From: Antitrichia curtipendula
Lineage: Eukaryota; Streptophyta; Bryopsida; Hypnales; Leucodontaceae
NCBI GenBank assembly: GCA_951230915.1
Contig: OX579637.1
Location: 18,228,001 to 18,292,000, forward strand
Length of the DNA stretch: 64,000 nt
Reading direction: 5' to 3'
This document shows, piece by piece, positions 1 to 64,000 of this stretch. Position numbers and translations under genes: made by a program. Each line of letters starts with the position of its first letter. The first letter of the stretch is position 1. The notes beneath the pieces were generated by a model that was given only the letters and a program-made list of their open reading frames with translations, did not search any database and was not told where the DNA came from.

Positions 1-253
1 GTGTGGCAACCAATTGTGAAATTCCTGATTGGCCTTCAAGTTCGGCATTGGAGAAGGTATAATCTCTTGTCTTTGAATGGCACAACTGGACATTCTACAT
101 TGTTGTTTGTCCTTCAGCAATGAAATGATTTTGCATGACGTACAAATTAAGCCAGTTTCACGATCGTAACTGGATGCACACTCGTACGTTTGTTAGCAGG
201 GGTCCGATCCTACAGTAAATCGTAAAAGAAATACGGAGGGCGCCCATCGTCCA

Positions 254-946
254 TTGAGGTCCGGGGTAGCAGACAAGTGGATGAACGTCATCTTGGACCT
301 CAATGGCATTTTATGCCGCTGCAAGGACTGGAAATCCAATTGTTCAACCAAGCATTTTCGCGAAGCTTCAGAGCCGCACTCGGCTACAATCGCTGCAATT
401 GTTGGACCCAAAGCAGTATATAATTGTCCAAATTGCGCTGAGTTCTTGAAAGAGCTAGAGATGATAGCAAAAGTTACTGTATGGAGCTCCATGAAAAAAA
501 CTACGACCAATGAAATTTGTGAATACCTCTTTCGAGAGGGAAAATGGCCCTTTCTTGTTCTTGGGCAAGACTCGTGCAAGACTATCAAGTGCAGGGATAG
601 AGCCGGGAGGTTGACCACTTACAAGGAACCTGGAACAAATAAGGAATTGTTCCTTAAGAACCTAGATTTCCTTTTCGCTGGCTTCCATGGGAATTTCACT
701 TCTCATAATACAGTCGTAGTGGACAACAGCTCGCGCAAACACATCATGAACAAGCCTGAGAATGTAATATTATCAGATTCCTGGAGTAACCGAGGAAATG
801 GTGACAGGGACACGTTTCTTCTAGCAGTCCTACTTCCTTGGTTCCAACAGTTGCACCTCAACCGCAACAATGGTCTCAAGTCCTTCAGAGAGAATAAAAA
901 ATGGAGGATTGGAAGACGAATGCTGAGCGAAGAATGGGGTCGCTGA
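254..946 (+). CDS. FCP1/NLI-type HAD phosphatase-like protein of a Q-family element (Q4)
   Basis: An open frame of 230 codons; homology to the second copy begins at the internal ATG (position 281), so the true start is either there or an upstream exon. It matches the FCP1-homology (NLI-interacting factor-like) HAD fold. Motif I reads DLNGIL at about 296-313 where active phosphatases have DxDx(T/V). There is a VWSSM segment near 480 (canonical LWTAS-like), LGQDSC near 560, and a VVVDNSS segment near 714 where the family usually has DD. The same DLN form occurs in the copy at 32.04-32.8 kb, so loss of the second motif I aspartate looks family-wide. Catalysis is therefore doubtful; a binding or regulatory role is possible. 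It lies upstream of the Ser/Pro-rich reading frame at 1225. In family knowledge, FCP1-like proteins dephosphorylate the RNA polymerase II C-terminal domain. A role inside an element is inference. Confidence 0.6.
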   Translation: MRSGVADKWMNVILDLNGILCRCKDWKSNCSTKHFREASEPHSATIAAIVGPKAVYNCPNCAEFLKELEMIAKVTVWSSMKKTTTNEICEYLFREGKWPFLVLGQDSCKTIKCRDRAGRLTTYKEPGTNKELFLKNLDFLFAGFHGNFTSHNTVVVDNSSRKHIMNKPENVILSDSWSNRGNGDRDTFLLAVLLPWFQQLHLNRNNGLKSFRENKKWRIGRRMLSEEWGR

Positions 947-1224
947 GAGTATGACAATCTTATAGAGGTCCTTCGTGGGTCCGCTAGTGTTAGTTAGACT
1001 TAGTTTTGGAGGTATGCAGCACCTAAAATGTAGCGTCCTAAAACAGCTTATTTTTTTGTATTTCTCTGTTGCATTTTAACGCCCTTCGCGGTATCGTGTA
1101 CTTTGGGACGATTTAGTTTTTACAGCTCGAAGGTCCTCTGCTCTAGCTAGAGCTTATACTGAACCCGATGTACTTATGATCTGTTCAAAATTCTATAGCT
1201 AATTTTCTTATTTTTCCGTGCCAG

Positions 1225-1875
1225 ATGAATAATGCGTCTATAAGATCTAGGCTGGATGGGATCCTCCCGTGTCCAGCGTCTGAGGACTCCATTTTGGACT
1301 ATGGGCAGTACGTGATACTTAGTACGGGAAATTTCCTTTGCTCGGCTCCTACTGTTAATTCCACTATGGACTTCTCTGTCAAGCAGATCGAGGACGGAGT
1401 GGTAAATAGTCCCCCAGACAAGAAGCCGCGCTTGCCGATTTCTTGCTCGCCATCTCCTCTACGCTCTCGGACAGTCCGGTATTCGTCAAGGTCGCCAACC
1501 ATTTCAGAGAAAGGGACGCAAAAGAGGCTTTACGGAGATGCTAATTATTTAACGTCTACACCGGAAGTGAAATCCCATATGCCAAGTGATCTGCGTGCGG
1601 AAATTCCTGAACCTGAGGTTGCCGCTCTTCTACTTCCACGTTGTTGTGCATTGACTGAATCAGGAAGATTAAAAAAAAAAGCTGGAAGGTCACTGTGTAC
1701 TCAATCCTCTACTTGTACTTGGGACTCTGGGGAGCGGAGGTCACTACAAGCGCAAGAAAGAGAACACATGCGTCAGGCAGGTGCGAGTGTCAGGGGGGGT
1801 ATAGTTGAGGGCCTGAAATTTTCATGGCCCTTGAAAAGCTCAAGAGTACATCACGTAGTTGCTAGATGTTTATAA
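1225..1875 (+). CDS. Ser/Pro-rich element protein, homologous to 57.2-57.6 kb
   Basis: I do not recognise a characterised family. The first ~130 residues share ordered blocks with the minus-strand frame at 57,632-57,207: DSILDYGQ, ILSTGNFLCS, NSTMD(F/Y)S, EDGVV.SPP, PRLP, SPSPL(R/K)SR and (K/R)RLYG/KLYG. Conservation between two distant places in the window is the evidence that it is coding. The product is Ser/Pro-rich, has no visible membrane segment, and is probably largely disordered. After about residue 140 the frame loses similarity and has a homopolymeric lysine stretch, so the real end may be earlier than 1875. It sits ~280 bp downstream of the FCP1-like frame in the same orientation, and may be its 3' exon or a separate gene of the same element. 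Confidence 0.5.
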   Translation: MNNASIRSRLDGILPCPASEDSILDYGQYVILSTGNFLCSAPTVNSTMDFSVKQIEDGVVNSPPDKKPRLPISCSPSPLRSRTVRYSSRSPTISEKGTQKRLYGDANYLTSTPEVKSHMPSDLRAEIPEPEVAALLLPRCCALTESGRLKKKAGRSLCTQSSTCTWDSGERRSLQAQEREHMRQAGASVRGGIVEGLKFSWPLKSSRVHHVVARCL

Positions 1876-2442
1876 TACATGTGCATTCTAGTTACATGAT
1901 TTTCATGCTTCTTATCTGAATGCTAGTCCACTGTTATCTTAGGTGGGTCCAAGGGATTGCTTTTAGCACGCATCCATTGCTTGGATCCTACACATGTCAT
2001 CATATAGAGGAGTATATATTGCACGCATTGCAAAGCAAAATATATGTAAACGATATGTTTTTTTGGGGTAATAGAGATGCAGTGCGCAAAGTTGAACATA
2101 TCATTTCTCAATTCTTCATTTGGAAGCTTCTTATCATTGGCATTGAATGCTTTTTATGTATTTGCTGACGTTTGACTCTTCGTATTTGCTTTTATTTGCT
2201 TTGCAAAATTCTAAGGCATTAAAAATAAACTCTCATTTCGCTGGAAAACTCCCAAAATTTTGAATATAATTTTATCTCGGCGAATAGCATTTATATACTA
2301 AAGTATTTTGATGTAGATATATTGTATTAAAATGTATTTGGAGGTTGGTACTTGGTATCATCATAGCGGTATTGTTCAAGTATCAACTGTATTGCTTTTC
2401 AATATAAAAAATATTTGCGTACAATGAAATTCTATTATCATT
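1876..2442. other. AT-rich spacer, nothing recognised
   Basis: No conserved reading frame or repeat seen; the short open frames near 1920-2168 overlap on both strands and show no similarity to other parts of the window. Confidence 0.4.
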
Positions 2443-3378
2443 ATCCCCTAAATGTTTTTGACTATGTTTTCACCAAAAACGCTCCAAAACTGCCATTTCT
2501 AATACTACTGTCAAATTTTAGAAAAAAAACATTTTTGGACACAATTAACCATAGGATCTTGTAGTAAACTTGTTTAAGAAGATGTGGAAAAAATTTCAGA
2601 ATCGGACACCATGTGGATTGCAAGATAATAGTGTTTGAATTGACAAAAATCCTTTTTTTGTCCCTACGAAAAAACGGGCAGCTGCTCTTCACAAGGTCAC
2701 ATTTGTATGAAAAAATGTCCAAAATGGTGGTTACTCTTTGGATTTATTCTTGAAGGCAAGTTGGCTACATGCTTGAAAATTTTCAGATCATTTGGAATTG
2801 TACAACATATAGGAGAAAAATAGTAAGTAGGAAGAGGTAGAGAATGATTCAAAACACTAAATTGTGAAGAATTTATTTATGGAATTGAAAAATGCCAATC
2901 CAACGGTTGTAATGTTGTAATAAACAATCTACACCCAATGTTTTTATCTTTTTCAAAAATATTTAAAATTGAGTTAAATAAAAGACTTCAAAGTTTATTT
3001 TAGAGTTGAAATTCCATAACTACCCTTAAACTAAGAATCCTCATAACTTTTGACTCATAGATCTAAATGGAATGATTCAAAGCTTCCTATGTACATATAA
3101 ATCTAAAGAACCAATTTCAAATTTTTATTTTCTGAAAAAGTGATTTTTGAAGAAGTTTTTTATGCTGCCCGTGCTGCCCGCCAAGGACTGAAAATGACAT
3201 ATCATGCAATAACTTTTTAACCATGTAGCCAAAATTTATAAAAATTGTTGGGCCTTAAAGCTACTCCTTGGACACGTGTTGTATGAAAATTTCAAAGAAA
3301 AAAAATATAAATCCATTTGTAGTGAGCTGCCCAAAATTGCTATATTGCCAAAAAAACCACTTTGGTCTTTTAGGGGTT
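2443..3378 (+). repeat. ~936 bp non-coding element, copy I, telomere-like terminal inverted repeats
   Basis: Begins with (T)CCCCTAAA followed by a TTTTTGACTATGTTTTCACC block, and ends with TTTTAGGGGTTA, so the two ends form a short inverted repeat (AACCCCTAAA-like). The whole body is matched by copy II at 40,900-41,836 in the same orientation and by copy III at 34,205-35,098 inverted. Internal landmarks shared by all three are the CATTTGTATGAAAAAATGTCC block, a TGGAATTGAAAAATGCCAA block and the terminal GCCCAAAATTG block. No frame is conserved between copies, so it looks like a non-autonomous, MITE-like DNA transposon. Confidence 0.75.
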
Positions 3379-3723
3379 ATATGTGTTCAACATTGATTAT
3401 ACAATTTTGAACCCAACCATACCAAGCTAACATCCATCAACAATAATTGTTGCTTTGCACTTCTCATCCAAGGATTTCAAGGACCGCATATGATAAATGC
3501 ATAAATAGATGGTAGACATTGGACATTGGAAGTTTCAAAACACACAAACATTTCAAAACTTTATATGAATTATAAGGGTGCACATATATTGGCATACATT
3601 GATGGTGCATATATATACTACATAGTTTGTAAACAATCATGCAAATTTATGTACTCGCCTCTACAATTACCTAATACTTCTATAGTTCTATCACTTCTAT
3701 GTCGTTCACTAACACCATAGACA

Positions 3724-5256
3724 CTAATATGAGTGGCGGAAGTGTTCATCCGGAATAGGCCAGTTGTAATTATTGGTAAATCGATGGATGATTTCGGACA
3801 AGCTACCGCGAGAATCAATCACCGAATCACAAAGGCGCTCCAAGTAAAGGTGAAAAATCTTTGCCAAATCCTCATGGCTAAATCTTGTATGTCCTTCATT
3901 TTCCCGATGTAAGATCACATAGTCCGCCGACATGCAACCATTGTTGATGGCTTGAGCTATTCGACCAACCGCATATTCCTCCGATTTACGTGATAAAACC
4001 GGTATCGTTGACACATCCGCATCTCTTCTATGCAAGTATGCAATAGAAGGGTCCACCCACCACCTCTTTTTCAAGGTCTCAGTCCGCTCACTCTGAGAGG
4101 TGAACGTGTACAAGGATTTCATTGGTTCATTACGTAAAGTAGTCATGCCCCAATCGCAAACTCCAATGTAAACACGTGACTCATCATTGGGAAAGTGAAA
4201 CATAATGTTGTCCAGTGAAAGATCATTGTGCAAATGTCCAGCGCTATGCACTGCATTCATGAGGTGCACCAATGCCCATGCAAGCTCTGTGCGCTTCTTC
4301 CTCCAACGACCAAGAAAAAAAGCTTTGATCACCTCTTCCGGGGTCGGTTGAGAATAAGCCAACCGAATGCCAATGTTATCGGGATATTCCTTATCCAATT
4401 TTAACATTTGCCTCAATGTTCCGCCATTCCACCAATACGAGTACCCTTCGTTCTACGTTGCATGAACAGCAGAAAACCGGATAACTCCATCATGTGGAAT
4501 TCTCACCGCCATTGACTCGTTTTGGTGTTCCAACCTTGCGAGCGGAGGTCGTAAGCATTGTTGATGAGATACCTTCACTGCGAACTCCCAAAATGTGGGT
4601 ATCTCACGACATCCTTCAATTCGGACCCTCCGAATTGTTGCGTATCCACCCCTCAGGATTTGATCATCTTGTGGAATCACCCTTGCTGTTTCCGGAAGCG
4701 CTAAGAAATGTCAACGCCCACGTTGCAACTCCACAAGTCCCTCATCACTATTCCACCAACTCATTGAACCTCGCCTATTTTGATTCTTTGCAAAAGGTGC
4801 GCACTAGCGAACAAACAAGTCTGCCCTCAAAATGACCTGTTCAAAAGCACCATCACCTACGCGGTGTTGCTTCCCGTACTTCTCTAAGATCACCTTTGCA
4901 TTCCACAATGCATCATGGACCTTGTCCCTCAAAAATTGTTGAAAGCCCTTCCTCTCCATTTCATGAATCCAGTAGGGTACGTTTAAAGCATCCGTGAACT
5001 TCTGTGCCATATCTCCCTTGAATTTAGCTGGGCACTCATCTTTATACCTCGCATATTTGGTATACAACGACGCAGTGGTTTCCGACTCATAAAAATTGAC
5101 AATGCACTCAATGAGAAATGCTTTGCAAGCGAGAGAGGGAATGTCCATACTCGCCTCACTGTCCGGCATCACTCGTTTGTCCTTCGCAACCTTCTTTGAT
5201 CTCGGCATCGTGATGAAATCACGTTTAGAAGTGCACTTGCAATGTCTAATCCACAA
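3724..5256 (-). pseudogene. Atypical protein kinase of module 1, three in-frame stops
   Basis: Read on the minus strand from the likely start at 5208 (MPRSKKVAKD) to 3724, one frame of about 494 codons is interrupted only by stops near 4804 (TAG), 4706 (TGA) and 4453 (TAG), with no frameshift. The N-terminal third is unrecognised. The kinase domain starts with a glycine loop (LRGGYATIRRV, about residue 185) and keeps the ATP-binding lysine (FAVK, about 212). The catalytic loop reads HNDLSLDN (about 327) instead of HRD..N, and DFG is replaced by DWG (about 352). The catalytic Asp, Asn and Mg-binding Asp are all present, so the ancestor was probably active. A block of GTCCG palindromes lies directly upstream (5.4-5.67 kb). 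hAT and RING genes follow further upstream in the same orientation. Host-kinase capture by an element is the likely origin, but that is inference. Confidence 0.75.
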
Positions 5257-5404
5257 GGCAATATACGATTTGCCAGATGATCATACATAAAATCTAGAAA
5301 AAAAAAGCAACAAGTATCTCCTAGAAATCGCACTCTTATCTTCCCTTAGAAAGGAGCCAATGGAGGATAAACCACCAAGCTCTCCGCTCTCTCTTGCATG
5401 ACAC

Positions 5405-5665
5405 AAGGGGGAAGATAAAACTGAGGAGCGGACGGGCCGTTCGACTCTTTTATCCAAGGCGGACACCTCGACTGTTCACCTGATCGGACGGACCCGACGA
5501 GGCGGACGGATCATCGTCTGCCTTGTCAGGACCGTGCGATCAAGCGGCCGCCACCCGTCCGACTCATCAGACGGCCCTGGTGAATCGGACGGCCGCCGTC
5601 CGCTTTAGGCCGACCGACCCTAAAATCGAAGGCGGACGCCTCGACCGACCACCTGATCAGGCGGA
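5405..5665. repeat. GTCCG/CGGAC palindrome block upstream of the kinase gene
   Basis: GC-rich island in AT-rich surroundings. Repeated half-sites CGGACGG, GTCCGNC and TGATCGGACGG occur in both orientations, for example the imperfect palindrome around 5551-5570 (CCGTCCGA, four bases, TCAGACGG). It ends where a degenerate CCTAAA tract begins. It covers the 5' flank of the kinase gene, and the same type of block precedes the hAT and RING genes. Confidence 0.7.
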
Positions 5666-5671
5666 CCAGAT

Positions 5672-5755
5672 ATACACTAAATCCTACATCCTAAATCCTA
5701 TATCCTAAACCCTATACACTAAATCCTATACCCTAAAACCTAAGTCCTAAGTTGT
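5672..5755. repeat. Degenerate telomere-like (CCCTAAA) tract
   Basis: About ten variants of CCTAAATCCTA / CCCTAAA / CACTAAATCCTA in a row. The unit is that of the plant telomere (TTTAGGG) in degenerate form. Confidence 0.6.
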
Positions 5756-7714
5756 ATACTTTAAAGTCACAAATGTAAGAAATCATAACTAATTTAAAAT
5801 ATGAAAACAAATGCAAATTAAGTTCCTCAAGAAATATATGGACCATCTTCAATTAAGGACTTAACTTGAGGATTCTTGATTGGGTTTAGGTGTTTCTTGA
5901 ATTCATAGCACGCACAAGTCCGTAAATAAAGCTTTGAAGTCAATTTTTAATTTCTTATGTGAATATATTTTGTTAAACAAATTCAACAATAGACTTTTTA
6001 TGTAACTTTATCAACACCATTGTCCCACATTAGTTGAATGAATTTATACCTCAATGAATTCACCAATGTGCAATTGTGCATGGAATTTAAAAATTAAATG
6101 TTTACTTCTCTAGCTTTTCTAAATTGGGATGTTTGGTCATTCAACCCTTTTAGGAATATTCACGTACGTCTTTCACCTTGTGCATTTTAGCCAAAATTTA
6201 GGCAATTGAGTTATGAATAAATGATTAAATGTGAAATGTTTAACCCCTACTTTTTAGGCACCTTGTTTAACTACATTTTTTTGCTTTGAACCTTTTTAAC
6301 TAAAAAAGGCTACTCTAGTGATGGTGAATGTCTAATTTTATATGATAAACAATTGAGTTGAGAATCTTAAACACCAATATTTAAAAAGAAACACTTAGTT
6401 TTCATTCATTAAAAAATTGTTAGGTAGAAGTAGATTCAAGATCGAAGGAAAAATTAAAGCGTTAATAGCTCTAAGATAGTAAGATAGAATTGAAATATAC
6501 TAATTTCAACTCTGAGATTGTTCTAGCAAAGAATCTAGACCTCGTGAAACTTTTTTTTTTTTTTGCTGTTAGAATTCAATTTAGAAATGAATCCTTCAAA
6601 TTATTTATTCTAAAAGATACCAAAAAAACTCAGCAAATTACAAAAAATATTGAGGCCATAAGAGCCTGCCTAAAAATCTGACATCCATTTTGTCCCTAAT
6701 GGAACAATGGGACTTTAGAGGTTAAACTCAAAAAAACTACACATTCATTTTTTAAAATTGGTGAAGTAGAAATTGGTGCACTATTAAATGAAAAATAATG
6801 CGCGAATAACTTTTGGAAGAATTGAAGAATTGTTAATTCCAATGAAAAAAATATACTAATAGACAATTATTATTCTTTGATATCAATTTTGAATAAAGAA
6901 TTTTGAATTCTAGAAACATAAGACAACTCTATATGCTTTTTCTAACTTCATGATCCGCACCCTACAAGACCACAAGTCTGCAACATATAACTCCAACTGA
7001 TTTTTGACAACATTATTTGACATTGAATGGGGCAATTTCTTATAAGTAGGTAATTACTAATTAGGTATCAATCCATACTATCATGACCAAAATGATTTTT
7101 TAATATTACATCAAAATATTATCACACATCCATTTTCAAAATACACTTCTAATTTGAGCAATATTTATAGGAATGACATGAATCCTAAACCCTAAACTCT
7201 ATACTACAACCTTGCATACAAATATCTTAAAAGATCGTGACTTTAATGCAATAGTATTATACAAGTACATAGCAATTGTTTTTAGTTTCATGACATTAAG
7301 TCGGATTTGACTTACTTCGACAAATTTCTTCATAAAAACAATTATTTTAAAATGGAAATGTCTTACAATATATAGTAATATATGATTAAAATCCAAATAA
7401 ATTTTTAAATAATTAAATCTACGATCTATCATCAAAAAATTAGAAAAAAAAATTTAGAACTATAGGTAGCATTTCATTTTGATCTTTCAAGATGGTCATT
7501 TAAAAATATCATTGCGATGTTTAATTTCAAGATTAAACCTAAAAATATGATGTGCACATTGAAGAATGAACTTTGATGTTTGACCCATGAGAAGTTCAAT
7601 GTCTTTGAGGTATTCACATTGGATGCTTGTTGTCATGAAGGCACACTCTTTGGAGATGACCTAGCCATTTCAGGAATCCTATGTTGCACTAAATGAGAAA
7701 AAAACAAAAATTGG
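5756..7714. other. AT-rich non-coding stretch of module 1
   Basis: No supported gene. It contains one copy of a small repeat (6365-6725, listed separately) and a short CCTAAACCCTAAAC run near 7184-7197. Confidence 0.5.
6365..6725 (+). repeat. Small dispersed repeat (family R2), copy a
   Basis: Shares ordered blocks with 22,315-22,575 and 23,480-24,060: TTTTCATTC.TTAAAAA.TTGTTAG, TTAATAGCTC.AAGAT, ATTGTT.TAGCAA. It ends in a block like GGGACTTTAGAGGTTAAAC, reminiscent of the end of the 936 bp element. Non-coding. Confidence 0.5.
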
Positions 7715-8095
7715 GACCGTCCGCTCGTCGGGCGGAAGTGACCAAGGCACGGATGGGCCATGAGGCGAACGGGTGGTTGGATCGTCCGCCCGTCGGACGG
7801 AGGTGACCAAGGCACGGACGGGCCACGAGGCGGACGGGCGGTCGGACCGTCCGCTTGTCGGACGGAAGTGACCAAGGCGCGGACGGGCCACGAGGCGGAC
7901 GGTCGGTCGGACCGTCCGCCCGTCGGACGGAAGAGACCAAGGCGCGGACGGGCCACGAGGCGGACGGTCAGTCAAACCGTCCGCCCGTCGCACGGAAGTG
8001 ACCAAGGCGCGGATGGGCGATTGGACCGTCCGCCCGTCGGACGGAAGTGACCAAAGCGCGGACGGGCCACGAGGCGGACGGGCGGACTGGCGAAC
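7715..8095. repeat. Tandem array of a 65 bp GC-rich unit built on a CCGTCCG...CGGACGG palindrome
   Basis: Six units start at about 7715, 7780, 7845, 7910, 7975 and 8024. Four successive spacings are exactly 65 bp; the fifth unit is 16 bp short. Each unit begins with CCGTCCG, five bases, CGGACGG, then AAGTGACCAAGGCGCGGACG. Because 65 is not divisible by 3 but frames stay open, all three minus frames look like Pro/Arg-rich proteins; these are artefacts. It lies at the 3' side of the hAT gene within module 1. Confidence 0.9.
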
Positions 8096-8286
8096 AAGTG
8101 GACAGACGGTCCGAATTCTTCGCTAGTTTTAAGGTATTTGAAAAAACAAAATTTTGATGGTGTGCACAACATGAATGAGCAAATTTGTATTACAAACTTA
8201 AAGTTCAAACAATGAATTGTCATAACATAATGTGTTTAGGGGAAAAAACTAAACACCCAAGTTTACATCTTCTCAATCTTTATGGA

Positions 8287-11200
8287 CTATGGCTGGTAGT
8301 CACTATCTCCTTTGACTTCAGCCCCGCTACTATGACCTGTTGTATCCCATCCGGAATCATCGTCACTGGATGAATTTTGCATACTATCTGATGAAGATTG
8401 TACAATCTTCCTTCCTTTTTGTACTTGTTTCGATGCGCCTGATCTCACTGGTCTACCTAACTTATGATCCCTTTTGACTTTTAGTAGAGACTTTCCAATA
8501 CCTCCCTTAAGATCGTGGATTGGTTTCACCTTTCGCTTGGTTAGAGGCAGACTTGCATCAAGGGGGGTTCTACCTACATTTTGTTTTTCAATGGAGAGAT
8601 TGCAAAAGGCTCCATTATTCTTTTCCTCTTAGCTTTTTTGAACTCCTTCACCGCGGGTGGACGTGCTTCTGAACCTCCTGAATGTTTGTCTTCTCTGCGG
8701 ACAAAGCTTCCACTGTAGGGTTTGAAAATTTGATCGGAGAATGCTTTGCATGGCCAGAAAATCAACAAAACATATACTCCAATGTTTGCACATCATTGTT
8801 GTCTGATGAAACGGATGGATTGGGATTGGCTCCAATGTGCAATTCTTTCAATTTGCTCAAATGTTGTTCTTTAAACCGTGAGTCTCCAGGACCATTCAAA
8901 GTCACCGCTTGTATATAGTGCATGTCGAAGACCGCTACGTGATGGTAATTGAAGATCTCGCACGAGGTGCTTTATGTCTTTGGCGTTGCGGTCTGGCATT
9001 GGGCACACGGACTCCAATACACATGGATCTTGACTTCCCTCTATTTGAGGTGCTTCGGCATTTTGAATGCCGAAAAGTCCAATAGATTCACTTGTCAATG
9101 CCCCTGGTAATTCAATACTTTGGTTGACCACATTTGTGTGGGACTTCACCCCACACTCTCTCATGTCTTCGTGTTAATCATTTTCTTCCGCTCCTACCGT
9201 TGTCATGGATGGACATTCGGGAATTCGAATCACTTCATCCATTTGAGGAGTTTCATCACCTATAACCATTTCCTCATCTTCCTCTGCTACCTTCGCATGA
9301 GTATTTTTCCTATTTGCTAGAATGTTTTCACTACGCAACAACCCGGTTCCATCTAAGTATTTAGCTATGGAAGGTCCACCTTCGTCATATTCACAGTTGT
9401 CCTCATCCAACGGAAACTTGTAAGGGTCTTCACAATCATCTCCGATGTCTGCATCATAACGAGGTGGGCTTCGAAGCGGTTCATCATTAAAATTGCGGAT
9501 GCCGTGGTCATCTTCATCGTCCATGAGGGGATCAACTTCTTCACCGGATTCACCACCCTCGTCTTCCGATGAAGACAAGGCGAAATCCTCCGACTCGAGG
9601 TTCTCATCGTACCACTTCTTCTCATCATTTTGCTTTGATGCACCAAGGACTTTGGAATTGGTATACATATATACCAAATCTTGTGCTCTTTGTGGCTTCA
9701 ACTTGTTCCGATATTTGTTGTGAACAAAAGAATAGCTACTCCAATTTCGTTCACATGAAGACGATGATACCAGTTGGGCCAAAATCTTCTTGGCAATTGG
9801 AGCAATGAGCTTCCCGCACGCACCCTCAAAATCCCACCAAGCATGCGCCGACAATTGTTGTTCACCTGCATCCAACATGTTGTGGAACGGAGGTTCCCTA
9901 TGGCGGAAGGCTACAAATTCCTTCACCACCTTCGCGTACTCTAAAGGTGTACATATTTGCATTTAAATGCGCTTGCATGCAGCCATGGCATCGGTGTTGT
10001 CGGCTAGTTCTTTGTCTTCAAGAAGGTAGGGATTCAAAAGTGCTCCTGCATAATGTAAATCGGTCTTCACCATATCACGTCGTTCGTAGAACGCCTTCAC
10101 CAACGGGATGGCTTTGTCCAAAGCCAAACAAAAAGGCTCTTTGTTTAAAGCAAGGACATGCTTCTCTAGTTTTCTCATAATATGTAACACCTTGCCCATG
10201 CATGGTGTCTTCACATCCAAATCATGAAGAGCATTGACAATTGGAGCTGTCACATCTTCAAAATTTTGACAACGATGCCAAAATTGCCCACTTAGAATGG
10301 TCTTCTTCACCCGTTTGGATTCTAAACAAGTTTTGGATTTTTGCAAGTGCTTTCTAGCATATTCCTCCCATTGCGGGTCCGTCACAGTTTGTTGCAATTG
10401 TGCTTTCACCTTGAGCATACATGCAACCATGTTGTAATTCGAGGCAAATCTTGTTTCCACCGCCAACAACAAGTTGTACTGCGTCGAATATTTTCAAAGT
10501 ATCACAAGCGGCATGTGCCTCTTTTTGAAGAATTTGACTATCTTTCGGGAATCTTTCACGACGTCATCAATCCATTGTTCATTTGCCTAATCTTTTAGCA
10601 ACAAATTCAATGCATGCACCACGCAACCTTGGAAAAAATGTGGGGATAGGTAGTAGATACCAAATTCCATGCTGCTGGATTTACAGCCGCATTATTTGTA
10701 CTCACCTGCACTACGTTTGCAGGGCCCACTTGTTCTATAAAACTCTCTAATATAGAGGCCGAATATGGAGCATCTTTAGTTTTCCCAATTGTATCCACCG
10801 ATCCTAAGAATTGCTCACCCGCGGATGACACAAGCATGGCGTTTATCAATGGCCAATTCGAAACCGAGGTCCACCCATCAATAGACAATCTGGCTCCAAA
10901 TTTCCTAATACTGGTTTCTGTCCGCTTACGGAGATTGACCTCTAAGTCTACCTTTGCTTGGTCAAGCAATTTATGACGTAGATCATGGTATAATGGTGGA
11001 CTATAAAGTTGGTTAAACTCCGCCGTTTTCTTCACTGCTTCTTTGAAGACTGGATTTCAGGCTACAGCAAATGGTATGTTTGCCGCATAAAAGAAATTGG
11101 CCCACATTGCATTCAAAATGCGTTTATTTGCTTCTTCGAATCCCTCCACTAGCCTACTTTGTCTTTGAGGCCTACTGCTTCATGTCCGCTAAGTTCTACG

Positions 11201-11635
11201 TCCACCTAATGCTTGTGTACTTGGAATTCTTTGGGAAGAACCACCAACATATTCCTCTGGTGTCGTGCATGAGTCTTCTTTGGTAGAGTTCACAGTGTCT
11301 CTCGCATTTGACATAGCACAAAGAACCATAGGCATAGGTGTGTTGTTGCCATCCACATTGTGTGGAGTACCTCTTTGTGGAATCACTCCATTGCAACGAA
11401 CAAATAGACCTCGAACTTCAAATGTCATTTGGATACAAAGGCTGATTCCATTGTCACCACTTCCCGATGTGCCTGCATATCCCAAATGACTAAACATACG
11501 GACCAGCTTCTTGACAAATACCAATTTGCAAGCCTTGCATTGTACTTTTCCATTTGATAGGGTTTCGTACCAAGAAGACCAATCCTTGGTCATGGTGGCT
11601 GTTTTAGGCTCTATGTATTGAAACCCTAAATTCAA
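8287..11635 (-). pseudogene. hAT-superfamily transposase, decayed
   Basis: Minus strand. An N-terminal BED-like segment lies near 11,490-11,560 (CKACKLVF...HLGY). A DUF659-type segment follows with IPFAVA(stop)NPVFKEAV near 11,050 and SIDGWTSVSNWPLINAM near 10,870. The C-terminus has the hAT dimerisation block with SSCERNWSSYSFVHNKYRNK near 9,720-9,770 and an acidic tail. In-frame stops occur at about 11,189, 11,180, 11,055, 9,963 and 9,174. A frameshift in a T-run near 10,625 separates PHIF from the expected GCVVHALNLLLKD, which is readable in the next frame. The tail continues in the same frame to about 8,574 and after another shift to 8,287 (Ser/Asp-rich end). The second catalytic-region aspartate, normally TDNA, reads STNNA near 10,690. 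hAT proteins cut and paste DNA with 8 bp target duplications; this copy cannot be functional as written. GTCCG palindromes lie directly upstream (11.88-12.08 kb). Confidence 0.85.
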
Positions 11636-11879
11636 AACGTAATGATAACAATTGGGTAAAATCGTTCAAATGTTTATGTACAAAGCCTTGGAAAACAAGG
11701 CCCCCCTTTCCACTGAACTATGCATTACCAAGCAAGGGACACAAAAAATTGTAGCTCCTATCCCTTGGAAATCTTAACGTTCAGTTTCTTAAAAGTGCTT
11801 GTAAATGTCAATTTCAGGACACTTATAGTCTCCATCTGTTTGTGACCGTTGAATATGGAAAAAAAAATCCTCCCACAAC

Positions 11880-12075
11880 GGTCAGGCGAATGGCGGACGG
11901 CTAGCTGGGCCGTCGGAACAGCGGACGGGAATTTGGTCCGTCCGAACAGCGGACGGGCAGATGGCGGACGGGAATCTAAGCCGTTGGATCAACGGACGGG
12001 AATCTAGGCCGTCGGTTCAGCAGACGGCGGACGCTGGGCGGCAGACGGCGGACGATGGACGGGCCGATCTAAAAC
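11880..12075. repeat. GTCCG palindrome block upstream of the hAT gene
   Basis: Direct repeats of roughly 28-32 bp, each holding (G/C)CCGTC(C/G)G, five bases such as AACAG or TTCAG, then CGGACGG followed by GAATCTA. Examples are at about 11,935-11,956 and 11,983-12,000. It sits ~250 bp upstream of the hAT start, matching the placement of the other blocks in module 1. Confidence 0.75.
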
Positions 12076-12500
12076 CTGTCGGGTGGACAGCCGTTTTTTA
12101 CAATTTCGGTAAGATGTTGGAAGTGTGCAGACAGGCGGACAAGTGGATTAGGCGAACAGAAATGTATGTGCAAATGAATATGGATGATTTGTAGGCACGG
12201 GGTTATAGAAGATAACATAACAAGAACATGAAACGATCTTATACAAATGTACAATAGGTATGATCTTCTGCAATAGGTACGCAAAAGAAACATATTTGAC
12301 AAATAAATAAGGCAAAATTTATCATGATGAAATAACAAATCCAAACATATTTGTATTGCATAAATATTTATACATTAATTAAAAGCAACTCATGACATAC
12401 CATGAGTGTTGTGCATTATTAATATTGAATCCTCATGAGATTCAAATAAGTACAAAACAAATTTCATTGGTTACCCCCCAAATTTCATTGGTTACAAATA
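12076..12500. other. Spacer, no feature seen
   Basis: AT-rich, between the hAT 5' flank and the 3' end of the RING gene; no conserved frame. Confidence 0.4.
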
Positions 12501-15500
12501 CTATTTTGCATCATCGCTACCGTTTGCAAAAATATGAGAGGCACCCTCTTGTTCCTTAAGTCTTCGACTTGTTCTACGAGTTTCAGGACCACCTGACCCG
12601 GAGGCTGTGCCCCCTCCTGATCGGACTTCCATGTCCACGGTGATGAATTGTCGTTTGGTTTCTAGAGAGTAGGTTTTCGTCTTCAATCTTCCGTTTACTT
12701 TTCCTTGTGGGAGACAAATCTACTTCCTCTGCCTTTAACGCTCTCAAAGCCGAATAAATCTTTTCTATCATAGCATTTACCGCTTTGTCATCATCTCGAG
12801 GAGTCAACAAGATCGCTTGCCCTGTGCCATGTAGAAAAGTCCTCTACGTCGTTATAATGTCGGTGATCCTCTTATCAAATGCACTTGCCACCTCCACGAG
12901 TGCATGTTCTGTGCTTGATAGCCCATCTACACTAAAAGCAGCACGAACTTGCACAGCTTCTTCCAATTTTGATAAGAATAGGGCCCTCCCTATTAAGCTG
13001 TGATTGTATGCTCCGTACTACTCATTGACCTCTTGGGATGGTTGCACTTCTATATAGACGCCATCTTCTCCTTTTCGCACTTCTTTTTCAGGAAACCGGA
13101 AGAACTTTTGATGTGAGATGCTCCAGTGTCCCCCCATGCTACGACAAAAAAAATCTCGAGCCTCCAAGTCTTCAATACCTCTGGCCCGCAACTCCACTTC
13201 TCTATTGCGCGTCATCCAATCAAAGTCATCCAATTTGTCATTGTAGTTCTTACAAACATCATGCATGAGTTTTTGCGCATTCCAAATTAGAGGTTGCCCC
13301 CAATGAATGTAATTTTGGAATAGAAATGGCTTTTGGTCAAGTGGAAGGGTCCATCGATTGTGTTTGTGGCTAGGGGGCATGCTCTCCTCGTGTCCAACCA
13401 TTTTGTAAAACCTAGGGCTCAAAGGAGAACGACACTCGGGACAAACCGAACGAACAAGGGATGATTTCATTATACACGTGATATGGTAAGTGTGGCGACA
13501 TTGGCCCACGATTAAGGCGCCCTCGGGACCAAAATGATTTAGACACATGCTGCATTTACCCTCCAATAGTTCCGTATTTAAACTTTCACCATGCACTACT
13601 ATCTTGTCTGCCTCTTTGATGTGCGCTGAATGCGTATTGTAAGGGGCCCAACCTTCTTCTACTTCCAAGGTCCAATTGATGGACTTTGACGCAATCTTCT
13701 GCGCGTCATTCAATCGCTCAAACATTGCCGACATGTCCCCCCAATATGTGACGTCAATTGAACCCCTATGATGTACCTCAAACATCCTTCTAATAGATAG
13801 GAGGTCAGAGAAAATGGCAGTGCATTGCTCCTTTGACTTCATGGCTAATTTGAGAAGTCCCTTCATTGCTTGGGTTACTACAGACGGTTTGTCTTGTAGT
13901 TTTTGAACCCACGTCAACCAACAAGTGTCGGAACTGCTCTTTGGCAAGCATTTATCTAGCTCCACTACTTGCATCATTTTCTGATATTGTGCCTCCAAAT
14001 AGACGTTTTGTTGAGTTACCGACTCTAGTTCATGCTTCACCTCTTCAAACTCGTGGCCTTCCGTTTGCATGGACGCGTCTTGGAATGTGGGAGGAGGATT
14101 ATCCATGGCGGTTTCGGATATTACTTCCTTTTGGTTGTTTTCCTCAACCGCTTCTATACATACGGCTCCGCCGGTCTTTGGAAGAACACATCCTCCATCC
14201 TTGAAATTCTTTTGCTTGAGCACTACAATTTCGTACTCCAATTTCTCGATAAATTCCCTTTGAGAAACTAGAGTGTCATATCAGCGATCCTGTGCGTTTG
14301 CAAATCTTTCATAATTAGCGCACACTCCTTTGAATGCACCAATCAATTGCTTGTGCTCTTCTTTCAATTTCTCGTGCTCTACCTTCAAAGCCTTGTATTT
14401 CTCATTCTCTTCAGTCAAGATGTGCAGCTTGCGATTATTTTCGACCCGCTCTTCCAATAATGGTTTCATAGACGTGACGAAATCCCAAAACAACAAGGCA
14501 CCAGACACCAACTGAGGCCCGGATTTGGTGAATTCTTGAGCAACTTCTATAGGTTTGGGGGCAATGCTAGCTACAAATTTAGCTGTAACCGACAATCTTT
14601 TCGAGGTGACCACAAAATTGGGCCATTGATCACTGTTTTCGGCGAAGGGATTACTCGGTCCGACCTCGTTTGCGATTTCAGTCAAGCCCGCCTTGTTTGC
14701 GGGGTTACTAGGACTGGCCTCATTTGTCTCGATTACTTGGTTTGGTTGAAGAGAGATGTCTTGTTGATGTGCCCTAAACAAATAAGAAGCTTCCAACAAG
14801 CTTTCCAATTCACTTGCCATTGACAAATGACAAAGATCCTCCAATTGTGCCGTATTTTGAGTTGACAAATGCAGATAGCTCTTATCCAATGGGTTGTCAT
14901 CAATGGACACATTTTGCGCCATGCCATCGATTTGCTTTCCATTTTTTGGCAACATCTGCCCTTCAACTCTTGTTCTCGATACGGGGCCAAACATGGGGCT
15001 TGATACGGGGCCCAATACGGGGTTCAATACGGGGCTCGGTGTGGTTGGCAAGTCTTGATTGCAAGGTACTTGTGTCATAAAATTTGTAGCATCGCTCGCT
15101 ATGATATTATCAATTGATGCAATGGCCCTTGCCATTTGTTTGGGACGAACCTCTTCCCGACGTTTTTGTGATGCAGACAAGGCCATCGATTCTTCAAAAA
15201 TGGGCTGCATGCTTGGAGCACCACTTTGTTCACCCACGGATGTAAAATTGCATGTGCATATCCAATCCGCCCAACGAGTTAAAAACACCTCTCCATCAAC
15301 ACCTTCCACTGTGGCATTTGACATTGTAGTTGGAATCTTCGTAGAATCCAAATGTACTCGAATATTTTCCCCCTCCATGATCTCTTTTTTAACTTGCATT
15401 AAACCATCTTTTTGTTGCTTCTGTGATTTTGGTGCCTCACTTGGACTTGCCTTTGAATCATACAAATCGGAAATATCTTTTTGCCCTTCTCTAAGTAAAA

Positions 15501-15963
15501 GTGGAGCTGCAGTTGTCGTTGGATATGTACTCCAGTCCACCTTCCGAGCCAATATGAGCTCAGCATACACCATAGAGGCCACGCTGTAGTTTATGAGACC
15601 CTTACTCATTGATTTGTCCCCAAAGAGGGCCCGCCAAACCTCAAGTGATCAATGGACAAAATGTCCATCCTTGCAATTTGATGGCTTGCAACAGAAACCT
15701 CGTTTGTGAATAATGTGGACCTCACGAGGCCACAACTTGTCGATGTGATACATTTTCACATATTTTTTGCAGATTTTGGAGGTCCAATAAGTTTCTTCCT
15801 CCTTCTCGCATTCGCTCTCCGCCTTGATATTTGGATCATCTAAAATGTCACAGTGAAGCTCGTGGGCAGTCCCCTTTGATTTTGTCTTCCTGGGATTGCC
15901 ACCTCTTGAAGTCATTGCTACAGTACCCTTGCTTGTACCTTCCGTTGTCATGACTGACGACAA
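12501..15963 (-). pseudogene. Large coiled-coil / RING-H2 protein of module 1, in-frame stops only until its 3' end
   Basis: On the minus strand a single frame runs from the ATG at 15,963 to about 12,690. It is broken by stops at about 15,649 (TGA), 14,281 (TGA), 13,018 (TAG) and ~12,840 (TAG). Sequence on both sides of each stop reads on smoothly, for example NAQDR(stop)YDTLVSQREFIEKL. One frameshift near 12,685 leads to a basic, Gly/Ser-rich tail ending at 12,501. The N-terminus is basic with a Cys-rich part (GFCCKPSNCKDGHF). The middle is Ser/Pro-rich and followed by a charged coiled coil (about 14,290-14,420). A RING-H2 finger lies near 13,400-13,560: CSMC, then C-R-H-TY-H-IT-C, then CPEC (C3H2C3 spacing). 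RING-H2 proteins are usually E3 ubiquitin ligases. A role in degrading a host silencing or repair factor is conceivable but only inferred. A palindrome block lies upstream at 16.1-16.47 kb. Confidence 0.7.
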
Positions 15964-16084
15964 GTGATATCAAAATAATTGACCTCACTCTCCACTCGTA
16001 TAGGAGCAACTAGCACAATGAAGCAATAGTTGTAACTTTCGACACGAGTTCCACCTCTAAATGGAGAGAAGAAGTGAGGAAGAA

Positions 16085-16475
16085 TGAAAGGGCCGTCCGC
16101 CTTTATACCCGTCCGCAACCAAACCTAAAGTAGGTCCGGCGGCGGACGCCCTCCCAAACCTCCCAAAGCGGACTCGGTCGTCCGATTGATCGGACAAACC
16201 TACCGTCCGCTTGATCGGACGGTCTGATCGTCCACTTGATCGGACGGTCGGATCGTCCGAGTCGAACCGCCCGTCGGCCGTCCGCCCCGTTGCGCTACTG
16301 GACGGTCCGTGCGACTGGCCGACTGCGTCCGCCCGTCCGCATTGTCCGCCACTCCGCCCGTCTGCCCGTTCGAAAAATCGTCCGTCCAAATTGTCCGCCC
16401 CTCTGATGGTCGCTGTCCGTCGGACGGTGGCCACTACATTCGCTGCGTCCGCAACAGCGTCCAGACGTCCGGTTT
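16085..16475. repeat. GTCCG palindrome block upstream of the RING gene
   Basis: GC-rich. Contains CCGTCCG-CTTGAT-CGGACGG near 16,203-16,222 and a 25 bp tandem pair of TTGATCGGACGGTC / GATCGTCC half-sites to about 16,262, then many isolated CGTCCG/CGGACG half-sites to 16,475. It begins ~120 bp upstream of the RING start codon. The open frames over it are compositional. Confidence 0.75.
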
Positions 16476-16889
16476 TTGGACATGATTTGCCCCCGGACAT
16501 TCCAATTTGTCAACCTTGTCGAGGTATTGAAGAAGGCACCGTAGAATTGGAAAATGCCTGATTGTTCTTTTAGAAAATAAACGTATTTTGTTTCATGTTT
16601 GAAAGTGTAGTACATTTGTAGAAGGCGAGGAATTTTCAACTATTATCCTCAAAAAAGATTGTATGTACTCAACATCTACCAAAGATTGTATTGTAAATAA
16701 AGCTACAAATATTCATGACATTTTTGTATGGAATTATTGTTTTCATTTCTTTTGGCACCATGTAGAAGATCATGGATTCATTTCCAAATCATGTATAAAA
16801 TGTGTTGCATGTATGGCATCTTAAGTAAATTATTTGAGCACAAATTATGGATTAGCATATGAATTAGCATCTCTGAGTAACCGCCTGTC

Positions 16890-17275
16890 CTTGATTCAAC
16901 ATCCGAACAGACATGCATCCAAGCCCATCCACAAGTCTACGCCCAACATGGAGTCCACACCCTGCCATCTTCCGCCTGTGCCTCCAAATCGCTTATGTCC
17001 ATGCCCAACACTAAATCTGCGCCTAGATAGACGTCAGCGCCCCAATTCCACTTCCGTCCATGTCTGACACTGCGTCTGCGTCTGGACAGACATGCGTCCA
17101 CGCTCGACACTATGTCTGTGCTTAAGCAAACATGCGTTTGAGCCCTGACACTGACTTGGCAGCTGGTGTCATCAAAGTAAGTCCACGTTGTCCTTTTTTA
17201 TCTTCCTATAAAGTCAACTACATGTTGACTACATCGTATGGGCGGCACCTCAATTGAATGGGTGGTCCGTCCGTC
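16890..17275. repeat. Decayed GTCC-rich repeat tract
   Basis: Repeated CATGCGTCC, GTCTGGACAGACATG, TGTCCATGCCC and ACACT(G/A)(C/T)GTCTG(C/T) words. It looks like the module 1 palindrome block after C-to-T and G-to-A change (GTCCG to GTCTG or ATCCG). It ends near TGGTCCGTCCGTCC at 17,260. Confidence 0.45.
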
Positions 17276-18763
17276 CAGTGTGATAACTATGATGCATGCC
17301 CCTATTATTACCTAAATCACAAGTATTCATGCAAATTTCTGTTTTCAATTAAAATCTAATGATTTACTCTGATGAAATTCATATTCCTTGAAGCACTAGA
17401 ATGCAATTGTCTTAAAATCATTGAATATTATATAATATACATGTTTGGTCTTAAAAAACCAACGAGCTCATGTGGACATGGGTGATTATCCATTTCTCCA
17501 ATAAATCACCATCTAATAAAATTGCTTATACAATTGTAGTATAACAGTATTGATCCTTTGAATTTGGCATGCACTTTTAGGCCTAAGTCCAAATGTAGGG
17601 AAACTTTTCAAATTAGGTTTTCATGTTTTATATTTACATAATTATTAGAATAAGATAAATTGATGATATCACTTTTGATATAGAAGTACATTACAAATGT
17701 GCATAAATGAGGTCCATAATTGTCATACATGAGGGGTCATCATATTTGAAGGTCAATCACATTCTTCACTATCTAAGCATCCATATCTTGGGTATATGAT
17801 ATATTATTGAAGGTTTATAATTTAAAATATAGATATAGATATAAGATTGTAGAAAAATCATTTCAATTATATTTTTGTTGTATGAATGCAATATTTAATC
17901 TTGAGCTACCTTTAACTACATTACATTACATTAAAATTCTTAAAGCATTTTAGTAGCATTTTTTATAGAATAATAAAATAATACAATAGCTTGTACTATG
18001 TATACCTTGGTATTTTAAAGTATCAATGCATTTTACAACAAAACTTAAGAAACACTTCAAGTTACAAATGAATGTTCTACATTTGTACATTGGCACATAA
18101 TAATTGATGAAAAAACCTAGGAACATGTTGAAAACATAAATGAATAAGTCTTTGAGGTCTACGTATGTGGTACATTATAATAATTACATCTAAAAGGATA
18201 TTGAGGTCAAATATATTCCGCACATTGCGCTAATGTTTTTCATAACTAATGCATGGTTCAAAGTTTAGGGTTTGAGATATAGGAATTAGAATAAAGAAGT
18301 TAGGGTAGAGCATCTATAGTTCAAGTTTAAATGTGTAGAAGACTAACTTGAATTACCCTTTTTTTATACATTAATGCTACATTGAATGCTTGTATTATTG
18401 AATAGTAGTCTTTGAAAGCAGATCTTTGCTTTTTACAATCGAGTGTTTCCATAGAGGCGGACGAGTTGGCAATTGACTGGACAGATGGGCTGGTGGTCAG
18501 CAATCTGTCGTCCACCAGCTCATCTATTAAAGAAATAGTCAAGCCTCTAGAAGGACGCTCTACAACCTTTAGAGGACCTACATCCTTACAATTTATTAGA
18601 CACTTGTTTGTTTTCTTCTATTGTTGCTTATGTTGCATGAGAAAGTCGGATGGTTATCAATGCCTACAATGGCTTAAAAAACAAGAAATATAAGCCCCAT
18701 TCATTATTCGACCTCTTGAAAGCTGATGCAGCTTGCACTCTTACCAAGTTGTCAAAATCAAGA
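17276..18763. other. AT-rich spacer
   Basis: No gene or clear repeat seen. A small GC-richer island at 18,450-18,530 (GAGGCGGACGAG, ACTGGACAGATGG) may be another decayed GTCC fragment. Confidence 0.35.
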
Positions 18764-18848
18764 TGTTACTAAAGTCTTTCACGTTACCATCTAAAAAATC
18801 CTTCAAGAATTTTTTTGATGGTAATGTGAAAGACTTATTTTAGTGACA
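18764..18848. repeat. Imperfect hairpin, ~28 bp stem
   Basis: Left arm 18,764-18,791 (TGTTACTAAAGTCTTTCACG...ACCATC) pairs with 18,817-18,848; one mismatch in the first block and a 4-base bulge. Loop of ~25 bases. Confidence 0.65.
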
Positions 18849-18961
18849 TTTGGTCACAAAAAAGTTTGAAGATGATGTTTTTATAATGAAATCAATTGTC
18901 CATTAGGAATCCTCAAAGAATATGGGATAAATTTGAAGATAAGAGCTTCACTGCTTACAGT

Positions 18962-19360
18962 CAGGTAAAACACAAAAATTGTGCTCAAAATAGATTTTTA
19001 GACCTCATTTTAGCATAGTAGAATATCTTTTATCAAAAACTTTGAACTATAAACAATTTTGGAATCAAACTAAGTTTTATTTCCAAAAATACTTTTGGAT
19101 TTTGACAACCCACCTAAGAATTATGGACAAATTTCAGAGAAGGTGTTTAAAAATTTCAGAATAATGTCCCTTCCAACCCGTCACTAAAATTTGTTCATAA
19201 TTTTTAATTGGAGTGTCAAAACCTCAAATGGATTTCATAGATGAAGTGATCTTGATTCCCAAACTTTTTTTAGGTCAAAGTTCTTTCAAAAAAGATATTT
19301 TACTATGCTAAATGAGGTTTGAAAATCTACTTTGAGCACAATTCCTGCGTTTTTACTTAG
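18962..19360. repeat. ~400 bp foldback element with long imperfect arms
   Basis: The left arm starts near 18,962 (AGGTAAAACACAAAAATTG) and the right arm ends at 19,360 (CGTTTTTACTTAG). Shared inverted blocks are ATTGTGCTCAAA(A/G)TAGATTTT, ACCTCATTT(T)AGCATAGTA(G/A)AATATCTTTT and TTTTGACA. Arms reach inward to about 19,142 and 19,180. A foldback/MITE structure; non-coding. Confidence 0.7.
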
Positions 19361-19546
19361 GGTTGTCTTGTCGGACATGTTTGGAGGTATTGGCAGGGTT
19401 GCTATTTTGTAAGCCTGCGAACGTGAACGTGTGAGCCTGTGAGCATATATTATTTTGGCTTAGAAAATGACGAGGTACCTATGACCGTGGACTTTTGAAA
19501 ATTGACTTCACCCCTCAATGTAGGATAAGCAACTAAAAAATGATCA

Positions 19547-19786
19547 ATGCCATATTTAACTACTTCTGGACTTTTGAAAGTCCTGAATTCATACTAGTCA
19601 TCAAGAGATCTCTCGATTGAGCATCAGGGGATCTATCTAAATCAATGGGAGATCTAAATTTTCATCAAGGGATCAATCCAAACCATTGGAAGATCTATAC
19701 ATGCATCGGGGGATCCCCCGATCTTTGTATAGACTGTGCTTAGTCCAGAATTCATTGAATAGTCCAGAAGTAGTTAAATATGCCAT
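19547..19786. repeat. 240 bp foldback element
   Basis: Begins ATGCCATATTTAACTACTTC and ends with its reverse complement GAAGTAGTTAAATATGGCAT as read on the opposite strand. The inverted block continues with TGGACT...GAATTCA. The interior has GGGATC/GATCCC words, including a perfect GGGGGATCCCCC near 19,708. Typical of a small palindromic MITE. Confidence 0.75.
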
Positions 19787-20145
19787 ATCATATAATATTT
19801 TTTATTGAAAAGGTAATTAAATTCATCTATAGTATATTTTGTTGCAAATTTATTTTTTATGATTTAATCTTATTATAAAGAAAAAAATACTTAATCTATG
19901 AATCACTTTTGTAGAGCCTTTAGACAACTTCGTCTTGTTTATTGATGATGTTAATTTCATCCATTAAAATAATTCCTTTCTATGAGAACATCCAACTTAC
20001 GTAACATTTTTTTCACTTATATGTAGTTATAAAATGGCTGCAAATAGAGCGATAAATAGCAAATCTTCAAATTAATGGTCATGTATTTCTCCTACGAATA
20101 CAAAAAATAGATGTTTTGAAAACCATATGTGCCTTTCTGCACTAA

Positions 20146-20271
20146 CTCTAAAAATGGAGGTTAGTGGAGTTAGTGACATGTGATATAATTTTGAATATCA
20201 TATGTATGTAATTGCTCTAAGTTTAAAAATAGAAATTAGTGCAGTTAGTGACATGTGATATGATTTTGAAG
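20146..20271 (+). repeat. Short tandem duplication, ~75 bp unit
   Basis: CTCTAAAAATGGAGGTTAGTG..GTTAGTGACATGTGATATAATTTTGAA is repeated ~75 bp later with a few changes. Confidence 0.55.
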
Positions 20272-20425
20272 AAATACTAAATGAACTTCACATTTTAGTG
20301 CCTTACAAAAAATTATAAATACTTTATCATATACAATCTATAAATTTCTAAACAAAGAAGCTCACAATATAAAAAAGTGAGGTGCAAAGAATACTATTGA
20401 TTGAAGTGGGTAGATGCATGGTTGA

Positions 20426-20641
20426 GTGGACCAAAATCCTTGTCACAATGACGTTTTCAGAGACCCCCTCTCATTGCAAGCCCTATTGCATATAATAAAA
20501 AATGTTTTTTTAGAATTATTATTCATACTCTTCATTCTACACATGGTTGCTTATAATGCATGTAGGAGGCGAAGTAGGAAGGAAAGATTGAAAAACAAGA
20601 AAATGAGGCAATATGGGGAGCTCACGAGAGAGAGACAATGA
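20426..20641 (+). CDS. Small ORF with one hydrophobic helix, unrecognised
   Basis: 72 codons: a hydrophobic stretch (VFLELLFILFILHMVAY) followed by a very basic tail (RRRSRKERLKNKK, ELTRERQ). No family recognised and no second copy in the window. The surrounding sequence (20.4-20.85 kb) is less AT-rich than its neighbours and could be an insertion. It may be a chance frame. Confidence 0.2.
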   Translation: MDQNPCHNDVFRDPLSLQALLHIIKNVFLELLFILFILHMVAYNACRRRSRKERLKNKKMRQYGELTRERQ

Positions 20642-22314
20642 AGAAAGTGGTGGGATGACTAAGCGGGAAATTTGAACGTTTATAAATTTCAGGAACCAGA
20701 GGAGAAGTATCTCCCTGCTTTGGAGGCATTGACATTCTTATTGCGCAACTGGTGGTAATGGGGTGGAATAGAATCTAACGTTCCACCAACCTTTGTTTTA
20801 TAAATAGGCGGTTTTTTACCAGCGGAAGTATTGGCAGCCATCTCTTGTTAGGGAATGAGGACTTTACAAAAGTACAACCACATGTCATTTGTCGCGGAAA
20901 GTGAGATTTTTTTAGAAAGGAATCTCAAATTCAAAAGATCCCTTATTTTGGAAATTGATTTGCATGAACTATTTTAAAAAGTTGTTGAACCTAGAAAATT
21001 GCTTTAGGAATTAGGATTTTAGGAGCACAAGCTATGCCATGCAAACCTCAAAATAGTCAAGCTTGGGCAACAAATAAAATCATAAAGACTTGAAATTTAA
21101 AATTTAAAATTTTATTTGTTATAGATTATATTTTTGATTATATATAGAAAGATTGATTCATTTCATTTGGATTAGTATTGAAAATTATCATATTGGATCT
21201 ATTTTTTAGCTTTTAATTCAATTCTCCAATATATTTTTTTATTTAATTCAAAATTTATAGTGCAAAAATTTAAAGTTGAGGATTCAAAGTCTTATTATCT
21301 CGTGAAGTAAGGTAAGAAAACTAAAGCTTGTTTTTATTAAAATATAAAATAATTAACAAAATACAATTCTAGATGAATGGACAAATAAATTATTAGAACA
21401 CATATAATAAAATTAAAAATTAACTTGTGCCTTGAAATAGATCTTCAACTCTCAAAGGTTTAAATATTTTTAATTATTTGTTTTTAATAAAATATTATAA
21501 TTGTGGGTGAAGGAATACTCAAATTATTTTAAGCAATAGTTGTAGTTGCATTTTGTGTGCCTTTACTTCATGGCCTCAATTGTGTGACATCATGAATCTA
21601 TTTATTCCTTATTTATGTTGTGGTTTTATTTAATGGCTTTAGTCGTTTGGCCTCAAAATTTCATAATCAAGCCATGTCTTTATTTCATAGCCTTAGTCAA
21701 ATGGCCTCGAAATTCCATTGCCAAATCTTGCAAATTTGTCTCTTCACAACTTGTACATCATACATTTGGCAATACTCTGATACATATCACCATATATCAA
21801 CTAAGACAATTCCAACCTATATCAAGTACATTGCAAGATATTTGAATTTAAAGTGAAAAAGATTTTTTTTTCCATCTTGATACAGTAAATTATAAGACTT
21901 TGAATACTCTTTAACTTATAATTTATGCAATATGGATTTTGAGTTAATTTTTTTACTGGAGATTTGAATTGAGAATTTAATTTCTAAAAGACCAAGCCCA
22001 TTTTTTGGGTCAAAATCACTCAAAATTGTCATTTCTATTGCATTCATCTAAAAAAAAAAATTTCATTCAAAAAAATCTAATTGTAAGATCTTATACTTCA
22101 CTTGTTTGAGATCGTGTGGTGAAAATTGCATAAAGTTTGACTAAACAAATTGAAAAATATCAGGATTCAAAGTTGGAAAAAAAAAGTTCTTTTGAACATT
22201 GATCTACAACTCTACATGACTTTGACTATTATTTGTAAAATTTCTTTTTGGAATCTAAACTTTGAATTAAAAACAGATTGTGGTGATTGATTTGATAGTC
22301 TTGGAATATTTTTT

Positions 22315-22575
22315 CAAAGAACACGCACTTGATTTTCATTCTTTAAAAATTTGTTAGACAAAAGTAAGTCTAAGATTGAAAAAAAACTAAATTATTAATA
22401 GCTCAAAGATGGGATTGAAACACAATAATTCCAATAGTAAGATTGTTTTAGCAAGCAATTTTAACCTTATTAAAAAAAAAATTTGAAAAAATTTCATTCA
22501 AAAAGAATCCTACAAGTAAATTTTTCAAGAAGATGCCTAGATTGCCCTTTAATCCATGAAGTTCCATTGGTTCTA
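22315..22575 (+). repeat. R2-family small repeat, copy b
   Basis: Matches 6365-6725 over GATTTTCATTCTTTAAAAAT, TTAGACAAAAGTAAGTCTAAGATTGAA and ATTAATAGCTCAAAGATGG. Confidence 0.45.
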
Positions 22576-23479
22576 CTAGGGCCGAAATGCGACTTTGGAT
22601 AGGCATATACAGTCTCAATATTCATCATAATTTACTAAATTTTTTAGTAAAGCTAGAAAAACACACAAATTTCTTGGCGATGTGATTTTTATTTCAATCA
22701 ATGCCCAGAAACAAAAGTTATTGCACAAAAAGTCAAAATTGGAGGTTGACAAATAGCCCCCCCAAAATTACAAAAAGTCAAAATAATTAAAAAAATTAAC
22801 TCCTAATATATTATATTTTTTTGAATTATTTTGTTCACAATGTAAAACTCCAAATACATTAATGTAAAACTCCTTAACACATTTTGTAAAACTCCTTAAC
22901 ACATTTTGTAAAACTCCTTAACACGTTATGTTCTTGATAAAAAACCTTTTGTCCAACGTTGAATTTTAACATCTTCCAATCCGTATGGACAAATTTGATG
23001 AAATTTTTACCACATGACCTTAGACAAGTAAAGTATAAGATATTATGTTTAGATTCTAAAAAAATGTCTTTTTGCTATTTTAAGTGAATGCAATAAATAT
23101 GGCAATTTTGAGTGTTTATGACAGAAAAATGGCCTTGGCACTTTAGGGATTAAACAAAATTGTCCTTTACCTTTTCAGCACCAATCCTATTTGAATAAAT
23201 CAAAGCTTAATATGAAGAAAAAACATAATATTTTAGAAAAAATATAAATATTATGACTTTTTGCAATTTATTTCGGGTTGCCCATTAAATTCAGTTCTAG
23301 GCTTTTTGTGGTATGACTTTTACTCCCGCTCACCAATTGAAATAAAAATTATATTTCCACAAAGCTAATAAATTTTTCTATTTGATCAAAAAGTTTTGAA
23401 AAGTTTCACTAAAAATTGAGGTCATAGGAACCTACCCAAAATCTACTTTGTACCCTGGAGGGACAATGGTCCTTTAGAG

Positions 23480-24060
23480 GTTAAGAAAAATAAATTGAAA
23501 ACATGATATTTATTCTTCAAAAAATAATCAATGGGATCATGTACCAGATTCTAGGAAAAACTAAATCAATAGTAGTTTTAAGATGGACTTGAAGTATACT
23601 AATCTCAATGGTAATAATTTTTTAACAAAGAAAGTAATCCTTGTGCAAAATTTTCTTTCTGAAATTGGTATAATTGAGTCCCAAAATGGATCTAGCACAT
23701 TATTTTTCCAAATAAATGCTATAAATGCCTTTAAAATAAGATGCGCCATAGCTTTCACAACACTAATCCAAATGAAATGAATCAATCTTTATATTACATA
23801 ATTATATAGATAAAAATATAATCTATAAGAAATAAATTTTAGAAAAATTATTTCAAGTTATTGTGATTTTTTTATTGCTTGTGGTTGATTACTTTGAGCT
23901 TTGTGCAGCATAATTATTGCTAATGGAGAACCAATTTTATTAAAAACTATACTTACAAAATAAAGTTTCAAAAAACTTATTCCCAAAATTGAGATAATAG
24001 GAATAACACGGAACCTTCAATCTTTCCCCATAGAGACACTTGGGACTTGAGGGGTTATGG
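23480..24060 (+). repeat. R2-family small repeat, copy c
   Basis: Contains AGTTTTAAGATGGACTTGAA, AATTGAGATAATAGGAATAA and ends in GGGACTTGAGGGGTTATGGG. The same end block occurs at 23,440-23,485 (GGTCCTTTAGAGGTTAAG), so two copies may abut. Confidence 0.4.
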
Positions 24061-25142
24061 GGTTAATCAAAATAGAATGAATAAAAACCTTTTGAACAAA
24101 CATCAATCCATGCAGTAAAATACAAAAATTTAGTGCCTATTTTTATACTATTAAATAAAAATGATAGTAGAAAAACCGAACAAACATTTTATATGAATCA
24201 AAATGGTATTTTTTTTATTTAGCATGAATTTGATTATGCCATCTGCAAAAGGTTACATCTCTTGGTGTTTCTGGTTTTGAGTTTTTTTGCATGATATGTA
24301 TATTTGAATGTTTTGTAGTTTACTTATGTAGTTTCATAATTATCTCTCATAGCTTTTATACTGAATTCTATTTGTATTCATAAAACAATTTTATATAAGA
24401 TACATTAAGACATCATATTAAAAGTGTAAAATCATGGGAAAGCCATTGTCTTGGGCACGACGATGGATCATACTTGAGGTTGCTTAAAGCTCTTCAAATT
24501 ATTAATTTGATCAGTAGTAAATAATATTATTAAATCCATTCATTAAACAAAGATTTTTATTAAAGCTACTATTCATGCCAAGTCTTTTTGTAAATATTCA
24601 TGATTTTGATGCAATTTTATTCTTGTAGAATTTGTTCTCCTTACATCCATAAAAATATTATTACACTTTGTATCTTCCAAACAATGTAGTACTTCACAAG
24701 TCATGATGATAATAGCTGAAATGCCAAAAGCAATTCATATCAAATGACAATGTTGAAATGCATGGAATGCCTTATATGAATCTATTATTGCATTTACTTG
24801 ACTATTTGATTGATATTATTATGGAAATTTAATCACTTGTCATGCATCTAGAATCTAAGACAAACAAATATGTTATCTATTACAAAATCACATGAGCATT
24901 ACATAATAGAGCAAGACTTCATATATGCAATAATATTAAATTTTTATAATGGCATTAAGTCATTCAACTTGTGTGGCATAGCTTTCGCTCCAAGATTATA
25001 TTAATCCAACAATTAGCAAGGTGACAATACAAATTATTTTTCCAATGACCGACCCATCGTTCAATGGTCAAAAAATTCCAAACACCAAAATTTAAAATAG
25101 TTCACTTCATGAATGAGTAATACGTAGGATTGTAGGCGTAGT

Positions 25143-25735
25143 GTGGAAAAGGAGGTTGGAATTGCAGGTTCGGGTTCTCAGATTATAGGTTCGGAACTGG
25201 TTCGAGAGGTCAACGCAAGGTCGGGTAGGAGGTTTGGGCACAGGTTCAGATTTAGCTTTGGGAGGTCATTACTCCCGTTTGGCGGCGTAGGCATTCCGAC
25301 TGTTCTGCCATTTTTCATTTGCAAGTTCTCGTTGTGCTTGTTATGCTTGTCATACTCTGTAGCTTTCATTGTGTAGTTTCTTGTTGGTTTTGTTAATTTC
25401 GCTTACTCCTCTTGTAGAACTTGTGCATTTTACCTCCCGTACTATTTCTCTCTATATTTTAGTTAGTCGTGTGTATTTTAGTTTGTTTGGTGTTTGTTGT
25501 GCAAGAAGGCACAATTGGGAGAAGCTCGGTGGTGTAATCTTCTTTTGCGACAACTCTGAAACTGGTGTCGCAAAGCTCAGTGGCGTGAATCTTGGTGGTG
25601 CAACCTCAGGCTGCTCATCGCAGAGAAGCTGCAATTTCTTTAGCGACTCTGCGGCATTGCGGTTGGGTGCAATCTCTGCGCTTTCTTTTGCCCAGGTTGT
25701 GAGTTCACTACTCCTGTCTTTTGTTTAGGGTTTAG
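25143..25735 (+). promoter_or_regulatory. Putative transcribed leader / promoter-proximal region of Q1
   Basis: A local change to GT-rich, CpG-containing sequence (GGTTCGGGTTC, AAGGTCGGGTAGG, CGGCGTAGGCATTCCG) and then T-rich, leader-like DNA. It is followed by ~1.3 kb of intron-like T-rich sequence that carries the palindrome array before the Q1 coding start near 27,034. A similar leader-like segment lies at the same relative place of P1 (55,560-55,990, minus). Open frames here (25,143-25,376 and 25,369-25,728) are not conserved and probably not coding. Confidence 0.35.
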
Positions 25736-26381
25736 GTTGTTTGTACTTGTCTGTATTTACCATGCAGAAAGTACTTGCTCGAGGTTTAGGGGTTTTCTTT
25801 CTTCAGCTTGTGAAGGATTGATGCTAAAATTCAGTTTGTTGCTAGGATTCTTTGATCTTGTTGCTACGGTTTTGCTGTTTCTTTGACTTCAGAATTTTTT
25901 CTTTTTCTAGATTTTAAGTTTCATCACTATGTTGAGTTTTTTCAATTTTTGGTTTAGTTTTCACTAGTTTTTGTTATTTGTTTCTTGAATTCATGCAGTG
26001 TTTGACTAAGTTCAGTTGAAATGTGACTTCATTTCTAACTTTGCAAGTACTTCTAGTGTGCAGATTTTTTATTGCAAAAGAATTGAGCTGCCATTTTATA
26101 TTGTCTAGAAGAAGCACTGGAAGGTAAGAAATTTTTGGTTCCGAGCTCTTTCAAGCATTCTTTTTTGTTTTTGGTTGTTTACTTCTTGCAACAGGTTTTG
26201 ATTAAACATGAATGTGTGGTTGGGAATACAATTGTATATTGCTTTGCTTGGACTACCAGACTAGAAAGCATCCAGAAAAATGAATACCTCAAATAATGAG
26301 CTTATAATTTAGGATTTTGAACACAATATCTATTGTCCACACAATAATTCTTGTCTGAAACGATGATGGAGCTAAATATTA

Positions 26382-26883
26382 TTATCTTTAGATCGAGGAT
26401 AAACATACTCAACTCGAAGATGTTTATCTTCGGACCAAGGATAAATATGCTGGACTAAAAGGTAATTGTCGTAGGATCGAGCATGTTTATCCTCGACCCC
26501 AAGATAATTATCTTCGAGTCAAGGATACTCATCCTCTCATAAATTATGAAATTAAAATGAGCCAAAATAGCATAAAAACATTCTAAACATATATCACATA
26601 ACCAACATTATCCTCAACTTGAAGATAAATATACCCGACTGTAGCATTATGTACTAATCACAGGCGACAGTGAACCACAAAGAATGATGTAACTATCTTT
26701 GGGCCGAGGATAATTATCCTTGGACCAAAGATAAACACCAAAGTGACAGTCCACCAAAAGGACAGAATTCACTAAAACAAATTCATAAATAACAAACATA
26801 GAGAGAGACAAGCTAACTAAAATAATTATTCATATTGTACACATCGACAAACACAAAGAGGATTATCCTTGGCATGAAGATAC
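26382..26883. repeat. Array of 21 bp palindromes, arm TTATCCTCGA type (Q1)
   Basis: Eight 21 bp sites of form TTATC(C/T)T(C/T)(G/A)(A/G), one base, and the approximate reverse complement. They start at 26,382, 26,424, 26,487, 26,508, 26,608, 26,693, 26,714 and 26,863. The 26,487/26,508 and 26,693/26,714 pairs abut with exactly 21 bp phase. They lie in the intron-like region just upstream of the first Q1 exon. Confidence 0.85.
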
Positions 26884-27033
26884 TTTCAGCCAATGCAAGC
26901 TCTAGGCTCCTAATATAATTCACACTGCAATGGTAAATAGATGTGAAGGTAGATGGTACAATTACTTTGGACTTAAGATAATCCTACACAAAATTGCTAA
27001 CTTGATCTATCAGTCTACGCAAATATTCTTCAA

Positions 27034-28447
27034 AATGGCTGTGGTGAAGAAATACAACTACTCAGCCATTGCCCTGTTACTTGAGCCATTCAGCAAATGG
27101 ACGGCGGAGGAGCCATTCATATCCGACATGCCAGAGCTCTACGGCCAGCTTTGGCAATTCAAGCCCATTGTGGATTTTTGAACCTTCGGAAGAAATCGGT
27201 CTTAGGACTATGTCCTTCTACGCCACAAGGTGAAGGATTCAGGAATATACATGAACTGGAACCTAGACAAGAAGGTCACCCTCGTGGAGCACCATCAAGA
27301 TAAATTCATTGTCCTAATACTCTATGCATGTGATCGACCTAGAAAGGAAACAAACCACACCTACTCTACTATCTTGCATGAGGAAGATGATATGGGAACG
27401 TTTGATCTTGATAATCTCATAAGTAATTTACATGAAGGGAACCACGATGCGCTGGCGGATGAGTTCCAACGAAGATTCCATCCCTGGATTTGTAAAAATG
27501 CCATCTTCATGGCAAAAAGGATTGGATACATGTTTAGCACATTGAAGGAGTATGCTAAAGACCATATAGACAAACAACCTCATCACGACATGGGTTGTGG
27601 CCAAGTGAGGCGCGAAGCAGACCTTAAGACAAGGTCAATTTTGGGAACTCGTGGCCGAACTAGGAGCAGAGGGAGTGGAAGGGGAACAACGCGAGCCTAG
27701 CTCCCTAAAAAAAAGAATCCCAAAACAAAGATCGTTGAGGCAAGTGAGAAGCACCAAAAACCCGTGACAGATAGTCAGCTTGCAACTGTTGGAAGTTTAG
27801 GCTTCACGCTTACAAACGTTCATACATGGAAGACGAGCGTCTATGAGTCCATCAAGAAATTTGAAGTGGTAGGCGCATACCAAAAAGATTTATAGGACAA
27901 GCACGCATCTTGCTTCATTTTTGATCCTATGACATTCAAAGTGAACATCTCCAAATGCCATCTTGCCCCTCCAAGATACATCATTCAGAAATTAGAGATG
28001 AAGATTGTGGAAGAAATAAAAGAGATCCTTGTCCATCTTGGGTCCGTCCAACAAAGGGAGTTAGTATGCCTGACTCCAACTGACGCCAACAGAAGGCTCC
28101 TCAAAGAATGTCCTTTGAACTGGGATGACATTAAGGACGGGAATTTCCTTATTATTAATGGCCAACATAGCATCACTACCTCCAAGATGCTGCAAAGTGA
28201 CGGATGTTGCAAGTCCTGAAAGGTGGAGTTGCAGACGTAGGATGCAACAATCGTCTATACGCTTGACGCAAGGAAGCTGACAGAAATTTTCAAGTGGTAC
28301 AACTCCACGTTAATAGTTAGTCGACATGGGGGAACCAGATTTCAGCTTGCAAGCAAGTATGGAGGAACTCAAGCAGACAACTAATGTTGAAAGAGAAGGA
28401 TTGGCCAAACAGAACAATGCCATCTTCAATGCAATTGTTTACAAGGT
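27034..28447 (+). pseudogene. Q1 element protein, N-terminal part with ParB-like motif
   Basis: Starts MAVVKKYNYSAIALLL at 27,034; the frame then shifts twice within 27,180-27,235 and continues as KDSGIYMNWNLDKKVTL to a basic Arg/Gly-rich stretch (GTRGRTRSRGSGRGTTRA) at 27,700. From ~27,770 another stretch reads TFKVNISKCHLAPPRYIIQK, then ELVCLTPTDANRRLLKECPL and NFLIINGQHSITTSKML near 28,145-28,190. The (I/D)NGQHS block after a preceding proline-leucine motif resembles the DGQHR/GxxRxxA region of ParB/sulfiredoxin-fold domains. This is a motif-level resemblance only. The exon end FNAIVYK is followed by a GT donor at 28,447. Many stops and shifts make this a pseudogene. Upstream is the Q1 palindrome array. 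Confidence 0.5.
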
Positions 28448-28464
28448 ATGCAATGCCTGTTTGT

Positions 28465-28591
28465 TTATCTTTGAGGCGAAGATAATTTGTGGTTAATATT
28501 GATTTGTAATGGTGCATAGCTTCTATCGTGTAATGTATTTGTATAACACTGGCAAAGGACATGACTATGTTTATCCTCGGGTCGAGGATAA
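28465..28591. repeat. Two 21 bp palindromes inside a Q1 intron
   Basis: Sites at 28,465-28,485 (arm TTATCTTTGA) and 28,571-28,591 (arm TTATCCTCGG), after the GT donor at 28,447 and before the next conserved exon at ~28,690. Confidence 0.85.
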
Positions 28592-28689
28592 TTTGCTCTG
28601 CCTCATGATCACTTATTGTCTCGGAATTGACGGTTGTTTCAATGACAATATTGCCTTGCAAGAATTTGTAGATGTTGTGTTGATACTAC

Positions 28690-29460
28690 ATTGTAGCATG
28701 AACCCAGACAAAGAAGGTGCTAAGGTGAAACTTGCGTCAGACGTCAAGAATGAAATTAGAATCATTACATTGGCAAACAAGACGTACCAGTTGTGGGAAG
28801 AGTTTCTCCGGAAACACACTGACGGAGAACTGGTTGATCCTATAACATGCACTGCGTACAACAAGTCCATGAATAACTTCAATCCCAAGAACTTCTCACT
28901 AAAGAGAGAGTTCTTCAAGCACATGGGGCATTTCACGAACAAGGACCTTAAAGAATATGTCCTCCATTTGCTTGGAAGAACTAAACAATGCACCCGTGGT
29001 TACCCGAAAGTCTTCGTGGATGCTGCAGGGATCTTGTCCATGGACAACTATAAGGCCGAGCACTGGGTGGAGCATAGGAAGCGCAAGAAAATTGTCATGA
29101 AGGAGTTTATGGCCCTCGACAAGTCCTTGAAGTTTAGGGACTCACAAGGAAAAGTGATCGATGAGGTCTAAAGGAAATGGAAGCGCACGAACAAGGTCAG
29201 TTTTGATTTGTGGGATTTTCTCCTCACTTCCCTACCCAATTCTTTTTTTGTGAAGCGTCTAACAAACGAAGCAAAAAAGAAGGCGGCCGTAGATTATAAG
29301 GACCACCCGAAATTGTCTGTGGTCTATCCCATCTTCAAGAGTTTCTTGAAGATGAAGAAGGAAGTCAATTCAACTTAGAGGCATCCAAAAAGTTTGCAAA
29401 TTCGCGGCTCAAGGAGTATGAGATCAAAGTGTCCACGTATTAGCCTAGCAAAGCTGAGAG
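28690..29460 (+). pseudogene. Q1 element protein, conserved central domain
   Basis: The reading frame to 29,171 contains the block shared by all Q copies: KNEIRIITLANKTYQ, GELVDPITC, LKREFFKHMG, a DLKEYVLHLLG segment, a GILSMDNYKAEHWVEHRKRK segment and a final KEFMALDKSL. The same order is seen at 58,560-57,814 (GELMDPDT, EFFKWLG, HILHQE, EWVKRWKRK, KRELHLVDSTL) and, decayed, at 36.1-35.8 kb. The function is unknown; I recognise no named domain. The charged, helical pattern ending in a WV..RKRK basic cluster would suit DNA or RNA binding. Beyond the stop at 29,171 further lysine-rich pieces (KKAAVDYKDHPKLS, FKSFLKMKKEV) suggest more coding with breaks. Confidence 0.6.
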
Positions 29461-29461
29461 G

Positions 29462-30370
29462 TTGGACAACACCACGACACAAGCCATGCCTTCCGTGGTG
29501 AAGCTTGTATTTGTGTTGAAGAAAGGAATCGACGGCGAGCCCAAAAATCTGGATGCTGTGAAGAGGGTTTACTCCACGGACAAAATCCCTTACTACAAAG
29601 AATTCCAGAAAAATACAGAGGCCAAGTATAGGATCCACCCCAACGAGCTGAGGATGGAGTTTTTCAGAGAATATCATCAGCATTTACACGGGGTCAAAGT
29701 TTATGATTGCTACAAAGGTCAAATTCTATCTCTCGCTATCCATTATCCTCGAGCCAAAGATAACAATTGATGTTAGGTTGTTATCTTTGGTTCGAGGATA
29801 ACCATCCAAGATCAACAGTTAGCATTGGTTGTGGAATAGGATTTGAATATCAATGTGGATCTCCTAAACGTTTTCATATATCAAATCTTGCCACAAATTA
29901 CTCATCATTTATTTTTGACACGAAGATAACCATGCTGGAATTTAGCTCTGCAATTTAATGTAAGAATTGGGTACTAATTTGTCGTGGTGGTCTTGCAGAT
30001 ATATGGCCTATTTTATTATGGAATTACCGAGCGGGATTCATCTGAGAAGCATCGGGAGATGGCAAAGTATGACAGTTCCTTGGACATTAACAACTCTTGC
30101 AATGAGAATTTGCCTTACCTTCTAGATTATGAACGTCCAAGCAACCTAGCAACTCCGGACTTGAATTCTGAGTCCATGCCGTCAAGAGTGCGAACCGTGG
30201 AATCCTCAAGGAGGGAAACCAAATTCATTGGTGACAATGGTGCTTTGGAACTTGGGATTAATGAGTTTGGGACAAAATACCAAGATGGTCGGCTGCAACA
30301 ACTTGGATGTTATTGGAGGCAATGTCTAGGTGATGAATTAATGGCCGGAATTGAACCCTCTAGGAGCTGA
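29462..30370 (+). pseudogene. Q1 element protein, further exons
   Basis: Two frames, 29,462-29,742 (TQAMPSVVKLVFVLKKGIDG ... RMEFFREYHQHL) and 29,998-30,370 (IYGLFYYGITERDSSEKHRE ... KYQDGRLQQLGCYWRQC), separated by ~240 bp carrying three Q1 palindromes. This looks like two exons and an intron (acceptor TCTTGCAG just before 29,999). No named domain recognised; charged, no membrane segments. Confidence 0.4.
29743..29929. repeat. Three 21 bp palindromes in a Q1 intron
   Basis: At 29,743-29,763, 29,781-29,801 and 29,909-29,929 (arms TTATCCTCGA, TTATCTTTGG, TTATTTTTGA). Confidence 0.85.
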
Positions 30371-31430
30371 GAAAGTAGCAGAGGATACGGAGCAGGTGGA
30401 GGTGATGGCAGCGGTAGAGAAGAAGAATAGAAAGAAGGCCAAGAAGCCCATTAAGGAGATAGTGGCCATACACAATCTGAGTGACCTCAAGGAGTCCTAC
30501 TAAGATCTAAATGACATTGACTACGGGGATTCGGAGGTTGACGCATAGGGGTTGTCAAGTGGCAACCATGAAGTGGAATCAGCTCTGGAGCTGCGACATG
30601 GGCTTGCTGCAGAGTCTGTTGTCCATCTAGTTTAGGGTCAAATACTTCAGCTTCCGGTGAAGCAAAAGAACAGGGACTTCTGGAAGGAACGACATCAAAG
30701 AAAACGCTTTGAAGCGGGCAGAAGAGGAAGGCAAATGGGCAGCGAAGTAGTTGGAGAAGAAATTGTTGAAGGCGGAACTTGAGAAACTCCAAAAAGAGAA
30801 TGTCTCTCTCAAGACAATGGTGTAGGATCTGTCTGTCTCTTGATCTCTTCAACAGATTAGTTCTACATCCCCACAAGCCTCCATTTAGATGTCAGCTTCC
30901 GCCAACACCCAGCATTATCTTCAAGGCAAAGATAATGCTACTTCACCTCAGGCCCATGCTTAGCAAACAACCTCGGCCAATACCCCGGAGGATCTTCGAG
31001 TTAAAGATAATGATGTCTCTCATCCTACCTTGGATGAGGACAGTACTATACAAACGCCTGCTGAACCGACACTATCCGATGTTCAAAGAGTGGAACAGAG
31101 ATTTGACGAGATCTTGTCCTCTACAACTGTACTAGCAGGACTCAAACTTCATATAGCATATCTTCAATGCAAGGATAATTTAATTGGCCTGTTGATATTG
31201 GACTCCAAGGGGAGTCAGTGTTGGAGACGCAAGAGGAAGATGAGATTGCTGCGGAACTGGTACCCCTTGTATATGCCTCTTCGGTCCATATGATAGTGGT
31301 TGAATTCAAGAATCCGCTTGACGAAGAGGAGAGTGTGGACTACATGGGTTACATAGACGAAGACACGTCCAACATGGATTTTGGTCAGGTACAGTCTCTA
31401 GCATCTTCAGACCCCTACAATTATTCATGA
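30371..31430 (+). pseudogene. Q1 element protein, coiled-coil region
   Basis: Read in pieces: EVMAAVEKKNRKKAKKPIKE, then a long heptad-like stretch (LEKKLLKAELEKLQKENVSL) near 30,740-30,815, then a Ser/Thr-rich linker and TLSDVQRVEQRFDEILSST near 31,070-31,125, and an acidic end (MGYIDEDTSNMDFGQ). Within this stretch five stops stand where CAG or a similar codon is expected (for example AAK-TAG-LEKK), consistent with CAG to TAG change. Three Q1-type palindromes lie inside it (30,915, 30,990, 31,158), so either they were inserted in coding DNA or part of this is intron. Confidence 0.4.
30915..31178. repeat. Three Q1-type 21 bp palindromes
   Basis: At 30,915-30,935, 30,990-31,010 and ~31,158-31,178; arms TTATCTTCAA, GGATCTTCGA, ATATCTTCAA. 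Less perfect than the upstream array. Confidence 0.7.
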
Positions 31431-32039
31431 ATCTATCAATTGGGAAGCATCTTTAGATCCCTATGATTATTCATGAGTCTGTCCATTGGGATGTAATGGA
31501 TGTTTGTGTTGTGGATTTCTCATGAAGGATCTTTTATGTCGATTCATTCTGATTGACAGGAGGGAATGGGCAGTCTCTGATTGTTTGGCGTCGACAAACT
31601 GTACTCTATGACTTTGTCTTGTAGAATAGTGTGGATACTTGAGCGAAGTGTAGTGAATACTTTAACCAAATTGGATAGTAACTCATCAAAATCGGTAGAC
31701 CGGATGTATCTTAATTTCTTAAGAAATAAATATACGGGACACTATTCTTTAGTGAATTTCATGTCTAATAGATTCATTTTGACCATATTTATACTCAGTG
31801 CAAAAAAAATAAAAGTGTGCTTTGATTGTTGTCACTCAAATTACCTCTTAGTAGAGGGATTTTGCAGTCGTTTAGTGAGGTTAAGTGCTATTCGCCATTT
31901 TATGGGTCACCTGATTCCGCATTCCAACAGGTAACTACATCTCTTTTTTGTTTTATTTGATCAGGGAGTAGCAAGGGGGTGCAGAGAGAGAGTGTCGCGG
32001 AGTGTGTCCATGTTAGTTCCTCAACTGCGGCAGAAGTGA

Positions 32040-32807
32040 TTGAATGTTATATTTGATTTGAACAGAGTATTGTGTGAGTGCTTGTTTCAAAGGCCAAATT
32101 TGAAACAATGGCATCACACAGTGCACGATAATATATTCTCCAATCGAATCCCTACTATCATTGAGCCAAAGGCCGTCTTTGTTCGCCCCAACTTGAAGAA
32201 ATTCTTAGACGAGCTTTCTAGGATCTTGAATTGCATTGTAGTCTGGAGCTCCATGTTGAAGAAGACTATGGAATCTGTCACTGATTTCCTATTCCGAAAC
32301 AGTAAGGCGCCATTCAATATCCTAGGCCAAGATAAGTGCAGGATGATAGAAGTCTCTAAGCAAAAATATCTTAAACAAGCTGGGAGCCTTTAGAAGATAT
32401 TGCTTCTCAAAGTGCTTGAAGAGCAATTGTTCCTAGACCTTGATGATCCAACATCCTTCAACAAGGACAATATTCTTCTCATCGACGACTCTCCACAAAA
32501 GAGCGTCCTCAATGAGAACGGGAATGCAATATTCCTTGAGAGTTGGAATCATGAGATGCGTGGGGACAAAGTATTGTTGGGTATTTTGGGTCCGTGGTTG
32601 AGGCGACTTTATGAGGTATGTGCATTGGGTTGCTTGCACAAGTTCGTTGATGCAAACCGCATTGGCGTGCCCCCCTTGTCTGTTGAGTCCTATCTTGCGG
32701 ATGGAGTGTTAGGCGGCATGAAGGAGTCCGCCAATAATTTTGGGTCCCATTTTGTCTTGCTGGGGATGAAACTAGTGATTGAGTCGAAGAGATATAGGAA
32801 GAAGTAG
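32040..32807 (+). pseudogene. FCP1/NLI-type HAD phosphatase-like protein of Q1
   Basis: Homologous to 254-946. Reads NVIFDLNRVLCEC at 32,043, KAVFVRPNLKKFLDEL, VVWSSMLKKTMESV near 32,240, LGQDKC near 32,325. After a TAG at 32,391-32,393 the same frame continues LLLKVLEEQLFLDLDD, ILLIDDSPQKSVLNENGN near 32,474 and LLGILGPWLRRLYE. Motif I is DLN rather than DxD, as in the other copy, while the distal DD pair is kept. The position equivalent to the ATG is TTG, so either the start is lost or this is an internal exon. It lies at the 3' side of the Q1 coiled-coil region. An active phosphatase is unlikely as written. Confidence 0.65.
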
Positions 32808-32945
32808 ACTTCTCCATGTATTGGTCAATTGTAGAAAGCGTTGTACATAGTGTGAATACAAATTTTTATATAAATTTCATTCATGGGTATTAGTAAGATT
32901 TTAAAGTTTGATTTTATTTTAATTCCATATTTTTTCTATGTTGAG

Positions 32946-33086
32946 TTATCTTTGGGTTAAGGACAAATTGTGATCTTTGAGATTTTGTTCTCTTTGGTTG
33001 GAGAATAATTATAGAGGCTTTGTTTTTATCAATGAATTGAAGATATTAATTGTGCAAGTAGTTTGTTATCTTTGGACCAAGGATAA
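32946..33086. repeat. Three Q1-type 21 bp palindromes downstream of the FCP1-like exon
   Basis: At 32,946-32,966, 32,988-33,008 and 33,066-33,086 (arms TTATCTTTGG, TTCTCTTTGG, TTATCTTTGG). They precede the next conserved-looking frame at ~33,122 (acceptor TTTTTTCAG), again intron-like. Confidence 0.8.
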
Positions 33087-33121
33087 ATTGTGTCAGGGTT
33101 ATGTACTCTCTGTTTTTTTCA

Positions 33122-33915
33122 GGTTGAAGGGTCCGTAATGCACTTGTTGCAACAAAGACAACTGCTCACCACTAGAAGCTTGTTGTCTGGATCGCATGCA
33201 CCCCATAAAAAAAGCAGTCTTGAAGAAATTCAAAATCTCTATAGAAGTCAATTAGAAGTGCTTCTTCAGTAGTTGACAGAGAAAACTGAAGAGCGTAAAA
33301 TTTTGCAAAAGCCAACCGAGTCAAATGTTGATGCCAAGTATGTGACACTTCTTATAAAAAATATTGAAAGTAGGAAAATGCATTTGTCTGTACTGCAAAG
33401 AGACAGAAGAGAATGGAAAGCATTTTACTTCCAATTTTTAGGTTGTCAAGACGGAGGATGTAGCTCTAATAATAGTGTACAATTTTAGAAATGTCTTGCC
33501 CAAATGGTGACATAGATTTAGATGGAAGTAGATTTTTTTGAGATAAAAAAAAGAGGTCTTGAGGAGGCATGATCCCAAATAAATCAATTGACAAGAATAG
33601 TATACATAGACTCCCTAGATTTTGTTGTGCATTTAGATGCTTGGGATGTTGCTAAGCAGCATAAAAAGTCTTAAAAGGAAGTACTTGAACTAAAGAAAAA
33701 ATTAGTTGCTTCTCTCACTTTGAAACACAAAAGAGCATAAAGGACATGGTTGCACTTACATATTTGCAAAAATTGTTCAAGAGGGCTTGCCTATAGGAGA
33801 AGTGGTGGAAACATGATTCTAAATTACTTTTGAAGCGGGAAGAGTAGAAGGCAATGTCTCAAGTCAAATTTGAAAAGAAAAAAAGAAAGGAGAAGGGCAA
33901 GGTGAATGTTGCTTG
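33122..33915 (+). pseudogene. Q1 3' region, Lys/Glu-rich coiled-coil remnants
   Basis: After a TTTTTTCAG acceptor-like site a frame reads VEGSVMHLLQQRQLLTTRSL ... SLEEIQNLYRSQLEVLLQ, a TAG, then LTEKTEERKILQKPTESNVD to 33,488. Further charged remnants follow to KKKRKEKGKVNVA near 33,910. Helical and basic, no named domain. Likely the C-terminal end of the element protein. Confidence 0.35.
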
Positions 33916-34204
33916 ATGTGGACATGTAGCGATTGTTGTAGAATTATGTACTTTCCTCCACATGTATATATATAAAGGATTATATCCATTTTCAAATTTA
34001 TCGAATTGGAAGACAAGTGGTTTGCATGTGCTTTAATTGCTTTAATTAATTGATGAAAATTAATGTAATTGAATGTAAATTTGAGGATTTAAATGTATGT
34101 GTCACTCATCAAATTTGAACCGCTTAATGCCTTCAGCACCAAATTATAGTGCCAACAACACTTTGAAGTGTCCCCGAATCACATCATGCATTTTTTGGAG
34201 GTAT

Positions 34205-35098
34205 AAAAATTTTGGGCAAGTACTTGTGGTTGGAGATTTTTGTACTTTTGTCTGAAACTTTTATAGAAGTTGTGTGTAAGAAATATCTTTCTTATGCACA
34301 AAATTTCATGACATTTGGAAATACAAGTCAAAAGTTATGGTCTAATATGTTACTTTTTTTCTCGATCAGGCAGTCCAGGAAGATAAGAAAAAATCACTTT
34401 CTTTACAAGCGAAAAATTTGAAATTGGTTTTCTAGAGTTATAGATATGTGGAAAGCTTTGAATCATTCCATTTTGACCAATGAGTCAAAAGTTATGACAA
34501 ATTTTAGTTTGCGGGTAGTTATGGATTTTTTACTCTAAAATTAATTTTGAAGTCTTTTATCTTACTCAATTTTTTAAATTTAAATAAATAAATAAAATCA
34601 TAGGATGTAGTTTGTTTATTACAACATTGCAACCATTGGAATTGGCATTTTTCAATTCTATAACCAAATTCTTAACAATTTGGTATTTTGAATCATTCTC
34701 TACATCTTTATAATTACTATTTTTTTCGTATATGTTGTACAATTCCAAATGATGTGAAAATTTTCAAGCATGTAGGGAACCTCTCTAGGAAAATGAATCC
34801 AAAGAAGCACCATCATTTTGGACATTTTTTCATACAAAAGTGAGCTTGTAAAATGCAGCTGTCCGATTTTTTGTAGGGCCAAAAAAATAATTTTAATGAA
34901 TTTGGATGCTTATATCTTACAATCCACTCGGTGGAAATTTTTGAAATTTTTTACCACATGTTCTCCAGTCAGCATACTACAAGCCCCTATGGTTACATGT
35001 GTCAAAAAAAGTTTTTTTCAAAAATTTGGTACTTGTACTAAAAATGGCAGTTTTTGAGCATTTTCGGTGAAAACATAGTCATGGAACTTTAGGGGTTA
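34205..35098 (-). repeat. ~936 bp non-coding element, copy III, inverted and truncated
   Basis: Reverse-complement match to 2443-3378. Its 5' terminal block (as AACTTTAGGGGTTA) is at 35,086-35,098. The other end stops around 34,205 within the GCCCAAAATT block, so that terminal inverted repeat is missing. Confidence 0.7.
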
Positions 35099-35173
35099 AA
35101 TGGTTGTAGAGTACATATTAAGGAGCCATAATTTTATTGGAGTTATGCACGTTAGGCCCTTTTTCTTTATATT

Positions 35174-35210
35174 TTTTTGGTGACCATCCTTTTACATGGT
35201 CACCAAAAAA
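35174..35210. repeat. Perfect 15 bp hairpin
   Basis: Arms TTTTTTGGTGACCAT and ATGGTCACCAAAAAA with an 8-base loop. A half copy (TTTTTTGGTGAGCAT) follows at ~35,269, and GTTGACCTCTTAGTCACCA near 35,329, so this may be a small foldback insertion 3' of copy III. Confidence 0.75.
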
Positions 35211-35399
35211 TCTTTTAACACTGCAAATGCCATGCATTGAAATGTTAGATTCCAACTCTAGACATACTTTTTTGGTGAGCATTTTTTTCTAATGTTTGCC
35301 CGTCTTTAATGACGACCCACTATTTTTTGTTGACCTCTTAGTCACCACAAATCTAATGCCATTCCTACAAATCTGTGGCATTAAGATCCATCAACTTGT

Positions 35400-37140
35400 C
35401 TAAGAAATTGAGGAAGTAGAAGCACTATGCAGGGCTATTTCTTTGTTAATGATTAATGGAATATTCCAAAAGCCAAGCATCTCTAGCTTGAGGGAGCTCT
35501 TCATCAATTCGTACCACACTTGATTGCCCCAGCCCCTATCATTTCTACCTTGGAGTCATAGGGTCTCAGAAATGCCCTAGCCTTTGGCTTCTTATACTTG
35601 CTTCTAGGGAAATTTTGAAAAGTTCTTCAATATAGAGCAAAAGCTCTTGATAGCTCTTGTTTTTGTTCAAAGGTCTTTAGACTTGTGAAAAAATTCTTCT
35701 TTTGAAACCATAAAGAGAAGTTGCTTCATGGCCTTTGTGATGATATAGTTCCTCTTGAAATCCTTTCATGCCTTCCTACAATAACTTCTTTTTTAGTCAA
35801 AGAAGGCCAAACTACGCTTCTTAAGCCAAAAAACTTCTTCATAGGCTACTTTGTCTTTATCTGCTCTAGCCATTGTTTTGCGTTGTAGTCCACAATGCCT
35901 CCCAATACCTTCTTGATGGTCATCTTTGGATGAAAGTGAGTCCTATTTGGCATTTCTGTTTAAGATGTGGAATGCCACTTTTATGAGATTAGCCTCAGTG
36001 GTGTTCCTCAACCACTTGAAGAACTTAGGGCTAATTACCCCGTCCTTCTGTTGGTTCGAAATCTTGTATCCTTCAATAGAATTAATGTTTTACTTGCTTA
36101 TCCGTCAATTATAGCAAAGCAATTTTACATGGCCGCGTAGAACTCTATACACTTTTAATATGCATATTATTATAGAAAAAATTCAAGTCAAATCAACTTA
36201 AACAAAGAAGCTTACCATCCACTTCTAGTCAACACTTGTATCCATCATCATCTTTGGCTTTAGTTCTAGAAGTGATTCACTTTGATATAGAACGCTGATG
36301 TTGGCCAAATGATCTTGCGTACTTGTTCCAACCTAAATAGCACTCTTAGGCCTTGAACTTTTTGTACTTTGCCTTATTTACATGAAATGTCTTTATCATT
36401 TTGGATGCTTTCACGTTCTGCTACCTGTTTACCATCCATAATTTCCTAGACCTTATATCTTTGAAGTCTTTAGTCCGCTTAGTTAGATTTCAAGGCATCA
36501 TGCATAGTGTCATTATTTTGCTTGGATTAGGTTTCTCGAGATAATATTTGAGAGTTGATTGCATGCCTTTCTCTTCAAGGCAACAGATGTTCAGTTTTGT
36601 TAAAAAGGACTCCACTTGGTCAATCAAGATTAAATATGTTTGGTCAATCCTCCAATGTACAATTCCGTGCAGAATGACTAATATTCCTTGTAAATCTTTC
36701 TCGATTCCTCGTAGTTTAGCTCTTCATTACTCCCCTATGTGTCCCTAAAGACAGCTATGATTGCTAAGGCCATATTGTCTTCTTCTAATTCCTTTGTTTC
36801 TTCGTTGATAGCAGCCTTTCTCCAAGTTTTTTTAATTTTCAAGGGACTTTATAGGCCTAATTTTTGTCCGTCTCTTAAAGTGGTCTTCCATCTTGTCTAG
36901 CTCTTTCCTATCTCGATTGTTTCATTCACGTGAGACTTGTAGCTTGCACCCACTTTTGTGTACTCTCTAGAGATTGAAAGGAGCTTCATGTTCTTTGCCT
37001 TCTCTTTTATTTTCTCTTTCTCATTATCAAACCTCTTTAGAAAATTGTATAGTTGAGACCAAAGGACCGGATGGCTCAGGGTCCTCCATCTTTGGTCACC
37101 CATCTTTTCTCCTCAATGTATTTGATTGAGACCCCTTTAC
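35400..37140 (-). pseudogene. Q-family element protein, decayed (Q3)
   Basis: On the minus strand the block at ~36,080-35,850 reads VISPKFFKWLRN, NLIKVAFHILNRN and, one frame over, GGIVDYNAKQWLEQIK. This matches the FFK.(L/M)G ... H.L ... AEHWVEHRK order of Q1 and Q2. Upstream (37,103-36,900) a frame reads RWRTLSHPVLWSQLYNFLKR, SREYTKVGASYKSHVNETIE. Near 36,700-36,540 it reads LYIGGL..HI / LIDQVESFLTKLNICCLEEK in other frames. There are many stops and shifts. Palindromes of the TTCAACTTGA type occupy the upstream side (37.57-38.11 kb), as in the other elements. Confidence 0.5.
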
Positions 37141-37569
37141 AAACCTATAAAAAAACAAATTCTCTTAGCTCCAGCAAGTCATTGATGGTGTCCTTTAAAG
37201 GTACAACATAGGAGAACATGCATTCTTCTTTTTGATCTGAATAGATCGTCTTGTACAAGACAATAAACATATTGCCAAAACCAATCTTTATTTATGTGCC
37301 AATCTTGTATAAGGAAATTGGTAGTGTTTCTAAACACTCTTTCTACTTGGTTTTAAGACTAAGGTGGCCAAACATTGGGGTTAGGGCGATGCTCCAACAC
37401 TCTCCTGCTTCTGGATCTTTTCATGTCCATCATTTGCCAAAGATGAACTCATCTTTGTAGTCCCTTGGGCCTTGAGTTCTCATCACCCTCAATCAAAAAG
37501 CGCCTAAAGTTTACATGGACTTTTGTCTTTTGCTTCTCCATATCTGCATATATCGACTACTTTGTAAGT

Positions 37570-38109
37570 TTCAAGTCAATTTGACTTGTATAAGTCAATG
37601 TGATTATGAATCAGGTTTCCATCTATCAAGTCAATTCAAATTTAATGGTCTTATTCTAGTTCTTTGCTTATGTCAAAGTGGAATTCAAACCTATACAACT
37701 TGAATGACATTGAAAGATTCACTTTGATGTTACTACTTATCTAAAGTAGTATCAATTTTATCTGACTAGGAAGGAGCCATTCAAACTGATTTGAGTTGAG
37801 TTGATAACAATATTTCAGTTTAATTCAAAGGACAAAAAGGAAGGATCTCAAGTCGATACAACTTTAATTGAACTAGAAAGTCAAGTTGTCTATCTACAAA
37901 AAAAATTTATGTTTTTCTTACATTTTTTTATTCCACTCAACTTGAGTCAAGTTGATTAATATGTAAGGGAAGGGTTTCATCTCATCACTACAGAGTATAA
38001 AGGAATCGTTTTTAGAAATGGATTCAAGTTGTATTGACTTGATTTTTCTCAATCATTTGTTTTGTGCTTATGAAATTTTTTTAATCTAGTCAACTTGATT
38101 CCAGTTGAA
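37570..38109. repeat. 21 bp palindromes, arm TTCAACTTGA type, upstream of Q3
   Basis: Sites at 37,570-37,590, 37,780-37,800, 37,936-37,956, 38,022-38,042 and 38,089-38,109; all 21 bp with one centre base. The best is CTCAACTTGA-G-TCAAGTTGAT. More half-sites occur to ~38,300 (TTTGAGTTGAATTGATTTCA). The arms equal the P1/P2 type (TTCAGCTCGA) with CpG changed to TpG/CpA. Confidence 0.75.
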
Positions 38110-38309
38110 TGGAGTATCTTCTATAGATGGATTCACCTACTAATTCCTATTGCGGTTTCTTCTAAACATGAATTGTTTCTGCTAATTTAACTCAATGCGA
38201 GATAAATTACCTTTTTTGTTTTTTTTGTATTGTGTATGAGCATTACAAAGGTGGTATCAACTTGAACTGGCTTTGAGTTGAATTGATTTCAAGTAGATTG
38301 GACTTCTTC

Positions 38310-40899
38310 TTTATGTTAAACCTTCACATGCTAGAAATTCCATCAAAATATTTTCAATTCCACACTAAAACCTAGGAAATACCATGAGTATTGCACAAAC
38401 AAACAAGCAATCATATGCAAAAAAAACAAAAAAACACCTAAAGACTAATTTGAGTCGATTCTTAAACCTCCCTTTGACAAAAATAGCACTAGTAGCTCCA
38501 ATTGCTTTGACAAAGTAGACAAAAAGAATCCCAAGATTTGCTTACAAACAACGAAATAAAGTGTATTTATAGAAAAGAATTCATTAGCATTCACAAAAAA
38601 CACACACAAGATTAGAAAACAGAAAACCAAAGATTCACAAAAGTATAAATGTGATTTATAAATTTTTAACCTTATAAACTCTAAACCATCATAAAGAACA
38701 TGAGACAGTAAAGTAGAGGGTGAAGTCAAAGAGACTCAGAGCATCCTCAACCAAAATTAAGCATTTACAAATCTCGAGGGGTGCACTTAGTTCTACTACA
38801 ACAAACCACGTGCAAACAAGTGGTTTCTAATAAACTATAAATTCAACCTAAAATTGTGAGCATTGTTTAATAATGACTATAGGTTTATATTGCCAAAATT
38901 TCCAACTCAAATAAAATATGCAATGATTTCTAGAAGAGGTTGAAAATGATCTAAAATGGCATGTTTTTCAACTCAAATAATTATAGAGAATACATTTAGA
39001 TGACCATTGAATCAATATTCAACTCAAAATGAGCTTTCAATAGAGAATTATTTTTAGAAATTTTTTGTTCACTTTTTAGACAATTTTTTCTTATATAATA
39101 TAGGGGTGTGAAAGTTATTTTTTAGTTCTATAGTGCATCTTTTTACTTCAAAAATTTGTAACTAATTATTATCAACAAATAAAAATATCAATAATTCAAA
39201 ACATAAACTTTCAAAGTAGGAAAATCTATTCAGATTTTTTTAATTTTTTTTTTTTTAAAATTCAAAAAGTAAATAGGGGGTCCAAAATTTTGTTCGCATG
39301 TGGTTTCTAATAGACACTTTAAGTGAACCCCCCAAATTACAAATGAAACAATGGAATACCAAAGTAAAGAAAACAATTGAACACAAAACTCAAAGGCTAG
39401 TAGGTAAGAAAAACCATTAAAGCTAAAAGCTTAGGTAGAATTACAACGCAAAAGCAAGATTTAAGAATAATCAAACCTGAGAAATTATACAAGCGCCAAA
39501 AAACTTGAAATCCACACAGTCCAATATTCAAAATTCAAACTCTTAGTACCTCGACCAATTCAAACTTTAAGTTGATGTTGTCCAATTCAAAATTCAAAAC
39601 TTGAGCACCTTCAGCAATTCAAATCCTCAATAGCTTTTGCCACAAATTACCAGATGGCCTCCATGCAATAAGTCACCAAATCGCTACAAATTGGTTAAAA
39701 TCCTCAATCACCTAATCACCCTCACGCCACCAACAACCAGTTGATTTTCAAAATATAGATGGCGAACTCCCCCATATTGACACCCTCCTCTCAAACTGCC
39801 ACTGCCACCAACACAAACCATGTCCCAAATACTTTCAAAGACTAAGAAACTCAACATTCAATATGCTCAAAATGTGTTAGATCACAATGCAAAGGAGAAG
39901 CCATGAGAGGTAGCTCGCATGGTGCTTTGTATAGGATTAGGCACATCATTAACCTTTAAATAATGAGTTGGTCACCGTGAAAATCTATTTTGTCACCTTG
40001 TTAATTGTTGAAATTAACAATAATAAAAATAAAAATAAAAATAAAATAAATAAAATAAAAATTCATTGGAAAGCAAACTATTGTAGAAGACCTTCCCTTT
40101 TCACACAAAATTCCTGAGATGAATAGTTGCACTTTTGTTCTACATGGAGAGTTTCTTCATCATTCATCGGCTTAAAAACTTCCTCCGCGTTGTTCTAAGA
40201 ATAAGGCGGACTTTTTTAAAAGTGGCATCCATTTTTCCAAAATTGAAAGTTCTTTTGGTACAACAATATACTATTTTTAAGCTTGATAATTTAATGCAAT
40301 CTCTTCTGGCATTTTTAAAGTAAAAATTTGAACTTCTACATCGTTTTGATCTTCATTATTTTAAAACTTCACTAAAAAATACAGAATACATCTGAAAAAT
40401 ATTAAAATTCTAAAATCTATGAACTCTAATTTAAAAATCTAATGAAGTTTTACAAAGATTAGGCATGAAATTTCCGTTCAGGATTAATGAAGTTTCTACA
40501 AGATTCTAATAATTTTTAATTAAGGGTTGGTTTTAAAATAGGCATTGTTGTAGGAAGTTGCCATTTACAAACAAGCTCCATTATTTTATTAACATGAAAT
40601 TGTCTTAAACTATTTATTGATTGTCTTTGATGGCGTATGTAACAATTTTTCTTGTTAGAAAGCAACACAAGGGCCACACTTTGATGGTGTATACAAAAAA
40701 TTCTCTTCTCATAAAGCAACACAAAAAAGTCACTTAAAATATCACCCTAAACCACGTGCATCCTCATTTAGGACACCCTATTGACTTAAAAATGTTTGAA
40801 TTCATAATTAAAAGAAGTTAATAATCGAAAGAGTTAAAGACTTTGGAAATTTATGATTATAAATTATTGATATAAATATTTGTTTGGGGTACATACTTC
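38310..40899. other. AT-rich non-coding tract
   Basis: No supported gene. Includes a 40 bp TAAAA/ATAAAA microsatellite at 40,021-40,061 and a poly-T run near 39,236-39,256. Confidence 0.45.
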
Positions 40900-41836
40900 A
40901 ACCCCTAAAGGTTTTTGACTATGTATTCACCAAAAACTCTCCAGAACTGCCATTTCTAATATAGGTACCAAATTTTAGAAAAAACACATTTTTTGATAAA
41001 TGAAACCATAGGATCTTGTAGTAAGCTAGTTTGAAAAGATGTGGGAAAATTTTCAAAAAATTCCACTACGTAGATTGCAAGATATTAGCATTTGAAGTGA
41101 CCAAAATCTTTTTTCAGTCTCTGCAAAAAACTGGGCAACTACAGTCCATAAGGTCATACCTCTATGAAAAAATTTTAAAAATGGTTGTAACTCTTTGTAT
41201 TTATTATTCAAGGCAAGTTGGCTACATCCTTGAAAACTTTTAGACATTTGGAAGTGTAAAACATATAGATAAAAATAGTAAGTAAGCAGAAGTAGAAAAT
41301 GATTCAAAATATTAAATTATTAACCATTTATTTATGGAATTGAAAAATGCCAATCCAATTTTTGTAATGTTGTAATGAACAACCTAAACCTAATGTTTTG
41401 TTTTGTTTTAAAAAATTAAAAATTGAGTAACATAAAGGACTTCAAAGCTTATTTTAGAATAGAGATTTCATAACTACTTGTAAACTGCCTACAACTAAAA
41501 TGCCTTATAACTTTCATCTCATTAATCATAAAATTATAATTCAAAGTTTTTGTGTATATAGAAATCCAAAAAAAAACATTTAAAATTTTATTTTTTTCAA
41601 AAAAGTAATTTTAAAATAAGTTTTTCTTGCTACTTGCCAAGCAATGAAAACTACATATCATTCAGTCTCTTTTTGACAATGTAGTCAAATGTTATGATAA
41701 TTTTTGGACCTTAAAGCTACTCCTTGAAAAAATGTTGTGTTAAAATTTCAAAGTAAAAAAGTAAAAATTCCATTTGTAGTGAGTTGTCCAAAATAGCTAT
41801 GTTGCCAAAATATGCAATTTGGTCCTCTAGGGGTTA
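40900..41836 (+). repeat. ~936 bp non-coding element, copy II
   Basis: Begins AACCCCTAAAGGTTTTTGAC and ends CTCTAGGGGTTAA. Collinear with copy I throughout and of practically the same length, with both terminal repeats present. Confidence 0.75.
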
Positions 41837-42724
41837 AAAAGATACACTACATGACTATTGTAAAAATAGTTTGGGCCATCAAATATATTTAATAAAAGAG
41901 TGTTTTCAAAATGAACAAAATTGTACATCTAAATTAAAAGAGGTGTACTCAAAGTTTATTTTTCTTTAAATTTCATGTATTGTTCATATTGTTGCCATTT
42001 CTATTTTATGTTCAAAGGAAATCTAAGAAAGTACTAAATACTAAACTCTTGTTGTAGTTGAAAGGACCAAAATAGATAAATTCATGAAATAAATATGAAG
42101 AGGTAGTGTTAAAAAAATGTAGAAGTTGTAAGTAATATGAAGATTCAAAACTCATAAGGATACAAAATTGGTGCCATTTTATTTTAATGTTCAATGAAAA
42201 AACAAAAATAAAAACGTGGACTTTTCACTTTGAAATGTTTGAATTTATAAAATGAAATGAATTAAAAAAAGAAAACGGAGGGTGCTTCACAGCTTCTCTA
42301 CACCCAAATAAGCATTTAGGAATTCAAATTTTTATTTTTTAGTTAGATATTAATTGTAATAAAATACCATTGAAGTCTGCTTCTATGAAATGTTGATATG
42401 AATAACGATTCATTTGTTAATACTAGGTGACAAATTTTGCGTTCAATATATTTGTATATGAAATATAAGTATTACCACAATTTTCTAAATTATCATGTGA
42501 ATTTCATTAAAAAATAGTTAGATTTTAAATTTAGAGTAGAATGTTTGGACTTGTTGTAACTGTTAGAATTATGGATTTCTAATATATAACTTTTTAATTG
42601 TCCTCTAGCTAGTTCTTGGAGCACATGAACACCACCTATATTCACTAGTGTTTACACCAAATAATAAAGGAAAAGAAAATTGCAATAACCTTTTTAAAAA
42701 ATAATTTAGTTCATTTCACTTCTA

Positions 42725-42860
42725 GAAAATTCATTTTTTTTGTTGATTTGTTCGCGTGGATCTAGGTTACTTTTCTGTTGATTTGGACAGTAATATGTTG
42801 AAATCTATTGAAAACTGACCTAAATTAATGCGACCAAATCAACAAAAAAAATGAATTTTC
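42725..42860. repeat. 136 bp foldback element with 31 bp inverted repeats
   Basis: Left arm 42,725-42,755 begins GAAAATTCATTTTTTTTGTT; right arm 42,830-42,860 is its reverse complement with one mismatch (TGTTCGC against TGGTCGC). The 74 bp centre has no frame. A MITE-like insertion just before the 181 bp array. Confidence 0.85.
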
Positions 42861-42899
42861 AAGTAGTATTTTCAAGAAACTCTTTATTAAATACAAAAG

Positions 42900-44290
42900 T
42901 ATTTAAATACAATAGTTGTCAAATGTAGAGTTTTTCCCATCATTTTCACACAAGTTTCAAAAATAATAATAATTAAGGTTTTCTAAACTACAAGTCATGG
43001 CTAATAACTTGAATGCATTACGTGGGAAATGAAATTATAGTAGTTGTCTAAATTTGATTTGATCAAGAATTCTACATCTACTAGGTATTTATAAGCAGTA
43101 CATAATTATAGCTTCTTCAGTCATTCTCATGCAAGTTTTAAGATATTATTGATTCAGTTTCTTTATACTATAGGCTTTGTCTTTTGACTTACATAAACTT
43201 TTTGGAAGATATGAAATTCTAGTAGTGGTAAATGTGTTTTGATGATGAATCCTATATCTTCTAGCTATTTACAAGTAGTATATAATGATAGTTTTTTCAA
43301 TCATTCTCATGTGAGTCTTAAGACGTTTTTGATTTAGCTTCTTCCTACTAAAGGTCATGCTTTTAGACTTATATTCATTATGTAGAAAATGTGAAATTCC
43401 AATAGTGGTCAAAATTTGATTTGATTATAAATCTTATATCTCCTAACTATTTACATGGTACAAAATTATTGTTTGTTTTGTCACTCTCATGCAAGTGGTA
43501 AGACATTTTTGAATTAGCATCCTCATACTACAGGCTATGGTTTTTGACTTACATGCATTTTGTAGAAAATGTGAAATTCTGACAGTGGTCAAAATTTGAT
43601 TTGATTATAAAATCTATATCTTCTAAATATTTATAAGTGGTACATAGTTATATCTTTTTCTTTCATTTTCATGCAAGTAGTAAGACATTTAGGATTTACG
43701 TTGCATACGCTACAAACCATGATTTTTGACTTGTATGCATTTTGTAAGAAATGTGAAATTCTAATACTGGTCAAAATTTGATTTAATTATAAGTCCTACA
43801 TCTTCTAAATATTTACAAGTGGTACATAATAATATGTTTTATGTCGTTCTCATGCAAGTTGTAAGATAATTTTTTATTTAGATTTTTTACTGTAGTAGCC
43901 ATGGTTTTTGACTTACATACATTTTGTGGAAAATTTGAAACTCCAATAGTGGTTAGAATTTGACTTGATCATAAATCCTGCACTTCTAACTATTTACAAG
44001 TGGTATATATATATTTCTTTTCAGTCATTCTCATACAAGATTTAAGAAATTAAAAATTTGGCTTTCTATATTACAAACCATGATTTTTAATTTCAAGGCA
44101 TTTTGTGGAGAGTGTAAAATTCTAATAGTGGTCAAAATTTGAATTGATCATTGATCTTACACTTTCTAACTAGTTACAGATGGTACATATTTTTATTTTT
44201 TCTATTATTTTTACACAAATTACAAGACATTTTAGATTTGAGTTTTCCGAACTACAGGCCATGGCTGATGACTTTATGGACTGAATGATT
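42900..44290 (+). repeat. Tandem array of a ~181 bp satellite-like unit, ~7.5 copies
   Basis: The marker GAAATTCTAATAGTGGTCAA recurs (with changes) at 43,031, 43,213, 43,393, 43,573, 43,755, 43,937 and 44,115: spacings 182, 180, 180, 182, 182 and 178 bp. Each unit also has AAATTTGATTTGAT, TATCTTCTAA.TATTTACAAGTGGTACATA, a TCATTCTCATGCAAGT block and TTTTTGACTTACATGCATTTTGT. A partial unit starts the array near 42,900. Diverged copies, no coding potential. Confidence 0.9.
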
Positions 44291-44774
44291 ATAATGTTTC
44301 ATCATAAGGGTGTCAAAACTATGCAAGTGTTTGAACACTTTCATTCTTTGTTCCATATGCCAAATTTAATATTAAGTTGGTAAACCAAAAAAATGAAGAA
44401 AGAAGGCCTAAAAAACATAATTTCAATCAATTTAGGGCTTATCAAAATGTACACTGTAATTTTTTAAACAATTTTTTCTACAAGATCTAATGTATTCAAG
44501 GCTCATTTCCAAGAATTTTCAATACTATAGAAATTAAGTAAAGATTGCAGTGGACACATTTGCCCAAAATCTAGAAAAGAATACTAACAATATGTTGTAT
44601 TCAAAATTAGACTTTTGAGACAAAAATAGAATTTGCAAAGCCTCTTATCCATAAATTTAAACTATTTAAAACAAGAACATTGTTAGGGTTAATTCTACTC
44701 TAAAATATTGTCAACAACAAAATTTGGGGCCTCATGCACTTAGAAATTAATAAAGGTGAGTGTGAAAAAAATTT

Positions 44775-44830
44775 AACCCTAGAACTTTAAATCCTAAATC
44801 CTAAAAATATCTTATATCCTAGGCCTTGGA
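44775..44830. repeat. Short degenerate telomere-like tract
   Basis: AACCCTAGAACTTTAAATCC, TAAATCCTAAAAATATC and CTTATATCCTAGG variants of CCCTAAA. Confidence 0.35.
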
Positions 44831-45028
44831 TTTAATTATAAAAAAGGGCAAAAAAAAATATATGCAATAAAGTGCATTTAAAAACTTTGTAACTGAATTT
44901 GGAAGCTGCCTCGTAGACTACAAAAATGGCATACACGTAGACATTAACAACCTTCACATGTTGCGCATCATTATTTTTAGAGTTATTTTTAATCATTATC
45001 AACTTTCATTATCAACGAGTTTCCTACT

Positions 45029-45659
45029 TTCAACTCAATGTGAGTTGAACAAACACCATATTGATGTTGAATATGCGTTTTCAAATAGTTCAACTCAATG
45101 CAAGTTAAACTACTATTTGTTTGCTTACCATAAAACATTTTTTTAAATGGAATTCAAGATGAGAATAATTGAATTAGATCTGAGAGCAATTATCAAACAT
45201 TTATTTCAATTGGGCTACATCTCCCTAATCCAAAATAGAGCAATTCAACTCACAATGATTTGAATAATCCTCTGAAGATGAATCTACAATTATTAATTAT
45301 TGTATTGGCCTATAATAATCTTTTGAAAATGATAAGCAGGAAATCTGTGAATTAAATTTTTTACATTGCTTGTCATTATATAAAATGTTTGAAGATTACA
45401 TAATTGATATTAGAACGTGTTTAACTTGATTTGGCTTGAATCACGTAAGTCACTCTTGAAATAATTTTTTTTAAGGGAACTGATTTTATATAAAAACTTT
45501 ACCATCAATTTGCAATTCAAATCATGAACATCAGAGGTGTGATTACCTCATATTAGTTGTTTCAATAATTCTTTCTCACCATAATAACAAACTTTAAAGT
45601 CATTGATGAATACAGTAGAATATTAAGGATTGTGATCATTCAAATCGGCTTGACTTGAA
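45029..45659. repeat. 21 bp palindromes, TTCAACTCA/TTGA type, upstream of P3
   Basis: Sites at 45,029-45,049 (TTCAACTCA-ATG-TGAGTTGAA, perfect 9 bp arms), 45,089-45,109, 45,244-45,264, 45,420-45,440 and 45,639-45,659. All 21 bp, directly upstream of the P3 coding remnants, in the same relative position as at P1 and P2. Confidence 0.8.
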
Positions 45660-45749
45660 TGACAAGCAATATTGTATATTTGAATTAAAAAATGTTTTCC
45701 AATATGTTGTCTACACAATGACTTAACAATTGCAGATCTATGTGCAATC

Positions 45750-48115
45750 ATCATGAAGCCATACAAGAATTCGTTTCAAGAATACCCATCTGACAAAGGA
45801 GAAGTTGAGAATGTACTTGAGATAATTGTCGACATTTCTCACTGCAAAGGCATAAGAGGATGACCAAAGTTGTCATTTTATAAATGCTAATGGACTACCA
45901 GTGGTTGAGGGAATCTTTCACAACATGAACTCCAACCTTGTCATAGCTAGCAACGATTCTCTAGAAGGTTCTCTTGTTGCAAATCAAATCTCAAAGTCAC
46001 TTCATATTGTAGACGTTCTAGAAGACTAGAAGTACTCTTTTTGAGCATGGCCCATTCAACATGTGTTTTTGAATGGGGCAAGCCTCCGCAATCACAAGAT
46101 TTGAGACAAGTACAAGTTTCAGCATGCTAGCCTATCAGAGCCATTCTCATTAGGTGCAAGACCGTATACCAACATGGCCAAGAATCCTCCTCTTCTTCAA
46201 ACTTGTGTAAAAGCTAACAATCTATTTACTGAAGAGTCTATCAATTCTATATTAAGCAAGGTCTGTTGCTTGAGCAATTGTATTCAACCTTTTCTAAGAG
46301 ATAAGACTTGAGCTTTCTATGAATGTATGACAACCTTCAAATTTTGCTACCATATGAAGTTGGACGTGCATTGATAGGTCCACCGTGATGCTTAGGGCAA
46401 GAGGGTGGTCATTGTGGAGGGGATTGATGTTTGTATTGTGCCATATTGTAGATGTTTTGGAATTTATCTTCCATTGTTCTCAAGAAAATAGTACTGGGGG
46501 TGAACGAGCTCAATTGCATGGAAATTTGGATATACAAAAGACTCAAAAGCATATGATCCAAGCCGTCGCGACATTGAAGTGTACACTTGAAAAATCGGAC
46601 GACCAAATGTCGCATTGCACGCATACTCTTCCTTTTAGAGGAAAAATGGTGTCAAAAATTTTGCCAACCACATTTATATGGAAAGGGACTATTTTTGTAG
46701 TCAATACAATAAATGTTGTTTTTTGGTTAAAAGAAATCTTTACTTTGAATATCAACAAAATTAAAAAATTGAACTTCCCTGAATACAGTGCGAAGAACCC
46801 CAAAGATAATTTTGCTTTTTGTTTTGACACTGATAGATATTATGCATAGAGAAGGACTGCTTTAGTTGGATTATGACAAAAATAGGACCATCTATTGGAA
46901 AAACATAATGCATGCGCTTGGGTTCATTGAGATAATTATTATGCAATTCATTATAATTCAAGCACCTATCGTGACAAATGCTTAATGATCATACAAAAAC
47001 AACATCTCCTTTGTTTTCCACAAGATTGTTGGACTCAAGAAGTTACCAGTATCAATGATTGGAATGACTGTTTATGGGCAGAGCGATGTGCGTTACACGC
47101 ATTACAATCTTGATAGTTTCCTCTTGCAAGACCTTAAACTCCCCTCAAAGTATACCTCTTGAGAATTATTTATTGGGTCGAACTCTATTTTGTGCGGTAT
47201 TGCAAGAAGCTGAAACGTGCAAGTCATCACTTCTGCCAACGCTCAAAGTCTCAGTTGAAGCGACTCTCCTTCCTTCGATTTTGAACATTCAAATGGATAA
47301 TGCTATAGGGACAACAAAAATCAATATGTGTTCGCGTGTTGGTCCCTCTTGGTTGCAAAAAAGATCTTCTAAGAGGTTTATATCAATTTTATGCCGGTCG
47401 CTCATAAGCATGATGACATTGACTCTTTGTTTGGCAAATGGAACATGCAGTTGAAGGAAGGAAAACTTCTCTACCATCCCATCCCTCATAAAGTCCTCCA
47501 TGGATGTGAATTTTGTACGTACAGTTCCTCATTTGATTGAAGAGGTAGCAAATTTCAAAGCCTTGATAAAAGACTTTTTTTTGGAAGAAAAAGAAGCACT
47601 TGTCACTCATACCAAGGCACAACAATTCAAGTTCTATTTGAATGCAACAAATGTTCTAATCATGAAGTATAAGAAATATTGCACAAACAATGACTAGCTT
47701 CCAGAAGAAGATGGGATCGAATTGTGGTGAGAAGACTCCAAAAGACAAAGTCTATGGCCTCGTGGGGAGCCACTACCTATTGTCTACCTTCCATTGTGGA
47801 GCGTGGATGGCATTTCCAAGGGATTATTTGGATTCATCAAATATTGGGAGGCATTGTGCAATGAAGACAAGAGTGGAGAATATAGGATATGATTTCAGCA
47901 TCTAATATTCTATTGGCAGGTAGTGAATGCAACCTGAAAGGAGCTAATTGAAACATTTGAAGTGTTGAAGGACAGATATTGGTGTTCTTTCTTAATTGAA
48001 ACAATAGAGGACAAACTTGATGACAGTGGTGAGGTTTGTGAGGAGTTTGTTGAGGATGATGCCTTTATGGGGCAACATTGCGATTGTCTGTTGCCATCTT
48101 TCTAAGTGGGGTGTA
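45750..48115 (+). pseudogene. DUF7869-type putative transposase, strongly decayed (P3)
   Basis: Collinear with P1 and P2. The segment 46,500-46,850 reads ATLKCTLEKSDDQMSHCTHT, VSKILPTTFIWKG, IFTLNINKIKKLNFPEYSAK and NFAFCFDTDRYYA, matching P1 ATLKCILGKEADHMPHHTCT and following. Around 47,310-47,460 it reads RDNKNQYVFACWSLLVAKKI, (stop) EVYINFMPVAHKHDDIDSLF. The P1 motif VGHTHDNIDALF is thus VAHKHDDIDSLF here, with key positions changed. Around 47,700-48,110 the C-terminal part is still followable (LFGFIKYWEALCNEDKSGEY). The N-terminal 600 bp is only faintly readable. Frameshifts are frequent, so this is the oldest of the three copies. Confidence 0.75.
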
Positions 48116-48119
48116 ATAA

Positions 48120-50429
48120 TCAAAACCAAAAAATACAAACTATCTAAACTTATTTTCAAATACTATAAAGTGTATCTAGAATACCTCATACATGCTAAAT
48201 CATAATTGTATAAAGACAAACTTCCATTGATAACAACAATCTAAGCTGAAGGAATTCAAAGAACACATTCTATTGTGCTCTTCTTGACCTTGGACCTCCA
48301 TGCTGTGATGCGAGAATTTGTATCCTTTCATATTGGATCTTGGGTCTTGACACATTAACAAATTCAATGGTAATTTTATTGCATAAATATAGATGATTTT
48401 ACATGATTTTATATTATATGTTGTAGAATAGATGGTGTACATTGGACTATATGATTGGCTTTTATAGATTTGTGTTGGAACTACTTCTCTATATTTTATG
48501 TAGTCACTTGCGTAGCAAGTGTACTTAATTTTTGTCTTTAGTATATTTAAAATTACATTATAAATGTGATATTATGTATGTTGGCATCATTTCATTATTT
48601 ATTCACTTTGTAACTAAATGTCTTTTCAAAATAGACTACAAGTTGAAAAAAAAAGTACTGGGTAGGCCTACTTTTTAATTTGTTAATGTGTTAAGCACTT
48701 GTTACAATTTTGGATAGGAAGGCCAATTGGTTGTTAAAATTTTTTTTCTTGCAAAGTTCATTGAGTAGCACCAAATTATGCATATCTCATAGTTGCTCAT
48801 ACAAATTCAATACTAATTCAACTCGGACCACCTAAATGAAATAAATAGCTTCTTACAACCAACTGTTTAGCTCATAACTTGGTAATCAATAAAGACCATT
48901 CATTGCATTTATATGGAAAATCACTATTATAACCCTAATCCATAATCTATACAGAATGTTCAAAATACCTGAAATTGTCATTTTAATGAAAATTGCAGCT
49001 AACAACTGAAAAATTGAGTTCTCTTCAATTTAAATTTATTTCAACTCTACTTCAATTTTTGGAGTATAAAAATAGATAGTCTTATTTTGGGACGTCCCAA
49101 ATCTTTTAAAATAATAAATGTGATGTTACAAAATTTGTCCTCAAAATACATGGTATATTTATTTAGAAATTATCCGTCAATGGATAATTTAGTGGTTTGG
49201 AAACCCTTTGAAGTACATAAAAGCACAAATTAAATTTTATGATGACTATTGTCCTTATGAATTTGAAGTACTAAAAATATCTACAATTTTTTTCTTTGTC
49301 TTTGTCATCCAAATGTCATGGCCTTTTTAGAGTTTTTTAGGGCTGGTATATTTACAAAGTTGTTGAAATTACTGTACTGAAGTACACTATAAGGTTTAAT
49401 TTCTTTTGGAACTCCTTGTAAATTTTAAAAAATAGCAGTCACATAAATTTTTTGCTTATAAAATCTAAGTCTGTGAACTATTTACAATTTTTCCATTCTT
49501 TTTTCAAATTTAGGTTACATAAAGAATTAGTTAGTTCAATTTTTTTATATTAGTTTTAATACCAATTTATGGCTTTTTTGAATTGGATTCTCTTAATCAC
49601 AAGGTTTATAAATTAAAAAAATTCATGTTGCATTTCTTAGAGAAAATAAAAATTTAAAATAAAATTTAAGAGTTTTAAATATATTAACTGACAAGTTTGA
49701 TGTATTTTGAACCTAAATTGTAAACCCAAATCTTACATTGGAAACCCTAGCTTTTCACCTTAAATCTTTTTTTTAAAAACTAGTTCCTCAAACTTTTTAA
49801 AACATGTGTCAAGTTATCAATTCAATTTTTTTTTGGATGATTACTAGGAGAAGAAAATAGACAATTATGTTTTAAGAGAAAACCAATTTAATTTGTTGCA
49901 CAAATCTATTAGCCCTTTCATTTTTATATAGCAAAAATACACTTGGAGAGGCATAGGCACTTTAGTTAGTGGACTTATTTGATCTACAATGTCGACGTGA
50001 AGGTATATCTCCATACTAAATTTTTAAGTACTACTACTACTCCTTGAGATGTACTTGAAGAAATCAAAAAGTAGGAGCCCAAAGCTTCAATATCAATATG
50101 AATGTATAATACCTTTAAGTACTACTTAAATTTGAATATATAACCAAATGGCACTGTGATTGTCTACTCCATACATTGGAAGAAAGTTAACTTGAAAAGC
50201 TCTTAAATTCCAAATTTGCTTTGTTAAACTTCATTACTTTGGGATTACTTTTGTAGTAGATGTTTGCAAAGCTAATTTATAAAAGCTAGTTTTTTTGCAA
50301 ATTCAACATGTAGTGTAGAGTGATTTTGAAGTTTGTAAAGTAGTAGTTTGTAGTTCCACAAAGAGGGGAGAAGAGATGTCGGATGCCGAGAGTTGTGGTG
50401 AGAGTTGTGTCTCTAATGTCATGCATTTG
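48120..50429. other. AT-rich non-coding tract, nothing recognised
   Basis: Short overlapping frames only; no match to repeats elsewhere in the window noticed. Confidence 0.4.
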
Positions 50430-50736
50430 GCACCTAGGCCAATAGATTTGGAAGGAGGAAAAGGAAGTTTGAAGCTGCATTTAATGCTTTGCCAAAATGC
50501 AAGTTTCACTTCATTGATTTCTATAATGAAAAGGATGGACACAACGAGGTGGATTCCCAAAACAAAGAGGATGCAGACAACAAGAACTATGAAAATGTAG
50601 AAGGCTACTTCAACTAGAATTTTGATGCAAATGACGAACACAACGCAAATGGCTCAGCTGCCTTCAGTTAGAATATTGAATCAAAACCAAATTATGATTC
50701 AGACTTCTATAAGTTCTCTTGGCTAGATGATTTCTA
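50430..50736 (+). pseudogene. Decayed acidic/Asn-rich reading frame
   Basis: In one frame: RRKRKFEAAFNALPKCKFHF, IDFYNEKDGHNEVDSQNKED, NYENVEGYFN(TAG)NFDAND, AAFS(TAG)NIESKPNYDSDF, YKFSWLDDF, then a stop. Both internal stops stand where CAG (Gln) would fit. The composition is much more protein-like than the overlapping ATG-initiated frame at 50,376-50,600. No family recognised. Confidence 0.3.
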
Positions 50737-50987
50737 GATATAAAATGTTATATTCAATAAACCAAGAGGATGGGGCCCTCTCAAAATAATATTGTTCATT
50801 TAGACCCTTATGAATGAATTTAAATTTTGGCCAATTCAGATCGCTGAACAATACACTTATTGATTCAAAAGTGTAATTTCCATTATAATGAGAGTAACTA
50901 TCATGAACTAGAAGATTCCAGTACATTTAGTTCTGTGTAATAATCTAGTTTCGACTCATATAAGTGAAGATCGTATTCTCTGTGTAA

Positions 50988-51146
50988 CACCAAGTCATGA
51001 ACTTTGTGGTTGGTTGTAAGTGCTTAGTGGTTTTATTCAAGCGGTCCGGGTTCTATTCTTGTTGAACTCATATGAGCGCATGAAAAAATACATGACTTGG
51101 TGCTGCTATGTGAACTTCGCTGGCAGGAAAGTTGTAACAACCAACC
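50988..51146 (+). repeat. Foldback with tRNA-like promoter boxes, possible SINE head
   Basis: Outer inverted repeat CACCAAGTCATG (50,988-50,999) / CATGACTTGGTG (51,091-51,102) and GGTTGGTTGT (51,008) / ACAACCAACC (51,137). In between is TGCTTAGTGGTTTTATTCAA, then GGTCCGGGTTCTATTCTTG (51,044-51,062), which resembles RNA polymerase III A-box and B-box sequences (B box GGTTCRANNCC) of tRNA-derived SINEs. No complete tRNA cloverleaf is seen. Confidence 0.4.
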
Positions 51147-51535
51147 GGTCCCTACCCAAATGTGAGAAGTGCTTTACAAGGGAACAAAATAAAAAATGGG
51201 TATACCCACTATCCAATTTTTTCCAATCAAAGTACAATTTTGCAGGAAATTTATGCAAAGATATATAAACAAAAGTATAAACTAAATAATATAATAAACA
51301 AAACACAATATAGTAGGTATAGAAAAAAATATATTTTTATATATAAGTGCAATTGTTTTGTAAACAAAAAGCATACAGCTTGAACATTTATGCAATACAA
51401 CATTATAAAATAACATAAAACAATTCAAACCTATATAATCTATTCTAATATAAAAATTCCTTTCGTTATACATAACATGACATGAAAACCTAATTAAAAC
51501 ACATAAAACATTTATATGCGTATAACTTCTTCATA

Positions 51536-54375
51536 TCAAGTGTACGAAGCGAGACTTTGGTTGATGACTTCAATTTGAATTGTCGGAATTTTGATCATGT
51601 ATTGTATAGTCTTTGCTCTGATCTGAGACCTCCACACTATCATCAAAGTGTCTGTATGCTCCCAAAGCGGCGGTTCAGTTTCATCAACCTTCCAGCACAA
51701 ACCTCTTTTACTATCCCATCCCATATAGTTGTCTTGAACATCCTGGTTCCTTGATGTTGGACGAAAATATTGAAGAAGGACACAATTTGGTTTCTCTGGA
51801 TTACAATTTGGATCCGACAATGCCCTTGCAATCCAAACTGGCCGATTAGCACCATCCGTCGGACAAATTGCAACAAAGTAGTTTTTATAAAGATCCTGAC
51901 CCACCCTAAAGGATGGTTGTGGGCGACCTCGCAGAGGTCCGACGTATGCATCATCCTCTCCAAAGTCTTCACGCACCTCACCATCTTCAGCTAACTCATC
52001 CTCTGGCGCTGCTTGAATACGGGTCATGGGCCAGAAACCGTCGTTCAAAACCGTAGAGGTAGACAAAGGATCTTGCATTGCTACCTTCAAATCACGCCAA
52101 TAATGCACCAAGTGCTCATACAATCTTCGATATTCTCCAGTGCGGTCTTGATTGCACAGATTCTCCCAATACTTAACAAACCCAGACATACCCTGGAGGA
52201 TGTCATCTTGACCTCTCATTGGACTTGGCAAGATTGCCAAAGGCACTCTACGAGGCTACAAACTTTCACCTTGAGAATCTTCTTGCCACAATTTAAGACC
52301 TCCGCCTACACCTTTTGGTAACCAGTCTAGATCAGTGTACAGGAGTTTGTATTTCATGACTGGGACTCCATCTAAATCAAGGTAGAACTTCACTTGTTGC
52401 GGCCTTGTATGTCCAACCATGATATCACCACCGTCAAAGAACTTTTCTGCAATGAAACCCTTAAAATCGGGCACCTCTTCAATAAGATGAGGGATGGTGG
52501 GAATGGACTCTACATCCATGAATGACTTCATGAGTGCAAGTATAGTAGAAAAGCTCTCCTTCTTCAAAAGCATGCTCCATCTTCCAAATAATGCATCGAT
52601 GTTGTCATGAGTGTGACCTACAATCATGAAGTTCACATACACTTCTTGGAAGATCTTGTTTGTAACAAGTAGAGACCAATAACAGAAGACGTATCGATTC
52701 TTGTTGTCTCTAGTGGCATTGTCCATCTGCACATTGAGAATGGGCGGTAATGGCGTTCCTGGCACCAAAATCTCAGGCGGAAGGGGGAGTGCCGCTACAC
52801 ACAATTGAGCACCCCCAAGTACTTTCTCAAATAAAGTTGTGGACTTTGAATTCACAAATAATTGCCGAGAAGAATATTTTGGCGGCAATTCCAAATCCCG
52901 CAACAACTTTGCCATAGAACTAATGGTGTAATTGAATCGTGGAGAAAAATATCCAAATCGTAATACACATATCAAACATTAGCATGATTGTGCGCAATCA
53001 TGCCAGTCACTGAAACAAGCAACTTGACAAGGCCATCAAGGTCTATACTCTTGTGGGAGAAGACAGGAGAAGTAGTTTTAGCATGGTCCATCTTGTCATG
53101 CATGATTGTCAAACATTCATGCGGAAAATTATGTGACCGATAACGATTTGCATAATAGAGCTCCCTATATGCTCGAGCAATAGCCAGATGTTTTTCAAGC
53201 AACATTTGCCACTTCAAAGCAGATTGAGATCTAGCAATTGCACCCTTCAGAAGTTCACGATATTTGTCACACGTAGCACAACGAGCAAAGTTATCTCCGG
53301 GTTTCTTCACATCGTACTCCGAGAACTTGGAGGACCTGATCTTGCTCAAGTTTGAAGTAGAAATGCCTTTCAACCCAAATGCTGCGTTGGCATCGTTAAT
53401 TTTTGAAATTTGATCTTTCCATTGGAAAGTAGCCGGGAGAATCATTGATACAACCTTGTCTCTTGAATTGAGGGTACAAGTATGATGTGGCATGTGATCT
53501 GCCTCCTTCCCAAGGATACATTTCAAGGTAGCAGCTGCTTATTCTATGTGTTTTCTTGGCTTCACCAAGCCCAAATTACCATGGTCTCTTGCTTCTCGAC
53601 CATCCTTCCAATAAGCAAGGTAGCGATAGAATGTAGCCTCGGGGACACCAGAAATATGCATCCATGCCCGCATGCATACGTCTATTTTTTCAGTGGTCAC
53701 CATCTTCCTACCACGTTCATCGTAATGAACTGACCTGTGCACATTAGTCTTCATGTGGGCTCTGAATTTGAATGTTGATCTGTTATACATCCGTTCGCAG
53801 AGGACCCAAATCTTCTCCCTTGGAAATGGTTGAACACAATTCTTATGACAGCAGACTTTGCTGGACACCGCATTGATAGACTCTTGGCTAAGGAGCTCCT
53901 TTGCATTAAGGTTAGCTTCACGAGGAGGATTCCGGACGGCACTTGAATACGCATGAGAGGACATCGAGGAGGATGGATTCAAGCAACGTGCTTGGAGATG
54001 ATTAAAAGCATTCCGTGCTTCATGGTCTCGAAGATTAGCTCCACAGCAATGGATGAGCTCAATTGGCCATGCCCGTAGTGAATATATCCACTCTTCGGAT
54101 ACATCCATCTCCAAATGAGTCTTTGAAATGTGAACTCCAACATGAGTATCACTGCGAGGACCATTTGCACCCAGCACAAGGTCCGAGTTGATGCTATGGC
54201 AGGTACCCTCACCAACAAGCACGCCGTCAGCATTATAGAGAGTGACACATCTTGTATTCCACGAGCAATGAGGAATGCCTTCGCAATCCAGGACGTTAGC
54301 AATCAAGACATGAGGCACCTCATCTTCATTGTCAGAGTCGCTCAAGTTGACACCATCATTCATTGTGGAAGCCAT
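51536..54375 (-). pseudogene. DUF7869-type putative transposase, near full length (P1)
   Basis: Minus strand, ATG at 54,375 (MASTMNDGVNLSDSDNEDEV) to 51,536, about 945 codons. In order: an acidic N-terminus; a Cys-rich segment (VSSKVCCHKNCVQPFPREKI, about 53,870-53,810); a possible helix-turn-helix (ISGVPEATFYRYLAYWKDGR, ~53,600); CARCATCDKY-like cysteines (53,270); HECLTIMHDKMDHAKT; the conserved core ILNVQMDNATRDNKNRYVF (52,740) to IVGHTHDNIDALFGRW (52,580); and a C-terminal domain with PVWIARALSDPN and WEHTDTLMIVW. Defects are a TAA at 53,539 (P2 has Gln), a TGA at 52,972 (P2 has Arg), a frameshift near 52,920 and a TAG at 52,256. The GHTH..D and DNA motifs suggest a nuclease-like fold, but the activity is inferred, not known. 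The 5' side carries the palindrome array and a leader-like region. Confidence 0.8.
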
Positions 54376-54446
54376 TCAAGATACCTGCCCACAGAAATCC
54401 ACATATACAGGTAAGTAAAAAGACAGAAAGTATTTACACCATTCAC

Positions 54447-55409
54447 CAGCTCAAATCAAGCTGAAGCATACATCAATGCAAATAACACTTATCCTCTAAA
54501 ATCTAGAAAGAAAATAACATCATCTATATGTAACTCAGAAATGTCAAGCTTGTACAGAATGTTCTCAAGCATTTAAATATCCATGTCAAAGTATATCAGC
54601 TCGATTCGAGTTGATCTATGCCAAGTGTAACACCCACAAGTCCAATGAGGAGTATTCAGTCCAGCACTAAGAATTCATTATTAAATATATAGTATAAATG
54701 GTTCTCCTTACAAAACCACACCAATCCGTGCAAATCAAGCTGATCAAAGTCATATGCAAAAACGAACCCAGAAATATATTCTTAATGGTCTCAAAACATA
54801 ATTACATATTCTAATAAGGTCAAGCTGAGATGAAGACGAGAAGATCTGTTCATAAATAGATCTGAAAAAAGAAGAAACCAGATATTACATTCTGATACTG
54901 GAATACACTGATTCAAGTCGAGTCGACCTGAATCATACACCAATGCAGATAACTCTTATCCTTTAAGACCTACGTAGAAAATGACATCAGGTATACATTC
55001 CGTAGAAGTGAATATTCCGTACAGATAGTCCCCACAAACAAGGACATCCATGTCAAGGTAGATCAGCTCGAATCGAGCTGAACCAAATCAAGTGGGTCAC
55101 TCACACCACTGAAAAGTACTCAGTATGACTCTCAGAGTCCATTATAGATATATAATGGAAATGGTCCTTCTCATACGACCCTACCAATCAGCTCAAATTG
55201 AGATGATTAGAGTCGTAGGAGGAATATATTAAAGGGGGTAATTGTTTCATTCCTTAAAGTAAAATTCAATCAATTAATTCAGATTGAATCGAGCTGAAGA
55301 TGGACAGAGTACTGTTGTCGGCCACCCATAATTAATTCAGCTCAAATCGAGTTGAAATTACTATATTGTCTTACTGGGCTCCAGAGATTCAGGTCGAATC
55401 GAGCTGAAC
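54447..55409. repeat. Array of 21 bp palindromes, arm TTCAGCTCGA/TTCAGGTCGA type, upstream of P1
   Basis: About ten sites, including 54,447, 54,594-54,614, 54,911-54,931 (ATTCAAGTCGA / TCGACCTGAAT), 55,062-55,082 (TCAGCTCGA-A-TCGAGCTGA, perfect), 55,188, 55,279, 55,337 and 55,389-55,409. Part of the array is a ~469 bp direct duplication: ATCCATGTCAAAGTATATCA near 54,580 recurs as ATCCATGTCAAGGTAGATCA near 55,048, with flanking blocks in the same order. It lies between the P1 start codon and the leader-like region at 55.56-55.99 kb, probably within a 5' intron. Confidence 0.85.
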
Positions 55410-55559
55410 ATACCCGACATTTACAAAAGCCTTGTAGATTCAGAACACGGCCTTTGATTCCGGATTTCTCAACGGATAAGCCGGATGAACTCTTCTCAGT
55501 TTTGTAGTACCGCAAGCTGATTTGCAACTGTTAGTCATTCACTTTAGCAAACATGAAAC

Positions 55560-55990
55560 ACCTTCACACAGTCAATGCAATCAAGAAAATCCTGAAAGCA
55601 AAACACTAGGATGGCGTTCTCGTATTGTCACCAAATTCATCAGCGGCTGAAATCCAATGTGTGATTTGCACAAACTATGACACGAAAGGCGCAATTTACA
55701 TAACCAAGAGACAGAAAATCCTTACAGCGAACGCAACACGACGAAGCGCCTCTTTCCAAACTGTTCAGAGAACCAGTGAGTTGCAAAATTAAGCAGAGAC
55801 TCCGCACACCTGCTGAAGAAAACAACAACAGAACGCAACAATGATCGCTAGCGCAGCACAGCCCGGAGAGACAACGAAAATGAGCAAATGAAATTCTGCA
55901 ATCGAAGGAGGCGGCTACACCCCTGTCCTTGGCAGAAACTCCATTGGCGGGAGAGTAGTGGCACCAACGAACTATTAGCTTTTTCAAAAT
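55560..55990 (-). promoter_or_regulatory. Putative P1 transcribed leader
   Basis: A compositionally distinct, CpG-containing segment. Read on the minus strand it shows T-rich leader-like sequence (TTCATTTGCTCATTTTCGTTG, TGTTGTTTTCTTCAGCAGG), comparable to 25.14-25.73 kb before Q1. The 115-codon open frame over it is Cys-rich and unlike anything else in the window, so I treat it as non-coding. Confidence 0.3.
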
Positions 55991-55999
55991 ACATTAGTA

Positions 56000-57200
56000 G
56001 CAGAGGATCTTAAATTAGAAGACCAGGGGATCACGATATACAAAGCCACTGTACCACCAAAAATAGGCAAAAGAATGTAGGGAAAAGTTAGACAAGGAAC
56101 AGTTGTCAGATTCTTGAAACTTTAAAAACAAAAATAAAAATTATAAAAGAATTCAACGATAAAGAAAAGCAGTTTACGTTGCACTTCCGGTTAAATTAAG
56201 GTATTCTTTCTACGCTGAAATTTTTTACGGTTAATAATTCTTCCATAAATTCCAATAAATAATCCACTCTTCAGTCCTAAAACCACTACACGTATAGAAC
56301 CTTCTCCAAAATTTAGAACATCAAAAAATGATATCTTTAACTACTATAAAAAAAAATTGCAATTCATAAATAGAGTTTGAATGTACATTTTAGAATTCAT
56401 CCATACACTTACACTTAAGGTTTTAGATTTCATTGTAGTTCAGGAAATTAAAACATCGGCAATTTTATGAAAATGGTCAAATTTCTTAACTTTTGCAATT
56501 TTGAGAGTTCAAAGCGGGTGGTCTAAAATGTACAACAGCCCTAGATAACTAAAACCTATACCATCTCAAGATATCTAAGAACTACAATAGTCATAGATAA
56601 CATTATATTCATTAAAATGAGAGGTTTCCACTGAATTGGGAGGTGTTGAGACCAAGTAATTGACCTATATTGCATCAAAATATAGTAGATATTAGCGTGA
56701 GACAATTAACTAGTACCACTAACAAGTACGTGGCTGCCTATATAGTATGAAGAAGGGGACACAAGATTCATGCAATTGTGTCTTTCCAATTACACTTGAT
56801 TGTTTTATACAGTTGTGGGATATTATCCGACGTAAACGCCTTGTAAACTTTTTTCACAGTGTTGGTAATTACTGTGAGTGTGATTCACTGCAGCATGGCA
56901 ATGTATGTAATATGTGCAGATAGCTTGTGTACCTCTAGACTATGACTACCATATGAGCATCTCCTATATGTACGACTTACTCTTGAGCTTTTCCATGGCC
57001 TTCCTAATCTCTGGTCCGCGGTTGTATCCATTACTAGCTTGCTTGTACTTCCGTCGTGCCTGTTGCCTCTGTAGTTCTAAGAACTTTTGATCTTACTGGT
57101 CAAAAAATGGAGAAACGCAACTCTTGGTCGCCACTCCGTTGTGCGTTTTGGTCTTTCTTACTCCCAGGGAAAGAGGTCGTGGCCAAGGAATTGAAGGCAC
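56000..57200. other. Spacer between P1 leader and Q2, nothing recognised
   Basis: AT-rich to ~56,900, then mixed composition; no conserved frame or repeat seen. Confidence 0.35.
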
Positions 57201-57206
57201 GTCAGA

Positions 57207-57632
57207 CTAGATAGCAACCTTCTCTTTGCACAATTCATGTGGCACTTCTAACACTGGTGACAACGCTAACACTGGTGACATGGCGTTCCCGTACAATTTC
57301 CTCTGTGGTGCTCTGTCGAAGGACGACGGTGACATCTGCGAAGCGAAAACACCTCTAGACTTTAATGGAGAAGGGGAGGAAGATTTAGGCAGACGAGGAG
57401 TTTCACTCGGAGGACTATCTACCACACCATCCTCGAGAGGCCTAGCAGAATAATCCATCGTAGAATTAGTTGTTGCCGTCGAGCAAAGGAAGTTCCCTGT
57501 ACTTAGAATTGCGTTTTGCCCATAGTCTAGAATGGAATCAACTGACGCCGTACATGTGAGGTTGGCATTCAAGAACGGAGACGGAGAAAAATGCAAATTC
57601 TGAGAACAACACATAGTAAGATACATTATCAC
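57207..57632 (-). CDS. Ser/Pro-rich element protein (Q2), homologous to 1225-1875
   Basis: Minus strand. Conserved blocks DSILDYGQ, AILSTGNFLCS, NSTMDYS, LEDGVVDSPP, PRLPKSSSPSPLKSR and RKLYG match the plus-strand frame at 1225 in order. The similarity begins near 57,545, so the N-terminal 30 residues of the open frame are probably not part of the protein and an upstream exon is likely. It ends in KEKVAI, stop at 57,207. Function unknown. It follows the Q2 central domain after only ~180 bp, whereas in the other copies the FCP1-like exon stands before it, so that exon appears deleted here. Confidence 0.5.
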   Translation of the reverse strand: MIMYLTMCCSQNLHFSPSPFLNANLTCTASVDSILDYGQNAILSTGNFLCSTATTNSTMDYSARPLEDGVVDSPPSETPRLPKSSSPSPLKSRGVFASQMSPSSFDRAPQRKLYGNAMSPVLALSPVLEVPHELCKEKVAI

Positions 57633-57813
57633 TCGAGGTCAACAGAGCAAATTCAATAAACAAATGCAATCTCAAAATATTCAAGGCAAATGCAGCAGAC
57701 CATAATAGACAGTAAGAACTCAAAAACCATATCGATATATTTTATTTCACGAAATATGTAGATACAAAGCAGAACAAGTACGTGAGTTAGTACGTCAGAT
57801 ACTGTCTAAACTA

Positions 57814-58560
57814 TCAGGTCATTGGCGGGACGAAGTTATTCCTGCGTTCAAGAAACACCTTGAAAAATTGGGCCACGTACGGTGACGTTTCCTCCGCGGA
57901 TTTGTTCTTCGCTCTTGGTTGCTTGGCTTCTGCCCAGTAATCGTCTCCAGGTTGTTCGAGAAGAACGTTCTTCGTGGCACTCGTGAAGTTTCGACTTTTC
58001 TTGAATTGCCTCCACTTCTCCACGTTCAACTCGTCCACGGCATTCATTAGTCCCAGTGTCGAGTCCACGAGGTGTAGTTCCCTCTTCACAAGGTATTTCC
58101 GCTTCCAGCGCTTGACCCACTCCTTGCATGTGTAGCAGCTTTCAAGCACCCCCGTGATGAGTTTTATTGTCACCTTAAGATACTTCTTGTTCTTCCTTCC
58201 TGGCTCTTGGTGGAGGATATGCTTGGCCAGCTTCGTCAGGTCATACAATGAAAGATTGCCAAGCCACTTGAAGAATTCGTAGGTCAAGTTTCCGTTCTCT
58301 GGCTTCCAACTTGGTTTCACGTTGAACTTCATGCGGGTGTCTGGGTCCATGAGCTCCCCATGTGCTGCGCTTGATATCACTTTGCTCTAGAGGCTGAAGA
58401 CTTCATCAGGAGCGGTGATAATCTTGAGCTTGTTCACAATCTTGAGCTTTTCCTCCGCGTCTTTGCCTTTCGCTGCCTTCTGGGCTTTAACGACATCAAG
58501 GCATCAAGCATAGCAAAGCGCTTGAACATTGCCAAGGAGAATTCCTGAATGATTGAGAAG
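57814..58560 (-). pseudogene. Q-family element protein, central domain (Q2)
   Basis: Minus strand. From an acceptor-like TCATTCAG at ~58,550 the protein reads KAQKAAKGKDAEEKLKIVNK and LKIITAPDEVFSL, a TAG at 58,388, then KVISSAAHGELMDPDTRMKF, LTYEFFKWLGNLSLYDLTKL, AKHILHQEPGRKNKKYLKVT, then EWVKRWKRKYLVKRELHLVD and NVLLEQPGDDYWAEAKQPRA to the stop at 57,814. It is clearly homologous to Q1 28,690-29,171 and better preserved (188 uninterrupted codons). Basic, helical, unnamed domain. The neighbour downstream is the Ser/Pro-rich protein. P2 lies divergently ~3.7 kb away. Confidence 0.6.
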
Positions 58561-58599
58561 CATCACAAATGAGTTAGGCTTACGGAATACGCAATGCAC

Positions 58600-59096
58600 C
58601 TATCAGAAAAAATAAAAGACATAAGAGTACTGACCATAATTATTCACAACAAAAAATCTATAACAAATAGATGTAGCAGAAAATATATAAGATGATTTAT
58701 GTCATTCATTCCCCTTTCCGGTCGAAGTCAGTGATTACTGCCCAATCTTATACCCTAAAATTTAAACATACACTTGTTTTCTTATAGCATGTCTTTAACC
58801 CTTAAACAACAAATACGTGACTAAGAAAATAATCCATTACCATCACCGTTGGAATCAATAATTGGATTAAGGAATATGAGATGCACTTTTCAAAAGTGAA
58901 GTAGTTGTATAGAATTTACTCAATTTAGAACCAGAGGTTCGATTCATGGAATTTTTGTAGTGTGTACTACAGAACACGTTCTATGTCATGCATTTCACCA
59001 TGACTTTTCATTATGGGATAAAAATTGCAAATGCCTAAAGAACTACAAAAGAACTAATATATAAAAACTATAAAGATGATTACAAAAATATTAATT
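58600..59096. other. Spacer, no clear feature
   Basis: A B-box-like GAGGTTCGATTC occurs near 58,933-58,944 without a matching tRNA structure. Confidence 0.3.
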
Positions 59097-60350
59097 GATA
59101 ACTTCTAAAAATATTCTATGAACTCAAAGTCTTTGCTCCGTTTCCAACTTCTGCAATTCATTTTTTCTTCATTTGCACATACAAATTTCATGAATTTAGA
59201 GTAAAAATGCAAATGAGGGTATGAATTTATAGTTTATGAAATTTGTAGGGTCATGTACAATTATAAGTATCTTCTGTGCAAACGAAAAAAAATAGACCCA
59301 ACCACGTCCTACACTTTGAGGTACCTTATGTGCAAAAGAAATAATAAATTGGATATGGTGATTAATGGGCCCAACCTCTACATTCATGGAATTTTGACGT
59401 GAAACCATAGAAAAATTGTGTAAGTTGCAAATGCGGTTAGTAGTTGTAGTTTATGAAATATTTAGATTCATACACATTTTCAGAAACCGTATGTGCAAAA
59501 AAATAAATAAATTGCATATGGTGATTAATGGATCCAACCTCTCCATTCATAGAATTTTGACTTGAAACCATGGAAGAAAGAATTGTGCAAGTCTTGGAGC
59601 TCCATGAATACGCGATTTATTCATAGTTCATGAATTTAGAGTCCTGGGATCTCAAAGTACTTGGTGGATTATAATTTCATATTTGTTCATGCCATTCCTT
59701 AAGTAACATGAATATGATCAAATAAATTATCATGAATAAAAAGTCTTTGCCCTATTTGCAACTTCTACAATTTCTTTTTACATACTCTCATATGTGAATT
59801 TCATGGGTTTACACTTGTGGGTCCCAAAATACATTTTTTTTTTTTAATTTGCTCACAACATTCCTAATATGAGCATGTTCAATTCAAATTTAATGAATTA
59901 AGAATCTTTGTCCCATTCGCAACTTCCACAAAAAAAAATTCACACTTCCACTTGTGAATTTCAGGCGTTTACACTTGCTTGTAGGCCTCAAAGTACCTAT
60001 TCCTAAATTTCTTATTTGCACAAAGCATTTCCAAAGTAACATGAGAATGATCAAACATAATTTTATGAATTCTAAATCTTTGCTTTATTTGAAACTTCTA
60101 TTTATCTTTTTAAACTTTCACGTATGAATTTCACAAATATTGAAGACTCCAAAGTCTAGAAGTATGTTGTTTGAATAATTTTTTTTAATTATAGCATTCT
60201 CACAAACGAACATAATTCATAAAATTTGATAAATAATAAACCGTTCCTCAAATTGTAGTTTCTGCAATTTTTCTTTCACAATTAATTGCAAAACATTTAC
60301 TAAATGAAATTATAAATACTTGTAGGATCCAATAATTGAAAGAATTTCAA
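59097..60350 (+). repeat. Diverged tandem array, ~160-172 bp unit
   Basis: The block (A)AATCTTTGYYCYATTTGCAACTTC occurs at about 59,131, 59,745, 59,906, 60,078 and ~60,240 (measured spacings 161, 172 and ~162). A second marker, CCAACCTCTMCATTCATRGA, recurs at 59,371 and 59,534 (163). Units share GTGAATTTCATGGGTTTACACTTG and GTCCCAAAGTAC blocks. Non-coding; different sequence from the 181 bp array. Confidence 0.7.
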
Positions 60351-60364
60351 TTTGGTTGTACAGA

Positions 60365-60630
60365 AAATACTAAGCCCTATACCCTAAATCCTAAAATAAA
60401 ACCCTAAAGCCTGAACTTGTACCCTAAATTTTGTACCCTAACGTTTATAAAAATGTCTAAATCCTAAACCCTAAACCCTAAATCCCTAAACCTTAACGTT
60501 TGAAAGATCTCAAAATCCCATACCCACTATCCTAAACCCATACCATAACGTTTATAAAAATCACCAAACTCATAACTTTAAAACCCTAAATCTTATCGTT
60601 TCAAAAAAATATCCAAACCCTAAACCCTAA
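60365..60630. repeat. Interstitial telomere-like tract
   Basis: Many CCCTAAA, CCTAAACCCTAAACCCTAAA, TACCCTAAA and CCCATACC variants, with a recurring AACGTTTATAAAAAT spacer (four times). The perfect CCTAAACCCTAAACCC run is at about 60,465-60,480. Plant-type telomere repeat in degenerate internal form. Confidence 0.7.
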
Positions 60631-60878
60631 AGTTTGCAGAAAAATGAAGGAATGAAAAATTAAGAAAATCACAGTTCGAAGGTGGGGCTAAGCGAGGGGG
60701 TCAATTCACTTTGGCCCTCCGGAAGGCCATTCTCACATTTGATTCTAGTGGAACAACTTTAAATAATAATTAAATAATTCAACCCCCCTCCCTTTACGCC
60801 GCGTTGTGTTTGTGTGTCATTATTTTATAGAAATCGAATCTACCAAAGCATACAGCTTACTAAATTCAGTAGTCTACA

Positions 60879-61534
60879 TTAATGGCAGCAGCTGTGCATG
60901 TGGTGGATACCGCAAATAATAGGGTATGCATCCAAGTCCAAGTACATGCCCGTGACTTTATGCATGACGCGTGTGTTCTCAAAAATTCTGTACTCTGCTT
61001 CCCGCCCTCCTATCCCCGCCAAGAAATTCTTGGATGTGGCCCTCATCTGGGTTAGGACTTTATCTTTCACATTCGCTAGACTCTGCACCTCCTAGCGGAA
61101 GCTGTCTTTGTATGTTGTCACTTTTTTCAGCATTGTTATTGAGAGTCATTCGAGTATTGTGCGTGCAGGCTGTTTGGTTATTCAGACATTCAATGAACAG
61201 GTGCTTGGACTCTCAGTTCGTCTTCGACGACCCTATAGCTGTTCCCTAAGATTTCCATTCCATCAGTGACTGTCATAACGAGAAGGATGTATACTTGAAA
61301 TCGTGCGCATGATATGTTTAGCGTAGTAGGTCGATGCTCCTGTGTTGTACGGAGATGGTCCTTAGTGATTGCATTAGATCGACTGAATGTGCCGTGAAGC
61401 ACTGAAGCAACATTTGTGAATGAGGTCCCGGTATTACCGCCGTAAAATACGGAATAGGAAATAAGTGCTTCATGAACCAATACCTCCGTAAAGCCCAGAG
61501 ACATTTGGGTCAAAGCGACTTGAATGCTAAACAA
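60879..61534 (-). pseudogene. Unrecognised reading frames divergent from P2
   Basis: Two minus frames. 61,534-61,190 (114 aa, MFSIQVALTQMSLGF, hydrophobic VLVHEALISYSVFYGG, TGTSFTNVASVL) has some membrane-protein character. 61,088-60,879 (69 aa, KDKVLTQMRATSKNFLAGIG ... MYLDLDAYPIICG) follows in the same orientation. The ~100 bp between is broken by stops. They share the 61.58-62.2 kb palindrome array with P2 as a possible two-way promoter. No family recognised. Confidence 0.3.
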
Positions 61535-61580
61535 GATAATGTAATCCTTCCATTTATGATCCAGACGGGGGTATTGTATT

Positions 61581-62195
61581 TTCAGGTCGGTCCGACCTAA
61601 ATGGATCCGAATATTATACTACTAAAATAAGAAGCTTACCTCATCAGTTTAGGTCGGTTCGATCTGAAACGGCAAACGATAGTTTCCTGGTGAAATTAGG
61701 TTTTATTATCTCTCGAGTGGATCGTCTAGAGTTTTGTTTGTTTTCGTGTTCTATGTTGTTTGTAATCAGTATTAGGTCGACTCGACATAAATGGTTTGTA
61801 TTGAATTTATGTCATTCACTTCAATTCTAGCATACTTGTGGCATCTGTTGTAGGGAATTTATGTATAATGAGCTTATGAATATCATTCGCTGGAGTTGAA
61901 TTTGGAGTCAGTGATGAACTTAATTTAGGTCGACTCGACCTGATGGTGAAACTGCAAAGGTCTGCAAAAGTCTTAGTCATGTGCTATTATCGAGAATATT
62001 AGTCCAAAAATTCAGTTTGCTTTTGGGTAATATCATTCAAATCGAGTCGACCTGATTAGTAGTGATGAAGGTGGATTTACTAATTACTTATACATTACAT
62101 TCACTGTAATACATTTGCACTTTATTGGTCACAAATATGATATTTTCCTCCTCCAAGATAGTTACATTTTATGACTGTTATGGTCAAGTCGACCT
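61581..62195. repeat. Array of 21 bp palindromes, arm TTCAGGTCGA type, upstream of P2
   Basis: Six sites: 61,581-61,601 (TTCAGGTCGG), 61,648-61,669 (TTTAGGTCGG), 61,772-61,791 (TTAGGTCGA), 61,924-61,944 (TTTAGGTCGA-C-TCGACCTGAT), 62,035-62,055 (ATTCAAATCGA), and a half-decayed one at ~62,182-62,195 (GGTCAAGTCGACC). It ends ~80 bp before the P2 start codon. Confidence 0.85.
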
Positions 62196-62275
62196 TACAT
62201 TTGACTTATCAGTTTTATATCTTTTTTTTATTATATTGACTTACCACCTAGAATATTGGTATCTGCCCAGATGCA

Positions 62276-64000
62276 ATGGATTCCTTGGCAGACGCAGCTG
62301 ACATGGTGGATTCTTTGGATGATGAGTATTATCCGCGAGAAGAGGATGTCTTATTGTCGGAGTCGTCAGACGATGAACTCCAGAATGCGGATGAAGTGAA
62401 TGCTGACGTCCCAAATTGTGAAGGTCTTCCACGTAGGCTTTGGAATACTCGGGTTGTGACTTTGTACAATCAAGCCGGCCTGCTTGTTGGTCAAGGTACC
62501 TGCCATAGTGTAAACTCTGACCTTATCCTCGGTATCAGTGATCTTCTTGGAGACACTCACGTCGCAGTGCACATTTCCAAGACATTTTCCGAAGTTGACT
62601 TGCCAAAAGAGCAAGAGTGCTCGCTACTTGCTTGGCCTGTTCATTTAGTTCATTGCCTTGGAGCCAGTCTACGTGATCATGAAGCTCGAGATAATTTCAA
62701 TCGCCGCCAAGAGGCTCTCTTAAATCCACCATCTTCAACGTCTGCGTGCCCGTATACAAGTACCATCCGAAATCCGCCCCGGGAGACTACTGCAAGAATG
62801 AAGGATCTACTTACTCAAGATTCCATCAACTTGGTGTCCAACAAAGTATGTTGTCGGCAGAATTGTGTTCAGCCGTTCCTCGGGAATAAGATACGAGCCT
62901 TTTGTGAACGCATGTACCAGAATTCAACCTTCAAGCATAGAGCCTTTATGAAAACGGAAGTGCACAGACAGACCCATTTTGACCAACGTGGAAGAAGAAT
63001 GGTAACAATTGAAGAGATACCGGTGTGCATGCAAGCGTAGATGCATATTTCAGGGGTCCCGGAATCCACCTTCTTCCGCTATCAAACGTATATGAAGGTC
63101 GGACGGGAAGCAATGGAGCACAGCAACAAAGGATTGGTGAAGCCAAGAAAGCACACTCAACAAGCTACTGCAACATTGAAGTGCATCCTAGAGAAAGAGG
63201 CGGATCACATTCCCCATCATATGAAGACGTTGAAGTCGGGGGAAAAGGTTGTATCCATGATTCTCCCCTCCACGTTCCAATGGAAGGGTAAAATGAAAGA
63301 ACTCAACGAAGCGAATGCTGCTTTTGGATTGAAGAAGGTCTCAATTTCAAACTTGAGCAAGATTAGATGTTCAGCGTTTCCAGAGTATAAGGTGAACAAA
63401 CCAGGGGACAATTTTGCACGGTGTGCTACTTGTGACTAATTGCAAGAGCTTAGGAGGCGTGCTCTTGCTAGGTCTGTCACTGCTTTGAAGTAGTCGCAGA
63501 GGTTGGACAAACATCTAGCAATTGCTTGTGCTCATCGAGAGCTGTACTATGCAAACTGCTACCGATCACTTACTTCACCTCACGAGTGCCTTACAATCAT
63601 GCATGACAAAATGGACCACGCAAAAACCGCTTGTCCGATCTTCTCCCACAAGAGTAAAGATGTTGATGGTCTAGTGAAATTGCCTGTGTTTGTTACGGGC
63701 ATGATTGCACATGGTCATGGAGATGTGCGTTACACACATTATGGCTTGGATCTATTCACAAAAGATTCAAACTACACCATTGGCTCCATGACAAAGTTGT
63801 TGTGAGATTTAGAATTGCCTCCCAAGTCTTCTTCCCGACAGTTGCTTGTGGGTTTGGGGTTCACCAATTTGTTTTGTGCAGTTTTGAAGGGAGTTGAGAT
63901 GTGCAAAATTTCACTTCCTTCACCGCCAATCAACTTAGTTCCAGCAACGCCTTTGCCCCCTATTCTCAGTGTGCAAATGGACAATGCCACAAACGACAAC
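62276..64000 (+). pseudogene. DUF7869-type putative transposase (P2), cut by the window end
   Basis: Starts at ATG 62,276 (MDSLADAADMVDSLDDEYYP), just after an acceptor-like CTGCCCAG. One frame of 575 codons reaches position 64,000 with stops at 63,038 (TAG), 63,437 (TAA), 63,491 (TAG) and 63,803 (TGA), and no frameshift. At three of the four, P1 has Trp or Arg, which fits TGG to TAG and CGA to TGA. Domains as in P1: acidic N-terminus, Cys-rich VSNKVCCRQNCVQPFLGNKI, a ISGVPESTFFRYQTYMKVGR helix-turn-helix-like block, FARCATCD, HECLTIMHDKMDHAKT, a IAHGHGDVRYTHYGLDLF segment and the start of the core at VQMDNATNDN. The youngest looking of the three copies. The core GHTH motif lies beyond the window. 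Confidence 0.8.

Follow-up and report, generated by a model that had tools for sequence, protein, structure and literature searches.

Fifty-two palindromes of one build (a 10-bp arm, one centre base and a second 10-bp arm) occur in the 64-kb window, the whole stretch of moss DNA that was analysed, in clusters 5' of the P genes and around the Q genes of large two-gene mobile elements. We observed this build and location, a concordance of the arms within lineages and within elements, and the preservation of the 21-mer inside repeats that otherwise diverge. We infer binding, encoding by the element and an effect on it: the palindromes are probably sites through which a dimeric protein, encoded by the element, acts on that element's genes. 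The self-recognition proposed in a preliminary description of this DNA stands as a pattern (site build, location and lineage concordance); as a mechanism it is a proposal.

Palindromes and P/Q elements in the window

P and Q lie divergently in one element, whose ends are inverted repeats. In a Pfam scan the P protein gave DUF7869 (PF25273) alone (E 5.5e-33 for one window piece; E 4.6e-42 for the Ceratodon relative P0005), and no MULE-type transposase was found in it. Its predicted fold is closest to DDE integrases and transposases. By eye, an HTH-like stretch and a Cys-rich N-terminus can also be seen in P. The scan reported no VANC-like family among 20 window open reading frames. For Q, a ParB fold in block A and a degenerate DNA methyltransferase in block B had been considered by eye; both were rejected, as Pfam and PDB profile searches gave nothing significant, and the model of block B had a pLDDT of 37. 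Relatives of P were absent from IMG/VR and PLSDB scans, and those of Q block B from an IMG/VR scan. Most of the P/Q copies looked at are broken by stops. The ends of the Pd/Qb element match as inverted repeats over 27 of 30 bp (score 45; maximum of 35 in eight shuffles), and related ends are also found beside other P and Q genes. No convincing direct repeat that could represent a target-site duplication was found at Pd/Qb, Pc or P2/Q2. The window also contains hAT genes flanked by inverted-repeat arrays. Its features are as follows; palindromic sites and the array are unstranded.

197..1875, plus strand: 3' part of a Q gene (NIF domain at 197-946, then a conserved block), judged from its position to belong to Qb, the 5' part left of the window
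2245..2274, minus strand: inverted-repeat end of the Pd/Qb element on its Q side; the partner end lies 17.7 kb to the left of the window
26382..26528: array 5' of Q1, seven contiguous 21-bp units; clear sites at 26382, 26424, 26487 and 26508
26608..26883: Q1-type sites (TTATCYTYGR) 5' of Q1, from the de novo motif search, at 26608, 26693, 26714 and 26863
27119..32807, plus strand: Q1 gene remnant, broken by stops; block A 27119-28306, block B 28647-29800, NIF phosphatase-like domain 32040-32807
28465..29929: Q1-type sites from the de novo search at 28465, 28571, 29743, 29781 and 29909
30915..31178: Q1-type sites from the de novo search at 30915, 30990 and 31158
32946..33086: Q1-type sites 3' of the NIF domain at 32946 and 33066
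35670..37287, minus strand: Q3 remnant, with matches colinear with blocks A and B, each weak
36182..38282: Q3-side sites (TTCAASTCGA, decayed), the first six at 36182, 37570, 37625, 37684, 37694 and 37780, the last six at 37847, 37936, 38023, 38089, 38186 and 38262
45029..45659: P3 5' sites, weak alone in the de novo search, at 45029, 45089, 45244, 45420 and 45639
45883..48111, plus strand: P3, broken DUF7869-type gene
48974..49112, minus strand: P3-side element end module
50777..50895, plus strand: P1-side element end module, inner parts alone recognised
51539..54375, minus strand: P1, DUF7869 gene with at least two in-frame stops and one frameshift
54445..55408: P1 5' sites (TTCAGCTCGA), the first five at 54445, 54595, 54724, 54814 and 54912, the last five at 55062, 55187, 55278, 55336 and 55388
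56605..56664, plus strand: Q-side end of the P2/Q2 element; partner end at about 65821, beyond the window
57210..58494, minus strand: Q2 remnant, block B and the next conserved block
61504..62198: P2 5' sites (TTYAGGTCGA) at 61504, 61581, 61648, 61771, 61924, 62036 and 62178
62252..64000, plus strand: P2, DUF7869-type gene with in-frame stops, continuing beyond the window end

The P2/Q2 element appears to be nested in the P1/Qd element. The preliminary description had mentioned about 45 dispersed palindromes; they are present at the places it named, and our longer list assigns 18 to the surroundings of Q1, 12 to Q3 (where 37684 and 37694 overlap), 10 to P1, 7 to P2 and 5 to P3. In the array 5' of Q1, among shifts of 10-63, identity exceeded 0.36 only at 21, 42 and 63.

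A de novo motif search constrained to palindromes was performed with six shuffles per region. The log-likelihood ratio was 138 5' of P1 (shuffle maximum 40), 93 5' of P2 (43), 125 5' of Q1 (38), 138 in the remainder of Q1 (59) and 104 at Q3 (51). P3 was weak on its own (65 against 60), and its wider 5' stretch returned an AT-rich motif, not the palindrome; the P3 sites are supported because the motif is common to P3 and Q3. Four of the five clusters were thus well above their shuffles (2.0 to 3.5 times the maximum), against up to 1.6 times in control windows. Ten of 12 control windows exceeded their own shuffles, with unrelated motifs; the excess was narrow in eight and clear in two (83 vs 54 and 67 vs 41). 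In the search at loci outside the window, 12 of 15 control windows also exceeded their shuffles, one of them clearly (81 vs 39).

Information drops 11 bp from the site centre in Q1, P1 and P2, and the edge is less sharp in Q3, P3 and the contig L001 (arms out to about 13 bp). The half-sites had been described as lying about two helical turns apart; this requires correction, since their centres are about one turn apart and two turns correspond to the whole site. Within sites, the halves showed no covariation beyond the consensus (p=0.61, 51 sites; P1 alone p=0.06), as expected if two half-sites are read independently. Inverted repeats are able to fold, and the palindromes could be hairpins in RNA or single-stranded DNA; the half-site shuffle test disfavours this idea, as the halves agree no more than the consensus predicts, and we regard it as very improbable. 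An asymmetry within Q1 sites (arm position 6 reads C in one half and T in the other; 13 of 18, expected 9, p=0.07) was dropped.

Recurrence outside the window

Four window-trained matrices gave 8, 26, 18 and 20 matches (overlapping) in a 200-kb flank, vs 0, 0, 0 and 2 when run on the reversed sequence of 264 kb. In a flank scan whose matrices included Pd and Qb, both trained inside that flank, 66 of 83 sites lay within 1.5 kb of a P/Q segment, a zone covering 35% of positions, and two lay more than 5 kb from any such segment. Two 30-kb stretches without P/Q on other contigs contained no site. The density away from P/Q had been proposed earlier as a check, and these counts are its outcome.

At P/Q loci outside the window, in the flank, the de novo search recovered the palindromic build: it was clear for Pc, Pd, Pe, Pf, Qa and Qb (ratios of 83-286; shuffle maxima 43-63), weak at Qd (58 vs 47) and Pj (56 vs 43), and not found at Pa (own 5' 1.5 kb), Pb, Pg, Ph, Pi, Q2 and Qe. 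Qe nevertheless has four matrix matches nearby, and the 54-bp array at Pi lacks the palindromic build. Matches within 1.5 kb 5' of a detectable coding segment occurred at 8 of 13 P loci. L001, an independent contig whose P gene is intact, contains palindromes recognised by matrices trained elsewhere: the P1+P2 matrix found five sites there (mean of 0.035 in 200 shuffles), and the L001 matrix found ten in the window, all in P/Q flanks (mean of 0.23 in 30 shuffles).

Arm spelling, tandem arrays and position in the element

The sites include the arm types TTTAGCTCGA, TTCAGCTCGA, TTTAGCGCGA and TTATCCTCGA. A shared inner TCGA-N-TCGA with a variable outer half had been described; the inner TCGA is not general, as one P-Q pair outside the window has GCGA. 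Part of the arm difference in P3/Q3 (TTGA/TCAA instead of TCGA) looks like CpG decay: the inner CG is kept in 3 of 34 half-sites there, in 10 of 20 at P1 and in 12 of 14 at P2. CpG decay does not explain the A at arm position 5 in 33 of the 34 P3/Q3 half-sites.

A covariation of arm and lineage had been suggested as a further check, and the outcome was divided. Sister P genes have common arms within three pairs (p=0.001, post hoc), and where P and Q are linked, the Q-side arms are closest to their own P, among eight P-side profiles, in 3 of 3 cases, which cover all Q sides whose linked P has sites; the match of Qd to P1 is narrow (0.27, vs 0.30 for Pj and 0.36 for P2). The TTATC arm type is common to Q1 and Pe, both divergent proteins (Q1 shares 24-27% with Qa, Qb and Qd, which share 40-46% among themselves; Pe shares 21-34% with other P, the fragment Ph excepted). 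On the other side, a Mantel test of arm against lineage was weak (r=0.47, p=0.033, n=10) and ceased to be significant when one divergent locus or Pa was left out or when CpG decay was collapsed, and Pf has a divergent protein (19-43%), yet ordinary, L001-like arms.

These data bear on the idea that a family of host transcription factors drives the elements by binding to the sites. A promoter palindrome is a normal transcription-factor site, and only one or two arm bases separate many lineages. However, between lineages of one genome the arms can be three or more bases apart, while the P and Q sides of one element agree, and the 60 kb without P/Q has no sites; we consider a host factor rather unlikely.

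Many palindromes sit in tandem arrays, and they might have arisen neutrally as tandem duplication proceeded, with nothing binding them. The array units of Pd (58 bp) and Qb (about 100 bp) hardly align (25 vs a shuffle maximum of 22), yet their 21-mer consensuses differ by one base. The 21-mer is more uniform (0.89 in Pd, 0.85 in Qb) than the rest of the unit (0.64 and 0.55), a comparison somewhat favoured by registering the units on the 21-mer. Build and arm are also kept in sites whose flanks hardly align, and the palindromes recur in L001, so a neutral origin seems quite improbable. At P1, a duplication of about 467 bp carries eight of the ten sites, which are not clearly better conserved than the flank (58/84 vs 225/377).

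The sites had been placed in non-coding DNA, mainly 5' of genes or in introns. This holds for P, as none of 135 listed sites falls in 28.4 kb of P coding sequence, but some sites are 3' of genes. In Q1, 28465 and 28571, between blocks A and B, are probably in an intron; 29743, 29781 and 29909 are at or after the end of block B; and 30915, 30990 and 31158 may be within coding sequence.

In the subterminal TNPA repeats of En/Spm (CACTA) and the repeats of Ac/Ds, a protein of the element binds repeated motifs that are specific to it. Those repeats lie at the element ends, whereas P/Q sites occur centrally, in what are probably introns and also 3' of genes. The palindromes could likewise be transposase-binding repeats on which a transposition complex assembles, and the predicted DDE-like fold of P, the arrays flanking the hAT genes of the same window, and the L001 sites about 150-650 bp 3' of P (element ends not seen on this contig) would agree with this. 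However, no CACTA-type array was found at the ends: none of the 135 sites lies in seven P-side end modules (5.7 kb), and inspection of the list showed none within 1 kb of four Q-side ends. In the Pd/Qb element, the distance from the sites to the element end is 3.9-4.8 kb on the P side and 2.6-8.1 kb on the Q side, and symmetric sites do not give a direction of cleavage. This explanation is unlikely in our view.

More probably, the 21-mers are read by a protein acting on the element's genes: a dimeric (or paired) sequence-specific protein, P or Q, would bind them and act on the regulatory DNA of its element, namely the intergenic region of the divergent genes, probable introns and 3' flanks. 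Each lineage would use one arm spelling across P-side and Q-side sites, and tandem duplication would multiply sites within the lineage. The most likely effect would be that same-lineage copies alone are switched on or shielded from silencing.

Likeness to known systems and significance

For the VANDAL/VANC system of Arabidopsis, PMC5735166 and PMC10398659 describe plant DNA transposons with short lineage-specific motifs dense in their non-coding DNA, upstream and in introns, and multiplied by tandem repeats that evolve together, as in P/Q. The VANC motifs (YAGTATTAY; AGTTGTCC or AGTTGTAC) have 8-9 bases arrayed in one orientation, whereas the P/Q site is a 21-bp palindrome; the main text of PMC5735166 does not mention palindromes. 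Lineage-specific non-coding motifs multiplied by tandem repeats are thus found in P/Q elements as in VANDAL. The likeness noted in the preliminary description is one of layout; the proteins appear unrelated (P is DUF7869 and Q has a NIF domain), and an anti-silencing role in P/Q would be an analogy. Sirevirus retrotransposons also have repeated palindromic motifs in non-coding DNA; they are retrotransposons, unlike P/Q elements, and the likeness lies in the repeated palindromes. Our literature search found no mention of DUF7869 and nothing joining VANDAL anti-silencing with moss, and among the matches listed, none describes such a palindrome system, judged by title.

We tentatively propose, as a possibility short of probable, an independent self-recognition system in moss, in a lineage unrelated to VANDAL: a 21-bp dimer site whose arm would be a lineage address, changing jointly on both sides of an element. 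Its reader would be either P, as the transposase, or Q, as the protein with the NIF phosphatase domain, and would reopen its own kind only. Among described transposons that locate and reopen their own copies by sequence, VANC is, to our knowledge, the principal case. If our proposal is true, P/Q would be a second, unrelated case of self-addressing, in mosses, and would show that such systems arise repeatedly. It would offer a symmetric site whose lineage code can be read from many copies within a single genome, and a set of protein/site pairs from which recognition could be decoded and tested directly.

P and Q genes and their palindromes

The window lies at 18.228-18.292 Mb on a 37.2-Mb contig of a 400-Mb genome. 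P1, P2, and P3, all of the DUF7869 kind, each carry stops or frameshifts; among named proteins, relatives of P come from the mosses Physcomitrium and Ceratodon, and a single distant one from a mollusc. Remnants of the partner gene Q contain a NIF phosphatase-like domain and the conserved blocks A and B, neither of which has a significant match in Pfam. A strict search of the window and its flanks (264 kb) gave 13 P loci and 6 Q loci, a NIF remnant and Q3 being additional.

When 5' and intron regions of the window were searched de novo under a palindrome constraint, 21-bp motifs were obtained with the arms (10-bp halves) TTCAGCTCGA at P1, TTYAGGTCGA at P2, TTATCYTYGR at Q1, and TTCAASTCGA at Q3. 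These scored 2.0-3.5 times the shuffle maximum; 10 of 12 control windows also exceeded their own shuffles, by a narrow margin in eight and at 1.5-1.6 times in two. The P3 motif taken alone was weak. Site information mostly stops 10 bp from the centre. The mean score of Q1 sites was negative under every P-type matrix, as was that of P-type sites under Q1. In leave-one-out tests, 45 of 56 sites were assigned to their own cluster; seven of the 11 errors fell between Q3 and P3, which have a common motif. All window matches above 11 nats were in P/Q regions and outside P genes, and reversed-sequence controls gave none above this value; below it, control matches to the Q3/P3 matrix do appear. None of the 135 listed sites lies in P coding sequence or in the seven P-side end modules.

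Other repeats were also observed in the window. The CGGACGG/CCGTCC arrays, which flank hAT transposase and RING-finger ORFs, are possibly subterminal arrays of other elements.

5500-5700, 7714-8103 (with 65-bp tandem units), 11850-12200, 16050-16520: GC-rich CGGACGG/CCGTCC inverted-repeat arrays
9174-11665: hAT transposase ORFs
13018-15648: RING-finger ORFs
43098-44176: tandem array between Q3 and P3, six units of about 180 bp
2445-2959, 34399-34952, 40902-41414: dispersed repeat, about 80% alike, one copy inverted

Flanking loci and an independent contig

In the window and its flanks, the 1.5 kb 5' of detectable P/Q segments were searched de novo. The 10-1-10 build, its arms specific to the lineage, was clear at Pc, Pd, Pe, Pf, Qa, and Qb and weak at Qd and Pj; no such motif was found in this stretch at Pa, Pb, Pg, Ph, Pi, Q2, Qe, or P3. 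Since some detectable P segments begin downstream of the N-terminus (first residue 311 in Pc, 171 in Pb, 151 in Pf, 756 in Pg, 266 in Ph), some of these stretches may contain undetected coding sequence. Twelve of 15 controls exceeded three shuffles, one clearly (81 vs 39) and with a different motif.

By matrix, the 200-kb flank contained 83 sites, 66 of them at most 1.5 kb from a P/Q segment. One cluster, 3.6-4.4 kb away from Pc, corresponds to an inverted duplicate of the Pc 5' region, and two sites, each single, lay beyond 5 kb. Two 30-kb stretches elsewhere contained neither P/Q nor sites. The Pc duplicate (L018:3340-7586; window -56660 to -52414) has a Q-side end motif 2.7 kb beyond it. 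Pi, which diverges more than any other P (17-29% to the rest), is preceded by a non-palindromic 54-bp tandem array (L011:1468-2677; window 145468-146677), possibly a different recognition array.

In arrays whose units were taken by spacing (58 bp at Pd, 17 units; 100 bp at Qb, 13 units), uniformity was 0.89 and 0.85 within the 21-mer, 0.68 and 0.66 in the best other 21-bp stretch, and 0.64 and 0.55 outside the 21-mer, the last values being somewhat lowered by small indels because units were registered on the 21-mer.

One P relative came up when prokaryote genomes were scanned; it lies on a 4.3-kb contig (L001) filed under a cyanobacterial MAG and probably mis-binned moss DNA.

L001:595-3417: P, open DUF7869-type frame
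L001:34, 114, 489: TTTAGCTCGANTCGAGCTAAA-type sites 5' of P
L001:3573, 3750, 3821, 4071: TTTAGCTCGANTCGAGCTAAA-type sites 3' of P

The interior of this gene had no site above 7 nats. A matrix trained on L001 predicts sites of the window genome, and the reverse also works.

Arm spelling, age, and lineage

The preliminary description had the arms differ from element to element. The arms found de novo agree with this, but part of the Q3/P3 difference appears to reflect age: the inner CG is left in 3 of 34 Q3/P3 half-sites (local CpG ratio 0.37-0.40) and kept in 12 of 14 at P2 (0.99). Age does not account for the A at Q3/P3 arm position 5 (33 of 34 half-sites), since C persists in 26 of 34 at position 3, where the context is also CAG.

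Covariation of arm and lineage was found in part. Among eight P-side profiles, Qb sites were nearest to Pd, Q3 sites to P3, and Qd sites, with mixed arms and a small margin, to P1. Qa was nearest to P2; its partner Pa, almost without sites of its own, is the sister of P2 in the tree at a node support of only 0.47. Arms were shared within each of the sister pairs P1/Pj, P3/Pc, and P2/Pa (permutation p=0.001, pairs chosen after inspection of the tree; for Pa, the sites between it and Qa were used), but a Mantel test over all pairs was weak and Pf did not fit. Once sites are masked, the surrounding DNA is hardly alignable between loci: five of seven pairs exceeded shuffles by 1 to 9 points (P1/Pj 31 vs 24, Pe/Q1 32 vs 23) and two did not.

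Element layout and a putative reader

Pd (minus) and Qb (plus) are divergent genes of a 20-kb element whose ends, a 30-bp inverted repeat, lie at -17715 and +2274 (window coordinates). On the 3' side of Pa, Pc, Pd, P2, P3, and Pj, at a distance of 0.6-1.0 kb, this same end motif occurs together with a conserved inner module; 3' of P1, the inner part of it is present. The Q2/P2 pair has related ends at 56605 and about 65821, within the interval bounded by the P1-Qd ends (near 50.75 and 78.09 kb), from which we infer a nested insertion between P1 and Qd. No convincing target-site duplication was found at Pd/Qb, Pc, or P2/Q2.

The symmetry of the sites, together with the lack of excess agreement between halves within sites, suggests a dimer reading two half-sites, as previously proposed, with centres about one helical turn apart instead of two. 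The seven head-to-tail units at Q1, in 21-bp register, would have such dimers line up along the same face of the helix. The central location of the sites speaks for a role in regulating the genes of the element itself and against recognition of ends. VANC proteins of Arabidopsis VANDAL elements counter silencing (PMC5735166, PMC10398659); from the likeness in layout, P or Q may read the sites and would counter silencing as VANC does.
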